Shown in pieces: positions 1 to 64,000 of a DNA stretch of 64,000 nucleotides. This DNA comes from Terriglobia bacterium (GTDB lineage: Bacteria > Acidobacteriota > Terriglobia > Terriglobales > Acidobacteriaceae): contig JAIQFC010000011.1 of NCBI GenBank assembly GCA_020073465.1, forward strand, positions 124,001 through 188,000, written 5' to 3'. Numbering within the stretch: position 1 is the first letter of the stretch; each line of letters starts with the position of its first letter. Made by a program: the position numbers and the translations under genes. The notes under the pieces were generated by a model. The model saw only the letters and a list, made by a program, of their open reading frames with translations. It did no database searches and was not told the origin of the DNA.

Positions 1-160
1 CTGCTGGGATTTTTGTGGATTCGACCACAGATTCGGGTCGGAAGCCTGCTTCTCGATCTCGGCTAGCTGGGGGCGGAGCTTCGCCGCGTCAAAGATACTC
101 CCGGAGTTCGTGCACCTTCTTGCTTACTTTTTCGTATTCCTGTTCGAGTTCCTGGTTCAT
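1..160 (-). CDS. prfB: Peptide chain release factor 2, 5' part, with programmed +1 frameshift
   Basis: Reading the minus strand from the ATG at 160 gives 24 codons ending ...R-E-Y-L and then an in-frame TGA at 91-89. The context is GGGAG-TAT-CTT-TGA-C, the classic RF2 autoregulatory slippery site: an internal Shine-Dalgarno-like GGGAG just before CTT-TGA-C. Skipping one base continues as L-D-A-A-K-L-R-P-Q-L-A-E-I-E, a normal RF2 helix, open to the window edge. RF2 reads UGA and UAA stops; low RF2 favours the frameshift and so more RF2. The start ATG overlaps the lnt stop (ATGA, 160-157), suggesting translational coupling. Only the first ~53 residues are in the window. Confidence 0.93.
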
Positions 161-1794
161 GACGTGGGTTCAGCCTTCTTGCGGGATGCGAAGCGCGTGA
201 ACAGCGCTCCTGTTGAGATTATCGCACACAGAAATGCGAACCAGTCTCCGTGGCGGGTGTAGAACGTGGTTACGGAGGTGAGGGCATAGGAAGCAACCAG
301 TGCTTTGCGCTCCTTGCGTGGAACCTGATCCGCAATTCTTCCCCAGGGATCAATCGAGGCGGTGACCCCGGTATTGGTCGCGCTCAGCAGCCAGCGGTTA
401 TTCTCGATGGCGCGCATGCGCGTCTGGTTCAAATGCTGTGCGTAGGCCCCGCTGTCACCGTACCAACCGTCGTTCGAAATGTTCACGAAGACCTGCGCGC
501 CCTGCGCGGCAAACTGCCGGACTTCATCCGGGAAGACGGATTCATAGCAGATGAACAGGCCCAGCTTGGTCCCCCCCGCGTCCAGTGGCGCACGCGACTG
601 ACCGCGCTGAAATTCTCCCACCTCCTTGGTCAGCCCTCCGGCAAACGCAAACAAACGTGGGAAAGGCAGATATTCTCCGAAGGGAACAAGATGGACTTTG
701 TCGTAGCGCGTGATCCATTCACCATTTGGATCAATGAGCGCCGCAGAATTGAAAACCTGCGAGCCTTGCCCGTCCGTATGCATCGAAGGCGTGATCCCGA
801 TCGATCCCGTAACTGTCCATTCCCTTGTCCGGCGCGCCATTTCGCTCACCGCATCGCGAAACAAAGGATCATTCGTATAGAACGGCGCCGGCGACTCCGG
901 CCAGACGATCAGGTCGATCTTTGCCGCAGCCGTCTGCCGAGGCACAACGGCTGAGGGATTGAGCGCAGATGATTTCACACTCAGGTCGCTCAGTTCGCGC
1001 AAAGTGCGCTCGAAGTAGTCCTTCGTCCAATCGGCAGACACTGGAACATTCTGCTGCACCAGCAGGGCCGCGTGATCAGCGAAGGCGGCTGGAACCTCGA
1101 TCAAGCGTCCGGCCTGCAGCACCGCGGCCGAGGCCAAGGCCGCCACGAAAAGGGCCCCACGCTTTCTTCGGGGCACAAGAAATGCCGTAGCCAGCGCCAC
1201 ATTCACCAGCAAGATCTCGAACGAAATCCCGTAGACCCCGGTCAACCCCGCGATCCGGCACAACGGGACGTTGTCCACCTGAGCAATTCCCAGCAGGTTC
1301 CACGGAAATCCAGTGATCCGCGTGCGGGCCAGTTCCACCGCGACCCACAGAAAGGGCGCGGCTACCAGAGCGCGCCGGTCATCGCGGCCCGGACCTGCAA
1401 GCACTCCGATGAGCAGGCCGAAAAGGCCGTGATAAAGGCCGAGATAAAGACAGAAAAGAAAAAGTGCAAGCAGTGCGAAGGGGCGGCTCAGCCCGCCAAA
1501 CTGATGCATGGTGTTGTAGATCCAGTAGCACGTGCCCGCGTACCAGATGATTCCACAGATATAAGCCAGCAAGAAGGCTTGCCACGGAGTCGCCGGTTGA
1601 AGTTTGGTGGAGTCCTCAATCTCCAATTCTCCAGCGGGCCGTGCGCGGAGCAGAGCGACGATGAGCGGCGCCAGCGCAACCCACGAAAGCACGTAGAGTC
1701 CGGGGAGGGGGAAGATCAGCACCTGCAGGATGGCGGACAGGCCTGCTAAACACCAGGCAGTGAGATGAATTTGGCGCACGGAAAAGGATAGCAA
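157..1794 (-). CDS. lnt: Apolipoprotein N-acyltransferase
   Basis: A 545-residue inner-membrane enzyme that adds the third acyl chain to lipoproteins before Lol export. The N-terminal half holds several hydrophobic segments (about 10-50, 74-95, 105-135, 190-225). The C-terminal half is a nitrilase domain with the expected catalytic triad: Glu300 (VWPESPAPF), Lys366 (YDKVHLVPFGEY) and Cys416 (FICYES). The start is a TTG at 1794; a GTG five codons in is an alternative. It lies 16 bp downstream of the P-loop NTPase gene and overlaps prfB by 4 nt. Family assignment is secure; the exact start is not. Confidence 0.95.
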   Translation of the reverse strand: MLSFSVRQIHLTAWCLAGLSAILQVLIFPLPGLYVLSWVALAPLIVALLRARPAGELEIEDSTKLQPATPWQAFLLAYICGIIWYAGTCYWIYNTMHQFGGLSRPFALLALFLFCLYLGLYHGLFGLLIGVLAGPGRDDRRALVAAPFLWVAVELARTRITGFPWNLLGIAQVDNVPLCRIAGLTGVYGISFEILLVNVALATAFLVPRRKRGALFVAALASAAVLQAGRLIEVPAAFADHAALLVQQNVPVSADWTKDYFERTLRELSDLSVKSSALNPSAVVPRQTAAAKIDLIVWPESPAPFYTNDPLFRDAVSEMARRTREWTVTGSIGITPSMHTDGQGSQVFNSAALIDPNGEWITRYDKVHLVPFGEYLPFPRLFAFAGGLTKEVGEFQRGQSRAPLDAGGTKLGLFICYESVFPDEVRQFAAQGAQVFVNISNDGWYGDSGAYAQHLNQTRMRAIENNRWLLSATNTGVTASIDPWGRIADQVPRKERKALVASYALTSVTTFYTRHGDWFAFLCAIISTGALFTRFASRKKAEPTS

Positions 1795-1798
1795 AGGT

Positions 1799-1828
1799 AG
1801 TTCTCAGTTCTCAGCTGTCGGTTCTCAG
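1799..1828. repeat. Heptad intergenic repeat (AGTTCTC type)
   Basis: Imperfect tandem copies of AGTTCTC/GGTTCTC lie between the P-loop NTPase gene and lnt. The left part contains the stop codon (TCA on plus = TGA) and last codons of the upstream gene, so its C-terminal tail is repeat-encoded. The same unit recurs at 12280-12327. Confidence 0.7.
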
Positions 1829-2449
1829 GATGGAGCGGTCTGCGAGTTGTTCTCTCAGGCGGCGACCTACAAACTCCGCAACTTCCGGCGTGACATAGGG
1901 CGGCGGCGCAATCCGGAACACCGGCCTCTCCGCGACCGGCTTTAAAGAAACGTCTCGCCAGGTGATGTCCCCGCCCGACGCGTGGAGAATGACCGCACTC
2001 GCCTGGTCCAGAAACTCCCGTGCCGAGTTCTTGAAGTCCTCAGTCGCCGGATCAAGCACCGTCAGATAAAGATCGGGCCTTAAGAACTTCAACACACTGT
2101 TGGACTCTACAATCACGTTGCGTGAGCCTTCGATCCTGTGTCGCAGAGAGGGTATCGCCTCCGCTAGTCGACCCTGCTCCGTGCGCACCCAGAACGCCCG
2201 CACCGCGCCTGCTACCAGGAATCTTGAAGTGTCGGATTCGCCCGAACGGTCGTGCTCTTCCGAAATCGCCCACGAATGATCTCCCGTCGCACAATCACAA
2301 GCTTCCCCGTCAGCCGAGCAGATACCGTGGCCGTACTGCGTGATCTTCACGGCGGTCCAGTCGAACTCGCGCAGTGCCGAGATCAGGCCGGCCACGACGC
2401 TGGTCTTCCCCACGTTCCGAGAGTGCCCGCCAATGACGACGATTGACAT
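1811..2449 (-). CDS. P-loop NTPase, MobB/dethiobiotin-synthase-like fold, unknown substrate
   Basis: 212 residues. The N-terminus carries a long P-loop of the form GGHSRNVGKTS (residues 7-17) after a hydrophobic strand, as in MobB and dethiobiotin synthetase-like SIMIBI NTPases. A Cys-rich stretch (C44, C50, C52) follows. Near the middle is the strand NVIVESNSVLKFLRPDLYL, resembling the second conserved strand of such enzymes. It lies between lpxD and lnt on the same strand, so a link to envelope biogenesis is possible but only by position. ATG at 2449. The last few residues are encoded by a dispersed repeat. Function unknown. Confidence 0.8.
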   Translation of the reverse strand: MSIVVIGGHSRNVGKTSVVAGLISALREFDWTAVKITQYGHGICSADGEACDCATGDHSWAISEEHDRSGESDTSRFLVAGAVRAFWVRTEQGRLAEAIPSLRHRIEGSRNVIVESNSVLKFLRPDLYLTVLDPATEDFKNSAREFLDQASAVILHASGGDITWRDVSLKPVAERPVFRIAPPPYVTPEVAEFVGRRLREQLADRSILRTDS

Positions 2450-2459
2450 AGTGCGGCCG

Positions 2460-2528
2460 TCGGACCTTAGACCTCAGACCTAAAAACCCAACAGGACCAA
2501 GCCGTTACGGCCGAGGTCCAGGGTCCGA
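2460..2528. repeat. Palindromic spacer repeat between lpxD and the P-loop gene
   Basis: The arm beginning TCGGACCTTAGACCTCAGAC at 2460 and the arm 2509-2528 are imperfect inverted repeats (16 of 20 positions, most mismatches A versus G, which pair as G-U in RNA). The arms are built of a GACCT(C/T)AG-like 8-nt unit that recurs at other spacers. No other element is seen in this 96-bp gap. Confidence 0.7.
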
Positions 2529-2545
2529 CGTCCGAGGTCAGCATT

Positions 2546-3547
2546 TCATCCTTTCTTCCCCAATTTCGCCAGCATTGCCAACTGTTTCAAATACTCCCGC
2601 ACCGGCTGCGCCGGAGTCCCCCAGAACACCACGCCTTTGCCGCGCAATACTTTGTTGGGCAAGACGCCGCCTTGCCCGCCCAGCATCACTCCCTCTTCGA
2701 TACGCGCGTGCTCGCCGATTCCGACCTGACCGCCGAGAACGACATTGTTCTCGATAGTGATGCTGCCGGAAAGCCCGGTCTGGGCTGCGATCACGACGTT
2801 TTCTCCAATGCTACAGTTGTGTCCGATGTGGACTAAGTTGTCGATCTTCGTCCCGCGCCCGATGCGGGTTTCGTCCAGCGCTCCCCGGTCGATGGTCGTG
2901 TTGGCGCCAATCTCTACGTCGTCTTCGATCACCAGACGCCCCACCTGGGGAAATTTCTCATACCGTCCGCTCTTTCGATCACGCACGTAGCCGAACCCGT
3001 CGCTTGCCAGCACCGCTCCGGCGTGCACAATCACGCGGTCACAAAGGGTGGTTCCGGGATAGATGGTCACATGCGGATAAATCTCGCATTCCCTTCCAGT
3101 TTTCACGCCACGCCCAATCGCGCAGCCCGCACCGATCCGAGTGTTCTCACCGATTTCTGCCTGTTCGCCAACAACCGCGCGTTCCTCGACATACACTCCG
3201 GGCGACAAGCGAGCGGAGGCACTTACCACCGCACTGGGGTGCACGCTTCCCTGCCTCAATGCCTCGCTTTCATCTCGCAGAATCCGCGCCGCCCGGGCAA
3301 ACGCCAGCTTGGGATGCTCGCTGATCAGTACTGGCTTGTCCGTCGATGCAGACACCGCAAACTCGCCCGCTATGACCGCTCCGGCCCCCGACTGCAACGC
3401 CGCCGCGAGATACTTGGGATCCTCCACAAACACCAAGTCGTGCCGCGATGCGGACGCAAGACTCGCCACGCCACCAACCTGGATACTCCCATCTCCACGC
3501 AACTGGGCCCCTACAGCCTCCGCGACGTCCTGCAACGAGCGCTTCAT
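2546..3547 (-). CDS. lpxD: UDP-3-O-acylglucosamine N-acyltransferase
   Basis: Third step of lipid A synthesis: transfer of a hydroxyacyl chain from acyl-ACP to UDP-3-O-acylglucosamine, in the cytoplasm. 333 residues from the ATG at 3547, which has GGGAGG 2-3 nt upstream; the frame is open further upstream but that part does not resemble LpxD. An N-terminal uridine-binding domain (about 1-100) is followed by a left-handed beta-helix of hexapeptide repeats (about 105-300). The catalytic-His region is visible as LVHIGHNCSIGENV. The C-terminal helix ends KLGKKG. Heads a minus-strand series with the P-loop gene, lnt and prfB. Confidence 0.97.
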   Translation of the reverse strand: MKRSLQDVAEAVGAQLRGDGSIQVGGVASLASASRHDLVFVEDPKYLAAALQSGAGAVIAGEFAVSASTDKPVLISEHPKLAFARAARILRDESEALRQGSVHPSAVVSASARLSPGVYVEERAVVGEQAEIGENTRIGAGCAIGRGVKTGRECEIYPHVTIYPGTTLCDRVIVHAGAVLASDGFGYVRDRKSGRYEKFPQVGRLVIEDDVEIGANTTIDRGALDETRIGRGTKIDNLVHIGHNCSIGENVVIAAQTGLSGSITIENNVVLGGQVGIGEHARIEEGVMLGGQGGVLPNKVLRGKGVVFWGTPAQPVREYLKQLAMLAKLGKKG

Positions 3548-3682
3548 GCCTCCCACTGTATAGCAGCGGACAGAGCGGACGAAAGTGCGGCGCTGACAGG
3601 CCCGTCGACTCCGCCCAGGACAAGCCTCGTCGCGAACCAGCGAGCACACTGCCTGAGCAAGACGCTGGCTTACAATCCCTTC

Positions 3683-3826
3683 ATGGAGCGAAAGATTTTC
3701 TGGGCGGTGTTCGTCGGCCTCGGGTTGGTGGCCGATTTCCTGCTACCCCTTTGGTGGGGGATCGCCGCGACCATCCCCATCCTGTTCGTAGCCTGGTGGG
3801 TAGCGTATCGCAGCGACTGGTTCTGA
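3683..3826 (+). CDS. Small two-helix membrane protein
   Basis: A 47-residue ORF starting MERKIFWAVFVGLG. It has two hydrophobic helices (about 5-22 and 25-41) and a basic/aromatic end YRSDWF. It starts 135 bp from the divergent lpxD start. No strong Shine-Dalgarno is visible; a TACAAT box lies just upstream, which would make the leader very short. The composition, helix followed by helix with tryptophans at the boundaries, is protein-like. Function unknown. Confidence 0.55.
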   Translation: MERKIFWAVFVGLGLVADFLLPLWWGIAATIPILFVAWWVAYRSDWF

Positions 3827-3850
3827 GACGAATGACTCCTTAACCACCCC

Positions 3851-4318
3851 CTACTTACGCGTCATGGTGAACGTGCCGGAACCGGTGCAGCCTGTATCGC
3901 CCGTGAGCGTCCAGGTACCCGTGATCGTCGACCAGGTGACATTCCCGGACGAGTCGGTCGTTCCCGTTGCCGTGCCGGTCATGGCCAGTGCGCTGTTGCC
4001 CGACTGTACCGTGAACTGAAAGTCTGCGGTAGGAGTCGTGCCGGTTGCGGTCACGTTGAACGTTCCGCTGGCGGTGTTGCCGGAGATCGGAAAGCACGGC
4101 CCCGTCGTCAGGAAACTGAGATAACTCACACTCAGCGACCCGGAACCGCCTACCGAAAACGAAGTAATAAAGTTGAATACACCGACGCCGGCATTAGAAC
4201 CGGCGAGCGCAGACTCCCAGGTCCCGTCTGCCGCTTTCACGGTGGAAGTCGTGCTGCCGCCACAGCCAATCACCGCCAACTCCATGGCCAGAAGCACAAG
4301 AATAGCCAGATTCCGCAT
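3851..4318 (-). CDS. Putative secreted lipoprotein
   Basis: 155 residues from the ATG at 4318, preceded by AAGGA 7 nt upstream. The N-terminus MRNLAILVLLAMELAVIGC is a type II signal peptide with lipobox VIGC, so Cys19 would be lipidated. The mature part is rich in Thr, Ser and Gly with a beta-strand-like pattern and two Cys pairs that could form disulfides (GPCFP; DTGCTG). The ORF is open 29 codons further upstream, but that segment has no signal-like features. No enzyme motif; probably a surface or periplasmic beta-rich protein. Convergent with the small membrane gene at 3683. Confidence 0.75.
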   Translation of the reverse strand: MRNLAILVLLAMELAVIGCGGSTTSTVKAADGTWESALAGSNAGVGVFNFITSFSVGGSGSLSVSYLSFLTTGPCFPISGNTASGTFNVTATGTTPTADFQFTVQSGNSALAMTGTATGTTDSSGNVTWSTITGTWTLTGDTGCTGSGTFTMTRK

Positions 4319-4504
4319 GAATTGTCCTTGACGAAGAGAAATTTGAAGAGTGGTTGGATGCACCCTCGCACCACCTGGGATGCATGCTGCCCAGATTTTC
4401 GACAATCAGAGGTGACTACCCCGGAAAACGAGATTTGAACCGGGGATGATAAACTCCCCTGCTGAGCTTGAGCCGGAATTTCCGGCCACGGAGACGAACC
4501 CTAC

Positions 4505-4948
4505 ATGTACTGGCAGCCGGTCGTACGATGCAAGAACCCAGATTGTCCTGCACCCTCCCAAGCCCGCATTCGGCTTCCCTACCCCGATCCTCCAGCCTCG
4601 ACGGCAGCTCAACCCAGCTGGCCTCCTGACGGATGGCAGTCCAGAATCATCTGCCGCGAGTGCGATCATTGGTACATCTACGAAAAATCTGATGTGCAAT
4701 GGGCGACGGTGACCGTTCCTCTTGCGGAGCAGGGCAATCTGCATTTCTGGTGTGTGGAACTGGAGTGTGGCGAACCCGGATGCCAATCCCGGACCAAGTG
4801 GCACGTGCTCGACAAGACCGACCTGTCCGAGACCGAAATCAACGAGTTTGTGCTACGCGCAGATCCGGTTGTGGTCTGCGAAAACGACCACCCCTTCGCC
4901 GTCTCAGGGCTGAAGTCGCAATTAGCCCAGATGGTGCCTTCGGTCTAG
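4505..4948 (+). CDS. Cys-rich hypothetical protein with possible zinc ribbons
   Basis: 147 residues starting MYWQPVVRCKNPDC. Cysteines come in zinc-binding-like spacings: CKNPDC (C9, C14), CREC (about 51-54), CVELECGEPGC (about 84-94), and a late CENDHPF. There is no signal peptide or membrane helix. The Cys clusters and the mixed charged/aromatic composition argue for a real structured protein. I do not recognise the family. Both spacers around it are repeat-bearing. Confidence 0.6.
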   Translation: MYWQPVVRCKNPDCPAPSQARIRLPYPDPPASTAAQPSWPPDGWQSRIICRECDHWYIYEKSDVQWATVTVPLAEQGNLHFWCVELECGEPGCQSRTKWHVLDKTDLSETEINEFVLRADPVVVCENDHPFAVSGLKSQLAQMVPSV

Positions 4949-4964
4949 CATTGCCCCAATGCTT

Positions 4965-5100
4965 GTCGTCCTGAGCGCAGTGGCTGCTGCGCAAAGCGCA
5001 GCAGCCCAGAAAAGCCGTGAAGCGGCGAAAGAATACAGCCCACGGCGCAAGCCGTGGGTAGGAAGCAGGAATTGAGCAAGCCCTGAGAGGGGCGAAAGAT
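4965..5100. repeat. REP-like cluster with two strong hairpins
   Basis: The convergent spacer holds an 11-bp perfect stem at 4982-5006 (GGCTGCTGCGC, loop AAA). A second, 8-bp perfect stem is at 5039-5058: CCCACGGC, loop GCAA, GCCGTGGG. A GCAA loop is a GNRA tetraloop. The second hairpin closely resembles 52412-52431 (CCCAGGGC, GTAA, GCCCTGGG). Neither is followed by a U-tract, so these look like dispersed REP-type elements rather than ordinary terminators. Confidence 0.7.
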
Positions 5101-5154
5101 CAGGTACACGACAACCAGCCACTCTTCACGCTTCATCTTCAACTCGCCGCGGTC

Positions 5155-5332
5155 TCAAACGCGCCGGGCGCCCTTCACGAAACTGCCGATCAGGAGAACG
5201 ACGGCGAGCCCCAGCAGGAATCCGCTGGCGAAGTGCCAAATAGTTCCCGCCCGGCCACTGGCGCAGCACGAGGCCAACTACCATCGCGCCCATCGCGATC
5301 GGAATTAAAACCCTTGCCTTGTGTCGCATCAT
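5155..5332 (-). pseudogene. Frameshifted small two-helix membrane protein
   Basis: Frame 0 from the ATG at 5332 encodes a basic start and a first helix (VLIPIAMGAMVVGLVL), then RQWPGG. After that the frame becomes an Arg/Pro-rich tail with no resemblance to a membrane protein. The +1 frame from the same point reads WHFASGFLLGLAVVLLIG then SFVKGARR and a TGA at 5157-5155, a typical second helix with a positive end. Joining the frames around 5255-5262 gives a coherent ~57-residue two-helix protein. GGAGGCAGC precedes the start. Either a single-base indel (mutation or assembly error) or a recoding site. Confidence 0.6.
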
Positions 5333-5389
5333 GCTGCCTCCTTTTATCCATGTGACCCGAGGCGGACAATAGCATCCAGTTCACCGGGC

Positions 5390-6049
5390 CTACGCCCCCC
5401 GCTTCGTCTTCAACTCCGCCAGCAGTTGCTCAATCCGGTCTTCTTTCTCGAGCGCGGCTAGGCGATCGTCGATGTTGTCGGCAGCGATTTCCGACTTGGC
5501 CTCGCTGACCGCCTCCGAGTGCGCCACTTTTCGCTTCATGCGATCAAAGGTCGCCGCCTTGGAACTGTCGCCCATCGCGATGCGCGCATCGCTGGCTTTG
5601 GTCACGGCCCGCGCACGGCGCTGCTGCGCGATGAGCACGTCGGCCTTGGCTTCCGCCTCGGTCAGCTTCTGCTCCAGTTGGCGCAGTGCGGACTTCAAGT
5701 TCTCCACCTGCGCCTTCTGGTCGGCCACCTGCTGGGTGAAGCTCTCGCTCAGCTCGCGATAGCTCTCCACGCGCTGCAGGGACGCGCGCGCCAGGTCGTC
5801 TTGTTTCTTGTCGACCGCCAACTCGGCCTTGCGCATCCACTCCGCAACTTTGTCTTCGTTTTCCTTCTGCTTCTTTTCCAGCAGGTGCTGGTCGGCGATG
5901 GCGATCGCCACCTGCGTCTTGACCTGCAGAAGCTGGTTCTGCATGTCGAGAATAACTTGCTTGATCATCTTTTCCGGGTCCTCGGCCTTATCGATCAGGT
6001 CGTTGAGGTTGGCCCGAACCAATGTCGAAACTCGCTCCAGTAATGCCAT
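5390..6049 (-). CDS. pspA: PspA/IM30 family membrane-stress protein
   Basis: 219 residues from the ATG at 6049 (GGAG 7 nt upstream), starting MALLERVSTLVRANLNDLID. This is the amphipathic helix that binds stressed membranes, followed by DKAEDPEKMIKQ and long coiled coils (about 30-180) with many Gln, Lys and Glu. PspA/Vipp1/IM30 proteins are ESCRT-III-like and form rods or rings that stabilise membranes. It is the last gene of the XRE-nfeD-flotillin-small proteins series. The spacer upstream carries a GCTCTTG heptad repeat, so the open frame upstream of 6049 is repeat, not protein. Confidence 0.93.
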   Translation of the reverse strand: MALLERVSTLVRANLNDLIDKAEDPEKMIKQVILDMQNQLLQVKTQVAIAIADQHLLEKKQKENEDKVAEWMRKAELAVDKKQDDLARASLQRVESYRELSESFTQQVADQKAQVENLKSALRQLEQKLTEAEAKADVLIAQQRRARAVTKASDARIAMGDSSKAATFDRMKRKVAHSEAVSEAKSEIAADNIDDRLAALEKEDRIEQLLAELKTKRGA

Positions 6050-6065
6050 GACGGGACTCCTTTCG

Positions 6066-6096
6066 CTTCTCGCTCTTGGCTCTTGGCTCTTAGCTT
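6066..6096. repeat. Heptad repeat in the pspA leader (GCTCTTG type)
   Basis: Three to four copies of GCTCTTG/A, the reverse complement of the (T/C)AAGAGC unit seen at 22110-22140, 51154-51180 and 54939-54974. It lies about 17 nt upstream of the pspA start, between pspA and the preceding small membrane gene. Confidence 0.7.
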
Positions 6097-6142
6097 GAAA
6101 CATCTCCAACTCGTAGTTCACGCCCTTGCCGACGCTCGTCTG

Positions 6143-6337
6143 TCAGTTCTTTTTTGTGGTCGAATTCGGAGTCGGGGAGGAAAAGTATCCGCGCGCAACT
6201 CCGGTGCCGAGCACAATTCCGATGACTGCAATTCCTACCGCCAACGAAGTGCTGAAATGGGCGACGAAAATGCCAATCACCGCGCCGATCGCAGCGACCA
6301 ACGCAATTGCGGCTCCGATCTTCCGGTGGGTTGTCAT
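6143..6337 (-). CDS. Small membrane protein in the PspA/flotillin operon
   Basis: 64 residues: a short basic start MTTHRKIG, then two hydrophobic Gly/Ala-rich helices (about 7-27 and 31-50) with spaced glycines, and a polar C-terminus ending NSTTKKN. The ATG overlaps the stop of the preceding gene by 4 nt (ATGA, 6337-6334). The tight coupling to the neighbouring small membrane gene suggests the two are made together. Partner proteins of PspA are often small membrane proteins, but no homology to PspB or PspC is visible. Confidence 0.75.
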   Translation of the reverse strand: MTTHRKIGAAIALVAAIGAVIGIFVAHFSTSLAVGIAVIGIVLGTGVARGYFSSPTPNSTTKKN

Positions 6338-6546
6338 CCCTGCCTCCTCAATTCATGTGCGCGGTGGATCTCCGCGCATTCCGGACACTCACCCTCCTTG
6401 CGCCGGACTGTGCTGCCGATCGCGATGCCGATGGCGACGCCGATGCCCAGCCAGACTGCGACATTTCCGGCCAGAACTCCGGCAGCGACGCCCAGCGCTG
6501 CTCCCAGCGCGATTCCTAACCCCATTCCTCTCGATTTTCGTGTCAT
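6334..6546 (-). CDS. Small glycine-zipper membrane protein with C-terminal CxxC
   Basis: 70 residues from the ATG at 6546 (GGAG about 8 nt upstream). A central Gly/Ala-rich hydrophobic region (about 7-48) shows GxxxG-type spacing (MGLGIALGAALGVAAG and WLGIGVAIGIAIG). It ends with a cytosolic-looking tail CPECAEIHRAHE, a possible metal or redox site. It overlaps the next gene by 4 nt. The open frame upstream of 6546 is a dispersed repeat (6566-6635), so the later ATG is preferred. Confidence 0.75.
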   Translation of the reverse strand: MTRKSRGMGLGIALGAALGVAAGVLAGNVAVWLGIGVAIGIAIGSTVRRKEGECPECAEIHRAHELRRQG

Positions 6547-6565
6547 AAGTTCCACTCCGATTCTT

Positions 6566-6635
6566 CCGCCTCGCTGCGCTCGGCGGGACAGCCGAGGGCC
6601 TGCCCTGGGCTTGCCGAAGGGCGGCTGTCCCCACA
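6566..6635. repeat. Nested palindromic repeat (TGTGGGGACAGCCG type)
   Basis: On the minus strand the element starts TGTGGGGACAGCCGCCC and contains the inner module CTTCGGCAAGCCCAGGGCAGG. It continues CCCTCGGCTGTCCCG and ends in a GCCGAGC...GCGAGGCGG arm. The same architecture is found in frame inside lpxB at 63709-63781 and, without the inner module, inside the ABC exporter at 59456-59503. Here it lies in the spacer between the flotillin gene and the glycine-zipper gene. Confidence 0.75.
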
Positions 6636-6655
6636 CGAGCTGTCAGACCCCTCGC

Positions 6656-8095
6656 TCACTTCTTCGGCGAATCGCCCGGCTTCGGTGTCTTGTCGCCAAT
6701 CTGCCGCACCTTGCCCAGCAACTCCGACAACGGCATACCCGACAGCGTCTCGAACAGCGCCGGCACCTGCGCCGCCATCTTGGTGATGTCGCCGGTGATC
6801 TTGTTCATCCCGGAAGCATCGCCGTTTCCCGTCGAGACGATGGTGATCTTGTCGACGTTGGCCAGCGGACTGGCCAGCGCCCTTACCACCTCCGGCATGC
6901 TGCTGAACAGCCTGTCGATCACCGCCGCCTGGTTGTATTCCTGATAGGCCTCGGCTTTCACGTTCATGGCTTTGGCTTCCGATTCGCCTTTCTTGAAAAT
7001 GATCTCGGCCTCGGCCTCGCCCTGCGCGCGAATCGAAGAAGCATGCCCTTCCGCTTCCGCGATCAAACGCTGCTTCTCGGCCGCAGCGAGAGTCTCGATC
7101 CGCTGACGCTCGATCTCGGCTCCCTTCAGCACAGTTGCAATCAGTTCCTTCTCGCGGCGGTTGATTTCCGCTTCCTGCACTTTGACCTGCTGCTCCTTCT
7201 CCACCTGCTGCACCTTCACCTGTTCGGCCACCACCTGCTGCTGCATGATGTTGGTCTGGATGTCGTAAGCCTTGTCCGCCTGCGCCTGTTGACGTTTCGT
7301 AACCTCCAGGAATTGCGCTTTCTTCACTTCAAGATCGCGCTGCGATTCCGCCTGCTTGGCCAGTGACAGCGTCTCAGCCAGCACACGTTCTTGATCAGCT
7401 TGTGCCTTAGCTACGGCCGCTTCTCGCTGCGCCAGCGCCCGTTTGATCGCCGTGTCACGGTCGGCTTCCGCCGTGGCTACGTCGGCGTCGCGCTTGATGC
7501 GGGCCACATCGGGCTTGCCCATGTTGGTGATGTACTCGTTCTTGTCCCGCACTTCCTTGATGGTGAACGAGATCACCTCCAGGCCCATCTTGTTCATGTC
7601 TTCCGCGCAGGTGGACCGCATGCGGTCGGAAACCATCTCCGGCTGCTTGACGATCTCTTCCACGGTGAGCTGCCCGATGATGCCGCGCAGGTGGCCTTCC
7701 ATGACCAGCCGGATCAGGCCTTCCCGCTCCTGGTCGCTCTTGGTCAGGAACTGCTCGGCCGCGGTCAGCACGGATTCCCGGTCTGACTTCACCTTGATCT
7801 GCGCCACGGCTTCCACCGTCACCGCCACACCTTGCTTGGTGTAAAGGTCCTGCTGTGGCGCCACATCGAACGACATCAACTCCAACGAAAGATCCCGGCA
7901 AACCTGCACCATGGGAAACACCAGCGTGCCGTGGCCCTGCACGACGCGCGTCCCGCCCAAGCCATACACGATGAGTGCCTCGTGTGGTCCCGCTTTGCGA
8001 TATAGCCTGGCCATTCCGCTCATCAGGAACAGGATGACCATCACTCCCAGCCCGGCGAAAATCCAAATCGTTACCAAGTTCGACAACCCGAACAT
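6656..8095 (-). CDS. Flotillin-like SPFH/band-7 membrane protein (YqiK-type)
   Basis: 479 residues from the ATG at 8095, which has GGAGG about 6 nt upstream; a TTG 15 nt earlier would include the ribosome site. One N-terminal helix (about 3-27) is followed by an SPFH domain (KAGPHEALIVYGLGGTRVV through roughly residue 190). A long charged, Ala/Glu/Gln-rich coiled coil (about 200-390) comes next, then a conserved C-terminal region (AAVIDRLFSSMPEVVRALASPL). Flotillins scaffold membrane microdomains. In Escherichia coli, yqiK sits beside the NfeD-like gene yqiJ, and the same pairing is seen here. Confidence 0.94.
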   Translation of the reverse strand: MFGLSNLVTIWIFAGLGVMVILFLMSGMARLYRKAGPHEALIVYGLGGTRVVQGHGTLVFPMVQVCRDLSLELMSFDVAPQQDLYTKQGVAVTVEAVAQIKVKSDRESVLTAAEQFLTKSDQEREGLIRLVMEGHLRGIIGQLTVEEIVKQPEMVSDRMRSTCAEDMNKMGLEVISFTIKEVRDKNEYITNMGKPDVARIKRDADVATAEADRDTAIKRALAQREAAVAKAQADQERVLAETLSLAKQAESQRDLEVKKAQFLEVTKRQQAQADKAYDIQTNIMQQQVVAEQVKVQQVEKEQQVKVQEAEINRREKELIATVLKGAEIERQRIETLAAAEKQRLIAEAEGHASSIRAQGEAEAEIIFKKGESEAKAMNVKAEAYQEYNQAAVIDRLFSSMPEVVRALASPLANVDKITIVSTGNGDASGMNKITGDITKMAAQVPALFETLSGMPLSELLGKVRQIGDKTPKPGDSPKK

Positions 8096-8160
8096 AACGC
8101 CTCCTCCCAATCTCCCGGACGATCACTTCAACTGCTCAACAAACTCTTGCCGCCAGCAGG

Positions 8161-8868
8161 TCACGGCGTAGTGGAAGTCGTGCCTTGTTCCGCGGAATCC
8201 GGCTCTTCCCCCGACATCTCGCTCCACAGGCGAACGTAGGCAATTCCCTTCTCGTAGCGCGTAACCACTACTTCCGTTCCCTTGGCAATGGTGCTGCCGT
8301 CGTCGCTACGCGCGCCACAGACGCGCCGGGTTCCCGCCTGGGAATAAATGATCTCGCCGGTTCCACCCTTGCGTATGGGCATGGAGACTCGGCCCAGCAC
8401 TCCCACCATCTCGTAGTCGGCAGCGTCCATGTTCTCCTCGTGGGACATCAGCACCCTGCTCAGAAACAGGAACACGATACAGGCGCCGATCAGTCCCGCC
8501 GCGACCGCAAGCAGCAACCCAAAGCCAACCCAGATCGCGGAGAAGCGGGTGAGCAAATATCCGGTCCCACCAAACCAGGCCAGGAACGCCGTCAGACTGA
8601 CAAAATTGAACGGCGAAACTCCGTTGCCCGGCTGGGTATCAGTGCCGGCCCCCTCAGCGCCGACTCCGTGCACGCCAGGGGTGGCGTGTCCTGCTGCCAC
8701 CGGCCCGTGTGCGGCCGGCAGATGGGCGCCGCCGACATGCGCATGGAAATACGGCAGGTGCCAGTGCCCCATTTGTGCACTTCCCAGCAAGAACGATAGA
8801 AAACTGAAGCAGAAGCCGACCGCGAAACAGATCAAATAGAAGTCCGCCCAGGTCAACGAATGAGTCAT
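8161..8868 (-). CDS. NfeD/YqiJ-like membrane protein
   Basis: 235 residues. An N-terminal helix (about 8-30), a His/Gly/Ala-rich loop (about 35-75; many HxH pairs), and two or three more helices (about 88-135) come first. A C-terminal soluble beta-barrel of the NfeD/OB type follows, beginning YEMVGVLGRVSMPIRKGGTGEI and continuing TEVVVTRYEKGIAYVRLW. NfeD proteins partner flotillin/SPFH proteins. The ATG overlaps the upstream regulator stop by 4 nt, and the flotillin gene follows after 65 bp. The His-rich loop is unusual and could bind metal. Confidence 0.88.
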   Translation of the reverse strand: MTHSLTWADFYLICFAVGFCFSFLSFLLGSAQMGHWHLPYFHAHVGGAHLPAAHGPVAAGHATPGVHGVGAEGAGTDTQPGNGVSPFNFVSLTAFLAWFGGTGYLLTRFSAIWVGFGLLLAVAAGLIGACIVFLFLSRVLMSHEENMDAADYEMVGVLGRVSMPIRKGGTGEIIYSQAGTRRVCGARSDDGSTIAKGTEVVVTRYEKGIAYVRLWSEMSGEEPDSAEQGTTSTTP

Positions 8869-9389
8869 CGGATTCGCCTCCCTTCTGAAACAACCGGACG
8901 ACGCCGACTGCCGTTCGCCGTCAACTCTGGCCGCAGAGCCTCAAGCAGGCGATCGGCGAGTCCTGGCGTTTCAAGAATCGTGCCCAGAAGCAACAGACAG
9001 CGCCGCGTATTTTTCTCACGCGCACATTTCATCAGCACGTCGCTGACCTCCGTATCGCTGGCGAAACGCTCCGAGCCCTGCAACAGCCAGACATCGAGCT
9101 GCCCCTCGGTCGTGCGCAGGTCCGAGGTCAGCTCGGTGTGGTACCCCTCCGGATCATCCACAAGGAAGCCGGGATGCACTTTGAAAAACTTCGCCAGCAG
9201 CGCGCGCGACGACTGCGTCATGTGCGGCCGCGAGCCCCCCTCAATCTGCGACAGATACGACTGGCTAATGCTCTTGCCCAGTTCCTTGCGGACCGCACGC
9301 ACAATCTCCTGCTGCGTCATCGGCCGCCCCAGCCCGCGCAGCGAGCCTTCCACCTCGCGCAGGTAACGGATTTTCTCGCCCAGTTTCAT
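8865..9389 (-). CDS. XRE-type transcriptional regulator of the NfeD-flotillin-PspA operon
   Basis: 174 residues starting MKLGEKIRYLREVEG. The helix-turn-helix spans about residues 24-62 (MTQQEIVRAVRKELGKSIS...QSYLSQIEGGSRP), with the recognition helix at SQSYLSQIE. The C-terminal ~100 residues form a helical domain of unknown role. It is the first gene of a minus-strand operon: its stop overlaps the nfeD start. A palindrome lies inside its own promoter, so autorepression is the simplest inference. The leader is only about 10 nt if transcription starts where the promoter predicts. Confidence 0.88.
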   Translation of the reverse strand: MKLGEKIRYLREVEGSLRGLGRPMTQQEIVRAVRKELGKSISQSYLSQIEGGSRPHMTQSSRALLAKFFKVHPGFLVDDPEGYHTELTSDLRTTEGQLDVWLLQGSERFASDTEVSDVLMKCAREKNTRRCLLLLGTILETPGLADRLLEALRPELTANGSRRRPVVSEGRRIR

Positions 9390-9398
9390 ATCTCAAAT

Positions 9399-9449
9399 CG
9401 CCATATTTATATTGCAATTTGCAATGTTTGTCAAGAACTGTATATGGCG
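9399..9449. promoter_or_regulatory. Operator candidates: palindrome in the spacer plus flanking inverted repeat
   Basis: A perfect 7+1+7 palindrome ATTGCAATTTGCAAT occupies 9411-9425, that is, almost the whole -35/-10 spacer. A second inverted repeat, CGCCATAT (9399-9406) and ATATGGCG (9442-9449), brackets the promoter. Both fit a dimeric repressor; the adjacent XRE protein is the obvious candidate. Confidence 0.7.
9406..9434 (-). promoter_or_regulatory. Sigma-70 promoter of the XRE-nfeD-flotillin-pspA operon
   Basis: On the minus strand, TTGACA (9434-9429), a 17-bp spacer and TATAAA (9411-9406) give a near-consensus promoter. The XRE start codon at 9389 lies 17 bp downstream of the -10 box. 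Confidence 0.85.
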
Positions 9450-9502
9450 TATTTTGAACAGGTTATGGCTGCTCGCGGGGACGTAGGGCTGCTCGGGGAA
9501 AG

Positions 9503-9532
9503 AAAAACGCCCCCGGCTGGCCCGGGGGCGTT
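9503..9532 (-). terminator. Intrinsic terminator of the repeat-protein gene
   Basis: A perfect 11-bp GC-rich stem (9506-9516 with 9522-9532, loop CTGGC) is followed on the minus strand by TTTTTC. It lies 28 bp after the stop at 9561 and separates that gene from the XRE operon promoter. Confidence 0.88.
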
Positions 9533-9560
9533 GCTACGTCTCTCTCTTCCGTTTCGACCC

Positions 9561-10190
9561 TTACTGGTGCTTGTTGTTGTGCTTGGCGCGGTAAATCTGG
9601 CGGGATTCGCGGTTCTGCTCGCGGTTGACCTGCTGGCGTTCCTGCTGCGTCAGCTTGCCGCCATTCGCCTTCCGTTCGGCACGAACCTGCTGATTGATCC
9701 GCGCTTCGTTGCGCTCCAGGTGGGCCGCCTCTCCGGCGGTCACCTGTCCGCTCTTGACGCCTTGCGCGATGCGGTCCTGTTGGTTCTCGGCGCGCTTTCC
9801 GACCTCGCTCTTCGGGCTGGTGTTCTGCACGGCCCCGTTATGCTTGCCGGCATAGATCTGCTTGGACACCTGGTTCTGCTGCTGGGTCAAGGTAGCCTTG
9901 TCCACGGCAGTCAGCTTGCCATTGTCCAGCTTGCGCATGTCGCGCTCTTCCTGGTTGATGGCGTGTTCCTTCTTCTCCAGGTTCGTGGTCTCGCCGGCGG
10001 TAAGCTGGCCGCTGGCAACACCTTGGCCGATACGGTCCTGCTGGTTTTCCTTGCGCTCCTGAATGGTCTTGCCGGTAACCTGGCCGTTGGCCGGGGCTTG
10101 CGCGGGCGTATTGGTGCTCTGCGCGACGACTGGCAGGGCAAAGACAGCCAGAGCCGCGCTCAACAAGGTCAGCTTGATTTCGTTCTTCAT
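9561..10190 (-). CDS. Secreted protein with two tandem ~70-residue repeats
   Basis: 209 residues with a Sec signal peptide (MKNEIKLTLLSAALAVFALPVVAQ, cleavage likely after VAQ). The mature protein is Gln/Asn/Arg/Lys-rich and made of two copies of one unit. Copy 1 starts about residue 47 at KENQQDRIGQGVASGQLTAG and ends SKQIYAGKHN; copy 2 starts about 133 at AENQQDRIAQGVKSGQVTAG and ends SRQIYRAKHN. Each is predicted to be helical. It has a strong AGAGGAGAG ribosome site and its own terminator, so it is probably monocistronic and well expressed. I recognise the ENQQDRI repeat type as a hypothetical secreted family without known function. Confidence 0.85.
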   Translation of the reverse strand: MKNEIKLTLLSAALAVFALPVVAQSTNTPAQAPANGQVTGKTIQERKENQQDRIGQGVASGQLTAGETTNLEKKEHAINQEERDMRKLDNGKLTAVDKATLTQQQNQVSKQIYAGKHNGAVQNTSPKSEVGKRAENQQDRIAQGVKSGQVTAGEAAHLERNEARINQQVRAERKANGGKLTQQERQQVNREQNRESRQIYRAKHNNKHQ

Positions 10191-10401
10191 GGTGACTCTC
10201 TCCTCTGTTGCGCTGGTTTGAATCTCGGCGCGGCTTTGGCCGCTCGGGAGAAGAAACCCGCTCCGTCAAGAAATGTTTCGCGGGATCTAATCCCCTTGAT
10301 TTTCAGCTAGTTATGAAACCACGGGCGGACAAGGCTGTTGAGGTCACGAAAGGACAAGACCGATGCGGGGGAGAAGCCATCAAAGGGATCGGGCCAAGGG
10401 A

Positions 10402-11259
10402 CTATAGTCCCGCTTCGATGCGGGAGCGTGGGTCGAGATAGTCGCGCAGCGCGTCGCCGATGAAATTGAACGAGAGCACCGCCAGCATCACGGCCAGCGC
10501 CGGAAAAAGCACGAGATGGGGCGCGTCGAACAGGTGAGCACGGCCGTCGTTGAGCATCGTGCCCCAACTCGCCGTTGGCGGGGGGACACCGAGGCCAAGA
10601 AAGCTCATGGTGGCTTCGGCGAGGATCGCTCCGGCCATGCCGATTGCGGCCTGCACGATCACCGGCTGAATAATGTTGGGCAGAATGTGGCGGACGATGA
10701 TGCGCAGGTCGCTCGCGCCCAAGGCACGCGCGGCCTCGACAAACTCGCGCTCGCGGGCGGCCAGGACTTGTCCACGGACCAGGCGCGCGTAGCCGACCCA
10801 TCCGCCGAGCGAGAGAGCGAGCACAAGATTGAAAATGCCGGGGCCACGGAAGGCCACAAAGGCGATGGCCAGCAGTATTCCAGGAAAAGAAAGGAACGCA
10901 TTCATCAGGATCACGTTGACGAAGCGATCGATGCCTCCGCCGTAATAGCCGGCGATGGAGCCGATGATGAGGCCAAGCGCCAGCGAGGTCAGCACGACGC
11001 AGCTGCCGACCAGCATCGAGATGCGCGCGCCGTAGACGACGCGGGAGAGGATGTCACGGCCCAGTTCGTCGGTGCCGAACCAGTGCTCGTGGGATGGAAT
11101 GTCCAAGCGAGTAGGTAGATTGATAGCGGCGGGATCCTGCGGAGCAATCCAGGGCGCGAACAGGGCGAAGATGACAAAGACCACGACCAGCACGACGCCC
11201 GTCGCCGCCAGCGGATTGTGTCGTGCGGCGCGGCGGAACGAGATGGCGGCGGTGGACAT
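10402..11259 (-). CDS. ABC transporter permease, DppC/OppC type
   Basis: 285 residues, about six hydrophobic segments. It starts with a cytosolic leader then AATGVVLVVVFVIFALFAPW, the periplasmic patch HWFGTDELGRDILSR typical of DppC/OppC, and an EAA loop (EFVEAARALGASDLRIIVRHILPN). It ends DALRDYLDPRSRI, as in dipeptide/nickel permeases. It pairs with the DppB-type gene at 11370. No substrate-binding protein or ATPase gene is adjacent in the window, so the substrate (peptide, nickel, opine) cannot be stated. Confidence 0.92.
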   Translation of the reverse strand: MSTAAISFRRAARHNPLAATGVVLVVVFVIFALFAPWIAPQDPAAINLPTRLDIPSHEHWFGTDELGRDILSRVVYGARISMLVGSCVVLTSLALGLIIGSIAGYYGGGIDRFVNVILMNAFLSFPGILLAIAFVAFRGPGIFNLVLALSLGGWVGYARLVRGQVLAAREREFVEAARALGASDLRIIVRHILPNIIQPVIVQAAIGMAGAILAEATMSFLGLGVPPPTASWGTMLNDGRAHLFDAPHLVLFPALAVMLAVLSFNFIGDALRDYLDPRSRIEAGL

Positions 11260-11369
11260 AATCTAGTTCTAAGAAAACTGCGGGCGCACAACGTGCTTGG
11301 CCCGCCCGGTTCCCTTCCCTCTGGCGAACCAGGCAATACGCCGAGGGCGGAACATAGCTTTGTCTCGTG

Positions 11370-12245
<876 letters not shown>

Positions 12246-12279
12246 CGGCAGGGTGTAGAGGACGCGTTGGAGGACGGTC

Positions 12280-12327
12280 TTCAGTTCTCAGTTCTCAGTT
12301 CTCAGTTCTTAGTTCTCAAGTTCTTAG
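12280..12327. repeat. Heptad repeat (AGTTCTC) abutting the dppB-type start
   Basis: Six near-perfect copies of AGTTCTC/AGTTCTT in a row, ending at the natural N-terminus of the DppB-type permease. The same unit is at 1799-1828. On the minus strand every third frame of it contains TGA, so it closes the reading frame right before the permease. Confidence 0.85.
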
Positions 12328-12396
12328 ATAAAAACGACGCTATCGAATCCGTTGTGGTTCGCCGAAGCCCTAAAGCCGAAGCCTGGAGCCCGCCCT

Positions 12397-13785
12397 TCAG
12401 TCTCCCGCCTGCTTCGCGGACCCGGCTTTGGCCTCGACATTTTCGGTCTTTTCAATCTTCACCTTCGCGATACGGTGGCCTTCCAATTCTTCGACGGTGT
12501 AGCGGTGCGATTCATATTCGAAGGATTCGCCCAGGCTCGGGATCTTCTGCAATCGCGCCAGAATGAATCCGGCGAGCGTTTCAAAACCGGCGTCCCGCGG
12601 CAGGGCAAGCCCGTACTCGGCCTCCAGATCTCTAATATTTACGGACCCTTCCAATACGAGCGAAGACTCGTCTTCCAGCGCCGGTTCCGGCGGAGCCACA
12701 TCGAATTCATCTTCAATATTGCCCACCAACTGCTCGAGGATGTCCTCCACCGTAATCACCCCGGCGGTAGACCCGAACTCGTCGACGACGACGGCGAGGT
12801 GTCGGCGGCGCTCTTTGAACTCGGCCAACAGCTCCGCCAGCACCTTGGTTTCCGGCACGACCAGGACATCGTGCATGATCTGGCCAATCTGCATGCGCGT
12901 GATGCGCGTGGCGGTAGTCTGGCCCAGATTGCTAAGGCGGAGTCGCATCCAGCGCATGAGGTCCTTGTAGTAGAGCACGCCTACGATGTGCTCCGGCCCG
13001 CGCTGCGGATCGTAGACCGGTATACGGGAATGCTGGCCTTCGACGACCCGGACGAGGGCATCATCCAGGGTAAGGTCGGAAGGTAGCGAAAAAATATCTG
13101 GCCGCGCGACCATGACCGCGTTCACCCGCACGCTGTCGAGTTCGATGGCGTTGTGGATCATCTCCTCCTGAAACTCGGGAATCTGGCCGAACTGGCGGCT
13201 GGCGGTCACGATGAGTTTGAGCTCGTCCGGCGAGTGGACGGCTCCGCGGCGCCGCGAGTCCTGCGCCCCAAAAAGACGCAGGACGATGCCTCCGGAGCGG
13301 CGCATCACAAACAGAAATGGCCGGGTAATCGTCAGAAATGCTTCCATGGGCGCGGCGACGGCGAGGGCGATCTGTTCGGATCGCTGCAGGGCGAGAGTCT
13401 TGGGAACCAGTTCTCCCAGGATCACGTGCATGTACGTGATCAAGCTGAAGGCGATCGCGATCGCGATGCTGTGAGCGTAGACGGCGGCGTGGGGCACCTG
13501 GTGGACGAACTGGAACGATTCGACCAGACGGGCCACCATGGGTTCACCGATCCAACCCAAGGTCAGGCTGACCATGGTGATTCCAAGCTGGACGCCGTTA
13601 ACGACCTCGTCGAGGTGCTGATGCAGGCGCTGGACGATGCGGGCGCCGATGCGTCCCGACTCGATCAGTTGCTGAATGCGGGTGTCGCGCACGCTCACCA
13701 GCGAGAATTCGGCGGCCGCAAAGAAAGCGTTGGCCGCCACCAGGAGAAGGATCAGGAATACCCGGAGCAGCACAAAGGCGATCAT
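12397..13785 (-). CDS. CNNM/CorC-type membrane protein with CBS pair
   Basis: 462 residues. An N-terminal DUF21/CNNM transmembrane domain (about 1-180; VAANAFFAAAEFSLVSVRDTR, LGELVPKTLALQRSEQ) is followed by two CBS domains (about 205-335; VMVARPDIFSLP, HLAVVVDEFGSTAGVITVEDIL). A CorC_HlyC domain ends the protein (about 350-440; RDLEAEYGLALP, RYTVEELEGHRIAKVKIEK). Proteins of this type export magnesium/cobalt or sense Mg-ATP; older annotations call them hemolysins. A second family member lies at 37705. Confidence 0.93.
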   Translation of the reverse strand: MIAFVLLRVFLILLLVAANAFFAAAEFSLVSVRDTRIQQLIESGRIGARIVQRLHQHLDEVVNGVQLGITMVSLTLGWIGEPMVARLVESFQFVHQVPHAAVYAHSIAIAIAFSLITYMHVILGELVPKTLALQRSEQIALAVAAPMEAFLTITRPFLFVMRRSGGIVLRLFGAQDSRRRGAVHSPDELKLIVTASRQFGQIPEFQEEMIHNAIELDSVRVNAVMVARPDIFSLPSDLTLDDALVRVVEGQHSRIPVYDPQRGPEHIVGVLYYKDLMRWMRLRLSNLGQTTATRITRMQIGQIMHDVLVVPETKVLAELLAEFKERRRHLAVVVDEFGSTAGVITVEDILEQLVGNIEDEFDVAPPEPALEDESSLVLEGSVNIRDLEAEYGLALPRDAGFETLAGFILARLQKIPSLGESFEYESHRYTVEELEGHRIAKVKIEKTENVEAKAGSAKQAGD

Positions 13786-14133
13786 GGAAGGCTAATTCTA
13801 ACATTCCAAAAGCAGTTGCCAGTGGTCAGTGGCCAGTTGGCGGTAATCAGGGCTGCGGCAACAAATCGAGTGGAGAGACGTCTACGAGAGTGCCGCAGGT
13901 TGCATACAGACCGAATCTGCTGACGCGGCAAGGTAAGAAATTCGATTTCTGAAACCGCTACCCTTTTTGCGGCCGGCAGGTCTAAATGGCAGGCGGCAAT
14001 TAGGTTACCGCCTCCGGTGCAATCTTCGAGCTAGTACGAAATCCAAGGAACAAAAGCTGCACGGGCCGCGTACAAGTCATTGAGGGCGCAGGGCGTCCCC
14101 AATCTCCAGGTCGGCACCACTACAGGAGGCGTT
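13786..14133. other. Divergent spacer upstream of the efflux cluster
   Basis: 348 bp without a gene. It holds a CAGTGGCC-type repeat (13811-13850; related to 17638-17711) and a 6+3+6 palindrome AGAAATTCGATTTCT at 13936-13950 that could be an operator. No clear -35/-10 pair and no riboswitch that I recognise. Confidence 0.6.
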
Positions 14134-15348
14134 GTGAACGGTAACGGAAATAACAAGAAGAAACGTCGCAAACTATTTATCTATGGCGGCATTGCACTGG
14201 GAATCGTCCTCCTGATCGCGATTGGGGTATTCGCAGCTACGCGCGGTGGGACCAAGATCGATCCCTCGAAGCTGGCGAAAGTAGAGAAGGGTGACCTGGC
14301 CAAGAGCGTGGTGGCGACCGGCAAAGTGACGCCCATCACCAAGGTCGAAGTGAAGTCCAAGGCCAGCGGCATCGTCAAGAAGCTTCTGGTGGACTACGGC
14401 GACCACGTCAAGAAGGGCCAACTGCTGGCCCAGCTCGACAAGATCGAGATTGAGGCTCAGGTCGAGCAGTCGAAGGCAGCCCTGGAGGCAGCGCAGGCCA
14501 ACTGGAAGAGTACTCAGGCAGACCTTGAGCGGGCTAAAGTGGACGCGGAGGGTCCGGACGTCCCGCTCTTGAAGCGGGCCTATGACCGTGCCGTGGGTAT
14601 GGCGAAGGATGGAGTCGTCTCCGCCTCCGCGCTGGATGATGCGCAGAAGAACTATGAAATGGCGCTGAACAAGCAGAACGTCTCCAAGGCGCAGGTTACG
14701 GTGCTGAGAGCGAAGATCGCGCAGGCCCAGGCTCAGGTCGCGCAGGATCAGGCGAATCTCAAGCAACTCGAAGAGCAGCTAAGCTATACCGATATCGTCT
14801 CGCCGATCGACGGAATCGTGCTGTCGCGCGACGTGCAGATGGGCGACGCGGTGAGTTCCATCCTTGTCTTGGGTTCGTCCGCAACGCTCGTGATGAACCT
14901 GGGTGACACCAGCGAAGTATACGTGAAGGGTAAAGTCGACGAGAGCGACATCGGCAAGGTCTATCTGGGCCAGCCGGCGCGGATCAAAGTGGAATCGTTC
15001 AAGGACAAGACCTTTAACGGCAAGGTGACGAAGATCTCGCCGATGGGCGTCGAGAAAGATAACGTCACCACCTTCGAAGTGCGCGTTTCGATCCAGAACC
15101 CTGGCGGAGAACTCAAGGCCGAGATGACGGCCAACGCTGAGATCATCCTGGAAGAGCGCCCGGGCGTGCTGCAGATTCCGGAAGGCGCCATTCTCTACGA
15201 CAAGGACAAGAAGGCATCCGTCGAGGTACCCGACCCCAAGGGCAAAGACGGCAAGCGTAAGGTCGTCGTCAACATCGGGATCTCCAACGGCGCCAAGACG
15301 GAAGTGCTCAGCGGGTTGAAGGAAGGCGATCAGGTAGTGCTGCAGTAA
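14134..15348 (+). CDS. Periplasmic adaptor (HlyD/MacA-type membrane fusion protein)
   Basis: 404 residues from a GTG at 14134 with AGGAGG 4 nt upstream (a TTG at 14080 opens the same frame but lacks a ribosome site). KKKRRK precedes one N-terminal helix (FIYGGIALGIVLLIAIGVFAATRGG). The rest is the usual adaptor: lipoyl halves (VKSKASGIVKKLLVDYGDHVKKGQLLAQLD; later SYTDIVSPIDGIVLSRDVQ) around a coiled coil (about 115-225), then beta-barrel and membrane-proximal domains. It precedes two MacB-type permeases, suggesting a tripartite export system, though no outer-membrane channel is in the window. Confidence 0.94.
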   Translation: MNGNGNNKKKRRKLFIYGGIALGIVLLIAIGVFAATRGGTKIDPSKLAKVEKGDLAKSVVATGKVTPITKVEVKSKASGIVKKLLVDYGDHVKKGQLLAQLDKIEIEAQVEQSKAALEAAQANWKSTQADLERAKVDAEGPDVPLLKRAYDRAVGMAKDGVVSASALDDAQKNYEMALNKQNVSKAQVTVLRAKIAQAQAQVAQDQANLKQLEEQLSYTDIVSPIDGIVLSRDVQMGDAVSSILVLGSSATLVMNLGDTSEVYVKGKVDESDIGKVYLGQPARIKVESFKDKTFNGKVTKISPMGVEKDNVTTFEVRVSIQNPGGELKAEMTANAEIILEERPGVLQIPEGAILYDKDKKASVEVPDPKGKDGKRKVVVNIGISNGAKTEVLSGLKEGDQVVLQ

Positions 15349-15364
15349 GAGAACCCCGGTCTTA

Positions 15365-15415
15365 AGGTCTTGGGTGTCAGGTGTTGGGCCTAAGACCTAA
15401 CACCTGATGCCTAAT
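15365..15415. repeat. Palindromic spacer repeat (GGTCTTGGG / TAAGACC)
   Basis: Imperfect inverted repeat: one arm reads TTGGGTGTCAGGTGTTGGG, the other is CCTAACACCTGATGCCTAA, with the TCAGGTGTT core perfectly matched. It sits between the adaptor and the first permease and would form a hairpin in the operon transcript. Confidence 0.75.
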
Positions 15416-15435
15416 GCCGCATTGGTGACGGTCCC

Positions 15436-16695
15436 ATGACTCTCTCCGAAATCCTGCGTCAGGCGTTCGCCACATTCCGGGCCCACAAGATGCGCACCTT
15501 CCTCACGATGTTCGGCATCGTGTGGGGCATCGCGTCTGTGATCCTGCTGGTGGGGCTGGGGCGCGGCTTCAGCGTCGACCAGAAGAAACACATGGAGACC
15601 CTGGGGAAGGACTTGGTCATCATGTGGGGCGGGCGCACCAGTTCGCAGGTCGGCGGCCGGGCAGCGGGGCGCGAGATCCGGCTGAATGTCGACGATGCCA
15701 TCCTGATTCGCAACGAGTGCTACCTCGTGAAGAACGTGAGTCCGGAGTTGCGGCGCACAATTCCCGAAGTCAGCCAATTCAATTCAGCCAACCGTGGCGT
15801 CGTTGGCATGTGGCCTTCGTACCAGGATTTCCGCTCGTTGTTGATCGGAGAGGGCCGGCTGATCACAGAGGATGACGAACGCGACGGACGCCGCGTCGTC
15901 GTACTGGGGTATGCCGCCAACCGGCAACTGTTTCCGGGGCAGCCTTCGATCGGCGCCACGCTGTTGATCAAGAGCGTGCCTTACTCGGTCATCGGAGTTC
16001 TGCAGGAGAAGAAGCAGAACTCGAACTACAGTGGGCCGGATAACGACTACTTGTTTGCTCCCTATTCTGCCGTATCGCGGGACTTCCCTCCTCCGACCAA
16101 GCCCGGTGCAGGAATTGAGCGCGGTTATCTGGACGACATCGTATTTGAGGTGGGTGACCCCGAGGAGCATGAAGCGTCTGTGCTACAAGTGAGGCGAGCG
16201 TTGGCCCGCGTTCACCATTTCGATGCGCTCGACAAGGATGCCCTGTTTGTCTGGGACACGATGATGGGCGCAAAGATGCTCGACAAGATTTTCGGCGTCG
16301 TGACCATCTTTTTCGGATGCGTGGCCATTGTGACGCTCTGCCTGGGCGGGATTGGCGTAATGAACATCATGCTGGTTTCAGTGACCGAGCGCACCCGTGA
16401 GATTGGCACGCGCAAGGCTATGGGCGCGACCAAGCGCGACATCCTGCGCCAGTTCTTTGCCGAGTCAGCGATGCTCACGGTTGTCAGCGGCATCCTGGGC
16501 CTTAGCTTTGGCGTTGGCACCTGCACCGCGATGACCGTAGTGCCGCTGCCAGATTTCGTACCGCATCCGATTGTTTCTACGATTTCGATTGTTGCTTCGA
16601 TTCTGACACTTTCTGTGATCACCGTGACCGCGGGCATGTATCCGGCCCAGCGCGCCGCGGAAATGACACCTGTGGAGTCGCTACGATATGAATAA
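15436..16695 (+). CDS. MacB-type ABC permease (FtsX/MacB_PCD), no ATPase domain
   Basis: 419 residues. N-terminal helix (MRTFLTMFGIVWGIASVILLVGLG), a long periplasmic MacB_PCD domain (about 45-270), then three helices of an FtsX domain. The C-terminal signature is GGIGVMNIMLVSVTERTREIGTRKAMGA and the end is AAEMTPVESLRYE, both diagnostic of MacB-like permeases. Unlike E. coli MacB there is no fused nucleotide-binding domain, and no ABC ATPase gene is in the cluster. The stop overlaps the DUF4097 start by 8 nt. Confidence 0.93.
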   Translation: MTLSEILRQAFATFRAHKMRTFLTMFGIVWGIASVILLVGLGRGFSVDQKKHMETLGKDLVIMWGGRTSSQVGGRAAGREIRLNVDDAILIRNECYLVKNVSPELRRTIPEVSQFNSANRGVVGMWPSYQDFRSLLIGEGRLITEDDERDGRRVVVLGYAANRQLFPGQPSIGATLLIKSVPYSVIGVLQEKKQNSNYSGPDNDYLFAPYSAVSRDFPPPTKPGAGIERGYLDDIVFEVGDPEEHEASVLQVRRALARVHHFDALDKDALFVWDTMMGAKMLDKIFGVVTIFFGCVAIVTLCLGGIGVMNIMLVSVTERTREIGTRKAMGATKRDILRQFFAESAMLTVVSGILGLSFGVGTCTAMTVVPLPDFVPHPIVSTISIVASILTLSVITVTAGMYPAQRAAEMTPVESLRYE

Positions 16696-17632
16696 CTCTC
16701 GCAACTCTCTTCCCCTGGCGGCGCGATCTTTCCTGACCGTCGCGCTCATCACGCTCCTCGCATCCACGGCGGCATTTTCTTCGACGCCGCAGGGCACCTT
16801 TGAAAAGAGCTTCCAGGTAAGTGGCCCGGTAGATCTGGAGGTTCTCACCCGCTCCGGGGACATCACGGTGCGCAGTGGGCCCTCGGGTTCCGTCTTCATT
16901 CGCGGCAAGATCTATGTTGGTGACCGGTGGCTGTTTGGTAGGCGGCAGGTCGACGTCAGTGAGATTCAACAACATCCGCCTCTACGCCAGGAAGGCAACA
17001 GCATTCACATCGACTACGTCAACACGCGTGATATCGCGGTGGACTATGAGATTACCGTGCCCGCCGAGACGACCTTGCGGACGCACAGCGGCTCTGGAGA
17101 TCAAATCATTGAAGGCATTCACGGAAATGCCGATCTGCAGAGCGGTTCCGGAGATATGAAACTCGCCAACCTAACGGGAGACATTCGTCTGCAGACCGGC
17201 TCCGGCGACGTGCGGGCCCATGACATCTCGGGCTCGGTCCGTGGCGGTGCCGGCAGCGGGGACATTGAAGTGGACGAACGGGGCAAGGGAGACATCGATC
17301 TGCACACCGGATCCGGCAATGTCACGGTTCGCGGAATCCAGGGCGGCTTCCGGGCAGACGCGGGCAGTGGCGATATCACCGCCGAAGGGACCCAAGCAGG
17401 CTCGTGGGAGATTCGCACCGGATCGGGCAATGTACACGTCCGACTGCCTGGCAATTCTGCTTTTGATGCGGATATTTCCACCAGTTCGGGCACGATCGAT
17501 GTCGATTCGCCCATCGAGATGACGGTGCAGGGCCGGGTACAGGAATCACGCAAGACCATCCACGGGAAAGTTCGTGGTGGCGGGCCGTTGCTCTCGGTAC
17601 GCACCGGTTCGGGCGATATTCGGATCCAGTAG
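16688..17632 (+). CDS. Secreted DUF4097-type beta-solenoid protein
   Basis: 314 residues with a signal peptide (about 1-30, ARSFLTVALITLLASTAAFSS). From about residue 50 the protein is a series of short beta repeats each centred on (S/T)GSGD or TGSGN: RSGDITVRSG, HSGSGDQIIEG, QSGSGDMKLAN, QTGSGDVRAHD, GAGSGDIEVDE, HTGSGNVTVRG, DAGSGDITAEG, RTGSGNVHVRL. That matches DUF4097 'putative adhesin' solenoids. The start codon lies inside the end of the preceding permease gene, so the two are translationally coupled. A secreted protein between two MacB-type permeases may be a cargo or partner, but this is inference. Confidence 0.88.
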   Translation: MNNSRNSLPLAARSFLTVALITLLASTAAFSSTPQGTFEKSFQVSGPVDLEVLTRSGDITVRSGPSGSVFIRGKIYVGDRWLFGRRQVDVSEIQQHPPLRQEGNSIHIDYVNTRDIAVDYEITVPAETTLRTHSGSGDQIIEGIHGNADLQSGSGDMKLANLTGDIRLQTGSGDVRAHDISGSVRGGAGSGDIEVDERGKGDIDLHTGSGNVTVRGIQGGFRADAGSGDITAEGTQAGSWEIRTGSGNVHVRLPGNSAFDADISTSSGTIDVDSPIEMTVQGRVQESRKTIHGKVRGGGPLLSVRTGSGDIRIQ

Positions 17633-17637
17633 GGAAA

Positions 17638-17711
17638 CAGTGGCCAGTGGCTAGTGGTCAGTGGCCAGAAGATCGGGTCGCTGGCCACTGATCACTGACC
17701 ACTCGCCACTG
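17638..17711. repeat. Long palindrome of CAGTGGCC repeats
   Basis: Two 31-nt arms, 17638-17668 and 17681-17711, are imperfect inverted repeats around a 12-nt loop. Each arm is built of (C/T)AGTGG(C/T)C units. The right arm ends 5 bp before the second permease ATG, so the hairpin would lie over or just before its ribosome site and could reduce its translation. Confidence 0.85.
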
Positions 17712-17716
17712 CCTTT

Positions 17717-18973
17717 ATGTTCCTAAAGGAACTCATCTCGCAAGGCTGGCAGGCGCTGATGCGCGATCGCATGCGCTCGGCGCTCACCATGCTGGGCATC
17801 GTGTGGGGCCTGGCATCGGTAGTGCTGTTGCTCGCCTACGGCCAGGGGCTGGGCGGTTGCGTGCTGAATGCCTTCCTCAACATGGGCAACAATGTGATTG
17901 TGCTGTGGCCCGGCCAAACCAGCACCCAGGCCGGCGGCCAGCGGGCGGGAAAGAAAGTCACGTACGAACTGGAAGACGTGGAGGCGATTCGTGACGAAGT
18001 GCCCATCGTGCGAGCCGTGAGCGGCGAGATCGATCGTGATTTCGGATTCAAGATCGGAACGCGAGTGGTTTCGATTCAGGTGCGCGGCGTCGACATGCCT
18101 TACGGGCAGATGCGCAAACTGAGCTTGGAGGACGGCCGTTATTTCAATGAGGGTGATTTCGCCGATCACCGGCGCGTGGTCATCCTGGGTTACGAGGCAG
18201 CGAAGAAGGTGTTCCAGGGCGCGCCGGGCGTGGGGCAGCACGTTGAGATCGGCGGGCTGGATTTCGAAGTCATCGGAACGATGCGCAACAAGATCCAGGA
18301 CTCGATGTACCAGGGGCCCGACAATGAGAACGGGTTCATTCCCTTTGGGCTGATGCGCGATCTGAAAAACATTCGGGATCCCGACGAGATTATCATTCAG
18401 CCGACCGCACCGGAACTCAACAAGAAAGCTCTGGCCGCGGTGCGCGAAGTGATTGCCCGGCGTCACCATTTCGATCCCAAGGACGAGAAAGCAACGCCGG
18501 AGTGGGATACGATCGAAGACCGCGCCATGATCAATGCCTTTTCGCTGGGGCTGCAGGCGGTGCTCGGTCTGATCGGAGTGGTAACGCTCGCTGTGGGCGG
18601 CATCGGCGTGATGAATATCATGCTGGTTTCCGTCACGGAGCGCACTCGCGAGATCGGCCTGCGGAAGGCCATCGGCGCCCGGCCCCGGCACATCCTGGTG
18701 CAGTTCCTCCTGGAAGCGCTGGTTCTAACTTTCGCTGGCGGAGTGATCGGGATGGCGGTTGCAGTCCTGCTCACGTGGGCCATTCCACCGATGCCGTTGT
18801 ATGACGAGTTCTACAAGACCGCCAATCACGAAGGCGCCATCTTCCTGCATGCCTCGCTGAGCGTGATGATCGTGTCGTTTGTGATCCTCTCGATGGTGGG
18901 AATCGTCTCAGGATTCTTCCCTGCTCTCAAAGCGTCGCGGCTGAATCCGATTGAGGCGTTGCGCTACGAGTAG
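17717..18973 (+). CDS. Second MacB-type ABC permease, no ATPase domain
   Basis: 418 residues, paralogue of the permease at 15436. It has the same N-terminal signature (MRSALTMLGIVWGLASVVLLLAYGQG), a periplasmic domain (about 45-270), FtsX helices with GGIGVMNIMLVSVTERTREIGLRKAIGA, and the end SRLNPIEALRYE. The two presumably form a heterodimer, or two homodimers, with an ATPase encoded elsewhere. The ATG follows a strong palindromic repeat with no obvious Shine-Dalgarno. Confidence 0.93.
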   Translation: MFLKELISQGWQALMRDRMRSALTMLGIVWGLASVVLLLAYGQGLGGCVLNAFLNMGNNVIVLWPGQTSTQAGGQRAGKKVTYELEDVEAIRDEVPIVRAVSGEIDRDFGFKIGTRVVSIQVRGVDMPYGQMRKLSLEDGRYFNEGDFADHRRVVILGYEAAKKVFQGAPGVGQHVEIGGLDFEVIGTMRNKIQDSMYQGPDNENGFIPFGLMRDLKNIRDPDEIIIQPTAPELNKKALAAVREVIARRHHFDPKDEKATPEWDTIEDRAMINAFSLGLQAVLGLIGVVTLAVGGIGVMNIMLVSVTERTREIGLRKAIGARPRHILVQFLLEALVLTFAGGVIGMAVAVLLTWAIPPMPLYDEFYKTANHEGAIFLHASLSVMIVSFVILSMVGIVSGFFPALKASRLNPIEALRYE

Positions 18974-18993
18974 TGGGGCATTCGATGATCGTG

Positions 18994-19653
18994 TTAACAC
19001 GCGCTTGCGGACCCGCATCCATATCTAGGAGATCGCTTCAAGGCCTCGATGGTCTGGCTAGCATTCCTTCGAACGATTGGGTCATTTGATTTATCGCGCA
19101 TTTCGGAGACGTATCTAAGGGCCTGCGCAATTGTGGCGTACCGCACCGTGTGGGGGCCATCGATTTTCCATTCGTCGAGACTGGTTGCCTCCGCTGCTTT
19201 TTGCGCTCCGCTGGGCTGGTTCTGGTGAGTAAGCACGAGCGAAAATTGACCGCCTAACATGACGCTTCCGCCTCCGGGAGCTGGCCTATAGCGCAAAGCC
19301 GAATCTATGGTCCCAAAGTAGTCGTCCCACTTAGTCTCCACCTCGGCTCGATCTCCTCTCACCCAATTCTCGGCTATCAAACCGCCAGTGGAAATGACGA
19401 AAATGTCTCCATTTTCGGGGTATGGGTTTGGTTGATTGAAAAGTTTGGCCGCTCGCTTCCAGCCCTCTGGTGTGAGAAAAGCGCCGTATGCGATTAGTTT
19501 CTGGTATTTAACGATAACCAGTTCTGTTGGCTTTCTGTGCGGCCTAACTTGGGCGATCGTAGTAGTCACTGCTAGCGCAAGAATCAGGATTCTTGCAAGA
19601 AGCGGTGCCACAACGCGGAAGAGACTTGAAACTCTGTACAATGCGTTGTCCAC
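18994..19653 (-). CDS. Hypothetical protein with N-terminal membrane anchor or signal
   Basis: 219 residues from a GTG at 19653. A hydrophobic stretch (about 15-34, VAPLLARILILALAVTTTIA) is a signal peptide or anchor. The remainder is soluble (LVIVKYQKLIAYGAFLTPEGWKRAAKLF; later EWKIDGPHTVRYATIAQALRYVSEMRDKS) and ends in a Cys/Gly/Ser tail YGCGSASAC. Local GC is lower than in neighbouring genes, which may hint at acquisition. I do not recognise the family. Convergent with the second permease, 20 bp away. Confidence 0.7.
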   Translation of the reverse strand: MDNALYRVSSLFRVVAPLLARILILALAVTTTIAQVRPHRKPTELVIVKYQKLIAYGAFLTPEGWKRAAKLFNQPNPYPENGDIFVISTGGLIAENWVRGDRAEVETKWDDYFGTIDSALRYRPAPGGGSVMLGGQFSLVLTHQNQPSGAQKAAEATSLDEWKIDGPHTVRYATIAQALRYVSEMRDKSNDPIVRRNASQTIEALKRSPRYGCGSASAC

Positions 19654-19814
19654 GCCCCCTAGAATAACGTCGTTCTAATGGGCATTCCAGTTACGCATGA
19701 ACACATATATATCCTTCAGACCCGCCTTCATTACCTCCGTGCCTTGACGCTGGGGTAACCAGCAAATTAGCTTCACATTCATAGGGAGTAATCTGTCTTC
19801 TTAGCGAGGGAACG

Positions 19815-20645
19815 TTGGCCTACCGTCCGATCATCACTCTGACCACTGATTTTGGACTCAATGACCATTTTGTCGGCACCATGAAGGGCGTCATCCTCAA
19901 CATTGTGCCCGATGCCGCGATTGTGGACATCAGCCACGCGGTGCAGGCATTCGACGTGCTCGACGGGGCACTGACGATCTCGCAGGCGTATTCCTACTTT
20001 CCCGCCGGGACGGTTCATGTCGTCGTGGTGGACCCGGGCGTGGGCACGGCCCGACGTCCCATCATCGCCTCCAGCGACGGTTACCACTTTGTGGCGCCGG
20101 ACAACGGCGTGCTTTCGCTCGTGTATGCACGGGAAGAACGCATCCACGTGCGGCATATCACCTCCGATCACTACTTCCTGCAACCAATCAGCAACACATT
20201 TCACGCGCGCGATGTCTTTTCTCCCGTGGCAGCCTATCTGGCCAAGCAGGTTGATTCCCACAAGTTCGGTGACGAGATCGAAGACTTCGTGAAATTCTCA
20301 GCGCCGAAGCCGAAAGCGGTGAACGACAACCAGATGCGCGGCGTGGTGCTGAAGGTCGACCGGTTCGGCAACCTGATCACCAACATCACCCCTCAGGACG
20401 CGCCCATGGTCTTTGCAGACCAGCCGGCGGCGTTCAAGATCGTTGTGGGTAAGCGCGAGGTTACCGACATCCGCAAGACCTATTCGGAGGGCGCGCCGGG
20501 AGAGATTTTTGGCATCCTCGGCAGCATGGGCTTCCTGGAAATCGCCGCCAACCGTGGTGCTGCGACGCAGTTGCTCGGCGTGGGCAAGGGCACAGAGGTA
20601 AACATCGTTCTCGGCGAAGCAGCGGCGGCTGGCAAAGGCGCGTAG
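19815..20645 (+). CDS. SAM hydroxide adenosyltransferase (DUF62 / fluorinase-like fold)
   Basis: 276 residues from a TTG at 19815 with GAGGG 4 nt upstream. The start ITLTTDFGLNDHFVGTMKG and later VHVVVVDPGVGTARRPI, VAPDNGVLS and FHARDVFSPVAAYLA are the conserved blocks of the DUF62 family. These enzymes hydrolyse S-adenosylmethionine to adenosine and methionine with an activated water, and share a fold with fluorinase and chlorinase. The C-terminal domain contains LKVDRFGNLITNI and GFLEIAANRGAA. It lacks the fluorinase-type loop as far as I can judge by eye, so a hydroxide enzyme is the better call. Confidence 0.93.
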   Translation: MAYRPIITLTTDFGLNDHFVGTMKGVILNIVPDAAIVDISHAVQAFDVLDGALTISQAYSYFPAGTVHVVVVDPGVGTARRPIIASSDGYHFVAPDNGVLSLVYAREERIHVRHITSDHYFLQPISNTFHARDVFSPVAAYLAKQVDSHKFGDEIEDFVKFSAPKPKAVNDNQMRGVVLKVDRFGNLITNITPQDAPMVFADQPAAFKIVVGKREVTDIRKTYSEGAPGEIFGILGSMGFLEIAANRGAATQLLGVGKGTEVNIVLGEAAAAGKGA

Positions 20646-20654
20646 GCCTACCTC

Positions 20655-20888
20655 CTACGAATTCCTCGGCTTGGGGTGCACATAGCGCTCCATGTCGCTC
20701 GTCCACTTGAGAAAGCGCCAGAGATTCCCCCGCTCCCGCCACACGAACTCCCAAAACTCCAGAAAGCCGATCTGCGTCATTTTCACGCCGGTGTAGGTCT
20801 CGATCCGCCACAAAAGATAGGGGCTCCGCCACGGAGCCAGGCGATGGCCCTTGGTCGCGTTCCAGAGGAAGCGGAGCGTGTAGCGCAC
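20655..20888 (-). CDS. Small conserved-looking hypothetical protein
   Basis: 77 residues from a GTG at 20888 (an in-frame TGA lies just upstream, so this is the earliest start). Rich in Trp, Arg, Tyr and Phe: RYTLRFLWNATKGHRLAPW, RSPYLLWRIETYTG, GFLEFWEFVWRERGNLWRFLKW. No signal peptide or helix long enough to span a membrane. The aromatic pattern is protein-like rather than random. Convergent with the SAM hydrolase gene (10 bp apart). Function unknown. Confidence 0.65.
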   Translation of the reverse strand: MRYTLRFLWNATKGHRLAPWRSPYLLWRIETYTGVKMTQIGFLEFWEFVWRERGNLWRFLKWTSDMERYVHPKPRNS

Positions 20889-20946
20889 GAGCCATCATAA
20901 CCACAAACGGCGCCTTTCGCCTATGCCGGGACGAGGTAAAACCAAT

Positions 20947-21041
20947 CAACCACCAAGGACATGAAGGTCTTAGTGTCTTGGGTCTTCCTTCGTGTAGCGG
21001 AGCCTGCCCTGAGCAAAGCCGAAGGGTGCCCTTGGTGGTTA
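20947..21041. repeat. Nested repeat with AACCACCAAGG termini
   Basis: Inverted termini AACCACCAAGG (about 20949-20959) and CCTTGGTGGTT (about 21030-21040) enclose a GGTCTTAG-type stretch. They also enclose one copy of the inner module CCTGCCCTGAGCAAAGCCGA (21003-21022, continuing AGGG). The same inner module occurs inside different outer repeats at 6599-6621, 56686-56710 and 63724-63746. Confidence 0.7.
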
Positions 21042-21124
21042 ATCTCGGCAGATTACCTACTTTCCATCGCCAGCCGCCGCCTCGCCCCATGCTAAAATCC
21101 AAGCTCCGCCAGGGATTTCTCCTC

Positions 21125-21478
21125 ATGTCCGACGCCAACCCCCGCCAGACTGCCGAAGACCATTACTACGTCGCTTTGGACCTGATGGCGGACGGCCAGT
21201 TGGAGAAGGCCGTAAACTCCTATCGCGAGTCACTGGCCGCGGATCCTACCTTCACCGAAGCCATGCACGGCTTGGCCCGCGCCCTGCAGGGTTTGCAGCG
21301 CTACGACGAAGCGATCGAAGTAGCTCAGCGCATTGCGGAGTTGGACCCCGACGATGTGCTTGCCCACACCAGCTTGTCGGTGCTCTATCAGAAGAAGGGG
21401 ATGATTCCGGAAGCCGAAGCTGAAGGCGCCAAGGCGCGGGTGCTTGGTTGGAAGCAACAGTTGAAGGGAAAGAGCTAA
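21125..21478 (+). CDS. TPR-repeat protein
   Basis: 117 residues from the ATG at 21125 (MSDANPRQTAEDHYYVALDL); an ATG at 21089 in the same frame is possible. Three tetratricopeptide repeats fill the protein: AEDHYYVALDLMADGQLEKAVNSYRESLAADP, FTEAMHGLARALQGLQRYDEAIEVAQRIAELDP, DVLAHTSLSVLYQKKGMIPEAEAEGAKARVLG. It ends KQQLKGKS. TPRs mediate protein contacts; the partner is unknown. The upstream frame runs into the nested repeat. Confidence 0.85.
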   Translation: MSDANPRQTAEDHYYVALDLMADGQLEKAVNSYRESLAADPTFTEAMHGLARALQGLQRYDEAIEVAQRIAELDPDDVLAHTSLSVLYQKKGMIPEAEAEGAKARVLGWKQQLKGKS

Positions 21479-21496
21479 AGCGACGTACGGGTCACC

Positions 21497-22082
21497 TCAC
21501 TCTTCGTGCTGTTTGGAGGCAATCATTTTGGCAACTCTGTCAATATATTCGTCAACGTTCTTTCGCACGAACTCGATTTCGTATACTCCCCCTCTTCGAT
21601 CTATGTATTCGTTGCCCTTCACGTTCGCCGTTAGGAGCCTGGCCGTACGGTATTCCTTAAGGGATGGCTCCAGATACTTTTCTTTCTCGAGCACAACCCC
21701 AAGCTCAAAATGGCCGAGGGGATTTCCGCCCTCTATTTGAAGCGCCCCGAGCAATACTTCCCGCTGCTGGCGGAGCGTTCCCTTTCTCTTGTACAGAGCA
21801 AAGAGGGAGTAGTCATGGCTTGGATCGTCCGGATCCAAGGCAGACGCCAACTTGAGTTCTTTTCACGGCAAGATCAAACTGGTTCAGCATGTCGTAGGCA
21901 ATGGACGATTGATTGTGCCAAAAAGCGGAGTTCGGGTTCTTTTCTATACCAGCCTTGGCCTTCTCCGGCAGAGCGTTCGGATCTACCGGGGCGGAACTAC
22001 GCTGTGCCAGAAGGGACGGTGAAGCTCCGGCCCCGTACAGGATAGAAACAGCAAAGAGCAAAGTAATTCCGAATCGTCTCAT
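21497..22082 (-). pseudogene. Secreted TPR protein interrupted by a single-base frameshift
   Basis: The 5' part (start 22082) has a signal peptide MRRFGITLLFAVSILYGAGA and a TPR helix pair up to NQFDLAVKRTQ, then goes out of frame and stops at 21813. The other frame continues LASALDPDDPSHDYSLFALYKRKG and a further TPR up to the stop at 21497. Removing one A from the AAAA run (TTTT on plus, 21860-21863) restores DLAVKELKLASALDPDD, a perfect TPR consensus. So this is one ~194-residue gene with a +1 indel in a homopolymer. It may be a true mutation, slippage or assembly error. Confidence 0.85.
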
Positions 22083-22109
22083 TCCTCTATCCTCCTATCA
22101 GGGTGTTTA

Positions 22110-22140
22110 AAAGCTAGGAGCTAAAGGCCAAGAGCTAAGA
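22110..22140. repeat. Heptad repeat (AGCTAAG/AGCCAAG type)
   Basis: Imperfect repeats of AGCTA(A/G)(A/G) and GCCAAG lie between the frameshifted TPR gene and the pilR stop. Same unit family as 51154-51180 and 54939-54974. Confidence 0.65.
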
Positions 22141-22141
22141 C

Positions 22142-23536
22142 CTACAACTCGTACTTCTTCATCAAGTGCCGGAAGGATCGGTAAGAAATCCCGAGCAAGT
22201 CGGCGGCCTTGGTCTGAACCCCGTTGCTTTGCTCAAGGGAGTGCTGCAGGAGCGAGCGCTCAATGCCAGCCACATAGCCTTCCATGTTGACGCCTTCGGG
22301 CAGGACCGCACTTGAACCGGGTTCCGGCAAGCCCGTTGCGCCAACGCCAGCCGCCGCTGCCCGCGCCTTGGGCCGTTCGGCGGGCAACTCCACGTGCAGT
22401 TCGTCGGTCGTCTCAAGCGCGACGGCGCGTTCGACGGTATTCTCCAACTGCCGGACGTTGCCCGGCCACTCGTAGCCGCACAGTGTGTCCAGCGAGTCTT
22501 TGTGCACGCGCAGAATGCTGCGTCCCGCCGCGCTCGCGTACTTCTTGAGGAAGTGGTTCACCAGCAGCGGAATATCTTCCCGGCGCTCCCTCAACGGAGG
22601 CACGCGGATGGGAATGACATTCAGCCGGTAATAGAGATCTTCCCGAAAGACATTTTCGGCGACGGCTTTGTCCAGATCGCGGTTGGTGGCGGCGATCACG
22701 CGCACGTCGATGGCAATCTCGCTGGTGCCGCCAACCGGCCGCACCGTACGCTCCTGCAAAACGCGCAGCAGCTTTACCTGCATGGCGAGCGTCATTTCGC
22801 TGATTTCATCGAGGAAGATAGTGCCGCCGTCGGCGACTTCGAACAGGCCGCGCTTGTTCTGGTTCGCTCCCGTAAATGCTCCCTTGAGGTACCCGAAAAG
22901 TTCGCTCTCCAGCAGAGTCTCCGGAAAGGCTCCACAGTTGACCGACACAAACGAATCGGTGGCCCTGGGTGAACAGACGTGAACCGCGCGCGCTACCAAC
23001 TCTTTACCGGTGCCACTCTCGCCGTGAATCAGCACGGTGCTGGCGGTGGACGCAACCGTGCGGACGGTGGCTTTTAGCTTCTCCATCGCCCCGCTGGAAC
23101 CAATGATGTTGTCGAGCGAGTTGCGGGCGGCGGCATCGCGGCGCAGGGCGAAGTTCTGCTTGCTAAGAACCTGCTTTTCCAGTACCCGGTTCATCGCCAG
23201 CTTGATTTCATCGACGAGTCCGGGGTTCTTGCGGATGTAGTCGGAAGCTCCCCCTGCCTTCACCGCCTCGACAGCTGCTTCGTAGTCGTCGACCGCAGTA
23301 ATCAGAATGACCGCGGAGTCCGGCGAAACCTTGTGCGCGTGGCGCAGCACCTCGATGCCATCAATGTTCGGCATCTTGATATCGGTCACGATCACGTCAT
23401 AAAGGGCACCGTCGATCTTGTTTTTGGCTGCCTGCCCGGATTGCACGGTCTCCACCCGGTGCCCATCGCGGCGCAGCGCAATATCCAGCATTTCGCAGAT
23501 CGAACGCTCGTCATCGCAGACCAGGATGTTAGCCAT
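22142..23536 (-). CDS. pilR: Sigma-54-dependent response regulator, PilR type
   Basis: 464 residues from the ATG at 23536 (GGGAGG about 4 nt upstream). Receiver domain about 1-120 with phosphoacceptor Asp52 (VTDIKMPNIDG). AAA+ sigma-54 activator domain about 142-380 with Walker A GESGTGKE (172-179), an intact sigma-54 contact loop GAFTGA (219-224) and the DEI Walker B. A Fis-type HTH is at the C-terminus (LEQSNGVQTKAADLLGISYRSFRHLMKKYEL). It overlaps the sensor gene by 8 nt and closes the pil operon. The usual receiver Lys-Pro appears as Lys-Asn. PilR normally activates pilA; pilA is not in the window. Confidence 0.92.
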   Translation of the reverse strand: MANILVCDDERSICEMLDIALRRDGHRVETVQSGQAAKNKIDGALYDVIVTDIKMPNIDGIEVLRHAHKVSPDSAVILITAVDDYEAAVEAVKAGGASDYIRKNPGLVDEIKLAMNRVLEKQVLSKQNFALRRDAAARNSLDNIIGSSGAMEKLKATVRTVASTASTVLIHGESGTGKELVARAVHVCSPRATDSFVSVNCGAFPETLLESELFGYLKGAFTGANQNKRGLFEVADGGTIFLDEISEMTLAMQVKLLRVLQERTVRPVGGTSEIAIDVRVIAATNRDLDKAVAENVFREDLYYRLNVIPIRVPPLRERREDIPLLVNHFLKKYASAAGRSILRVHKDSLDTLCGYEWPGNVRQLENTVERAVALETTDELHVELPAERPKARAAAAGVGATGLPEPGSSAVLPEGVNMEGYVAGIERSLLQHSLEQSNGVQTKAADLLGISYRSFRHLMKKYEL

Positions 23537-25238
23537 GCAACCTCCCTCCGGCCGCCGCAGCAGCCTTTTCTGCGAGCACTCCAGCGTCAACCTTGCCGTT
23601 CTCCTCCTGAGCTTCACCGGATGACACTGCCCGCTCCGCGTCGAGGCGCCGCAGTCTCAGCACGAACGTGGTGCCCTGTCCCTGCTTGGAGCGCGCCCAG
23701 ACTTTGCCCTCGTGGGCCTGGACGATCTGGTAGACGATCGCCAGCCCAAGCCCGGTGCCGCCTTCGAAATTCGACTGGAAAGGCTCAAAGATCTTTTCCG
23801 TCTGCTGCGGAGTCATGCCCGTCCCGGTATCCGCAAAGCCGACCTGCCAGTCGTCCCCCAGCGATTCGAGCGAAACGGTGAGCGTGCCTCCACCCTTCAT
23901 GGCCCGGACCGCGTTTTCACAGAAGTTCCAGAACACCTGCTTGATCTTGTCCCCGTCGGCGATGGCCCAGGCCTGACGGACGGAAAAGCGGCGCTCAATG
24001 CTGATTCCGGTTTTCTCCGCCGTCATGCGGTGCTGCATCAGCGTGAGTGTGTCTTCGACCAGATGCACCAGGTCTACCTTGTCAAAGTGGTATTGCTTGG
24101 TCCGCGAGTAAGCAAGGAAGTCGGTAATGATGCTGTTCAGCCGCTGGGACTCGCGAGTCACGATCTCGAGCAGATGACGGTGCTCCTCGCCCATCTCGGG
24201 GATGCCCGAGAGCATGCTGACCGAACCGGCAATCGAAGTCAGCGGATTGCGGATTTCGTGAGCGATGGCTGCGGCCAGCCGTCCCACTGCGGCAAGGCGG
24301 TCCTGCATCCGCACTTCGCGCTCCAGGCGGCGGATTTCGGTCAGATCATCGAGCGCGTAGACGTATCCGAGCGGCCCGCGTTCCGGCACCGCCAGCGTCG
24401 CTACTCGGACTCGCACTGTCTTGCGAAAACCGTTCGGCCCGTCGAATCGAACCTCACCATGCGGCTGCACAGACTCCAGGTTCGGCAATGGATCGAGGAA
24501 TAGTTGATGGACCGGGCTCCCCACCAGGTCCGCGGGAGAACGTTCCAGCAGTTTGTGGGCGGCCGTGTTGACCAGCGTGATCCGGCCATCCAGGCCGGTG
24601 GTGATGAGCCCGCTGCCGATCGACTGGATGATGTTCTCGTGCAGGGCTTGCAGATCCTCCAGTGCGCCACTTGCATCTCTCAGCTCAACTCGCGCCTGCC
24701 GCAGCTTGTTGCTGAGCAGGCCGGAGAGGTAGGCCACCGCCAGAAAGGCAAAAAGATTGACGAAAATGATGGCCTGCAGCGCTTTCAGTTCGGGATGCGT
24801 GCTGCAGTACGAGGGAACCAGCCCGTAGTAGTTCAGTTCGATGACAGTGCCGTACAGGATGAAGGCCAGCGCGGCCACCAGGCGCGCCCATACCTGCGGC
24901 AGCAGAATGCTGGCCACGATGATGACCAGCGGATAGAGGAAGTTGAGCGAACTGTCCCATCCCCCGGTCTCGTGTACCACCAGGCTTACCAGAACCAGGT
25001 CAGTCAGAACCTGCAACGCGGCCTGGACGCGGTGTTCCTGCCAGAAGGAAAGCAGGAGCACGTAAAACAGAGAAATGGAATACCAGAGCAGGATTGTGCT
25101 GATGAAAAGACGCAGAGGCAGCGGCGTGGGAGTGAACTGCACCACCGCCAGCTCAATTCCCAGCAAGAATGTCAGGATGAGGATTCTGACCTTGACGAGC
25201 CAGGCCAGCCAATTCCGCTCATCGAACGTCGATTGCAT
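23529..25238 (-). CDS. pilS: Sensor histidine kinase, PilS type
   Basis: 569 residues. Six N-terminal membrane helices fill about residues 12-175. A PAS domain follows (about 195-305), then HisKA with the phosphorylated His327 (AAAIAHEIRNPLTSIAGS). The C-terminal HATPase has N box FWNFCENAVRAM, G1 FADTGTGM and G2 GGTGLGLAIVYQI. This layout (six helices, PAS, kinase) is that of PilS, which senses pilin in the inner membrane in Pseudomonas. Its position directly after pilC and before pilR supports the call. 116 bp separate it from pilC. Confidence 0.92.
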   Translation of the reverse strand: MQSTFDERNWLAWLVKVRILILTFLLGIELAVVQFTPTPLPLRLFISTILLWYSISLFYVLLLSFWQEHRVQAALQVLTDLVLVSLVVHETGGWDSSLNFLYPLVIIVASILLPQVWARLVAALAFILYGTVIELNYYGLVPSYCSTHPELKALQAIIFVNLFAFLAVAYLSGLLSNKLRQARVELRDASGALEDLQALHENIIQSIGSGLITTGLDGRITLVNTAAHKLLERSPADLVGSPVHQLFLDPLPNLESVQPHGEVRFDGPNGFRKTVRVRVATLAVPERGPLGYVYALDDLTEIRRLEREVRMQDRLAAVGRLAAAIAHEIRNPLTSIAGSVSMLSGIPEMGEEHRHLLEIVTRESQRLNSIITDFLAYSRTKQYHFDKVDLVHLVEDTLTLMQHRMTAEKTGISIERRFSVRQAWAIADGDKIKQVFWNFCENAVRAMKGGGTLTVSLESLGDDWQVGFADTGTGMTPQQTEKIFEPFQSNFEGGTGLGLAIVYQIVQAHEGKVWARSKQGQGTTFVLRLRRLDAERAVSSGEAQEENGKVDAGVLAEKAAAAAGGRLHG

Positions 25239-25354
25239 CGCGGTCCCGGTGATCCTGAAAGTAGCGGCCGCTCTCCGACACTATGCCTGGCGGTCAGCTT
25301 GTTAGGGTCGGGAGACCGGCCTGGTGTCATGCCGGCCTCCCGATCTCGGTTTCA

Positions 25355-26563
25355 CTAGCCCGCCAGCTTCGCGATCATGGCGAACAGCGGCATGTACAGC
25401 GAGATGACGATGCCGCCGATCGTGATGCCCAGGACGCCGATAATGAGAGGTTCCAGCATGGCCAGCATGTCTTTGGTCGCGGCGTCGACTTCTTCTTCGT
25501 AGAAGTCGGCGATCTTCTGCAGCATGTTGTCCATGGCACCGGTCGCCTCGCCGACGCCAATCATCTGCGTCACCATGTTGGGGAACACACCGCACTCCTT
25601 CAGCGGATCGACGATGGTGCGGCCTTCTTCGATGGCCTTGCGCACCTTCATCAGCGCCTCCTCCAGCACGGCGTTGCCAGAGGTCCGCGCCGTGATGCTG
25701 AGGCCTTCCAGAATCGGCACGCCCGAGGTGATCAGCGTACCCAGCGTACGGGTGAAGCGGCCGACTGCGATTTTGCGCAGCAACGACCCGACCACGGGAA
25801 GCTTGAGCAGCATCTTGTCGAAGTAGTAGCGGCCCCGCGGGTGCTTGCGGATTTGCTTGATGCCGAACACCGTGCCGACCGCAGCCACTAGGAATATCCA
25901 CCAGAAGCTTTGCACGAAAGCGCTGAGACCCATGACGATTCGAGTCGGAAGCGGCAGGGTGACTCCCAGGCCGGCAAACAAGTTGGAGAAGATCGGCACG
26001 ACCCACTTGAGCAGGGCGCCCACGATCAGTACGGCAATCGACACGACGGCGATGGGATAGATCAGCGCCGACTTGACCGCGGCGCGCAAGCGCACGGCTT
26101 TTTCGACATAGGTCGCCAATCGCTGCAGGATGATGTCGAGAATACCGCCGGTTTCGCCAGCCTCGATCATGTTGGTGGTCAGGTCGTCAAAGACATTGGG
26201 ATACTGCCGCATGGCATTGGCCAGCGTGGCGCCACCTTCCACCGTGGTCCGAACTCCGGTCAGCGTCTTCTGAAATGCCTGGTTCTCCTGGTTGGCCGCC
26301 AGGATTTCCAGACACTGCACCAGCGGCAAGCCGGCATCAATCATGACCGAGAACTGGCGGAAGAAAATCGCGATGTCCTTGGTCTTGACCTTGCCCGAGC
26401 CGAACGTGGGCAATGCAAATTCCTTGCCCTTTTCGCGGATCGCCCCTGGTGTAATGCGCTCGCGCCGCAAAGCCTGCGCCAGCACCTGTTTGTTCGGCGC
26501 CATCCGCTCCCCGGAAACCTTCTGCCCGGAGGCATCCTTGCCGGAAAATGTAAAGACTGGCAT
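25355..26563 (-). CDS. pilC: Type IV pilus inner-membrane platform protein
   Basis: 402 residues. N-terminal region MPVFTFSGKDASGQKVSGERMAPN, then two T2SSF domains (about 70-190 and 275-395). These are separated by hydrophobic segments (about 170-195, 220-245 and 372-400). Conserved motifs: FFRQFSVMIDAGLPLVQCLEIL and FTRTLGTLITSGVPILEGL, GEATGAMDNMLQKIADFYEEEVD. PilC couples the PilB and PilT motors to pilus assembly. It follows pilT by 107 bp on the same strand. Confidence 0.96.
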   Translation of the reverse strand: MPVFTFSGKDASGQKVSGERMAPNKQVLAQALRRERITPGAIREKGKEFALPTFGSGKVKTKDIAIFFRQFSVMIDAGLPLVQCLEILAANQENQAFQKTLTGVRTTVEGGATLANAMRQYPNVFDDLTTNMIEAGETGGILDIILQRLATYVEKAVRLRAAVKSALIYPIAVVSIAVLIVGALLKWVVPIFSNLFAGLGVTLPLPTRIVMGLSAFVQSFWWIFLVAAVGTVFGIKQIRKHPRGRYYFDKMLLKLPVVGSLLRKIAVGRFTRTLGTLITSGVPILEGLSITARTSGNAVLEEALMKVRKAIEEGRTIVDPLKECGVFPNMVTQMIGVGEATGAMDNMLQKIADFYEEEVDAATKDMLAMLEPLIIGVLGITIGGIVISLYMPLFAMIAKLAG

Positions 26564-26670
26564 GGTTTTAGCTTCTCCTCACTGACTTGTCGTCAATCCC
26601 CGGCGACTTTATGTGCGCTCGCCCATCCCGCAGTCGCCGACGGTAATGCGCTGGTTCTCTAAACTCCCTG

Positions 26671-27807
26671 CTAACGCTTGGCTGTAGCCGCTCCTTTGGC
26701 CATGGCCGTCCCCGCCGTGGTCGACCGGCTCAACAAGCTGGCGCCACGGTTGATCATTTCCTGCAGTTCGTCCACATTGCTGGAACGTTGCAGCGCCACC
26801 TCCAGAGAAATCTGCTTCTGGAAATAGGCGGTCGCCAGAGCCTGGTTGAACGTCTGCATGCCGAACTTTTCCTGCCCAGACTGCATGGCGGAATAAACCT
26901 GGTGAATCTTGTCTTCGCGCACCAGGTTGCGGACTGCCGCGTTGGGTATCAGGATCTCCATGATCATGGCGCGGCCCTTGCCGTTGATATTCGGCAGCAA
27001 GCTTTGGCACATGATGCCTTCCAGCACCAGCGAAAGCTGGGCCCGAATCTGGGGCTGCTGGTGGGCTGGAAAGACGTCGATGATACGGTTGATGGTCGAA
27101 GTCGCTGAGTTCGTGTGCAGAGTACCGAAAGTCAAGTGTCCGGTTTCGGCGATTCGCAGCGCGGACTCGATCGTCTCCAGGTCTCGCATTTCGCCGATCA
27201 GCACCACATCCGGGTCTTCACGGAGGGCGGCACGGAGAGCGTCGCTGAAACTCTTGGTGTCAGCATGCAATTCGCGCTGGTTGACCACGCAATTCTTGTT
27301 CATGTGCACGAACTCGATCGGATCCTCGATGGTCAGGATGTGATCGTGGCGCTCACTGTTGATCTTGTCGATCATGGCCGCCAGCGTGGTCGATTTGCCC
27401 GACCCGGTTGGTCCGGTCACCAGCACCAGACCGCGCGGCTTCTCGCACAACTTGCTCACCACCGCAGGTAGACCCAGCTGGTTGAAAGACTTGATCTCAA
27501 AAGGAATCAGACGGAAGACAGCCGCCGTGGCGCCGCGTTGGTTGAAGACGTTGGCACGGAAGCGGGCCAGTCCCTTCAAACCGAAGGAGAAGTCGAGTTC
27601 GAGGCTTTCCTCGAAGCGATGCTTCTGGGAATCGGTCATCACGCTGTACGCCAGTTGCTTGGTCTCGGCCGGCGTCATCTGGGGCAGGTCGAGCGGCACC
27701 AGGTGTCCGTGAACCCGAATCTGGGGCGGCGAATTGGTGGTGATGTGAAGATCGCTGCCGCTCATTTCCAGCATTCTCTTGAGCAGATCGCTTAACGACA
27801 GACCCAT
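26671..27807 (-). CDS. pilT: Type IV pilus retraction ATPase
   Basis: 378 residues from the ATG at 27807 (AAGGA 6 nt upstream; the frame is open earlier without PilT similarity). Starts MGLSLSDLLKRMLEMSGSDLHITTNSPPQIRVHG. Walker A GPTGSGKSTTLAAMID, Asp box EDPIEFVH, Walker B VVLIGEMRDLETI, His box TGHLTFGTLHTNSA, and the retraction-ATPase signature AIRNLVRE-like AVRNLVREDKIHQV. It hydrolyses ATP to pull pili back, giving twitching motility and DNA uptake. 28 bp downstream of pilB. Confidence 0.97.
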   Translation of the reverse strand: MGLSLSDLLKRMLEMSGSDLHITTNSPPQIRVHGHLVPLDLPQMTPAETKQLAYSVMTDSQKHRFEESLELDFSFGLKGLARFRANVFNQRGATAAVFRLIPFEIKSFNQLGLPAVVSKLCEKPRGLVLVTGPTGSGKSTTLAAMIDKINSERHDHILTIEDPIEFVHMNKNCVVNQRELHADTKSFSDALRAALREDPDVVLIGEMRDLETIESALRIAETGHLTFGTLHTNSATSTINRIIDVFPAHQQPQIRAQLSLVLEGIMCQSLLPNINGKGRAMIMEILIPNAAVRNLVREDKIHQVYSAMQSGQEKFGMQTFNQALATAYFQKQISLEVALQRSSNVDELQEMINRGASLLSRSTTAGTAMAKGAATAKR

Positions 27808-27835
27808 AAGTGATTCCTTCCTCTTCCCTCGCGAA

Positions 27836-29551
27836 TCAGTGAATCGTTTCGCGTGCAACTTCTTCGAGCGTGGTCATCCCCGCTGCGACTTTGATCAACC
27901 CGCTGCGGCGCAGCGTGATCATGCCGCGCTCGATGGCTTTCTTTTTCAATTCCACCGCCGAGGCGCCGACCAGCACGAGTTCCTTGATTTCGTCGTCCAC
28001 TTCCATCACCTCGTACAGACCGCAGCGGCCCTTGTAGCCGGTGTTGTTGCAGGTACCGCATCCCTTACCCTTCTGGATTTTGACGGTCTTTGCTTCCTCG
28101 GGGCCAAATCCTTCCTCAATGAGGGTCTGCACGGGAACTTCCACCACCTCGGCGCAGTCCTTGCAGATGCGCCGGACCAGCCGCTGGGCACATATGAGGT
28201 GAACCGAGGTCGCAACCAGGAATGGTTCAATACCCATGTTCATCAAGCGCGTAATGGTTTCGGGAGCACCGTTGGTGTGCAACGTCGAGAGCACGAGGTG
28301 ACCCGTCAAAGCCGCCTTGATCGCGATTTCCGCTGTCTCGAAGTCTCGGATCTCACCGACGAGGATGATGTTGGGGTCCTGCCGCAGGAAGGAACGCAGG
28401 GCAGCGGCAAAGTTCAAACCGATCTGCTCCTTCATCTGCACCTGGTTGACGCCACCCAGCTGGAATTCGACCGGATCCTCCGCCGTCATGATGTTGGTAT
28501 CGGGCTGGTTCAGACGCGCAATTGACGAGTACAGGGTGTTGGTCTTGCCCGATCCCGTCGGCCCCGTAACCAGCACCATCCCGTAAGGCTTCAAAATGGC
28601 CTTTTCGAACTTGACGAGCGACTCCGGCTCGAAACCGAGCTTGGTCATGTCGAGCCGCAGATTTTCCTTGTCGAGCAACCGGAGCACGATCTTTTCGCCC
28701 CACAACGTGGGCAGCGTGCTGACGCGGAAGTCGAGCTGCTTCTTGCGGCCGCCGATGTTCATCTTCAGCATGATGCGGCCGTCTTGCGGCAGACGCTTCT
28801 CGCTGATATCCAGCTTGGACATGATCTTGAGACGCGAAGTGATTGCGTCTTTAAGCTTCATGGGCGGAGACATGATCGACTGCAGCACGCCGTCAATACG
28901 GAAGCGGACACGGAATTCCTTCTCGTACGGCTCGATGTGGATGTCGCTGGCTCCGCGCTTCACGGCATCGCCCAGGACGATGTTGACGAGCTTGACGACC
29001 GGAGCTTCGTCGGCCGCCTTCTCCAGCTCCGACAGCTCCATCTGCTGTTCTTCGGCCTGCAGTTCGACGTCGCTCTCGTTCAGCTCCGACATCGTCTGCA
29101 TCACGGCTTCAAGATCTTCTTCCTTGGTCGCGCCATAGGCCTTTTCAATGCCTGCCTGGATCGAACTCTCGGAGGCGACCACCGGCTCAATGTTGAAGCC
29201 GGTCATGAACTTGATATCGTCCATCGCGAATACGTTGGTCGGGTCGACCATGGCGATGGTCAGTGATGCTCCTACGCGGCTTAAGGGAAGAATCTGATAA
29301 CGCTTTGCAGTTTCAAAGGGAATCAGCTTGACGACCGCAGGATCAATTTCAAAGTAGGACAGATTAATGGCGGGCACGCCATACTGGCGGGAGAGAAAAT
29401 TGGTGACGTCCTCATCCGTGAGGAAGCCGAGCTTCACCAGTGCGGAGCCCAGGCGGCAATTCTGCTCCTTCTGGGCCTTAGTCGCTTGTTCCAACTGCTC
29501 CGGGGTAATGATCTTCTCTTTGACAAGAAGGTCACCCAGCCGTTGAGACAT
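27836..29551 (-). CDS. pilB: Type IV pilus extension ATPase
   Basis: 571 residues from the ATG at 29551 (AGGAG 8 nt upstream). N-terminal T2SSE_N domain (SQRLGDLLVKEKIITPEQLEQA), linker, then the motor: Walker A GPTGSGKTNTLYSS, Asp box EDPVEFQL, Walker B ILVGEIRDFET, His box TGHLVLSTLHTNGA. A tetracysteine zinc module typical of PilB/GspE is also present (CKDC ... CGTCNNTGYKGRCG). First gene of pilB-pilT-pilC-pilS-pilR. The frame is open ~60 codons upstream through the promoter region, but that part does not look like protein. Confidence 0.97.
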   Translation of the reverse strand: MSQRLGDLLVKEKIITPEQLEQATKAQKEQNCRLGSALVKLGFLTDEDVTNFLSRQYGVPAINLSYFEIDPAVVKLIPFETAKRYQILPLSRVGASLTIAMVDPTNVFAMDDIKFMTGFNIEPVVASESSIQAGIEKAYGATKEEDLEAVMQTMSELNESDVELQAEEQQMELSELEKAADEAPVVKLVNIVLGDAVKRGASDIHIEPYEKEFRVRFRIDGVLQSIMSPPMKLKDAITSRLKIMSKLDISEKRLPQDGRIMLKMNIGGRKKQLDFRVSTLPTLWGEKIVLRLLDKENLRLDMTKLGFEPESLVKFEKAILKPYGMVLVTGPTGSGKTNTLYSSIARLNQPDTNIMTAEDPVEFQLGGVNQVQMKEQIGLNFAAALRSFLRQDPNIILVGEIRDFETAEIAIKAALTGHLVLSTLHTNGAPETITRLMNMGIEPFLVATSVHLICAQRLVRRICKDCAEVVEVPVQTLIEEGFGPEEAKTVKIQKGKGCGTCNNTGYKGRCGLYEVMEVDDEIKELVLVGASAVELKKKAIERGMITLRRSGLIKVAAGMTTLEEVARETIH

Positions 29552-29898
29552 ACGTCGATCTCCTATCCACGTGGTGGAACGATGCCTAACACTTCTGCAG
29601 GCTTTGGCGCGAAGCGCTGCCTTTAGTTGGGAGAGGAAACGCAGCTCATTCGCGTTGACATAAATTGTCAACGCAACCGGATTACCGTACCAGTAACTTA
29701 AGTACTTGGACTCGTCGCCGAGTAAGGCGTTCAAGACACTGAAACGCTGGACTCTACGCCAATTGCCTGTTTTTTAGGCCGGAAAGAACGATCGAGACCA
29801 CGGGACCATGCACTTCGGTAAGTCGCGGACTGGCTTGCAGCAGCCGGTTATGGGGCAGACGGCCTACGCATTAGACTCAGTAATGAGGAATTGCTAAC
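29552..29898. promoter_or_regulatory. Divergent spacer between pilB and a DNA glycosylase gene, with a strong palindrome
   Basis: 347 bp without a gene. It contains a perfect 9+5+9 inverted repeat at 29652-29674: GCGTTGACA, loop TAAAT, TGTCAACGC. Each arm contains TTGACA, so -35-like boxes point in both directions, but I cannot place a good -10 box on either side. I looked for a sigma-54 site (TGGCAC-N5-TTGC) and found none. Confidence 0.6.
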
Positions 29899-30696
29899 TT
29901 GCCACCGATCAACCCCGAACAGGAGCTTCGGTCCTACTATCGAGCTCTCTACCAGGCGTGGGGAGCGCAACACTGGTGGCCGGCGCGGACTCGTTTTGAG
30001 GTGATCGTAGGCGCTTTCTTGACGCAAAACACAGCCTGGACGAATGTCGAACGCGCCCTAGCGAATCTTCGCGCGGCACGGTTGTTGAGCGTCCGCGGCA
30101 TCAAGCGGGCACCCCTGCCGCAGCTTGAGAAGTTGATTCGCCCGTCGGGCTACTTCCGCCAGAAAGCCGGGCGGTTGAAGACCTTCGTCGCATTTCTTGA
30201 GCGCAGCTACGGCGGATCCCTTACGCGGCTGTTGTCACGGCCGACTCACAAGCTGCGCGCGGAACTGCTCGACCTGAATGGCGTAGGCCCGGAAACGGCA
30301 GATTCGATTCTCCTGTACGCCGGGAACCATCCCGTCTTTGTGGTCGATGCCTACACCCGCCGCATCCTCGACCGCCACGATGTCGTGCCCGGCAATTCCG
30401 ACTACGAAGACATTCGAACCCTATTCCAGCGTGCCCTGGCTCCGATTGTGGATGAGGAAGAGCACAAGCCTGCAGAGGTACGAGCCGAGTTGGACTCAGG
30501 AATTCGGGGCGCCGCACATCCGCCGTCTCCCATGAGCATGGCGCGCCGGATCGCGCTTGTCCAGGTCTATAACGAGATGCACGGCCTCATCGTTGGCGTC
30601 GGCAAGCACTACTGCAAAAAAGCCACGGCTGCGTGTGAAGAATGTCCGCTACGGCCCTTTCTTCCTGCCAGAAACCAGCTTGCCCCTCCTAATTGA
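29899..30696 (+). CDS. HhH-GPD DNA glycosylase (endonuclease III-related, MagIII-like)
   Basis: 265 residues from a TTG at 29899 with GAGGAA 8 nt upstream. The helix-hairpin-helix is LLDLNGVGPETADSILLYA (123-141) and the catalytic Asp is Asp150 (VFVVDAYTRRI). Where endonuclease III has the beta-lyase Lys (GxGxKTA) this protein has Glu132 (GPETA), so a monofunctional base glycosylase, as in the 3-methyladenine-removing COG2231 group, is likely. The C-terminal iron-sulfur motif shows C-x6-C-x2-C (HYCKKATAACEECPLRPFL) but a Leu where the fourth Cys is expected. Divergent from pilB. Confidence 0.85.
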   Translation: MPPINPEQELRSYYRALYQAWGAQHWWPARTRFEVIVGAFLTQNTAWTNVERALANLRAARLLSVRGIKRAPLPQLEKLIRPSGYFRQKAGRLKTFVAFLERSYGGSLTRLLSRPTHKLRAELLDLNGVGPETADSILLYAGNHPVFVVDAYTRRILDRHDVVPGNSDYEDIRTLFQRALAPIVDEEEHKPAEVRAELDSGIRGAAHPPSPMSMARRIALVQVYNEMHGLIVGVGKHYCKKATAACEECPLRPFLPARNQLAPPN

Positions 30697-30803
30697 GACG
30701 TCGACCGGACGGAGGTTCATTGCGTGGTGTCGCCTTTCGAGCCCTTTACGGGACTACCGGGCTAGCCTAGAATGCCGCCTTGTTCTTCTAAGGAGCAGCA
30801 ACC

Positions 30804-31148
30804 ATGAAGATCGAGGGGATTGAGGGCATCTCTTCTGACCAACTTCGCTTCGAAATCCAGCGTGGCGCCAAGCTGGTCTTTTACTACTATTGCATCTCGC
30901 TCCTCGTAGTGACCTTCCGCCGGTCCTCTAGCATCTACTTTATCCCCGCGGGGCAGAGCACCCTTGCCAAGGGCCTGCCGTGGACTTTGCTCACGCTGGT
31001 GCTGGGGTGGTGGGGAATCCCGTGGGGACCAATCTACTCCGTGCAATCGCTGGTCGTGAACCTCAAGGGCGGTAAGGACGTCACGGCAGAAATTTCCTCG
31101 TCGCTCACGGGAACCACGACCGTGCCAGCGATCGCCACAAAGTCCTGA
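30804..31148 (+). CDS. Hypothetical protein with hydrophobic core segments
   Basis: 114 residues from the ATG at 30804, with AAGGAG 8 nt upstream. N-terminal soluble part MKIEGIEGISSDQLRFEIQRG, then hydrophobic aromatic segments (KLVFYYYCISLLVVTF, about 23-38; LPWTLLTLVLGWWGIPWGP, about 58-76) and a Gly/Thr/Ser-rich tail (DVTAEISSSLTGTTTV). Probably an inner-membrane protein with two helices. It ends 11 bp before the xylanase gene and may be co-transcribed with it. Family not recognised. Confidence 0.75.
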   Translation: MKIEGIEGISSDQLRFEIQRGAKLVFYYYCISLLVVTFRRSSSIYFIPAGQSTLAKGLPWTLLTLVLGWWGIPWGPIYSVQSLVVNLKGGKDVTAEISSSLTGTTTVPAIATKS

Positions 31149-31159
31149 AGCAGGATGGC

Positions 31160-32236
31160 ATGAAGTTCCGAAGTTGTCTTCTCCCTCTGATTCTTCTGTT
31201 CGTTCCCGCCTTTCTGTTTGTCTCGGCTCCTCGGTCATTGCGCCAGGCTGCGGATTCGGCTGGTGTGCTTGTCGGAACCGCCGTTCGACCCGCACTGCTC
31301 TCCGAAGCCGCTTATGCCGGCACGCTGGCCCGCGAATTCAACTTGGCGGAACCGGAGGATGCGATGAAATGGTGGGTCCTGCGCGCGCATACCGACAATT
31401 TCGATTTTCGCCAGGCAGACGAAGTCGTCCGCTTCGCGCAGGCACACGGAATGAAGGTTCGCGGGCACTGCCTCGTCTGGGGACGCGACAACCCGGACTG
31501 GCTGGCGCACGGTCATTTCTCTCCTCCCCAACTCGCCCAAATGCTGCAAGAACACATTACGCTCGTGATGAGGCACTACGCCGGCCAGGTCTTCGCCTGG
31601 GACGTCGTGAACGAAGCTCTCGATGAGAACGGAAATGTACGCGATTCGATCTGGTACAACCAACCCGGTATCGGCCTCTCGGGAAAGGGTACAGCGTATG
31701 TCGAGCGAGCATTTCGCTGGGCCCACGAAGCCGACCCGAAGGCGCTACTCTTCTACAACGAGGCCGAGGGAGAGGGCTTGAACCGCAAGTCCGACGCGAT
31801 CTACGCCCTGGTGAAAGACTTCAAGACTCGCGGCGTCCCTATTGACGGAGTTGGACTGCAGCTGCACATCTCCAGTCTTGACTTCGACCTCGCCGGGTTG
31901 GCGGCGAACATCACCCGTCTCGCGGCATTGGGAATGCAAATCCACATCACGGAACTCGATGTTTCCCTCCCGGTGGACTCCAAAGGCAGTGTCATCCATA
32001 AGGAAGACCTCACCCGCCAGGCTGAGATCTACCGCGGCATCGTGCACGCCTGCCTGCACAGTCCCGGCTGTACCGCCATTCAAACCTGGGGATTCACCGA
32101 CAAGTACTCATGGATCGGCTCCCATTCACGCGGCGTGCGCGGCCAGGCGCTGCTGTTTGACCGAGGTTATCAACCGAAGGCTGCCTACTCCTCGGTTCTT
32201 GAGCAACTCATGGTGGGACGAAACAGCTCCCGTTGA
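31160..32236 (+). CDS. Secreted endo-1,4-beta-xylanase, family GH10
   Basis: 358 residues. Signal peptide about 1-23 (LLPLILLFVPAFLFVSA). The GH10 barrel shows the substrate motif EPEDAMKWW, HCLVWG (103-108), acid/base Glu152 in WDVVNEAL and nucleophile Glu265 in IHITELDV, and ends with the QTWGFTDKYSWI block. It hydrolyses internal xylan linkages outside the cytoplasm. There are no carbohydrate-binding modules. A GH3 gene at 60560 could use the released oligosaccharides, though the two are 28 kb apart. Confidence 0.96.
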   Translation: MKFRSCLLPLILLFVPAFLFVSAPRSLRQAADSAGVLVGTAVRPALLSEAAYAGTLAREFNLAEPEDAMKWWVLRAHTDNFDFRQADEVVRFAQAHGMKVRGHCLVWGRDNPDWLAHGHFSPPQLAQMLQEHITLVMRHYAGQVFAWDVVNEALDENGNVRDSIWYNQPGIGLSGKGTAYVERAFRWAHEADPKALLFYNEAEGEGLNRKSDAIYALVKDFKTRGVPIDGVGLQLHISSLDFDLAGLAANITRLAALGMQIHITELDVSLPVDSKGSVIHKEDLTRQAEIYRGIVHACLHSPGCTAIQTWGFTDKYSWIGSHSRGVRGQALLFDRGYQPKAAYSSVLEQLMVGRNSSR

Positions 32237-32365
32237 TCCGCGCGAAATCCTTTATCCCACGATGACGGCCGCGTCATCCCGTTGCCCATGCATCTATAAT
32301 GACTTGCGACGTTCAAGCCGATTGCCAGGTTCGGCAATGCATCGGCCTCTGGGCGGCAATTCCCC

Positions 32366-34615
32366 GTGGCGCCACCGGTTCCAACCCGGCTTCCGCAGAC
32401 CTCCAGCCGAAAGCTGTACATGATTCTGCTGGCGGTCGCCGTCTTTCTTCTGCTGGCGATTCTGGTTTCACAGACCGCGTTCGATCTCAAGTTCCTGCAG
32501 CCGGGAAACAATCAGGAGATCGTCGTATTCGCCGCGCTGTCCGCTCTGATCTTTCTGCTGTTTGTAGCACTGAGCTTCGTTCTCCTGCGCAATCTGCTGA
32601 AGCTATTCGCCGAGCGCCGCCTCGGAGTTCTGGGCTCGAAGTTCCGTACACGCATGGTGATCGGCGGATTGCTGCTCTCGTCGGTCCCCCTGATCGTGAT
32701 GTATTTCTTCGCCTACGGATTGATGAACCGCTCCATCGAGCGCTGGTTCTCGACCCCGGTGGAAGAGGTGCGCGCCGATACTCATGCCATGGCGTCGCTG
32801 CTGGCAAGTTATGCAGAGCAGAATGCCCGTGCTGAGGCGCTCGCGATTGCGGCAGCTCCTGAGGTGCAACGCGGCTTTGCCGGTCACGGCTTTTCGACGG
32901 TTGTGGATGAACTCCAGAATCACGAACTTACCCTGCAGGGCGGATTCGCGCTCGCCGTCCAGGATGGCAGCGCCGATGCTAGTTTCAACGCACCCGGCCC
33001 CTGGGTACTTTTGAAGCCAAAACTACCGATTGCCGACGCCGTGGCCGGACGTCCCGCGCAGTTTACGTGGGATCAGACCGACTACAGTCTGGGCAGCGCT
33101 CCGGTCGGCCAGAGTGGGATGATTCTGGTTGCGATTCCCCTGCCGCGCGAGTTTTCGCAGACCGTGAGGCAAGTCGAAGCCAGCCAGCAGCGTTATTTCC
33201 AATTGGCTCACGAACGCCGCGTCGTGCGCCGTACGTACATGGGCCTGCTGCTGCTGCTCACCATGATGGTGCTGTTCGTGACCACCTGGATTGCGCTGTT
33301 TCTCTCCAAGCTGGTCACGCGCCCAGTGGCGGCTCTCGCCGAGGCAACACAGGAGATCTCACGCGGACGCCTCGACTACCGCGTGGATGTCAGCGCTGCT
33401 GATGAGATTGGCGACCTGGTGCGCTCTTTCAACCGAATGGCCGAAGAACTCGAAAGCAGCCGCCGGCAGATCGAGGCCTCCAGCCGGGACCTGAGCGCTG
33501 CTAATACCGAGCTCGAACAGCGCCGTCGACAGACGGAAACCATTCTGGAAAGCATTCCCACCGGCGTCTTGTCGCTCGATGCCACCCGCCGCGTGACTCA
33601 TGCCAACCAGGCGCTGCTCCGCATGTTTCATCCTGAGAGCACCCACAACACTGCTCCTCAGATTCTTCAGGGCGCGCCTCTGTCGGATGTGTTCCCCGGC
33701 GAAGTGCTGGAAGATTTCGAACCCCTGTTGCGCCGCGCCGATCGCATGGGGATGACCACCAGCCAGATGGAAATGACGCTGCCGCGCGCCTCCCTGAACG
33801 TGGCGGTCACGGTGGCCACGCTGCGGCACCAGGGACAGCAGTCCGGATACGTGATTGTTTTCGAAGATCTCTCCGACCTGCTCAAGGCCCAGAAACAGGC
33901 AGCGTGGCGCGAAGTAGCGCGCCGCGTGGCCCACGAAATCAAGAACCCGCTCACTCCCATCGCATTGTCCGCCGAGCGCATCCGGCGCCATCTTGACCGC
34001 GCGACCCCGGCCGACCCGGCTTCGATGGATGTGGTCCGTTCCTGCGCGGAAACGATTGCGGGCGCCGTGGAAATGGTTCGCCTCCTGGTGGACGAATTCT
34101 CGACGCTGGCGCGCTTCCCGGCTTCGCATCCACAGCCTGTCGACATCAACGAACTCATCGAGAACGCGCTCTCCATGTTCAACGGAAGGCTGGATGGCAT
34201 CTCCCTTCATACTTCGCTCGCGACGGATCTTCCAAAGGTCATGGCAGATGGCGAGGCGATCAAGCGCGCGATTGCCAACCTCGTGGACAACGCGGCTGAG
34301 GCCCTGCAGGATTCCATGGTGAGAGAAATCGAAATTGCCACCGCACTCGTCGCCAGCCGCGACGCGGTCGAGATCACGGTCGCGGATACCGGCCATGGCG
34401 TGACCCGCGAGCTCAAGGAAAAACTCTTTCTGCCCTATTTCTCAACCAAGAAACGTGGCACCGGTCTGGGCCTCGCGATTGTGAGCCGCGTGGTGGAAGA
34501 CCATCATGGTTCCATTCGCGTGGAAGAGAACCAACCCGTAGGAGCAAGGTTTATCGTGGAATTGCCGGTCGTTCCCGAGCCTGCCGCTGTCGCCACGACC
34601 GCTCAGCATGCATAA
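32366..34615 (+). CDS. ntrY: NtrY-type sensor histidine kinase
   Basis: 749 residues from a GTG at 32366 (an ATG 18 codons in is possible). Helices at about 18-36, 45-75 and 92-110, an extracytoplasmic segment (about 115-285), another helix (about 290-318), and a HAMP domain (RPVAALAEATQEISRGRLDYRVD ... DEIGDLVRSFNRMAEELE). A PAS domain (about 380-490), HisKA with His523 (ARRVAHEIKNPLTPIALS) and HATPase (NLVDNAAEAL, VADTGHGV, KRGTGLGLAIV) complete it. It overlaps ntrX by 8 nt. NtrY/NtrX pairs control nitrogen, redox or envelope genes depending on the species; the target here is unknown. Confidence 0.92.
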   Translation: MAPPVPTRLPQTSSRKLYMILLAVAVFLLLAILVSQTAFDLKFLQPGNNQEIVVFAALSALIFLLFVALSFVLLRNLLKLFAERRLGVLGSKFRTRMVIGGLLLSSVPLIVMYFFAYGLMNRSIERWFSTPVEEVRADTHAMASLLASYAEQNARAEALAIAAAPEVQRGFAGHGFSTVVDELQNHELTLQGGFALAVQDGSADASFNAPGPWVLLKPKLPIADAVAGRPAQFTWDQTDYSLGSAPVGQSGMILVAIPLPREFSQTVRQVEASQQRYFQLAHERRVVRRTYMGLLLLLTMMVLFVTTWIALFLSKLVTRPVAALAEATQEISRGRLDYRVDVSAADEIGDLVRSFNRMAEELESSRRQIEASSRDLSAANTELEQRRRQTETILESIPTGVLSLDATRRVTHANQALLRMFHPESTHNTAPQILQGAPLSDVFPGEVLEDFEPLLRRADRMGMTTSQMEMTLPRASLNVAVTVATLRHQGQQSGYVIVFEDLSDLLKAQKQAAWREVARRVAHEIKNPLTPIALSAERIRRHLDRATPADPASMDVVRSCAETIAGAVEMVRLLVDEFSTLARFPASHPQPVDINELIENALSMFNGRLDGISLHTSLATDLPKVMADGEAIKRAIANLVDNAAEALQDSMVREIEIATALVASRDAVEITVADTGHGVTRELKEKLFLPYFSTKKRGTGLGLAIVSRVVEDHHGSIRVEENQPVGARFIVELPVVPEPAAVATTAQHA

Positions 34616-35963
34616 CATTCTCATCGTTGACGATGAAGCCGGAATTCGCGACTCGCTCGCCGGTGTCCTGACCGACGAGGGATACTCCGTCTCGTCTGTC
34701 GAGAGCGGTGAGGCCTGCCTCGACTCGATCCGCAAGACCGGATTTGACGTGATCCTGCTCGACATCTGGCTTCCGGGCATCGATGGTCTCGAGACGCTGG
34801 AGAGGATGCGCGAACTCGACAACCCGCCCGAAGTAATCATGATCTCGGGTCACGGCACCATCGAGACGGCAGTCCGCGCCACAAAGCTGGGCGCTTACGA
34901 TTTTCTCGAGAAGCCTCTGTCCATCGATAAAACGCTGATCCTGGTCAAGAATGCAATCGAGTCCAAGAAGTTGCGCCGTGAGAACGTCGACCTAAAGAGA
35001 CAGATTCAAGTCAAGAGCGTGATCGTCGGCGACAGTATCCCCATGAAGGCTCTGCGCCAGCAGATCGGCCTGATGGCGCCGACCAACGGGCGCGTCCTGA
35101 TCTACGGCGAGTCGGGAACCGGCAAAGAGCTAGTAGCCCACGCCATTCACCTCCAAAGCCTGCGCAAAGATGAGACTTTCGTCGAGGTGAATTGCGCCGC
35201 CATTCCCGAAGACCTGATCGAGAGCGAGCTCTTCGGCCATCACAAAGGATCGTTCCCCGGAGCCGGCACGGACAAAGAAGGCAAGTTTCAGAAGGCAAAC
35301 GGAGGCACGCTCTTTCTGGACGAAGTCGGGGATATGAGCCTGAAGACGCAATCGAAGGTCCTGCGCACGCTCGACGAGCAGCGCTTCACTCCCGTAGGCA
35401 GTGAGGAGGCGATCACCGTCGACGTCCGCGTGATCGCATCGACGAACAAGGACCTTGAAGAGGAGATTTCACGAGGCAATTTCCGGGAAGACCTGTTCTA
35501 TCGCCTTAACGTGATTCCCTTCTTTGTGCCGCCGCTGCGCGAACGGAAAGAAGACATCCCTCTGTTCGCACGTTATTTTCTCAAGGATCTCGCCGCCACC
35601 TACGGGCGCCGCCCGCGCGAAATCACCGACGATGCCATTGAAGTGCTGATGCGCTATGCGTGGCCGGGAAATGTGCGCGAACTGCGCAATGTGATTGAGC
35701 GCATCGTGATCATGAATCCCACGACCACGCGCTTTGAGCGCAAGCACCTGCCGCCTCTGGTCTACCGCGACGGCGGCCGGCGCGTGCCCAAGAGCGACTT
35801 CTCCACATTGCACCAGGCTCGCGACGCCTACGAGCGCGACTATATCCTCAAGAAGCTCGATGAAAACCATGGCAACATGAGCCGCACCGCCGAGGTGCTC
35901 GGACTCGAGCGCAGCCACCTTTATCGCAAGATGAAGACCCTGGGGATTACAGCGAAAGAGTAG
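34608..35963 (+). CDS. ntrX: NtrX-type response regulator with altered sigma-54 contact loop
   Basis: 451 residues. Receiver domain with Asp52 (ILLDIWLPGIDG) and the usual Lys102-Pro. AAA+ domain with Walker A GESGTGKE (167-174) and DEVGDMS Walker B. C-terminal Fis-type HTH (NHGNMSRTAEVLGLERSHLYRKMKTL). The sigma-54-binding loop, normally GAFTGA, reads GSFPGA (214-219): the Thr that contacts sigma-54 is Pro. So it may not activate sigma-54 promoters and could work as a sigma-70 regulator. Start overlaps ntrY. Confidence 0.93.
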   Translation: MHNILIVDDEAGIRDSLAGVLTDEGYSVSSVESGEACLDSIRKTGFDVILLDIWLPGIDGLETLERMRELDNPPEVIMISGHGTIETAVRATKLGAYDFLEKPLSIDKTLILVKNAIESKKLRRENVDLKRQIQVKSVIVGDSIPMKALRQQIGLMAPTNGRVLIYGESGTGKELVAHAIHLQSLRKDETFVEVNCAAIPEDLIESELFGHHKGSFPGAGTDKEGKFQKANGGTLFLDEVGDMSLKTQSKVLRTLDEQRFTPVGSEEAITVDVRVIASTNKDLEEEISRGNFREDLFYRLNVIPFFVPPLRERKEDIPLFARYFLKDLAATYGRRPREITDDAIEVLMRYAWPGNVRELRNVIERIVIMNPTTTRFERKHLPPLVYRDGGRRVPKSDFSTLHQARDAYERDYILKKLDENHGNMSRTAEVLGLERSHLYRKMKTLGITAKE

Positions 35964-35992
35964 GAACCGCTGCTGTTCAGGAAGAGTTTGCC

Positions 35993-36454
35993 CTACCGCT
36001 TGACCATATGGATTTCAGTCCCGTTCTTGCGGAACTGCACCTCATCCATCAACTGGTTGATTAGGAAAATGCCACGCCCGTGACTGGAATAAACGTTCTC
36101 GCCCATGGTGCAACTCGGAATCGTCCCGGGATCAAAACCCTCCCCCGGATCGCGCACGACGATGATGATGCCGCGTTCTTCATCGCAGGCCACGAGGCAT
36201 TCTACAATCTTGGTGGGATCTTCCTTGGCGCCATGAACCACCGCGTTAGCCAGCGCCTCATGCAGGGATAGCTCGATCGCGTCCTCTTTGCCGTCCACGC
36301 ACTTCATCTGGCGAACGGTATCCATAACCTGGGCAACGACAGGCTCAACCGCGTTGCGGTCGGCAGCCAAAGTGACGCGCACCCGCAAGGTCAGTTTGTC
36401 GGGATCAAAATCGTGCTCGGGAAAGTGTTCGTCGGGAGAAGCCCCAGATTCCAT
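35993..36454 (-). CDS. RsbW/SpoIIAB-like anti-sigma serine kinase (ATP-binding)
   Basis: 153 residues from the ATG at 36454; the frame is open upstream but that part overlaps era. HATPase_c fold of the GHKL type: N box AIELSLHEALANAVVHGA, G1 VVRDPGEGFDP, G2 SSHGRGIFLINQLMD. Such kinases bind a sigma factor or phosphorylate an anti-sigma antagonist. No partner anti-sigma antagonist or phosphatase lies beside it, so its target is not evident. Convergent with ntrX (29 bp between stops). Confidence 0.87.
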   Translation of the reverse strand: MESGASPDEHFPEHDFDPDKLTLRVRVTLAADRNAVEPVVAQVMDTVRQMKCVDGKEDAIELSLHEALANAVVHGAKEDPTKIVECLVACDEERGIIIVVRDPGEGFDPGTIPSCTMGENVYSSHGRGIFLINQLMDEVQFRKNGTEIHMVKR

Positions 36455-36576
36455 GGATCGCTCGTGCGCCCTGTCCGCCAACCTTTGTGGCCTATTGGGA
36501 TTGTAACGGCACGCTGCCAAACCCGGCAATGCCGGGGGTAACTTGACGCGAATATTCCCTGGCAGACCACACAACC

Positions 36577-37545
36577 TCATTCGCTTGTTTCGTTATATCC
36601 TCTCTGATGTCCGCTCTGCTGCATCACCACGTTTTCTAACTGTCTCCTCCAATCCAGTTCCTCGACAAAGCTGCGTGAATCGCGCCAGCCCGGGTGCACC
36701 TTCACGTAAAGTTCAAGAAACACCTTGGTTCCGAGCATGCGCTCAATCTGCAGTCGCGCGCCGGTTCCGATCTTCTTCATCATCTGCCCGCGCTTGCCCA
36801 CCAGAATACCCTTCTGTCCTTCGCGCTCGCAGTAGATTGTCGCCGAGATGCGCGTCAGTCTGGAGCCTTCCTCATAACCGTCCACGATCACGGTGCTCGC
36901 GTACGGAATCTCTTCGTCCGTCGCCAGCAGCACCTGCTCGCGAATGATCTCAGATGCCATAAAGCGCGCGGGTTGATCTGTCACCTGATCCTCAGGAAAA
37001 TAGGCAGGTCCGGCGGGAAGCCCGGAAATCACTTTTTCCAGCAGCATGTCCAAACCATCCCGCTTGAGCGCCGAGATAGGGATGACTTCCCTGAAGTCGT
37101 ACAGCTTGCGATACTCCTCAATCAGGGGAAGCAGCTTCGTCTTCTCGCGCACCCGGTCGACCTTATTCAAGATGAGGAAAGCGCGAGTCCCGGACTGCTT
37201 CACCAGATCAAGCGCAAACTGGTCGCGCGGCTCAAATTTCCGAGTAACGTCCATGATCACGAGCACGAGATCGCAGCCCTCCAGGGCCTCGCGCACTTCC
37301 ACCATCATCTTGCGTCCGAGGGAACTGTCGGGCTTGTGGACCCCCGGTGTGTCGATGAGCACAATCTGTCCGCCGTCGCGCCCTTTGCGCTTGGGTACAT
37401 GGACAATTCCCTGAATACGGTTTCGCGTGGTCTGCGGCTTGGGCGAGATGATTGCCAGTTTCTCGCCGACGAGCGCATTGAGTAGGGTCGATTTGCCCGC
37501 GTTCGGCCGGCCGAGAATGCAAACGAAACCAGAATGGAAAGGCAT
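36577..37545 (-). CDS. era: Ribosome-assembly GTPase Era
   Basis: 322 residues. G1 GRPNAGKST (12-20), G2 KPQTTRNRIQGI, G3 DTPG (65-68), G4 NKVD (127-130), G5 SAL. C-terminal KH domain with YCEREGQKGILVGKRGQMMKKIG and the Era tail VKVHPGWRDS. Era binds the 3' end of 16S rRNA and checks 30S assembly at the membrane. It lies downstream of ybeY and a CorC protein, a classic grouping with phoH. Confidence 0.97.
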   Translation of the reverse strand: MPFHSGFVCILGRPNAGKSTLLNALVGEKLAIISPKPQTTRNRIQGIVHVPKRKGRDGGQIVLIDTPGVHKPDSSLGRKMMVEVREALEGCDLVLVIMDVTRKFEPRDQFALDLVKQSGTRAFLILNKVDRVREKTKLLPLIEEYRKLYDFREVIPISALKRDGLDMLLEKVISGLPAGPAYFPEDQVTDQPARFMASEIIREQVLLATDEEIPYASTVIVDGYEEGSRLTRISATIYCEREGQKGILVGKRGQMMKKIGTGARLQIERMLGTKVFLELYVKVHPGWRDSRSFVEELDWRRQLENVVMQQSGHQRGYNETSE

Positions 37546-37557
37546 AGGGTCGGATCG

Positions 37558-37611
37558 TAGGTCTTAGTTCTAGGTCTTAGGTTCTAGGTTCTAGGTCTTA
37601 GGTCTTAGGAG
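37558..37611. repeat. Heptad/octad repeat (GGTCTTA / GGTTCTA)
   Basis: About seven copies of GGTCTTA or GGTTCTA in a row upstream of era. A second AGAGCTAA-type trace lies at about 37681. It separates era from the CorC gene (160-bp spacer) and otherwise the spacer shows no promoter I can defend. Confidence 0.8.
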
Positions 37612-37704
37612 TTGACGTTTCGGTCGGTACTGCCACAATCAGAAATGCAACGCCGCAAGTCTGCAACAACGATCATGCCCAAGAGCTAATACCCAACACC
37701 CGCT

Positions 37705-38970
37705 CTATATCAGTTTCAACTGCTGCGGCTGCACCGCCGTGATCCGCACCCGCTCCACCTTGCGATCGGTCGACTCCAATACTTCGAAGCGCAACCCGTC
37801 GTCTTCGATGATCTCACCTTTGCGTGGAATGTGCCCTGCGAGTTCACTGACCAGCCCGGCCACGGTCGCCGATTCCTTCCCTTCCGGCTTCGCTCCAAAC
37901 AGTTCGTCAAGGCGGTCTACGTCCATTCCGCCAGACACAATGTAGGAACGTTCCCCCTCCCGGACAATCTCCGGCTTGTCGTGCTCATCGCGAATTTCGC
38001 CGACAATCTCCTCCACCAGATCTTCAATGGTCACCAGGCCCGCGACGCCTCCATACTCATCGACGACAATGGCCATGCGCACGTTTTTCCTTTGCATCTC
38101 GCGAAGCAGGTCGCTACCCAGCTTGCTCTCAGGTACGAAGTACACATCCCGCCGCATCAGCCCGTCGAGCGTCCGCAAGCGTGCCTCGGTGTCAGGAACC
38201 TGCAGCACATCTTGCGCATAGACGATCCCTTTGATGTTGTGGATGTTTCCCTCATATACGGGCACGCGCGAGTAATGCTTGGTCCGCATCATCTCGATGA
38301 AGCGTTCCACCGTCGTATCGGAGGGAACAGCAAACATCTCCGGGCGTGGCTTCATCGCTTCCCGTACCGTCTTGCCGCTGAATTCCACAACTGACTGAAT
38401 GAGATCGCGATCGCCCTCCTGAATGATGCCTTCTTCCTGTCCGGCTTCAATCAACGCGTCCACCGCCTCCGCGGAGCTCTCCGGTTCCTCGCCAGTATTT
38501 TGTCGCGTCAGCGAGGCCACCGATTGCAGGAACCCCAGCACGATTGTGACCGGCAGCACCAGATAGATCAGGCCCCTCAGGACCGGTGCCCAGCGGATGA
38601 GCCAAGCGCCTGTGGTGCGCGAGAAAAAGACGAAAGGCAGAAAGCGGTTGCACAAGATCACAACCAGGATCAGGCTGATCGTGGCCTGCAGGATCTCGTA
38701 GATGCTCCATTTATCGTCTGCGAACACCACATAGCCGACCAGCAGCGCGGTTGCCGCCATCGTCAACTGCGTGAGAATCGCCATGGACAGCGCAGCACGA
38801 GTACGGCTGACCCCCAGTCGGGGCTCAACCTTCTGTTCGAAGACGTCAATATTGTCCTGGAACTCGCGCGAGAGAAATTTGCCAATCTCCTGGTAAACGC
38901 GATCGACATAGGAGACGAGCGTCAACAGTCCGGCCAGCAAGAGCAGCGTAGACGCGATCAGCAGACTCAT
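37705..38970 (-). CDS. CorC/HlyC-type CBS membrane protein
   Basis: 421 residues. Hydrophobic N-terminal segments (about 1-22, 60-82, 90-112, 126-145), then a CBS pair (about 205-330; MKPRPEMFAVPSDTTVERFIEMMRTKHYSRVPVYEG; VRMAIVVDEYGGVAGLVTIEDLVEEIVGEI). The C-terminal CorC_HlyC domain (about 345-415) ends RVRITAVQP. Paralogue of the gene at 12397. Its start overlaps the ybeY stop by 4 nt. Proteins of this group affect Mg/Co efflux; the association with ybeY and phoH is widespread. Confidence 0.92.
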   Translation of the reverse strand: MSLLIASTLLLLAGLLTLVSYVDRVYQEIGKFLSREFQDNIDVFEQKVEPRLGVSRTRAALSMAILTQLTMAATALLVGYVVFADDKWSIYEILQATISLILVVILCNRFLPFVFFSRTTGAWLIRWAPVLRGLIYLVLPVTIVLGFLQSVASLTRQNTGEEPESSAEAVDALIEAGQEEGIIQEGDRDLIQSVVEFSGKTVREAMKPRPEMFAVPSDTTVERFIEMMRTKHYSRVPVYEGNIHNIKGIVYAQDVLQVPDTEARLRTLDGLMRRDVYFVPESKLGSDLLREMQRKNVRMAIVVDEYGGVAGLVTIEDLVEEIVGEIRDEHDKPEIVREGERSYIVSGGMDVDRLDELFGAKPEGKESATVAGLVSELAGHIPRKGEIIEDDGLRFEVLESTDRKVERVRITAVQPQQLKLI

Positions 38971-39455
38971 CTGCTCCCTCGCGTTCTCGTTCTTTGTCTC
39001 CCCGGGCTCAAAGATTTTGAAGGCCTTGCCACGGATACCTCGCGTTCGATCAGTCCCACCGGCAGCTTCAGCGCCCGGCGCAGTGTCAGTTCTTTCCTCG
39101 CCATCTCGCCATTATCGCGCTCATGATCGAACCCAGCCAGATGCAGAATCCCATGCAACATCAGGATCTTTACTTCCTCGGCAGTGGAATGACCCAGTGC
39201 ATGCGCGTTTCGAGCGGCAATATCGGCAGAAATCGCAATGTCGCCGGCAAACCGGGAAAGCAGACACGGAAATGACAACACATCGGTTGCCGTGGCTTTT
39301 CCGCGAAATTGTTGATTCAGAGACCGTACGGCGGCGTCGCTGGTGATCAGCACATTCACCGTCCCCTTGAGTCCTGCGGCCCGCCGCGCGCGCAGGACGA
39401 AGCGCTCCAGCGTCGCCTGGCTCACCCCTGGCATCCTTTTCTGCAGAATGACCAA
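38967..39455 (-). CDS. ybeY: Endoribonuclease YbeY (rRNA maturation)
   Basis: 162 residues from a TTG at 39455; an ATG eight codons in is an alternative. Zinc-binding motif with His101, His105 and His111 (LMLHGILHLAGFDHERD), and upstream TDVLSFPCLL and GDIAISADIA blocks typical of the UPF0054 family. YbeY takes part in 16S rRNA 3'-end processing and ribosome quality control. It lies after phoH, separated by a terminator, and is coupled to the CorC gene. Confidence 0.94.
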   Translation of the reverse strand: MVILQKRMPGVSQATLERFVLRARRAAGLKGTVNVLITSDAAVRSLNQQFRGKATATDVLSFPCLLSRFAGDIAISADIAARNAHALGHSTAEEVKILMLHGILHLAGFDHERDNGEMARKELTLRRALKLPVGLIEREVSVARPSKSLSPGRQRTRTRGSR

Positions 39456-39539
39456 GTTCTACTCAGCGCCCTTCGCGGCCTTTCTCCGCGTCCACTGCGA
39501 CGAAATGTCGCCGCCGCAGACCTTCCTGGTTGCGTCGCC

Positions 39540-39575
39540 AAAAAACAAACAGGAGGGTCCCCTCGGGGGCCCTCC
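39540..39575 (-). terminator. Intrinsic terminator after phoH
   Basis: Stem 39552-39562 with 39565-39575 (GGAGGGTCCCC / GGGGGCCCTCC, one G-U) and a very short loop. On the minus strand it is followed by TGTTTGTTTTTT. It lies 18 bp after the phoH stop, so transcription into ybeY would need read-through or another promoter. Confidence 0.85.
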
Positions 39576-39593
39576 CGCCCAATGTCCAGCCGT

Positions 39594-40691
39594 TTAGCCC
39601 TTCGCCTCGGCAGAAACCGCCTTTTCCTCGCGAGGACCAGCCGGCGCCTTCTCGTTTGTATTCGGGGGCGCCTCCGTACCGCTCGCTTCGATGCTCCTGG
39701 ACTCCGGAGCCTTCGCCTCGCTCAGAAGCAACATCTGCTGCTCTGCGATCCGCACCTTGTGCTCATCATAGGCGCGAATGATGCGCTGCACCAGATGATG
39801 GCGCACTACGTCACCTTCATCGAAATGCACAAAGGCGAGACCATCCACGCTCTTCAGCACATCCGCCGCTTCCAGCAGACCGCTGCGCCGGGCGTTGGGC
39901 AAGTCGATCTGCGTGATGTCGCCCGTGATCACCGCCTTCGAGTTGAATCCCAGGCGCGTGACGAACATCTTCATCTGCTCCGAGGTCGTATTCTGCGCCT
40001 CGTCGAGGATCACGAAGGAATCATTCAACGTCCGACCGCGCATAAAGGCAATGGGAGCGATCTCGATCACGTTTTTTTCCAGGTAGCGATCAACTTTCTC
40101 CGGGTCGAGCATGTCATACAGCGCGTCATAAAGCGGCCGAAGGTAAGGATCGATCTTATCCTGCAGCGTCCCCGGCAAAAACCCCAGCCGCTCGCCTGCT
40201 TCCACCGCCGGGCGCGCCAGGATGATACGGTTCACGCGCTTGGCCAGCAGTGCGGAGATCGCCATGGCCACAGCAAGATAGGTTTTTCCGGTACCCGCCG
40301 GTCCGATCCCGAACACCATGTCGTGTTTCTCGATTGCTTCGAGATAGCGTCGCTGGTTGATGCTCTTCGGCTGCACCGTTCGCCGTCCGAATGAGCGCTG
40401 ACGCCCGGCATCGGCGAGTCCCCGAAGCGTGGCATTCGGGTCCGTGATCAGCACTCGCAGCATGCTGTTGAGGTCGCCATTGTTGAAGCTGTAGCCGGAG
40501 CGCTGCAGGCTTTCGTAGTCGGTGAAGACCTGCTCGGCGCGCGCCACATCGCGAGCCGCGCCCTCTAACTCGATCCCATTCGACCGCAGATTGATGGTGA
40601 CGTTGAGCCCATCCTCCAGCACGCGAACGTTTTCATCCCGCGTACCAAACAGCGTCTCGATATTAGGAGCAATCCCGATACTCTTCTTCAT
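39594..40691 (-). CDS. PhoH-like ATPase
   Basis: 365 residues. N-terminal KH-like region (about 15-65), then the PhoH domain with Walker A GPAGTGKT (130-137), Walker [13 protein letters not shown], and the family block [14 protein letters not shown]. The C-terminal ~45 residues are low-complexity (Glu, Ala, Pro, Ser). PhoH/YbeZ partners YbeY in rRNA processing in other bacteria. ATG at 40691, upstream spacer 287 bp without a gene. Confidence 0.95.
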
Positions 40692-40978
40692 GCTTGTTTA
40701 TTCATGGTTCCGGGCCTGTGAACCGGACAGGTCGAGCAATGTCCGAGAGTGTCCTCGCGGCGCATGCCTCTGTGCGTTCTCGACGCTATGGGCAAAACAA
40801 GATTGTGCTGGGAGACGGAATCAACCGGACTGCTCGCGCCCAAAGGGCAGGCTACCACCATTGGTTAAGAGCGTAACGCGTCACCAGATGGGAGTCAATG
40901 GCGCGGCGAGAAGTGCTTGTCCCACCGTTTACTGTCTAATACCTACTGGCTGTTGGAAAGCTGTCGCACGATTCCATG
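40692..40978. other. Spacer upstream of phoH
   Basis: 287 bp between the phoH start and the stop of the spermidine-synthase-like gene. I see no ORF with protein-like composition, no terminator with a U-tract and no confident promoter pair. Confidence 0.5.
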
Positions 40979-43225
40979 TCATTGTGCCCGCGTTAATACG
41001 GGCTGCCTCCCTACCGTCTGAACTCTCCGGGCGCGTCTCCACAGCGCGAATCCGGCCAGGGAGTAGATGGCCATCGCGACCAGCAGCAGAGCATGCATTC
41101 CAAACAACAAGGAAAAATTTTCCAGCAGCCCACCGGCCACGGCACCCAGCATGTTGGCGCCAAGCGCGGCACTGGGTGAGTCCGCCACCTTAAACTCCGA
41201 AGAAAACAGGATCCCCGCAAACATCACCGGCACCGAAAAGACCACCACCGCGATCGCACCACCCAGTGTGGGCGAGCCGATTCGGTCAAATGGAAACCAG
41301 TAGGCGAACGCGAGACCACCGATCAGACCTGCCCAAGTCCACATCCGTGAGGGCAATTCTGCACGTCGCTCCACAATCCAGTTGGCGACCAACAGCGCGA
41401 TCAGCAACGCCGAAATAACGATCCCATTTACCTGCCAGATCGTTCCAAAGAAAAGGGCCAGCCGGCTGATCACCTGGGTTTCCAGCAGCAGGAATCCGGC
41501 ACCCATGCTGAAAAAGAAGAGCGATGGCCGCCGGCGGGCTTCGCCAATCTGGAGATAGAGTCCAATCGCGATGAGAATGACCAACACTCCCACCGAATAG
41601 TAGGTGCGCGGAATCCAGCGGCCTTCCTGGTAAAGATACGGCCAGTCGTCGGTCGTGACCGGAACCGGCTGATCCCTGAGCCGAACCGCATTCTCCCGCA
41701 CATATTGCGCCAGCCGCGGATCGGCAGCCAAGGCTTCTTCCACGCGATTCCCTGCGGAGACTACAAAGCATATCGCCGAAACCGAGTAGTTCGAATCGGC
41801 AACAAACACCAGCGGAGTCTTCCCAAACGTACGGCGCAGCATCTCCACCAGACGGACCGCCAGCCACGGGTGGTCAACCTGGAATTTCAGAACCACCACA
41901 CCATTCGGTCCCAGGTGTTCACGCGCCTCGCGAAAAGACTGTTCGGTGTAGACAAAGTTGTCGATGCGCATGTTCGCGTAGTCGGTAAATTGCGAGTGCG
42001 AGTCCAGCAACCCGAACAAAATCAAGTCATACTTCTGGGCTGAGCGCTTCAGAAACGACCGCGCGTCCGTCACATGAATCGACACACGCGGCGAATCGTA
42101 CGGGTGCTCGGGGTGCTCGCGCTTCCCCAACTCCAAAATCGCGGGATCAATCTCGACCGCATCCACCGCGCGGCTGCCGTTGCGCAGTGCCCCGGCAACA
42201 TCGTTCCCGGTGCCGGAGCCGACGATCATCACTTCAGGAGAAGGCGCTGAAAAGCGAAACGGAATGTTGTATGGATTCTCGTCCACCGGCTCCTTCAGCA
42301 GCCCGGGGTGACGCTCAATAAACTCCGGCGAAAGATTGACTATCTTCTGATAGAAAGTGTGATTCACCTGCATCGACCCGCCCCACACATCACCATTGGG
42401 CAAATACCGCGTTGAGTATTGGACCTGCTGGTAGGGGGTCCACAGAATTTGAGTTTCCGGGCCTGCTCCCTGGTAGAGGAGCAGGGCCAGCGGAACAATC
42501 AAACTCGCAATCAGGATCTGATCTCTCCGGGTCGATTGCAGGAAGGCAAAGCCGAGCAACACCGCTCCCAACCAGATCCACGGCGGCAGCATCAACCGGC
42601 CGACGGCAAAGAACGCAAGAACCCCCATCAGGCTCCCAAACAGATTCCACGAGTAAGCACGCAGCGGCCCCGGCGCAACGTTCATCTGAGCGCTGACCGT
42701 CTGGCCGAGAGGCACAAACACATAAACGATCAGCAGAAACAGCGCCCCCGCGAGCCCTGCGCCCGTCAGGAAATGCGCCCAGTTCCACGTTGGACTCACG
42801 CCCCAGATGGCGACATCGCGCCCCCCGCCCAGGCTCTGCGAGAGACCCTCGAGCGGAGCTCCCCCCTGCCAGGGCATGCGGACCACCAGAAGCAACCCAA
42901 GAAACGCCGTGACCGCCGAAGACCACCGTGCTTTCTGCTTTGCCAGCGCGCACCCAAGTCCGAAACCGACAAAGCAGAGCAGCAGCGCCAGATTTTTGAA
43001 ATAGGCAAAGATTCGCACTTCGACGGCGATCCAGCGGATGAACGCAAGCTCTGCAAACAACGTCAGGAAACTGGCAAGCAGAAGTTGCCGGAGACTCCAG
43101 CCAAGCAGACTCGCATCGTCGGCTTCAAGAAAAGCGCGCCCGCGACGCCGGGCTGAAAACATCACGAACCGAGTGCCGACGAGGATTACGGCAGCGACCA
43201 GAAAACTTAGGATGCGAGAATCCAT
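40979..43225 (-). CDS. Membrane-embedded spermidine synthase-like protein
   Basis: 748 residues. Eight or so helices (about 5-22, 50-70, 75-92, 100-118, 150-172, 190-215, 218-230, 238-255) precede a Rossmann methyltransferase-like domain. This has MIVGSGTGNDVAGAL (SAM-type motif I), DAVEIDPAILELGKREHP (acidic loop) and VTDARSFLKRS. A further set of helices (about 550-735) follows. This layout belongs to the spermidine synthase-like membrane proteins of environmental bacteria; the aminopropyl donor and acceptor are unproven. ATG at 43225. It follows the AAA ATPase gene after 70 bp. Confidence 0.85.
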   Translation of the reverse strand: MDSRILSFLVAAVILVGTRFVMFSARRRGRAFLEADDASLLGWSLRQLLLASFLTLFAELAFIRWIAVEVRIFAYFKNLALLLCFVGFGLGCALAKQKARWSSAVTAFLGLLLVVRMPWQGGAPLEGLSQSLGGGRDVAIWGVSPTWNWAHFLTGAGLAGALFLLIVYVFVPLGQTVSAQMNVAPGPLRAYSWNLFGSLMGVLAFFAVGRLMLPPWIWLGAVLLGFAFLQSTRRDQILIASLIVPLALLLYQGAGPETQILWTPYQQVQYSTRYLPNGDVWGGSMQVNHTFYQKIVNLSPEFIERHPGLLKEPVDENPYNIPFRFSAPSPEVMIVGSGTGNDVAGALRNGSRAVDAVEIDPAILELGKREHPEHPYDSPRVSIHVTDARSFLKRSAQKYDLILFGLLDSHSQFTDYANMRIDNFVYTEQSFREAREHLGPNGVVVLKFQVDHPWLAVRLVEMLRRTFGKTPLVFVADSNYSVSAICFVVSAGNRVEEALAADPRLAQYVRENAVRLRDQPVPVTTDDWPYLYQEGRWIPRTYYSVGVLVILIAIGLYLQIGEARRRPSLFFFSMGAGFLLLETQVISRLALFFGTIWQVNGIVISALLIALLVANWIVERRAELPSRMWTWAGLIGGLAFAYWFPFDRIGSPTLGGAIAVVVFSVPVMFAGILFSSEFKVADSPSAALGANMLGAVAGGLLENFSLLFGMHALLLVAMAIYSLAGFALWRRARRVQTVGRQPVLTRAQ

Positions 43226-43295
43226 GCGATAGGGACAGGCGACGCGCGCTCAACTCGGAAGCAAAGCTGGACCAGTATATCCCTGCGGAGAATCC

Positions 43296-45035
43296 CTAAT
43301 CCTTCGCAGCTGACGGCGAGGCCGCGGCTCCCTCCCCGCCCGGATCGAGGACCGACGCCCTCACTGCCCGTGTACTCGCCCACTCCCGCAAAGCGTGAAT
43401 CTCTTCCGCGCGCGTGGTTGAAAGAGGAACCGTCTGCGCTAAAGCATCCAGCAGCGATTGCGTAGTAAGGGATTTCTTCTCCGAGTACGCCGCATAAAGA
43501 GCGGTCTGCACCGCCGCATCAATCTCCGCCCCCGAGTATCCCTGAGCGGCGCCGGCAACTTGATCCAGATCAAACTCCGCAGGATTGCGCTTCCGCTTGG
43601 CCAGCTGAATCGAAAATACCTGCTTGCGCTCCGCCAGATTGGGCAGGTCCACGAAGAAGAGTTCATCAAAGCGTCCCTTGCGGATCAACTCCGGCGGCAG
43701 CACCGTCACGTTGTTGCAGGTTGCGGCGACGAAGACTGCTGCCTTGCGATCCTGCATCCACGATAGAAACGACGCGAGCAGCCGCGACGATACTCCCGCA
43801 TCCGCCGAAGCCGAGTCTGGACCGCTTCCCGCAAACACCTTCTCCAACTCATCGATCCAGAGCACGCATGGCGCAAGGCCCTCCGCGACCTGAAACACCT
43901 TGCGAATTCGCTTCTCCGTCTCGCCAATATATTTGTCGTACACCGCCGATGTGTCGAATTTCACCAGCGGCAGCTTCCACTCGCCCGCAACCGCCCGCGC
44001 GCACAGTGATTTCCCGCATCCCTGCACACCCAGAATGATCATGCCCCGCGGAGGCTCCAGCCCGAATTCCCGCGCCGCATCTTCCCACGCACCCCGACGC
44101 TGTCCCAGCCAGTGCTTCAGGTTCTCCAGCCCGCCCACGCTGGCCATGTTGTCCGAGGCGTCAATAAACTCCAGCATCCCGGAATGCCGCAGCAGTTGTT
44201 TCTTGGCCTCAAGCACGTCGGTGATCGTGTCCGGACAAAGCGCATACCGCGCCACCAGCGCCTGCGAGATCGCCCGCTCCGCCTCTTCCTCGGTCAGACC
44301 ACGTAGATTGGCGGCCATCGCATCCACGCCACCAGCATCGAGCTGCAACTTTAATGTGTAGGTCTTTGACAGCCGGGTGAACGTTTCGTGGATAATTTCA
44401 TGCAGCCGCCCACGATCCGGCAGCGGCAAGTCGAAGTATTCCACCAGCGTGGTCAACTCGGCCGGCACCACGATCTCAGGTGCAGTGATGACAACCGTCC
44501 GCCGGTTCGCCGAAAACTTCTGCCCCACGTCGCGCAGCCGACGTACCACCACCGGGTCGTCCATGTGGCGGTGAAAGTCCTTGAGGATAAAGACAGCCTC
44601 CACGGTCATCGACTCCATGTTGGCCAGGGCCTGCACCGGCTCGCGTGTGTTGTAGATGGACCCCGGAGCGCCCGTGTTCAAAGCAGCCGCCCCATCTGCC
44701 CCCAACGACGCCAGCATGGCCTGGGCCAGCCGCCCCGCCTCGCCGCTGCTGGGACTGAGCGTAGTCCGCGTCTGGGTCTGGGTTCGCCCGCCCTGCGTCC
44801 AGGTCGAGACCTGATCGACACGAGCCTGCACCGACATCTTCTGTCCGTCTGCTGGAGAATTACTGCCCGAACGCACCAGCCCATCGGCGATGCTCCATTC
44901 AAACGTCGCCATGTTCAGCTCAGCGCAGGCGGTGCGCACCACGCTGATCGCGCGCATCTCCTCCGCCGTCTCCATCACCACGATGGGCGTCGAGGAGTTA
45001 ATCAGCACCTTTAGGCGTTCGAGTCCGTCAGCCAT
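43296..45035 (-). CDS. AAA+ ATPase, Ycf46-like
   Basis: 579 residues. The N-terminal half (about 1-290) starts MADGLERLKVLINSSTPIVVMET and carries an inserted Ser/Thr/Gln-rich loop (about 80-105, QTQTRTTLSPSS). The C-terminal AAA+ module has Walker A GVQGCGKS, Walker B VLWIDELEKVFAG, sensor VAATCNNV, the arginine finger region IRKGRFDELFFVDLP and the lid GYSGAEIDAAV. This matches the Ycf46 family of plastids and cyanobacteria, with possible roles in regulating photosynthesis or carbon uptake there. The role in a heterotroph is unknown. Confidence 0.9.
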   Translation of the reverse strand: MADGLERLKVLINSSTPIVVMETAEEMRAISVVRTACAELNMATFEWSIADGLVRSGSNSPADGQKMSVQARVDQVSTWTQGGRTQTQTRTTLSPSSGEAGRLAQAMLASLGADGAAALNTGAPGSIYNTREPVQALANMESMTVEAVFILKDFHRHMDDPVVVRRLRDVGQKFSANRRTVVITAPEIVVPAELTTLVEYFDLPLPDRGRLHEIIHETFTRLSKTYTLKLQLDAGGVDAMAANLRGLTEEEAERAISQALVARYALCPDTITDVLEAKKQLLRHSGMLEFIDASDNMASVGGLENLKHWLGQRRGAWEDAAREFGLEPPRGMIILGVQGCGKSLCARAVAGEWKLPLVKFDTSAVYDKYIGETEKRIRKVFQVAEGLAPCVLWIDELEKVFAGSGPDSASADAGVSSRLLASFLSWMQDRKAAVFVAATCNNVTVLPPELIRKGRFDELFFVDLPNLAERKQVFSIQLAKRKRNPAEFDLDQVAGAAQGYSGAEIDAAVQTALYAAYSEKKSLTTQSLLDALAQTVPLSTTRAEEIHALREWASTRAVRASVLDPGGEGAAASPSAAKD

Positions 45036-45099
45036 GATCTACCAATGTCTTTGCTGCGCCGGACGTGCAGTCGACTTCTTCCATGGCGCATCGCCATGC

Positions 45100-45152
45100 C
45101 GGCGTCATCCTGAGCGCGGCCGTTCTTCAGGCGGAGCGAAGGATCTGGCGCG
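45100..45152. repeat. CATCCTGAGCG / AGCGAAGGATCT dispersed repeat
   Basis: The segment GTCATCCTGAGCGCGG ... GGCGGAGCGAAGGATCTGG upstream of the rpsT promoter resembles a repeat seen in many soil-bacterial genomes. It is partly palindromic (ATCCT ... AGGAT). A related CGTCCTGAGCGCAG lies at about 4970. Confidence 0.55.
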
Positions 45153-45171
45153 CAGCGGCATAGGCTCCCGT

Positions 45172-45201
45172 TTGACCGCGTGAAACCAGCTCCCTTATAA
45201 T
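45172..45201 (+). promoter_or_regulatory. Sigma-70 promoter of rpsT
   Basis: TTGACC (45172-45177), an 18-bp spacer and a perfect TATAAT (45196-45201). The rpsT ATG follows 59 bp downstream, leaving a leader of about 50 nt. Confidence 0.85.
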
Positions 45202-45259
45202 AAGGAATTCGGACCCGCCCCGAATATCTCTCTGAATACACAAAGGTAACGAACCACCC

Positions 45260-45523
45260 ATGGCTAATCATTTTTCGGCGCTCAAACGCGCCCGCCAGAC
45301 CGAACGCCGTACCGCCGTCAATCGCGCCAACACCTCCCGCCTCCGCACCGCGCTGCGCGATCTCCGCGACACCATCGCCAAGGGCGACAAGCCGGCCGCT
45401 GAGGAACTATATCGTTCCACCGTTTCCGTGCTCGACAAAGCCATCCAGAAAGGCACTCTGCACGAGAACACCGCCTCGCGCTACAAGTCCCGCTTGGGTA
45501 AACGCATCACCGCGATGAAATAG
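45260..45523 (+). CDS. rpsT: 30S ribosomal protein S20
   Basis: 87 residues: [21 protein letters not shown], rich in Arg, Lys and Ala, with the typical three-helix S20 sequence ([53 protein letters not shown]). It binds 16S rRNA in the 30S body. AAAGGTAACG precedes the ATG. Single-gene unit with its own promoter; the following MITE-like hairpins may serve as its terminator. Confidence 0.97.
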
Positions 45524-45529
45524 GTTGTT

Positions 45530-45670
45530 CGTGTGGGGCGGACACTCTTGTCCGCCGCCTTTGACTCTGATTTCTGAGTCCTGGAACCGGCTGTCGGCCC
45601 ACGCTCTAGGAGAAACCGCCAAAGAAAAGTCAACCTCAAAAGCGGCGGACAAGAGTGTCCGCCCCACACG
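45530..45670. mobile_element. MITE-like element 1, 141 bp, 29-bp perfect terminal inverted repeats
   Basis: The terminal repeats at 45530-45558 and 45642-45670 are perfect 29-bp inverted copies beginning CGTGTGGGGCGGACAC. Each is itself a hairpin (GGCGGACA, loop CTCT, TGTCCGCC). The 83-bp interior has no ORF, and subterminal TTTGACTCTGATTTCT and AAGTCAACCTCAA are partly shared with element 2. It lies between the convergent rpsT and holA genes. No transposase and no clear target duplication. Confidence 0.8.
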
Positions 45671-45693
45671 GGGACTCGGTTACCTGAAAGCTG

Positions 45694-46818
45694 CTACACC
45701 GGCAACTGTTCCTGCATCCACCCCGGCGCTTCCACCTTCGGCTCGTTGGTCAGGTCCATCACCAGCCGCTCCAGCACCATCCGCTTGCTGACGGGGTTCG
45801 AACGCAAAGCGAGGTCAGCCTTCGCCACCAGCCGAATCGCCCGCGTCAATTCCCGCCGAGACTTATAGCGCCGAGCCTGCTTGATGATGTCGTCCGCGGC
45901 AAACGGAGGCACGCGGAAACCCTGCCACAGCGCGGCCCACAGCATGCGCTGGTCACGGACGTTGCGTTCGAGAATGACCAGCATTTGCCGGAAGGTTTTC
46001 GCCAGCATGTAGATATGTCCGATGGCGGCTTCCTCGCCCTCGCCCGACGTGAGAATCGCATCCAGAATCTCCAGCGCGCGCACCCGCTCTTTGGAGGAGA
46101 TGGCGTCGGTCAGTTCGTACAGTGACCGCTGCTTGGCCGCGAGCACCATGGTTTCCACGTCGCCCAGCGTGATGCGGTTCTTGGCGCCGACGTAGAGCAT
46201 GAGCTTCTCCAGTTCGTTGGAGATCATCATCATGTCGCCGCCGAGCGCGTCGACCAGTTCGCGGGCGCCGTCAGGATCCATCTTCACACCGCGGCTGGCG
46301 CAGTAGTCGGCAATCCAGCGAACCGCCTCGCCTTCCTCCACGCGCGCCAGTTCGACGATGCCACAGTACTGGCCCATGGTTTCGCGGATGCGCTGGTAGC
46401 GCTCCTTGTCCTGCATCTCCATGCGGCGAACGTCGGCGGGAATGCTGATGTGGTCGGCAACGAAGACGACGAGCGCGTCGGGATTCGGATTCTTGCAGTA
46501 ATCTTCAATCGCCGCGAGCTTTTCTTCGTTCGATCCCCGGCCGAAGAGATTCTTCACCCCGCGCACGAAGAAGACCTGAAACGGCGCCATCAACGAAGGC
46601 GTGCGGGCACGGTCGAGGATCTCGGCAAGATCCGTTTCTGCCAGATCGAATTCGAACAGGCTGAAGTCCCGCAGGTCGGCCGGAACCAGATGCTCCAGAA
46701 TCGCGTCCCGAAAGCGCTTGCGGAAGAAGGCCTCGTCACCCACAAACACGTAAGCAGGCCGCAGCTTGCGCGATTCGAGTTCGCTGACAAAGCGATCTGC
46801 CTGGGCAAAAGCCCGCAT
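45694..46818 (-). CDS. holA: DNA polymerase III subunit delta
   Basis: 374 residues. Starts MRAFAQADRFVSELESRKLRPAYVFVGDEAFFRKR, the HolA N-terminal domain (ATPase-like fold without a working P-loop). It continues with FQVFFVRGVKNLF and a helical C-terminal domain (LGGDMMMISNELEKLMLYVG, ISSKERVRALEILDAIL, GHIYMLAKTFRQMLVI). Delta opens the beta clamp in the clamp loader. Last gene of the psd-pssA-usg-lptE-holA series; lptE directly before holA is the common arrangement. Confidence 0.95.
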   Translation of the reverse strand: MRAFAQADRFVSELESRKLRPAYVFVGDEAFFRKRFRDAILEHLVPADLRDFSLFEFDLAETDLAEILDRARTPSLMAPFQVFFVRGVKNLFGRGSNEEKLAAIEDYCKNPNPDALVVFVADHISIPADVRRMEMQDKERYQRIRETMGQYCGIVELARVEEGEAVRWIADYCASRGVKMDPDGARELVDALGGDMMMISNELEKLMLYVGAKNRITLGDVETMVLAAKQRSLYELTDAISSKERVRALEILDAILTSGEGEEAAIGHIYMLAKTFRQMLVILERNVRDQRMLWAALWQGFRVPPFAADDIIKQARRYKSRRELTRAIRLVAKADLALRSNPVSKRMVLERLVMDLTNEPKVEAPGWMQEQLPV

Positions 46819-46865
46819 CAGAAGTCCTCCGTTTGCCGACAGCCTCTCCGCACAGAATCTAACAT

Positions 46866-47378
46866 CTAGAAGCCCTCCAGGATGTTAGAAACCAGAGTCC
46901 GGGCAAAGTCCTGCGAGAGCCGCCGGAAGGCCGGCGAATCCTCTTCAAAGAAGCTGCTCAGATCCTGGGAAACTTCGTACTGCTCGCGAAACACGTACGC
47001 CGGATTCTCGTATAGCACCTTGCCCTGCCGGTCGGTGAGCGACACCCGAATGCTCACCACCACCAGAACGCTCGCCGCTCTGCCCGTCGCGGTGTCGTAG
47101 GTAAGCGGAGACGCCGCGGTCGAAAGCACCGTCCCGCGCAAAGTCGCATCCGCCGCCTCGCTTGAATCGTTGATCAGATGATAGTGCGTGCGTGTTGTGA
47201 ACTCGCGTACTACAGACGAAGTTAGCATCTGCTCGATACGGTAGGTTTTCGTCTCATTCACAAAAGCAGGAATGGCGATCGTCTTGACGTTCTCGGGAAT
47301 CTGCACCGCGTGACCGGCGGTGTGATAGCCGCATCCCGCGGCACACAGGAGCAGCAGCCACACGCCACGAAGTCTCAT
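46866..47378 (-). CDS. lptE: LPS assembly lipoprotein LptE
   Basis: 170 residues. Lipoprotein signal MRLRGVWLLLLCAAGC, lipobox AAGC, then GYHTAG as in LptE. Contains IPENVKTIAIPAFVNETKTYRIEQMLTSSVVREF and the C-terminal LSQDFARTLVSNIL. LptE plugs the LptD barrel that inserts LPS in the outer membrane. Its ATG overlaps the upstream gene by 4 nt. Its presence agrees with lpxD and lpxB in this window: the cell makes LPS. Confidence 0.94.
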   Translation of the reverse strand: MRLRGVWLLLLCAAGCGYHTAGHAVQIPENVKTIAIPAFVNETKTYRIEQMLTSSVVREFTTRTHYHLINDSSEAADATLRGTVLSTAASPLTYDTATGRAASVLVVVSIRVSLTDRQGKVLYENPAYVFREQYEVSQDLSSFFEEDSPAFRRLSQDFARTLVSNILEGF

Positions 47379-48451
47379 TGAATCTTCCCTATCGGACGGG
47401 TGGCAGTCATGCTCTCGGCGCAGTCAACCGCGGTGAGCGCCGCAATCCGCAGATTGTCGGCAGCCGCCCAGAGCCAGACGCCGTTGGGTTGGCTCGCATC
47501 GCCTCTCACGGACAGCTGGATATCCGCCTGTCCAGCCGAACTCACATTGCTGGGAGCATCCTCGTCCCCACCGGGGATCACTACGTGGTCTCCCGTCAAC
47601 GTCTGAGACAGGTGCCGCACATCGGCTCGCTGCTCCATCTCCAGGAAAACCACAAGTGCGTAACCGTGAAAGATCGGAGCCTGCAACAGCAGCACCGACG
47701 GCTGGGGCGCATCGTCACCGGCAACCTTCTGGTAATGACGCAGCACTCGCGCCTCCACCGAGTCGAGAGCCGGTTGCGCCTTCAGCCCGTAACGCGCGAC
47801 CATGTTGAACGCCACCTGCGCGTCGAAGACATCCTTGGGCAGCGGCTGGAACGAAAGCAGATTCACCGTCTGCTGATGCAGTTCGTCCATTCCCTTCTGC
47901 CCATGCTCCGATGCCGGCTCGAACACAATAGCAACCGCGCGCCGGATCGCACCCGCCTTGCGTGCCCGCAACAACAGCAATGCCAGAGTTACGGCGGCCG
48001 GATGGGAGACCACACAGGGCCCCGGCTGCAATTCCGGAGGCACAATCAACCCACGTTCGCGCTCGACCCAAAGCGAACGAACGCTGGCCCCCGGTTCGTT
48101 CTCCAAAGCACCCGACAGATCCAGAATCGCGCTCCCGGCGTCGCGCGCCCGTTTCCAGTTCTTGCGCGTGCAGTCGCCATCGGAGGCGAAGAAAGTGAAG
48201 TCAACGTTCTCAAACTGCTCTGCGCGCACGCTCTGGATGAAGCTGATCTCATCCCCCATCGCTTCCAGCTGGCCCAGCGACTCGTCGTCGTCGAGCAGGC
48301 GCACGTCCACCGCGGGGAAATTGCGCTCGTTCAGCATCTCGGCAACTTCCTTGCCCTTGAGCGAAGCTGCGCCGACAATGGCTGCCCGGTAAAGATTCCC
48401 GCGCGTGCTGGCGGCATGCGCAACGGGAGTGGGCTTGGAGGGCGCACTCAT
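47375..48451 (-). CDS. Aspartate-semialdehyde dehydrogenase-like protein (Usg type)
   Basis: 358 residues from the ATG at 48451, overlapping the pssA stop by 4 nt. An NAD(P)-binding start (YRAAIVGAASLKGKEVAEMLNERNFP) and the FFASDGD strand match Asd. A Cys146 sits near the catalytic position (GPCVVSHPAAV) but the surrounding NCS/T signature is lost. The SGAG-type His region reads ASEHGQKGMDELHQQT. It resembles the non-catalytic Usg paralogues more than true Asd. An amino-acid role in a lipid/LPS operon would be odd, so a structural or regulatory role is more likely. Confidence 0.8.
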   Translation of the reverse strand: MSAPSKPTPVAHAASTRGNLYRAAIVGAASLKGKEVAEMLNERNFPAVDVRLLDDDESLGQLEAMGDEISFIQSVRAEQFENVDFTFFASDGDCTRKNWKRARDAGSAILDLSGALENEPGASVRSLWVERERGLIVPPELQPGPCVVSHPAAVTLALLLLRARKAGAIRRAVAIVFEPASEHGQKGMDELHQQTVNLLSFQPLPKDVFDAQVAFNMVARYGLKAQPALDSVEARVLRHYQKVAGDDAPQPSVLLLQAPIFHGYALVVFLEMEQRADVRHLSQTLTGDHVVIPGGDEDAPSNVSSAGQADIQLSVRGDASQPNGVWLWAAADNLRIAALTAVDCAESMTATRPIGKIQ

Positions 48452-49302
48452 GGAGTCTGCGACGCCTCCTTGTACGCGGGCGGAGGAGGGTCGCTGCGGC
48501 GGCGGAAGATCCACTGCAAGCGCCAGAACACTCCCGAAAACGTATAGAGCAGCGCCACCGCAAACAGTACCTGCTGGGAATAGAACCAGATCGAAGCAAA
48601 TAGCGCTCCGAGAAGGATGATCACGCGGAACGGGTGACGCGACCGGAAATCAATGTCTTTGAAGCTGTAAAAGCGCCACGTGCTTACCATCAGATAGCCC
48701 ACCACCGTGATCAGCACCAGCCAGGTCAGGGCGGTATACCAGGAGATAATGGGTTCGCCGCCCTGAAAGTGCACCACCGCCGCAATCACGCCGGCGCCGG
48801 CTGGAATCGGCATGCCGACGAAGTACTTCTTCCCCGGTCGCCCCGGATTCGAAGGTTGCGGGTTGCTCGTAATGTTGAAGCGGGCCAGCCGGCTGGCGCC
48901 AGCCATCAAGAACAGGAAACTCGCAATCGCGCCCAACTGCGTCAGCCTGATGTGCCATTCGGTCAACAGGACCGGCGGCATCAGATGGAATCCCCAGGTC
49001 CAGGCAAGCATGGCTGGAGCCACGCCAAAAGTGATCGCGTCGGCCAATGAGTCCAGTTCGCGGCCAAAGTCGCTGCTGGTGCCCGTCATGCGGGCAATAC
49101 GCCCGTCCAGGCCGTCGAACAGTACCGCGAACCCGATGGCCTTGGCGGCATTATCCAAGTGCACGTATTCGGCGGTTGTCGCATGCATGACCTGCAGGAT
49201 GGCGTAGTAGCCGAATGCCATGTTGGCCGTCGTGAACAGCGAGGGTAGAATGTACATCCCCTTGCTTAAACGGCGCCGCGGCTTGGCAGCTGGAGTACCC
49301 AT
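48448..49302 (-). CDS. pssA: CDP-diacylglycerol-serine O-phosphatidyltransferase
   Basis: 284 residues from the ATG at 49302, which shares bases with the psd stop (TGATG). The CDP-alcohol phosphotransferase motif DGLDGRIAR-x8-G-x3-D-x3-D is complete (about 63-87), followed by several helices. It makes phosphatidylserine, which the product of the preceding psd gene decarboxylates to phosphatidylethanolamine. The C-terminal tail (RRRSDPPPPAYKEASQTP) is charged and Pro-rich. Confidence 0.96.
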   Translation of the reverse strand: MGTPAAKPRRRLSKGMYILPSLFTTANMAFGYYAILQVMHATTAEYVHLDNAAKAIGFAVLFDGLDGRIARMTGTSSDFGRELDSLADAITFGVAPAMLAWTWGFHLMPPVLLTEWHIRLTQLGAIASFLFLMAGASRLARFNITSNPQPSNPGRPGKKYFVGMPIPAGAGVIAAVVHFQGGEPIISWYTALTWLVLITVVGYLMVSTWRFYSFKDIDFRSRHPFRVIILLGALFASIWFYSQQVLFAVALLYTFSGVFWRLQWIFRRRSDPPPPAYKEASQTP

Positions 49303-49967
49303 CAACGCTCCCTCTCATTGGCGGAAGAACTCCCTGCACCGGCCAGCTCCGCCGATGGCGGCAGGTACGCAAGAATGGTCGCCCCACCTTGCACCCGATC
49401 TCCGACCTTCACGCTCAAGCTCGCAGTTGCGTCGAGCACCACGTCTACCCGGGAGCCAAACTTGATCAGGCCAATCCGCTGCCCGCGCGCCACGCGATCT
49501 CCAACCTTGGGATTGAAAACAATGCGTCGCGCCAGCAGTCCCGCAATCTGCTTGAAGACGACCGTCTGACCGTCACCTTCCACGGTGACAATGTTCTGCT
49601 CGTTCTGTTCCGCACAGAGCTTGCTCCGCGCGTCGAGGAACTTGCCACGCTGGTACCGCACGTCGCCGATCGTGCCCGCAATCGGTGACCGGTTCACATG
49701 CACGTCAAAGACGCTGAGAAAAATGCTGATCCGAGTCCGCTTCTCGCTGCCAACCGTCACCGGAGAAACGTCGGTGACCTTCCCGTCCGCCGGAGAAACG
49801 ACAGCGCCCGGTTGTTGCGGAATGTCGCGTTCCGGATCGCGAAAGAACCACAGGAAAAAGAACGCCAGCAGGAAGGGCACAATCGCCCACGCGGGATGCG
49901 TCAGCCGGCCGAGCAGAAGCCCGGCCACAATGAACGTCCCACCGTAGAGATAACCATCACGAACCAT
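49302..49967 (-). CDS. psd: Phosphatidylserine decarboxylase (short proenzyme type)
   Basis: 221 residues. N-terminal hydrophobic segments (about 8-42), [33 protein letters not shown] and the self-cleavage site Gly171-Ser172 ([12 protein letters not shown]). Cleavage there yields the pyruvoyl cofactor. The short, archaetidylserine-decarboxylase-like form is common outside Enterobacteria. First gene of a five-gene operon with overlapping starts and stops throughout its middle. Confidence 0.95.
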
Positions 49968-50043
49968 AGGGGAGACTTCAATTATAGAGCAGGGGGCCGT
50001 CCGGCAAGGTCAGATTGCGGCCACAGATCCCGTAAGTGCAAAT

Positions 50044-50066
50044 AAAAAAAGGCGCTTGTTCGCGCC
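50044..50066 (-). terminator. Intrinsic terminator after the DUF465 gene
   Basis: Stem 50051-50055 with 50062-50066 (GGCGC, loop, GCGCC), followed on the minus strand by seven T. A second hairpin (GGCGG ... CCGCC, about 50091-50107) lies between it and the DUF465 stop. Confidence 0.8.
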
Positions 50067-50129
50067 CTCTGTTAGATACATCAATCCCGACGGCGGCAAA
50101 GTCCGCCGGCCACTGCGATCAGCTAATTC

Positions 50130-50360
50130 TTAGGCTACGTGCACTCCATACTGCTGCCGGAACTGGCGCTCGATGGACTCCATCTGGTCCTTCAGGCGCA
50201 GTTTCAGCTTCTTAAGCCGGACTTCTTCCAGCTTTTCGTCTTCGCTGAGATAACGTTTTTGGGTGAGTGAATCGAGACGTTTCGAGTACTGCGTATGCTC
50301 CTGAGCCAATCTGCGGAATTCCTCATGACTGGTCAGGAGTTGGTCTCTCGGAGTCAGCAT
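50130..50360 (-). CDS. DUF465 (YdcH-like) small coiled-coil protein
   Basis: 76 residues from the ATG at 50360, with GGAGG 8 nt upstream; a TTG five codons earlier overlaps that site and is less likely. Entirely helical and charged: [48 protein letters not shown]. The E(E/K)[12 protein letters not shown] block is characteristic of the YdcH/DUF465 family. Function unknown. It has its own terminator. Confidence 0.87.
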
Positions 50361-50375
50361 CCAGCAGACCTCCAA

Positions 50376-50640
50376 ACCGGGATTATGCGGTCAAGGTAGC
50401 ACAGCCCCAAACCCGGTTCAATGCCAAAAAAGTGGTGCAAGTTGGGTATAGTCTCGTTTTGAGAACGCGCGGAAACGAACCGCAAGTAGCTCTGGGGTGG
50501 CGCATAGCACGCCCGTCCGCTTCTTGCCGATGACCTGGAACCGAGTCAGGACCGAGCCCCGGAGGAGCTTTCCCGATAGTAGCTTCAGCGCTGGGTTTAA
50601 ATGTGCGTCAGAGCCCGTCCCGTAGGGACGCCTGAAATCC
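50376..50640. repeat. Degenerate REP-like region with GTCCC-GTA-GGGAC hairpin
   Basis: The spacer between the DUF465 gene and rimI contains CGTCCC (50616-50621), loop GTA, GGGACG (50625-50630). It also has a CAGCGCTGGGTTTAAATG segment next to it and a CCCGGAGGAGCTTTCC segment. These resemble parts of acidobacterial REP arrays. The first ~30 bp of the hairpin region encode the last residues of rimI. Confidence 0.55.
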
Positions 50641-51156
50641 GCAGCGATACAAGATCGCATCTTCCTGCGGATTCACGTAGTAGCGCTTACGCCGCCCCGC
50701 CGCTTCAAACCCCAACTTTTCGTAAAGCATCCGTGCGGCCTGATTCGACTCTCGCACCTCAAGGAACACCGCCTCACTCCCCGCCTTCCGCGCCCGCGCC
50801 AGCAATTCGTCAACAAGCCGCGCTCCCAGCCCCTTCCTTCGAACTGAAGAAGCGACCACGATGTTTTCCAGTTCCCACTCCGGACCCAGATAGTGCGCGA
50901 CAAGGAACGCCAGTAGCTCGGTCGTTCCCTTTTGTTCGGACGGGATCATCCCTTCAGCATCCTGATCCACAACCAACACCAACCGCCCCGAACCCGATTC
51001 ATCTGTCCGCAGCGCCACCTGATATTGAAGCTCTGTCCAGTGGGCAGCAGCGGCACTTTGCCGCTCCAGACCAAGCATGGCGGGGATATCGGCGGCAGTA
51101 GCAAGGCGAATGCGCCGTCGTCGGCTCCTCAGTTCCGCGTTTCGTTGAGTGTTCAA
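50608..51156 (-). CDS. rimI: Ribosomal-protein-alanine N-acetyltransferase
   Basis: 182 residues from a TTG at 51156 (no ATG is suitably placed). GNAT fold with the acetyl-CoA loop VRRKGLGARLVDEL (Q/RxxGxG/A) and the RimI blocks AHWTELQYQVAL, EAVFLEVRESNQAARMLYEKLGFE. It acetylates the N-terminus of S18 or other proteins. It directly follows tsaB, a common pair. The C-terminal ~9 residues (QASLRDGL) are encoded by a REP-like hairpin, so the natural end was probably earlier. Confidence 0.92.
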   Translation of the reverse strand: MNTQRNAELRSRRRRIRLATAADIPAMLGLERQSAAAAHWTELQYQVALRTDESGSGRLVLVVDQDAEGMIPSEQKGTTELLAFLVAHYLGPEWELENIVVASSVRRKGLGARLVDELLARARKAGSEAVFLEVRESNQAARMLYEKLGFEAAGRRKRYYVNPQEDAILYRCGFQASLRDGL

Positions 51157-51180
51157 GCTAAGAGCCAGAAGCTAAGAGCT
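51154..51180. repeat. Heptad repeat (AGCTAAGAGCC) at the tsaB-rimI junction
   Basis: GCTAAGAGCCAGAAGCTAAG and flanks. The plus-strand CTA at 51172 is the tsaB stop (TAG), so the repeat supplies the stop codon; the rimI TTG lies at the other end. Confidence 0.7.
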
Positions 51181-51855
51181 GCCCTTCGCAAAAATCTCCG
51201 CGTCCGACCGGCGGATGTAGTTCGCTTCCAGTTCCTCCGGCGAGACTGTCTCACCGACCTGGATCTTGCGCCATCCGAGTCTCGCGAGCATACCGGCATC
51301 AACCGGCGGGATGGTTGCCACGGTCAGACCAGCAGCATCTGCCGCTGCCACCAGAACGTTGTCGGAAGTGACCGCTTTCGATCCACGCGCCTCGGCCCAG
51401 GCTTCTTCCCTTCTGAGTAACCGCTCAGCCAGGATGTTGACCGATCCCCCAGCCACTTCATACTCCCCGACATACACCTCGCCTCGCCCCGCGTCGAGAA
51501 GCGCAGTGATCCGACCTTGTGATCCACCCGCGAGCACACTGGCCTCCAGCAGCGACACCGCCGCAATCGGCTTGCCTAGAATCTCTGCCAGCGCCTTGAT
51601 CGCCGCCAGCCCCACCCGCAACCCCGTAAACGACCCGGGCCCCGACGCCACCACAAAGGCGCCAATGTCGTTCTTGGTGAAACTGTGCTTGCTGAGAAGC
51701 CCCGCGATCTGCGGCACCAACTGCGCCGAAAAGGTCCCTCCGGCAAGCGGCACGACTTCGATCACCTCAACCTCGCCGCCCGCGGCCCCCTCGTTCGCTC
51801 GCGCCAGCGCGATGCTGCCGTGCCGGCCCGAGGTGTCAGTAGAAAGAAGAAGCAT
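51172..51855 (-). CDS. tsaB: tRNA threonylcarbamoyladenosine synthesis protein TsaB
   Basis: 227 residues. Starts MLLLSTDTSGRHGSIAL (ASKHA-type phosphate loop). FVVASGPGSFTGLRVGLAAIKALAEIL is the diagnostic TsaB block, followed by TALLDAGRGEVYVGEY. TsaB with TsaD and TsaE transfers threonylcarbamoyl to A37 of ANN-decoding tRNAs. TsaB is degenerate and serves as the scaffold for TsaD. The following gene is rimI. Confidence 0.96.
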   Translation of the reverse strand: MLLLSTDTSGRHGSIALARANEGAAGGEVEVIEVVPLAGGTFSAQLVPQIAGLLSKHSFTKNDIGAFVVASGPGSFTGLRVGLAAIKALAEILGKPIAAVSLLEASVLAGGSQGRITALLDAGRGEVYVGEYEVAGGSVNILAERLLRREEAWAEARGSKAVTSDNVLVAAADAAGLTVATIPPVDAGMLARLGWRKIQVGETVSPEELEANYIRRSDAEIFAKGSS

Positions 51856-51924
51856 GAGCGCGAGAAGAAACTCCCTGGTTGATCCGTGACGATCCGTGAA
51901 AATCCGTGGCCGATCTTGATCTGT

Positions 51925-52320
51925 TCAGCCCTCGACTAGTTCCAGCAATACGCCCCCGGTGCTGGCCGGATGCACGAACACATACTTATGCCCGCCGGCC
52001 CCAATTTTGACCTCCTCCGACACCAGCCGCACCCCGTCTTTCTTCAGCCGTGCGACCGCGGCCGCCAAATCCGGCACCCGCAGGCACACATGATGCAGCC
52101 CCTCGCCGCGCTTGGCGATAAACTTCGCGATTGTCGAAGTCTCCGAAGTCGCCTCCAACAGTTCCAGCCGGCTCTCCCCCATGGGAATCATGACGATCCG
52201 CACCTGCTCCTGCTCGACGGTTTCCTCCTGCGAAACCGTCAGCCCAAGCTTTTCATAGATCGCCTTGGCCGCCGCCAGCGACTTTACCGCGATCCCGAGA
52301 TGATCAATCTGAAAGGTCAT
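51925..52320 (-). CDS. mce: Methylmalonyl-CoA epimerase
   Basis: 131 residues from the ATG at 52320 (GGAAAAG just upstream; a TTG three codons earlier is possible). Two VOC beta-alpha-beta modules with metal ligands at His7 (IDHLGIAVKSL), the second-module His (EGLHHVCLRVPD) and a terminal Glu (GGVLLELVEG). Interconverts (R)- and (S)-methylmalonyl-CoA in propionate metabolism. It lies beside meaB, which protects methylmalonyl-CoA mutase; the mutase itself is not in the window. Confidence 0.94.
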   Translation of the reverse strand: MTFQIDHLGIAVKSLAAAKAIYEKLGLTVSQEETVEQEQVRIVMIPMGESRLELLEATSETSTIAKFIAKRGEGLHHVCLRVPDLAAAVARLKKDGVRLVSEEVKIGAGGHKYVFVHPASTGGVLLELVEG

Positions 52321-52385
52321 CTTTTCCAAAGACTGATTTTCAGTCCACTCGCGCGCAGCACGAACGTCAGTTCCGCCCGAAACTC

Positions 52386-52470
52386 CAGCCCGTCAGGGCG
52401 GCATTCATCAGCCCAGGGCGTAAGCCCTGGGTGAGAACGAGATTCGAGCGAGTCCCGAAGGAACGGCACT
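52386..52470. repeat. REP-like element with GTAA tetraloop hairpin
   Basis: GCCC-GTCA-GGGC (about 52388-52399) is followed by a perfect 8-bp stem 52412-52431: CCCAGGGC, loop GTAA, GCCCTGGG. GAGTCCCGAAGGAACGGCAC comes next. The layout and the GNRA loop match 5039-5058. It sits between meaB and mce. Confidence 0.75.
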
Positions 52471-52508
52471 CATTCGGCCACTCGCCGGAAACTCTTTTCT
52501 TCCACGAA

Positions 52509-53480
52509 TCACCTCTTCGTCACTCTACACGCTATCTCCTCGACCAGCGTATACGGATCCCGCTTGTGCTCCGCAATCTCCGCCGCCAGTCGAGCCAAGT
52601 TGCCATCGCCCAACTGCTCCCGCGCCTTCTCGAGCATGGCATCGCGCAGCATCTCGACCAACCGCTCCTGCCAGTTCTGCATACTCTTTTTCAGCACCAA
52701 GTTTTCCTTCTGTAGATAAGCCTGGTACTCCGCAATGGTCGCGGCCAGTTCCGAGATTCCCGCCCCTTCGCTGGCCACCGTCTTCACAATCGGAGGCGTC
52801 CACCCATCGTGCCGCACCGCCAGCGACTGCAGCGCCCGAATCTCCCGCTGCACCCGCTCCGCCCCTTCGCGGTCGCTCTTGTTAATCACGAAGATGTCGG
52901 CAATCTCCATGATGCCGGCCTTGATGGTCTGCACATCGTCGCCCATTCCCGGCACGAGAATCACAACCGTCATGTCCGCCAGTCGCACGATATCGACTTC
53001 GTCCTGGCCGACCCCGACGGTCTCAATTAGAATCAGGTCGCGACCAGAGGCATCGAGCACCGTCGTCACGTCGGCTGTGGTACGCGCCAGCCCGCCTAGC
53101 GACCCGCGCGTGGCCATGCTGCGAATGTAAATCCCCGGATCGGAGAAGTGATCCTGCATGCGGATGCGGTCGCCCAGAATCGCCCCGCCCGTGTAAGGGC
53201 TGGTCGGGTCCACCGCGATGATTCCAACCGTGCGCTGCTCTTTGCGGTAGAACCGCGCGAGATGATCCACCAGTGTGCTCTTCCCCGCCCCCGGAGGGCC
53301 CGTCAACCCGATCACTCGTGCCTTCCCGCTATGCGGAAACAGAGCCTTCAGTAGCTCTGACCATCCCGGCGCACGATTCTCAACCGTGGAGATAGCGCGA
53401 GCCAGAGCCCGGGAATCGCCCGAGCGCACCTGCTCAATCCATGTCTGGAGGTCGCGAATCAAACTGCAAGTGTAAAGCAC
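52509..53480 (-). CDS. meaB: MeaB/ArgK-type G-protein chaperone of methylmalonyl-CoA mutase
   Basis: About 323 residues. Walker A GLTGPPGAGKST, switch AVDPTSPYTGGAILGDRIRM, Walker B LIETVGVGQDEVD, NKSD GTP specificity and MRDAM-like C-terminal dimerisation helices. MeaB loads and repairs the B12 cofactor of methylmalonyl-CoA mutase. The frame is open to 53606 but the family begins near LIRDLQTWIEQVRSGD. A GTG at 53480 or TTG at 53462 is likely; neither has a clear ribosome site. Functionally linked to mce. Confidence 0.93.
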   Translation of the reverse strand: MLYTCSLIRDLQTWIEQVRSGDSRALARAISTVENRAPGWSELLKALFPHSGKARVIGLTGPPGAGKSTLVDHLARFYRKEQRTVGIIAVDPTSPYTGGAILGDRIRMQDHFSDPGIYIRSMATRGSLGGLARTTADVTTVLDASGRDLILIETVGVGQDEVDIVRLADMTVVILVPGMGDDVQTIKAGIMEIADIFVINKSDREGAERVQREIRALQSLAVRHDGWTPPIVKTVASEGAGISELAATIAEYQAYLQKENLVLKKSMQNWQERLVEMLRDAMLEKAREQLGDGNLARLAAEIAEHKRDPYTLVEEIACRVTKR

Positions 53481-53527
53481 AGACTGGCAAACTGGAACTT
53501 TCGGCACGGTCAGAGTCTTCGGCGCGA

Positions 53528-54511
53528 ATGAAATTTGCGCGTCAATTGTCCGCCAACGCTTTCCGATGTAGATTGAACCCGACCACAAGGACCACGGTCC
53601 GAGCATTGGAGACTAGCCTACAAACCGCACCTGCCTCCACTCGCACCAAGTCATGGCTCGGCTGGCTCCCGCTTTTTGCATTGCCAGCAAGTACGATTCT
53701 CTTCCGCGATCGCATGCCCGCCTGGGTCTATATGTGGACACTGTCGTTCGCGATCTTCCTGGGGCTGAAATGGATCACATGGTGGGAGGCGTGCGGCCAT
53801 GTGCCGCATGCCGGAATACGGTCCCTGGCTTATCTGGCGGCCTGGCCGGGCATGGACGCGGAAACCTTCTTGGATTCGCGCCGGCAGGCCTCGGCACCGC
53901 CGTATCGCGATTGGCTCTGGGCGTTCTTGAAGACTGTCTTTGGAATGGCGCTTCTTTGGCTCGTCGCTCGCTTGATCCCGGCGCAACAGGCCCTGCTTCG
54001 TGGCTGGATTGGACTCCTGGGACTGGTCTTTCTCTTGCACTTCGGCAGCTTCCACCTTGTTTCCCTGTTCTGGCAAACGCTCGGGATAGCTGCCCAGCCG
54101 ATCATGTCGAAGCCAATTCTCTCAGCAACTCTGAGCGAGTTCTGGGGTAAGCGCTGGAATTTGGGCTTCCGTCAACTCGCGCACGAGCTGATCTTTCGCC
54201 CCCTACACCGCCGAATAGGTGTGCCGGCAGCAGGATTTGTAGTGTTTCTCGCCTCAGGCTTAATCCATGACCTCGTCATCTCCCTTCCTGCTCGCGGGGG
54301 ATACGGCCTTCCCACCGCCTACTTCATACTGCAAGGTCTCGGAGTCACCTTGGAGCGTTCCTCTCTGGGACAGCGGCTCGGGTTGCAGAACGGACTACCC
54401 GCATGGCTATTCATGTTCGTGGTAACTGCCGCCCCGGCTTTTTGGCTTTTTCATCCACCATTTGTCTTGCGGGTGATACTTCCCTTCATGCGCGCGATCC
54501 GTGCCCTATGA
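53528..54511 (+). CDS. MBOAT-family membrane acyltransferase (wax synthase-like)
   Basis: About 327 residues from the ATG at 53528; a TTG at 53606 fits the onset of hydrophobic sequence better. Eight or so helices with the conserved block ATLSEFWGKRWNLGFRQLAHELIFRPL and the presumed active-site His in SGLIHDLVISLPARGGYG. It belongs to the wax synthase / membrane O-acyltransferase group, which esterifies alcohols or sterol-like acceptors from acyl-CoA. The acceptor is unknown. Divergent from meaB, coupled to the next gene by a 4-nt overlap. Confidence 0.82.
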   Translation: MKFARQLSANAFRCRLNPTTRTTVRALETSLQTAPASTRTKSWLGWLPLFALPASTILFRDRMPAWVYMWTLSFAIFLGLKWITWWEACGHVPHAGIRSLAYLAAWPGMDAETFLDSRRQASAPPYRDWLWAFLKTVFGMALLWLVARLIPAQQALLRGWIGLLGLVFLLHFGSFHLVSLFWQTLGIAAQPIMSKPILSATLSEFWGKRWNLGFRQLAHELIFRPLHRRIGVPAAGFVVFLASGLIHDLVISLPARGGYGLPTAYFILQGLGVTLERSSLGQRLGLQNGLPAWLFMFVVTAAPAFWLFHPPFVLRVILPFMRAIRAL

Positions 54512-54957
54512 CGAACTCTCTGGCAGAGCGACTCTTCAACCTTGATCTGTGGCTGGCGGGTGCCGGCCATTTCGTGATCCTGATTGCCAGCGCCCAAGTC
54601 CCTTCCCGACTGCGCTGGAAGCAGGATCTCGCACAGCTCATGCCTTTCAATCGCAAGCTGCTGTGGGTGCAGGGGAGCTTCACGGTGTTGACGATCATTG
54701 CCTTCGGCACGTTGACGCTTGTCTTGCATGAGGAGTTGCTTCGCGGCGATCGCGCCGCACTGGGACTAGCTTGCTTTATCGGGAGCTACTGGACGGCACG
54801 CGTCCTGGTGGACGCCTTCTACTTTTCCCACGAGGACTGGCCCAAAGGAAAGGAGTTCGTGATCGGCCACACTCTGCTGACGTGTCTGTTCGTAGCGCTC
54901 GCTGGCAGCTATTGGAGTTTGGTCTTGTGGCAGGTGTGGCTAAGAGCTAAAAGCTAA
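54508..54957 (+). CDS. Small membrane protein coupled to the MBOAT acyltransferase
   Basis: 149 residues from the ATG at 54508 (ATGA overlap with the preceding stop). Four helices at about 12-30, 50-72, 84-102 and 118-140. Starts MTNSLAERLFNLDLWLAGAGH; the loop FYFSHEDWPKGKEFVIGHT holds His and Asp residues. Its last residues (LRAKS) and stop are encoded by an AGCTAAAAGCTAA repeat. Overlap suggests a partner of the acyltransferase; no family recognised. Confidence 0.75.
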   Translation: MTNSLAERLFNLDLWLAGAGHFVILIASAQVPSRLRWKQDLAQLMPFNRKLLWVQGSFTVLTIIAFGTLTLVLHEELLRGDRAALGLACFIGSYWTARVLVDAFYFSHEDWPKGKEFVIGHTLLTCLFVALAGSYWSLVLWQVWLRAKS

Positions 54958-54974
54958 AAGCCAACAGCCAAGCC
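54939..54974. repeat. Heptad repeat (AGCTAAA/GCCAAC)
   Basis: AAGAGCTAAAAGCTAAAAGC and CCAACAGCCAAGCC. The stop of the preceding plus-strand gene (TAA, 54955-54957) lies within it and the acyl-CoA dehydrogenase stop touches its right edge. Confidence 0.7.
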
Positions 54975-56117
54975 TTACTCCTTCAACAACTGTCGCGCGA
55001 TCACTAGTCGCTGAATCTCACTCGTGCCCTCGCCAATCGTGCAGAGCTTCACGTCGCGATAGAACTTCTCGGCGGGATAATCCTTGATAAACCCATATCC
55101 GCCGTGAATCTGCACGCCTTCGTTCGCGCACTTCACTGCGACTTCGCTAGCGTAGAGCTTCGCCATCGACGACTCCTGCGTCGTCTTCATTCCGGCATCT
55201 TTCATCGATGCCGCCCGCATGGTCAGCAGCATGGCCGCATCGATCTCGGTGGCCATGTCGGCCAGCTTCCACTGGATCGCCTGAAAATCGCTGATCGCCT
55301 TGCCGAATTGACGGCGCTCCTTGGAGTACTTCAGCGCAGCGTCGTAGGCGCCCTCCGCCATGCCCAGCGACAGCGCTGCGATCGAGATGCGCCCGCCGTC
55401 GAGCACGCGCATGGCATCCGGGAATCCCTGTCCTTCCGCTCCCAGCAGATTCTCGGCTGGAATCACGCAGTCTTCAAAGATCAGCTCCGCCGTGTCGCTG
55501 GCGCGCAGGCCAAGCTTGTTCTCTTTCTTGCCCGGACGAAATCCCTTCGTACCCTTCTCCACGATGAATGCCGAGAGCCCGTGCGTGTGCGCCGTCCGGT
55601 CGCTCACCGCAATTACGACGACCACATCCGCGTAATGCCCGTTGGTGCAGAAAGTCTTGGTTCCATTCAGCACCCAGTTGCTTCCCTTGCGAACCGCGGT
55701 CATGCGCGCGCTGCCCGCATCCGAGCCTGCCGAGGGTTCGGTCAAACCCCACGCGCCAATGAATCCCCCGGTCGCCAGCTTGCTGACGTACTTCTTCTTC
55801 TGGCATTCATTTCCCGCCAGGAAAATGTGGTTCGAGCACAGCGACGTATGCGCCGCCACGATAATGCCGACCGAGCCATCGACCCGTGAAAGCTCCTCAA
55901 TGATGGTGACGTACTCCACGTAACCCATGCCCGCGCCACCATATTCGACGGGAAACACCGCGCCCATCAGGCCCAGCTTGCCGATTTCCTTGATCGTGTC
56001 CAGCGGAAACTCACCCGCCTCGTCCCATTTCATGACGTTGGGCCCGATCTCGCGCTCGGCAAACTCGCGCACGCTCTTCTTCAGCTGTAGCTGCTCGTCG
56101 TTCAGTAGAAAATCCAA
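54975..56117 (-). CDS. Acyl-CoA dehydrogenase
   Basis: 380 residues from a TTG at 56117 with GGAGG 4 nt upstream, giving the family start [24 protein letters not shown]. Contains [20 protein letters not shown] (FAD/substrate region), [38 protein letters not shown], and the catalytic Glu in [17 protein letters not shown]. Soluble FAD enzyme of fatty or branched acyl-CoA oxidation. The neighbourhood (mce, meaB) points to branched-chain or propionyl metabolism, but the substrate cannot be read from sequence. Confidence 0.94.
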
Positions 56118-56325
56118 GACGCCTCCAGACTTCCGCTGCAGCATTTCGACGCGCATCAAGAAGCGCTTCGAACGCTCGAATTTTTGATTAGAACATAGCG
56201 GTGAAAAGAGACAAAGTTACCGCAGGCAGGGAAACCACGAAGCGGAAAAACCCGCATGATTAGTGAAGATTTCAACTAGGAATGCCTGCCACCCAACCGA
56301 CCGGATGGTTTGGCAATTGTCGCAT

Positions 56326-56604
56326 TTAAGATACTTTTCCCGCCCCCGAGCGAAAAATCTTGCGCGCCATCCAAACGGGAGCCACGAATACATGCGTAGG
56401 ATTCGTAAGAAATGCAGGTTTATTCCCTTCAATGAAATGACCCAGCCAGGCCAGGGCGAATGCGGCCGGAATCAGCAGCAGCGCCACGATCCAGTGGAAC
56501 CAGACGACGATCACAGAAGAAAAGCCCAGCGGAATGGCGATCATGTGCAGCGCCCGGTTCACCGGATGGTTGTGCGCCCCGTCATAGTGCGAATACAAAC
56601 CCAT
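56326..56604 (-). CDS. DUF962 / Mpo1-like membrane protein
   Basis: 92 residues. Starts MGLYSHYDGAHNHPVNRALHMIAIPLG, two helices (about 25-45 and 46-60), then WLGHFIEGNKPAFLTNP. The H-x-x-P-x-N-R-x-L-H block and the GHFxEGNKPA block match the DUF962 family, whose yeast member Mpo1 oxidises 2-hydroxy fatty acids using iron held by conserved His. All such His residues appear present. Short but complete for bacterial members. Confidence 0.85.
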   Translation of the reverse strand: MGLYSHYDGAHNHPVNRALHMIAIPLGFSSVIVVWFHWIVALLLIPAAFALAWLGHFIEGNKPAFLTNPTHVFVAPVWMARKIFRSGAGKVS

Positions 56605-56675
56605 ACCATCACCTTCCGTGTCGCCAATGCCCTTCGTTGCGAATTATAACTCCGCTGCGGCGACTAGTTCTCAGT

Positions 56676-56722
56676 GTGGCGCGGACCTGCCCTGAACGAG
56701 AGTCGAAGGGGCCCTCGCCCGC
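56676..56722. repeat. Nested repeat (TGTGGCGCGG...CCCGCGAA) with inner module
   Basis: Outer arms TGTGGCGCGGA and CCCTCGCCCGCGAA flank the inner module CCTGCCCTGAACGAGAGTCG (56686-56705, continuing AAGGG). The same outer arms without the inner module form the hairpin at 60241-60268 inside the ABC exporter gene. Confidence 0.65.
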
Positions 56723-56751
56723 GAAATGCAGCCCCCAGACTGCGATCTTGT

Positions 56752-57939
56752 TCACACCGGAACGTCAACCGGCGAAATCAGCCGCTGAAACACTTCGTTG
56801 GAAAGCAATCTTCCTCGGACCGTCAGACGGATTACAGTGCCGCACCTCTCCAGCAGCCCACCTTCGACAAATTCCGCAATCGTCGCTTGATGTCGGTTCA
56901 CTGCTTCGTCTCCAAACCATGCCGCAATTTCAGACAAATCAACGCCCGCAGTCCGTCTCAACCCAAGAAAGAAGCTCTCCTCCAAAGCCGCGTTCCGCGA
57001 CACCGGCGCCCGCTGCAGGGGCGCCCCCGCGACATACTGCTCCAGCGAGTCCGGAGTCGCGAATCGCACCGCCTCGGCATCCGACTCAGCAGAGAAAAGC
57101 ATCGAATGCGCATCCACCCCAAACCCCATATACGGCTGTCGCGTCCAGTACTTCACATTGTGCCGCGACTCGAATCCACGCCGCGCAAAGTTGGAGATCT
57201 CATATTGCGCAATTCCTGCTGACTCCAGTCTTGCGCACGCCGCTACATAGAAATCAGCCATAGCCTCTTCATCCGGGACAAAGTGCGCGTGATAACGAGT
57301 CCCGCCCGCAATCAGTTCCCTCCCCAACCGCGAGTCCTCATCCACCTCCAGCATGTACACGCTGACATGGGGAACGCCAGCCGCAACAGTTTCAGCCAAC
57401 GATATCTCCCAGCTCTCGGCTGTCTGGTGCGGCAGCCCTGCAATCAGGTCAATGTTGATATTTGTAATCCCAGCAGCACGCAACCGCGCAATGTCATCCA
57501 GCACTGTCTCGCGCTTGTGCAGGCGCCCCACCGCTGCTGCCTCCGTGTCGACGAACGACTGCACGCCCAGACTCACCCGGTTCACGCCACCGCGCAGCAA
57601 TCCATCAATGATCCCTGGCGTGAGCGTTCCCGGTGCACATTCCACCGTGACCTCCACCCCGGCCGCCACGCCGAACTGCGCCCGCACCGCATCAAAGATG
57701 CGCGCCAACTGCCCCGGCTCAAGCACGGTAGGAGTTCCGCCACCCAGGTAGACCGAATCCACTTCGTGTTCGATCCGCCCACCCATCTCCTCCACAGTCC
57801 GGTGTGAACCCGCGATATCCGCGCACACCCTCTCGACATAGCGCTCGAACACGGCTTTCGAGAACACATCGGAAGCGAAGTTGCAGTAGCTGCACTTGGT
57901 GCGGCAGAACGGCACCGAGATGTAGACGCCCAACGGCAC
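56752..57939 (-). CDS. hemW: HemW-like radical SAM protein (heme chaperone)
   Basis: 395 residues from a GTG at 57939 (GAGG just upstream), giving the normal start PLGVYISVPFC. The frame is open to 57975, but those 12 codons lie in a MITE terminus. Radical SAM cluster Cys12, Cys16, Cys19 (PFCRTKCSYCNF), glycine-rich SVYLGGGTPTVLEP, LIAGLPHQTAESWE, and a C-terminal HemN_C domain. Often annotated as oxygen-independent coproporphyrinogen oxidase. The C-x3-C-x2-C-N-F motif fits HemW, which inserts heme into respiratory proteins. Confidence 0.92.
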   Translation of the reverse strand: MPLGVYISVPFCRTKCSYCNFASDVFSKAVFERYVERVCADIAGSHRTVEEMGGRIEHEVDSVYLGGGTPTVLEPGQLARIFDAVRAQFGVAAGVEVTVECAPGTLTPGIIDGLLRGGVNRVSLGVQSFVDTEAAAVGRLHKRETVLDDIARLRAAGITNINIDLIAGLPHQTAESWEISLAETVAAGVPHVSVYMLEVDEDSRLGRELIAGGTRYHAHFVPDEEAMADFYVAACARLESAGIAQYEISNFARRGFESRHNVKYWTRQPYMGFGVDAHSMLFSAESDAEAVRFATPDSLEQYVAGAPLQRAPVSRNAALEESFFLGLRRTAGVDLSEIAAWFGDEAVNRHQATIAEFVEGGLLERCGTVIRLTVRGRLLSNEVFQRLISPVDVPV

Positions 57940-57959
57940 AGCCTCGATTATCCCACCTG

Positions 57960-58130
57960 TGTGTGGGGCAGACACTCCTGTCCGCCGCCATTGACGTAGA
58001 TTTCTTCCTTGACGTGCTGATTCAGGTCCGCCGGTTCGCCACAGTTAGGTCACTGGAATAGGCAGTTGCTTTCCCGAGCTTCGAGAACGTCAACTTCAAG
58101 AGCGGCGGACAGGAGTGTCCGCCCCACACA
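57960..58130. mobile_element. MITE-like element 2, 171 bp, 29-bp terminal inverted repeats
   Basis: Terminal repeats 57960-57988 and 58102-58130 are inverted copies with one mismatch, starting TGTGTGGGGC(A/G)GACACTCC. Each contains the hairpin GGCGGACA, CTCC, TGTCCGCC (left arm with one A). Related to element 1 in both termini and in subterminal TTGACGTAGATTTCTT and GTCAACTTCAA, but 30 bp longer and different inside. Lies between the divergent hemW and ABC exporter genes. Confidence 0.8.
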
Positions 58131-58234
58131 AGAACCTGAACCTTTTCCATCCTGCCTGCTGTCTCCACCATCTATTTGAGGTACTCTTTTACAGTGCTCG
58201 GCGGCTTCCTCCTGTCCGGCACCTTTAGCGACCG

Positions 58235-60319
58235 ATGGCCCAGGAAGAAGAAGTACTCGGCAAAGCCTACGACAGCCGCCTGATGCGGCGTCTGCTCACT
58301 TACCTGCGCCCCTACCGCTGGCAGGTGGCGATCGCCATCGTGTCGATCGTTCTCAAGTCTTTCTGCGACGTGCTCGGCCCCTATCTCACCAAAGTCGCCA
58401 TTGACCGCTATCTCGCACCTTCGGGCGGCACAACCGCCGGCGTCTGGAGTTGGCTTAGCCCGCGCCCGCTCACCGGCATTGCCCAGATTGCCGCCATCTA
58501 CGTCGGCCTGCTGCTCTCCACTTTTCTGTTCGAGTTCCTCCAGACCTACTACATGCAGTGGACCGGCCAGAAAGTCATGTTCGACCTGCGCAGCCAGATC
58601 TTCCGCCACCTGCAGCGCATGCACATCGCCTTCTACGACAAGAACCCCGTCGGACGCCTGGTCACGCGCGTCACCACCGACGTCGACGCCCTCAACGAAA
58701 TGTTCACCTCCGGCGTGGTCTCGATCTTCGAAGACCTGTTCGTGCTCGCTGGCATCGTCGGCATCATGCTTTGCATGAACTGGAAGCTGGCGCTGATCAC
58801 CTTCGCCGTGCTCCCCCTGATCGTCTACTCGACCAAGATTTTCCGCGACAAAGTCCGCGACTCCTATCGGCGCATCCGCACCGCCATCGCCCGCATCAAT
58901 GCCTACCTGCAGGAGCACGTCAGCGGCATGGTCGTGCTGCAACTCTTTAACCGCGAGCGCAAAGCTTATGACCGCTTCTCCGAAATCAACCGCAGCCACA
59001 TGGACGCGTTCAAAGACGCGATCATGGCCTACTCCCTTTACTATCCCGCCGTTGAAATCTTCTCGTCGATCGCGATTGCCAGCGTGATCTGGTGGGGTGG
59101 CAAGGGCGTGATCAGCGGCATCTCTGTGGGAAGCATCGCGCTTGAGTTCAACCCGCGCTCGCTCATCGCCTTCCATGTAGTAACCGCAGCCGCCTCGCTC
59201 GGTGTTCTGGTCGCCTTCATGCAGTACGCCCAGCGCTTCTTCCGGCCCATCATGGACTTCAGCGAGAAGTACAACATCCTGCAGTCCGCGATGGCCGCCG
59301 CCGAGCGCATCTTCAAGCTGCTGGATACCCCGGCGGAAGTCGTGTCGCCCGAAGTTACGAAGATGCCGGATGGCCCCGGCCGCATCGATTTCGACCACGT
59401 CTGGTTCGCCTACCGTGATGTGGCGGTGGAAAAGGAACATGTAGGCACGAGTGCCCATGTGGGGACGGCCGCCCCCGGCCGTCCGGCCGAGCAAAGCTCG
59501 GCTGGCTCTTCCTCCGGCAACGGCCATGCAGCCGTCCCCGACTCCACCTCTGACTGGGTGCTCCGCGACGCGACCTTCACCATCGCCCCCGGAGAAACTG
59601 CCGCCATCGTCGGCCACACCGGCGCCGGCAAGACCACGCTGATCTCCTTGCTCCTCCGCTTCTACGACGTCCAGAAAGGCGCCGTGCGCATCGACGGCGT
59701 CGACGTCCGCGACATGGACCTAGCCGAGCTCCGCCGCCGCTTTGGCGTAGTCTTACAAGACCCGTTCCTGTTCACCGGCACCATCGCCGGCAACATCCGT
59801 CTCGGCACTGAGCGCATTGAGGACGAGCACATTGAGAAAGCCGCCGAAGACGTCAACCTCGCCGACTTCATCCGCGCCCTCCCCAACGGCTTCAACGAAG
59901 AAGTCCGCGAGCGCGGATCAACGCTCTCCACCGGACAGAAGCAGCTCATCTCTTTCGCCCGCGCCCTGGCTCATAATCCCAAGATCCTGATCCTCGACGA
60001 AGCCACCTCCAGCGTGGACACGGAGACGGAATTCAAGGTTCGCGATGCCCTCAGCCGTATGGTCGAAGGACGCACCTCGCTGATCATCGCCCACCGCCTC
60101 TCCACCGTGCAGCGCGCCGACAAGATCATCGTCATGCACAAAGGCCAGGTCCGCGAAATGGGTACCCACCAGGAGTTGCTCGCTCAGCGCGGCATCTACT
60201 ACAAGCTGTACGAGCTGCAATACAAAGATCAGGAGATGAATGTGGCGCGGGTACCCTCACCCGCGAACGGCTCTGGAGGATATGGCCAGCCCGAAGTCAC
60301 CGCACGCGGCGATGACTAG
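58235..60319 (+). CDS. ABC exporter, fused permease and ATPase (MsbA/MDR type)
   Basis: 694 residues. Six-helix transmembrane domain (about 20-330) starting SRLMRRLLTYLRPYRWQVAIAIVS. Nucleotide-binding domain with Walker A GHTGAGKTT (460-468), Q loop LQDPFLFTGTI, signature LSTGQKQ (564-570; the usual SGGQ has ST in place of SG) and Walker B ILDEATSS (Asp588, Glu589). Between the two, residues about 403-434 (VGTSAHVGTAAPGRPAEQSS and on) are an in-frame insertion of a palindromic repeat. The tail (about 670-680) also comes from a repeat hairpin. Exports lipid or drug; substrate unknown. Confidence 0.93.
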   Translation: MAQEEEVLGKAYDSRLMRRLLTYLRPYRWQVAIAIVSIVLKSFCDVLGPYLTKVAIDRYLAPSGGTTAGVWSWLSPRPLTGIAQIAAIYVGLLLSTFLFEFLQTYYMQWTGQKVMFDLRSQIFRHLQRMHIAFYDKNPVGRLVTRVTTDVDALNEMFTSGVVSIFEDLFVLAGIVGIMLCMNWKLALITFAVLPLIVYSTKIFRDKVRDSYRRIRTAIARINAYLQEHVSGMVVLQLFNRERKAYDRFSEINRSHMDAFKDAIMAYSLYYPAVEIFSSIAIASVIWWGGKGVISGISVGSIALEFNPRSLIAFHVVTAAASLGVLVAFMQYAQRFFRPIMDFSEKYNILQSAMAAAERIFKLLDTPAEVVSPEVTKMPDGPGRIDFDHVWFAYRDVAVEKEHVGTSAHVGTAAPGRPAEQSSAGSSSGNGHAAVPDSTSDWVLRDATFTIAPGETAAIVGHTGAGKTTLISLLLRFYDVQKGAVRIDGVDVRDMDLAELRRRFGVVLQDPFLFTGTIAGNIRLGTERIEDEHIEKAAEDVNLADFIRALPNGFNEEVRERGSTLSTGQKQLISFARALAHNPKILILDEATSSVDTETEFKVRDALSRMVEGRTSLIIAHRLSTVQRADKIIVMHKGQVREMGTHQELLAQRGIYYKLYELQYKDQEMNVARVPSPANGSGGYGQPEVTARGDD
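59456..59503. repeat. In-frame palindromic repeat inside the ABC exporter gene
   Basis: TGTGGGGACGGCCGCCCC... with stem GGACGGCCG / CGGCCGTCC (59463-59471, 59476-59484) and stem GCCGAGC / GCTCGGC (59486-59492, 59496-59502). About 48 nt, in frame. It has the outer parts of the 63709-63781 element without its inner module. Confidence 0.8.
60241..60268. repeat. In-frame hairpin repeat at the exporter C-terminus
   Basis: TGTGGCGCGGGT ... ACCCGCGAA with a perfect 7-bp stem (CGCGGGT 60246-60252, ACCCGCG 60259-60265). Encodes part of the exporter tail. Outer arms match 56676-56722. Confidence 0.65.
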
Positions 60320-60559
60320 AAGGCTGCCCCTGGTTGGACGCACCCTCTCTCAGGAGATTGAGACGCTGGTCAAAACAACCGGGATCCCGAAAAGCCGTTA
60401 GGCATCAATTCAAAGCCTCTCCCTTCCTGCAAGCCTCCCGGCGTAGAAAAATCGTTTTTCTTAAGCCGGATATGGGGAACTACTTCCCCTCTCCTGCCGT
60501 ATCTGGGAGTACCATTAGGTCCGCAACCGCGTAAGGAGGCTGCCTCTCCCGCAACCCAC

Positions 60560-63465
60560 ATGAAAATCCAAGAACGAACTTCCCTGCTCTGCTCGCTCCT
60601 GAGCCTGGCCATGTGTTGCCTGGTATGGATGTGCGCCACGGCCGTGACCGCTCAAGACAAAGCTAAACCGCAGGACAGCACTCCCAAGTACCGCAATCCT
60701 AATCTCGCCATCGAAGACCGCGTCGCCGACTTGCTCTCCCGCATGACGCTCGAAGAAAAGGTCCAGCAGATCACCGGTGGCTGGGAATCTCAGGCAGAAG
60801 TCATCGATCCCACCGGCACCTACACCACAGAATCTGCGCGCGCCGTCCTGAGCCGCTGGTGGGATCCCGACACCCCATTCCCGCCTCGTAAAGCTGCAAT
60901 CCTGCGCAACGGCGTGCAGCGCTTTCTCAAAGAAAAGACCCGCCTCGGCATCCCCGCCCTGTTCATGGGCGAAGCCCTCCACGGATTCATGGAATACGGC
61001 AGCACCAGCTTCCCGCAGGCCCTGGGCCTCGCCAGCACATGGGACCCGGAACTGGTCCATCAGGTATTTACCGCCGCGGGTGACGAAGCCGGAGCGAGCG
61101 GCGCAGGCCAGGTTTTCAGCCCCGTTCTCGATATCGCCCGCGATCCGCGCTGGGGACGCACCGAAGAGACTTATGGCGAAGATCCGTTTCTAGCCTCGCG
61201 CATCGGCGTGGCCGCGATCACGGGCCTACAGGGAGATTCTTTCTTCATCAACCGTCATCACGTCATGGCTACCGCCAAGCACTTTGCTGTGCATGGCCAG
61301 CCCGAAGGCGGCACCAACACTGCGCCCGGCAACTATTCCGAACGCATCATTCGCGAGAACTTTCTCGTGCCGTTCCAGGCCGCGGTCGAGGAAGCCAGAG
61401 TCGGCAGCGTGATGGCTTCCTACAACGAGATCGACGGCATCCCGTCGCACGTCAATCCCTGGCTGCTCGGACGCGTGCTGCGCCAGGAGTGGGGATTCCG
61501 CGGCTACGTCACCTCCGATGGCGAGGGCCTGCAGATGCTGGTACAGACCCATCATGTCGCCGCCAACAAGCTCGATGCCGCAAAGCTGGCGATCGCTGCC
61601 GGAGTGGATTACGACCTCTCCGACGGTTCGGTGTATCGGACGCTGCTTGCCCAGGTGAAACAAGGAAGCGTTCCAGAGAGCGAAGTCGACCGCGCCGTTG
61701 CCCGCGTGCTGGCAACCAAGTTCCGGCTCGGCCTCTTCGACAATCCCTATGTCGATCCCGATTACGCCGAGAAGACCACCAACAGCGCAGAACACCGCCA
61801 GCTTGCCTTGAAAGCGGCGCAGGAAACGATGGTCCTGCTGAAGAACGATAAGAACCTGCTCCCTCTCGATCTGACCAAGCTCAAGACCATCGCCGTAATC
61901 GGTCCTAACGCAGACCAGCTTCACCTCGGCGGTTACAGCCGCGGTCCCTCTCACTCCGTGCCGATTCTGCAAGGCATTCGCGACCGCGTTGGCGACAAGG
62001 CAAAGGTCGTCTACGCAGAGGGCTGTCGCTTCACTGCCGGCAAGCAGGATTGGCATGGCTGGTTTGAGGACAACGTTCAGCTGGTTGACCCCAAAACCCA
62101 GGTGGACAAAATCAAGGAGGCGGTGGAAACCGCTAAGAACGCAGACGTCGCCATTCTCGTGGTCGGGGAAAATGAAGCCACCAATCGCGAAGCCTGGTCG
62201 GAAAGCCACCTCGGCGATCGCGACTCTCTCGACCTTCTCGGCGCGCAGAACGATCTGGTAAAAGCCGTGGTCGAGACCGGCACGCCCACCGTCGTCCTTC
62301 TCATCAACGGCCGCCCGCTGTCCATCAACTACATCGCCGAGCACGTCCCGCGATTCTTGAGGGCTGGTATCTCGGCCAGGAAGGTGGCACCGCAGCCGCT
62401 AACGTTCTGTTCGGCGACATGAATCCCGGCGGGAAGCTGCCCATCACATTCCCACACTCGGTCGGGGACCTGCCCGACTTCTACAATCACAAACCGTCGG
62501 CCAACCGCAGCTATGCGTTCAGCACCAGGAAGCCGCTGTTCCCCTTCGGCTACGGACTCAGCTACACCACATTCCGCTTTGACAACCTCCGTGTCGAACC
62601 AACGCAAATCCAGGTGGGCGGAACCGCCAAGGTCAGCGTCGACGTGACCAACACCGGATCGCGCGAAGGCGACGAAGTCCCGCAGTTGTATATTCATCAA
62701 AAAATCGCTTCGGTGACGCGTCCCGTCATACAACTGAAAGGCTTCCAGCGCACCACGCTGAAAGCTGGCGAAAAGAAGACAGTTGAGTTCACTATCACCC
62801 CCGACACGCTATCGATGCTCAACCTCGAGCTGCACCGCGTCGTCGAGCCTGGCATCTTCGAAATCATGGTTGGGCCCAGCTCCGACCAGACCAGCACCGT
62901 CTCACTCGCGGCTGTTGGCACTCATGGCGAGACTGGACTGCCGCCCCTGCCTCCGCCCCCGGCGGGATCTGAGTCGGGCGTGGTCAGTACTTTCGACGAT
63001 ATGAAGCCCTCGGCCAACTTCGGCTCGTGGATCGTTGTCACCGACGCCGAAAATGGCGGCAAATCCACCGGATCCATGCAGGTGGTGGAAGCGGGCGCGA
63101 ACAATTCGAAGGGAGCAATGCGGATGACCGGCGAAGTCGTTGTCGGCGGCCCGTTTCCTTTCTCCGGAGTAATGTTTGTCCCCGGCTCATCGCCGATGGA
63201 TTCCGTCAATCTCTCCGGCAAGAAGACCATCTCGTTCTGGGCAAAAGGGGACGGCAAGAACTATGCCGTGGCCCTCCTCACCGAAAGCAACGCGGGCGGA
63301 ATGCCGGCGATCCAGCCCTTCCTGGCTGGCCCCGAATGGAAGCAGTGCTCGTTTGACATATCTTCCTTCCAGACCACCGGCACCGAGATCAGAGGACTGA
63401 TTTTCGCCCGTGGCCAGGAACCCGGGAAATTTGAATTCGAACTCGATCAGGTGGAAATCAAGTAA
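60560..63465 (+). pseudogene. Secreted GH3 beta-glucosidase/xylosidase with single-base frameshift and CIA30-like C-terminal domain
   Basis: Part 1 (60560-62422) has a signal peptide (about 1-35), the GH3 N domain with nucleophile Asp320 (GYVTSDGEGLQ) and most of GH3 C up to INGRPLSINYIAEHVP. It then reads out of frame to a TGA. Part 2 (62419-63465) begins MNPGGKLPITFPHSVGDLPD and carries the end of GH3 C, the FN3-like domain and a CIA30/CBM11-like jelly roll (about FDDMKPSANFGSWIVVTDAENG to FELDQVEIK). Adding one G near 62350 restores EHVPAILEGWYLGQEGGTAA, the GH3 consensus. The corrected protein would have ~968 residues. Confidence 0.9.
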
Positions 63466-63484
63466 TTCGGTAGGCTGACGTTGT

Positions 63485-63516
63485 GCGAGGGAGCGGCATT
63501 TACAATGCTCCCTTGC
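63485..63516. other. Hairpin between the GH3 gene and lpxB
   Basis: Stem 63485-63494 (GCGAGGGAGC) with 63507-63516 (GCTCCCTTGC), one mismatch, 12-nt loop. No U-tract follows, so its role as a terminator is uncertain. Confidence 0.5.
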
Positions 63517-63617
63517 GCATACTCATCTCAGCCGGTGAAGTTGAGGCGCCCAGCGGGCGTGAGGGCAGCGGGAGCCCGCTGCCGAAATCCCGAGCACCGC
63601 GAGGGACCTCACAGTGA
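63513..63617 (+). pseudogene. Duplicated 5' end of lpxB with palindromic insert
   Basis: A TTG at 63513 starts R-I-L-I-S-A-G-E, nearly identical to the lpxB N-terminus R-V-L-I-S-A-G-E 101 nt further on (about 20 of 27 bases match). It continues into GREGSGSPLPKSRAPRGTSQ and stops at a TGA that overlaps the lpxB GTG. Between the copies lies CAGCGGGC ... GCCCGCTG, an 8-bp palindrome. It looks like a partial duplication of the start of lpxB around a repeat insertion. Confidence 0.6.
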
Positions 63618-64000
63618 GAGTTCTCATTTCAGCGGGTGAAGCCTCAGGCGAAATGTACGGCGCCCAGCTCATCGAAGCGCTGCACCGCCACGAAACCAAC
63701 ACTGCCCGTGTGGGGACAGCCGCCCCTTCGGCCAGCTCAGGGCAGGCCCCCGTCTGTCCGGCCGACTCGGAGAGTCGGCTCGCTTTCTTCGGCGTCGGTG
63801 GCGACCGCATGCGCACCGCCGGCTGCGACACGGTCGTCGACGCCAAGGATCTCGCAGTTGTCGGCATCACCGAGATCCTCAGCCACCTCCCGAAGATCTA
63901 CAGCCTCTACCGCCACCTGATCAAAGCAGCTGACAAACGCAAGCCCAACCTCGCCATCGTCATCGACTCCCCCGCCTTCAACTGGCGCGTCGCCCGCCAG
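63614..64000 (+). CDS. lpxB: Lipid-A-disaccharide synthase, 5' part
   Basis: From a GTG at 63614: VRVLISAGEASGEMYGAQLIEALHRH..., then FFGVGGDRMRTAGCDTVVDAKDLAVVGITEILSHLPKIY and IVIDSPAFNWRVARQ at the window edge. These are the conserved LpxB blocks (AGExSGD-like, GVGGxxM, VMG-like, IDxPxFN). A 24-residue insertion (about VGTAAPSASSGQAPVC and on) separates the first helix from the GVGG strand and is encoded by a palindromic repeat. Joins two UDP-diacylglucosamine derivatives in lipid A synthesis; lpxD is elsewhere in the window. Confidence 0.93.
   Translation, partial: MRVLISAGEASGEMYGAQLIEALHRHETNTARVGTAAPSASSGQAPVCPADSESRLAFFGVGGDRMRTAGCDTVVDAKDLAVVGITEILSHLPKIYSLYRHLIKAADKRKPNLAIVIDSPAFNWRVARQ
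63709..63781. repeat. In-frame nested repeat inside lpxB
   Basis: TGTGGGGACAGCCGCCCC, inner module CTTCGGCCAGCTCAGGGCAG, then GTCTGTCCGGCCGA and a perfect stem GCCGACTC / GAGTCGGC (63761-63768, 63772-63779). About 72 nt, a multiple of three, so the frame is kept. Same structure as 6566-6635 (other strand). Confidence 0.85.

What the first reader, a model, noticed from the sequence alone, without database searches (positions are those of the whole stretch)
6566..63781. Nested, modular palindromic repeats: one inner module inside several different outer hairpins
A ~24-nt module (CCTGCCCTG-n-GCCGAAGGG and variants) occurs at 6599-6621, 21003-21026, 56686-56710 and 63724-63746. The outer sequence differs: TGTGGGGACAGCCGCCC...CGGCTGTCC (6566, 63709), AACCACCAAGG...CCTTGGTGGTT (20947) and TGTGGCGCGG...CCCGCGAA (56676). 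Two outer hairpins exist without the inner module (59456 and 60241), which look like 'empty sites'. That pattern suggests a very small unit that inserts into the loops of other repeats. No enzyme for this is in the window.
Basis: partly seen in the sequence, partly recalled or inferred. Interest (0 to 1): 0.72.

Follow-up and report, generated by a model that had tools for sequence, protein, structure and literature searches.

The report
Tiny DNA insert inside bacterial hairpins
A 24-25 letter piece of DNA has been inserted, exactly and repeatedly, into the loops of many unrelated hairpin repeats in a soil bacterium, and near-identical pieces occur in many bacterial phyla, which makes it one of the smallest candidate mobile DNA elements and a good subject for asking how such things move.

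Summary
The four inner modules are at the stated places (0 expected). The genome (5.91 Mb, probably a Sulfotelmatobacter-like acidobacterium) holds 98; the reversed pattern 0. For 53 of 98, removing 23-26 nt recreates a near-identical empty repeat elsewhere in the fetched genome; controls 1 of 98 and 1 of 98. The hosts are about 13 outer types, six of them related. In two genes, filled and empty orthologues differ by exactly 24 nt, in frame (lpxB 58/34, msbA 53/29). Rfam's Acido-Lenti-1 carries the module in either of its two hairpin loops. Outer hairpins flank Y1 transposase genes; the module flanks none of 17 read, and three module-rich genomes show no Y1 match, so its mover is unknown. The core occurs in loci from 18 named phyla, a few in tandem heptamers or in itself. 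Closest known: cyanobacterial small dispersed repeats (recalled). All 15 copies of one subtype sit in outer B, so some composites spread as units.

The parts
6599..6621 (+). inner module (23-nt core, TTG loop type), inside outer A
   Evidence: exact pattern match; outer A without it elsewhere in the genome, 35/36 junction bases
6568..6635 (-). outer A element (GTGGGGACAGCCG..CGGCTGTCC plus second hairpin), filled
   Evidence: read; 47 exact tags in the genome
21003..21026 (+). inner module inside an AACCACCAAGG..CCTTGGTGGTT repeat
   Evidence: exact pattern match; no precise empty counterpart found
20948..21040 (.). outer repeat AACCACCAAGG...CCTTGGTGGTT
   Evidence: read
56686..56710 (+). inner module (25-nt core, GAGAG loop type), inside outer B
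   Evidence: exact pattern match; empty B counterpart 31/36
56675..56723 (+). outer B element (TGTGGCGCGG..CCCGCG), filled; GTGG/GTAG-tagged REP type
   Evidence: read; the same family flanks a REP-associated tyrosine transposase gene on both sides elsewhere in the genome
59458..59502 (+). outer A element without the module, in frame in the msbA-like gene (linker between the two ABC domains)
60241..60265 (+). outer B element without the module, in frame at the 3' end of the msbA-like gene; the orthologue in G002 carries a 24-nt insert here
63724..63746 (-). inner module in frame in lpxB, inside outer A
   Evidence: exact pattern match; orthologues L181 and L185 have the outer element without it, 58 against 34 nt
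63709..63780 (+). outer A element (two hairpins), filled, in frame in lpxB
   Evidence: LpxB by Pfam
58235..60319 (+). msbA-like ABC transporter gene that carries two in-frame outer elements
63614..64000 (+). start of lpxB (runs on beyond the window)
5013..5058 (-). Acido-Lenti-1 (RF01687) copy without the module; the family is host to it elsewhere
52387..52431 (-). Acido-Lenti-1 (RF01687) copy without the module

Best explanation
The inner module is a discrete mobile unit, typically AGCCTGCCCTGAGC-loop-G(T/C)CGAAGG (24-25 nt), that is inserted without a target duplication, its GAAGG end against a G of the target, most often in or next to the loop of an existing hairpin. Shown: exact insertion, no target duplication, many host types, loop preference, presence/absence between orthologues, occurrence in many phyla. 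Also shown: one subtype spread together with outer B. Inferred: loops are chosen because hairpins expose single-stranded DNA, and a nicking-and-joining enzyme that acts on single strands (of the HUH/Y1 kind, or another not yet named) puts the unit in; the module carries no gene and must be moved in trans. Outer B and the GGGTGCCCC hairpin (F) look like ordinary REP/TIR elements of the Y1 transposases of this genome.
For: 98 copies against 0 for the reversed pattern. 53 of 98 have an empty counterpart, itself free of the module, with 31 or more of 36 junction bases identical in the fetched part of the genome, against 1 of 98 random and 1 of 98 displaced places, both at 31; at 32 or more it is 43 of 98 against 0 of 196. 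The inferred insert is 24-25 nt in 48 of the 53, and 25 nt for 32 of 38 copies with a 24-nt core. Two neighbouring breakpoints in one host family (GCGAAG^GATCT and GCGAA^GGATCT) and two different loops of Acido-Lenti-1 (loop 1 in L041 and L073, loop 2 in L007 and L028) mean separate events. Orthologues differ by exactly 24 nt: lpxB 58 against 34 (G000 filled; L181, L185 empty), msbA 53 against 29 (G002 filled; G000, L153, L157 empty). Flanks are complementary more often than re-paired flanks: own genome 30 of 98 against mean 10.7, maximum 19; other taxa 11 of 81 against 1.8, maximum 5, and tandem-repeat continuity 3 of 81 against 0.14, maximum 1. In other taxa 80 of 86 copies are followed by G (in the own genome the search pattern forced this G). 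Self-nested copies: 5 distinct.
Against: No mover identified: none of the 17 Y1 loci read has free-standing copies on its two sides (within 250 nt). 3 of the 22 surveyed genomes with 4 or more copies show no PF01797 match (G096 with 10 copies listed with 0; G175 with 18 and G304 with 7 inferred from their absence in the list of positives). All 15 copies of the 25-nt subtype sit in outer B and none among the 78 copies outside B, so part of the copy number comes from composites copied whole. 45 of 98 have no strict empty counterpart in the part of the genome fetched. With the looser threshold the within-genome test is not clean (87 of 98 against 13 of 49 and 15 of 49). The module folds weakly on its own (z +0.5). 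No insertion was seen to happen.
Confidence: 0.77

Rival explanations
1. Composite amplification: the module entered each outer family once, long ago, and REP transposases then copied the filled repeats whole. The module itself is not mobile now.
For: All 15 copies of the 25-nt subtype are in outer B; 3 of the 4 filled Acido-Lenti-1 loop-1 copies share the CCTGCC loop. Outer B has a plausible mover.
Against: About 13 outer types at the strict threshold, six of them with a single strict filled copy; two breakpoints within one family; two loops of one Rfam family; orthologous sites that differ by the 24 nt alone; same core in other phyla inside other repeats.
Confidence: 0.3
2. Replication slippage or template switching between hairpins, using short homologies such as GAAG and GG, copies the module from one repeat into another. 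No enzyme is dedicated to it.
For: Insertion ends carry 1-2 nt of ambiguity and the unit ends in GAAGG, similar to the GAAGG of some targets. Hairpins stall replication (established knowledge). Some module-rich genomes show no Y1 match.
Against: The ends are the same in targets without GAAG, such as CCCAC^GGCG (Acido-Lenti-1 loop) or GGACA^GGAGTG, and in heptamer arrays of other phyla; template switching would be expected to give more variable lengths.
Confidence: 0.2
3. The inner module is a REP in the strict sense, moved by a resident RAYT like the outer repeats.
For: 18 Y1 matches in the genome; the two tested reach the NCBIfam RAYT cut-off. Y1 matches are somewhat commoner in genomes with 4 or more copies, 19 of 22 against 239 of 374 (Fisher p 0.037, not corrected for kinship).
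Against: No GTAG or CGTC tag in the listed flanks; no Y1 gene with it on both sides; three module-rich genomes without a PF01797 match.
Confidence: 0.2
4. Chance, or selection for a protein-binding site that arises again and again in loops.
For: The core is similar across phyla, as a binding site might be.
Against: 0 expected in the window; 449 against 7 control matches in 396 genomes; presence/absence differs by exactly 24 nt, which point mutation cannot give.
Confidence: 0.02

Closest known systems
Small dispersed repeats (SDR) of cyanobacteria (Elhai et al. 2008, Genome Res. 18:1484; content recalled, the paper is not held; cited in passages seen)
   Same: Size 21-27 nt, many copies, found inside other repeats including tandem heptamers and inside copies of themselves, inferred to be mobile, no mover known.
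   Different: Reported (recalled) as essentially confined to a subgroup of cyanobacteria; the module here is in loci from 18 named phyla, sits mainly in hairpins, and has orthologous filled/empty sites in protein genes. Whether its sequence equals one of the SDR families could not be checked.
REP elements inserted in target palindromes (Di Nocera et al. 2013, PMC3733652; sections 6, 7 and 15 read, passages of 16)
   Same: GTAG and CGTC REPs lie inside larger palindromes in A. variabilis, T. roseum and H. neapolitanus; CGTC REPs have no known transposase; REPs occur inside genes.
   Different: There each case is one REP type in one palindrome type. Here one small unit enters many types, and it bears neither tag. 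Outer B here fits the GTAG type and the GTCAT... repeats the CGTC type.
REPIN/RAYT and TnpAREP systems (PMC3116915, PMC8266576, PMC6006769; passages seen)
   Same: Short palindromes without genes, thought to be moved in trans by a Y1 enzyme on single strands; outer B and the GGGTGCCCC hairpin flank Y1 genes here. In-frame REP insertions in tnpAREP genes are in print (PMC6006769).
   Different: The inner module flanks no Y1 gene read here, has no GTAG tag and was not seen as inverted doublets.
Rickettsia palindromic elements (RPE; as described in PMC3733652)
   Same: Insertion of palindromic repeats in protein genes with the frame kept.
   Different: Different sequence and phylum; here outer A recurs at one codon of lpxB in both orientations in 20 of 28 sequences.
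Acido-Lenti-1 RNA (RF01687; table row seen in Weinberg et al. 2010, PMC2864571)
   Same: It is one of the outer families here.
   Different: Listed as an RNA candidate; here it has at least 111 matches at E 0.001 in one genome, two of them near Y1 genes, as a REP-like repeat would.

Membership tests
SDR (small dispersed repeats) | 21-27 nt, many dispersed copies | tested here: met
   inferred insert 24-25 nt in 48 of 53 strict cases, 23-26 in all 53; 98 copies
SDR (small dispersed repeats) | embedded in other repeats, including tandem heptamers | tested here: met
   about 13 outer types in this genome; heptamer continuity in 3 of 81 copies of other taxa, control mean 0.14
SDR (small dispersed repeats) | nested in copies of themselves | tested here: met
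   5 distinct self-nested copies, 1 in genome contigs and 4 in viral contigs; 0 in the window's genome stretches, the congener loci and the phylum loci
SDR (small dispersed repeats) | common secondary structure with compensatory changes | tested here: inconclusive
   in other taxa 14 and 17 of 21 non-CC cores pair at the first two flanking positions against about 6 by shuffling; in the own genome 4 and 4 of 16, as by chance; weak fold
SDR (small dispersed repeats) | restricted to a subgroup of cyanobacteria | tested here: not met
   80 loci with 18 named phyla, 8 loci in Cyanobacteriota
SDR (small dispersed repeats) | sequence identity to a published SDR family | not testable with these tools
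   paper not held
REP (GTAG/CGTC tagged), inner module | GTAG or CGTC tetranucleotide at the foot of the stem | tested here: not met
   no shared tag in the flanks of the 98 copies; most begin AGCC or GGCC, in outer B ACC; other taxa
REP (GTAG/CGTC tagged), inner module | flanks a tyrosine transposase gene | tested here: not met
   0 of 17 Y1 loci have free-standing copies on both sides within 250 nt; copies near Y1 genes sit inside outer hairpins
REP (GTAG tagged), outer B | GTAG/GTGG tag and inverted copies on both sides of a RAYT gene | tested here: met
   L118: GTAG-tagged hairpin upstream and inverted GTGG-tagged copy downstream of a gene that reaches the NCBIfam REP_Tyr_transpos cut-off, 80.6 against 80 bits
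MITE | terminal inverted repeats and target duplication | tested here: not met
   filled and empty sites show the insert alone, no duplicated target beyond 1-2 nt of ambiguity in most cases

The most novel reading that the evidence does not exclude
One family of gene-less units of 24-25 nt, with the core TGCCCTGAGC-NNN-GTCGAAGG, is mobile throughout bacteria: it jumps into hairpin loops and tandem repeats by an enzyme that is neither the host's RAYT nor any known transposase, spreads between phyla, and is tolerated in genes because the 24-nt form keeps the reading frame. It would be among the smallest and most widespread mobile DNA known.
Probability: 0.3. Interest if true: 0.88.

Novelty: new variant of a known kind. 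Interest (0 to 1): 0.64.

Why it matters
It gives a clean, testable case for a question open since the cyanobacterial SDRs: how can a unit of about 24 nt with no gene move? Exact filled and empty sites, a target rule (in front of a G, in hairpin loops), a frame-neutral length and occurrence in many phyla, cultured species among them, make it possible to look for new insertions and for the enzyme. It also suggests that the Rfam family Acido-Lenti-1 is a transposase-associated repeat rather than an sRNA, and shows repeated gain or loss and inversion of an outer repeat at one codon of a lipid A synthesis gene.

Tried and rejected
Fixed-length 24-nt pattern with mismatches in the window alone: not significant (2 matches, 8 of 100 shuffles reach 2); the variable-gap pattern was needed. 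Inverted-repeat score of the flanks alone: only 30 of 98 copies score 6 or more, because many hosts pair imperfectly; the filled/empty comparison replaced it. The permissive form of that comparison (87 of 98) was rejected as evidence, since controls gave 13 of 49 and 15 of 49. My first strict count was 54 of 98; one of these (L058) matched the end of the module itself, so I repeated the search with counterparts barred from lying in a module (53 of 98) and enlarged the controls (1 of 98 random, 1 of 98 displaced; 0 and 0 of 49). Y1 gene as the mover of the module: association weak and with exceptions. Ten Y1 regions of eight other genomes, two of them without the module: a module copy in one (L406, about 0.7 kb from the Y1 match, one side only); a different core in L414; nothing in the other eight. 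Only the Y1 places printed could be chosen. Rfam: no family matches the inner module itself in the window or in eight loci. Searches of the held library for six forms of the sequence and six translated peptides found 0 papers; that is no proof of absence in print. Tree of lpxB: 12 of 25 inner branches are drawn open, so counts of change are rough. Two of 29 lpxB loci (L172, L180) gave no N-terminal motif and were dropped before the count of 28; orientation states were read by eye. In one search one msbA row (L168) was mis-anchored, L156 is cut off and L169 lacks the region.
Full report
The window is G000:C64:124001-188000 of a 5.91-Mb genome in 67 contigs. Its genus is not named by the tools. 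One congener (G001) carries two module copies at the same contig positions as a record titled Acidobacteriaceae bacterium SbA1, which I recall as Candidatus Sulfotelmatobacter kueseliae; the genus name is therefore an inference.

CHECK. In the genome there are 98, against 0 for the reversed pattern. The outer tag GTGGGGACRGCCG has 47 copies against 1. All 98 copies were fetched with flanks and listed. They sit in many different sequences: A (GGACAGCCG/CGGCTGTCC), B (TGTGGCGCGG/CCCGCG), several CGTC-type repeats (GTCATCCTGAGCG...GCGAAGGATCT and kin), Acido-Lenti-1, and other hairpins.

FILLED AND EMPTY. For each copy I removed 19-29 nt round the module in all registers and looked in the fetched sequence (0.75 Mb, overlaps included) for an uninterrupted counterpart. 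With 31 or more of 36 junction bases identical, and the counterpart not itself in a module, 53 of 98 have one; 1 of 98 random places and 1 of 98 places displaced from the module in the same loci do, both with 31. With 32 or more it is 43 of 98 against 0 of 196. At a looser level the figures are 87 of 98 against 13 of 49 and 15 of 49, which I do not use. The inferred insert is 24-25 nt in 48 of 53, 23-26 in all; it is 25 nt in 32 of 38 copies with a 24-nt core, and 24 nt in 7 of 12 with a 23-nt core. Examples: GCGAAG[AGCCTGCCCTGAGCGAAGTCGAAGG]GATCTCGCG against GCGAAGGATCTCGCG; CCCAC[AG...GAAGG]GGCG against CCCACGGCG; CGCGAA[AG...GAAGG]GCGGC against CGCGAAGCGGC. No target duplication appears beyond 1-2 nt of ambiguity. 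Two neighbouring breakpoints occur in one host family, GCGAAG^GATCT and GCGAA^GGATCT. By eye the 53 fall in about 13 outer types, six of them related repeats that begin (C/T)GTCAT; six types have a single strict filled copy.

ORTHOLOGUES. In lpxB (Pfam LpxB) an outer A-type element lies in frame at the same place in 20 of 28 sequences examined (this genome and 27 congeners; 2 further loci dropped): 7 in the window's orientation, 11 inverted, 2 with both, 8 without (read by eye). On an lpxB tree this needs 8 changes of presence, 11 for all states, with many weak branches; starred branches force at least 4 for the group without it. Only the window's genome has the intact module there: 58 nt against 34 in L181 and L185; L189 has what looks like a decayed copy. 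At the 3' end of msbA, G002 has 53 nt where G000, L153 and L157 have 29, the extra 24 nt adding LRQAQGKL; G005 (L166) has a diverged segment of the same length in the same place, which I cannot assign.

INDEPENDENT MODEL. Rfam's Acido-Lenti-1 (RF01687, two hairpins, 46 nt) has 111 matches at E 0.001 in this genome (only 150 of 1416 candidates were scored, so a lower bound) and none in 14 control genomes. In L041 (below the gathering score) and L073 a match of 70 nt carries the module in the first loop; in L007 and L028 in the second. A model built by others thus sees the module as an extra in a loop. Two other filled loci (L052, L060) were not matched over the module.

OUTER REPEATS AND TRANSPOSASES. 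PF01797 has 18 matches in the genome, two of them pieces of one gene. I read 17 loci (three redone). Outer B flanks the gene at L118 on both sides, inverted, with GTAG/GTGG tags; that protein reaches the NCBIfam REP_Tyr_transpos cut-off (80.6 against 80 bits). A GGGTGCCCC hairpin flanks L040 on both sides. The Y1 gene at L053 (103.6 bits) ends in a hairpin that holds the module, while its paralogue at L116 ends in the same hairpin without it (35/36). Acido-Lenti-1 matches lie within 150 nt of two other Y1 matches (C23:284728; C49:2702, below the gathering score). None of the 17 genes has free-standing modules on both sides within 250 nt. So these outer repeats look like ordinary REP/TIR elements and the module is a passenger in them.

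WIDER DISTRIBUTION. Of 25 genomes of the genus (own included), 23 have 1-98 copies; of 16 outside it, 1 has a single copy. With the core TGCCCTGAGCN{2,6}CGAAGG, 57 of 396 Acidobacteriota genomes have 449 copies, against 7 for the reversed pattern (sums by hand). I estimate roughly 7 chance matches for this pattern in 257 billion bases, and bins may be mis-sorted, so phyla with one locus are uncertain; isolates of cyanobacteria and Bacteroidota are among the loci. The viral collection has 57 stretches. In other taxa the unit begins GCC or GCT in 57 of 86 and is followed by G in 80 of 86. After removing 24 nt, 11 of 81 have stems (re-paired mean 1.8, maximum 5) and 3 of 81 continue a tandem heptamer (mean 0.14, maximum 1). 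Five distinct copies are nested in another copy, none of them in this genus. The stem is weak: 4 bp. In other taxa cores with other closing pairs still pair, 14 and 17 of 21 against about 6; in this genome's stretches the 16 such cores show nothing.

MECHANISM. I favour insertion of a single-stranded unit into exposed loops by an enzyme acting in trans. Insertion without duplication and into hairpin loops fits the HUH/Y1 way of working (known for IS200/IS605 and TnpAREP; passages of PMC8266576). But Y1 matches are only somewhat more frequent in genomes with 4 or more copies (19 of 22 against 239 of 374, Fisher p 0.037, kinship not corrected), and G096, G175 and G304 have 10, 18 and 7 copies and no PF01797 match; G175 and G304 are counted so because they are absent from the list of positives. 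The enzyme may be lost, or another. Against pure mobility: all 15 copies of the 25-nt subtype are among the 20 in outer B, none among the 78 outside it, so B with its insert spread as a composite.

COMPARISON. The closest kind is the cyanobacterial SDR (recalled). The module meets size, copy number, embedding and self-nesting, fails the restriction to cyanobacteria, and is inconclusive on structure. It is not a tagged REP. Nesting of REPs in palindromes is in print (PMC3733652, section 7). I therefore call it a new variant of a known kind: much wider in taxa, with a loop preference, exact orthologous pairs and transposase-associated hosts. I found no paper with the sequence or its peptides in the held library.

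MENDED ON CHECKING. The strict count fell from 54 to 53 and the controls rose from 0 of 98 to 2 of 196; the number of outer types from about 16 to about 13; the phylum count was recounted as 18 names. None of this changes my odds.

Noticed in passing
window 5013-5058 and 52387-52431; at least 111 matches genome-wide: Rfam Acido-Lenti-1 (RF01687) behaves like a REP-type repeat: many copies in one genome, two near Y1 transposase matches, host to the inner module in either loop. Its label as sRNA looks doubtful.
   Followed up: partly
window 63709-63780 (lpxB) and loci L171-L199: One outer element occupies the same place of lpxB in 20 of 28 sequences, in both orientations, with the frame kept; presence changes several times on the tree.
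   Followed up: partly
window 59458-59502 (msbA linker); L160, L161, L164, L165: The linker between the two MsbA domains holds the outer A element in the window's orientation in several congeners, inverted in G004 and G016, and lacks it in G001 and G013.
   Followed up: partly
L399 (viral contig IMGVR_UViG_3300020198_000066): Several module copies nested one in another on one environmental contig that carries many copies; one looks nested more than once.
   Followed up: no
L285 (Anaerolineales contig, start): Head-to-tail array of a 22-nt form of the module (CTGCCCTGAGCGAAGTCGAAGG), at least three units.
   Followed up: no
L053 and L116: Two paralogous Y1 transposase genes (one tested as RAYT) whose 3' hairpins differ by the module: a filled/empty pair next to transposase genes.
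   Followed up: yes
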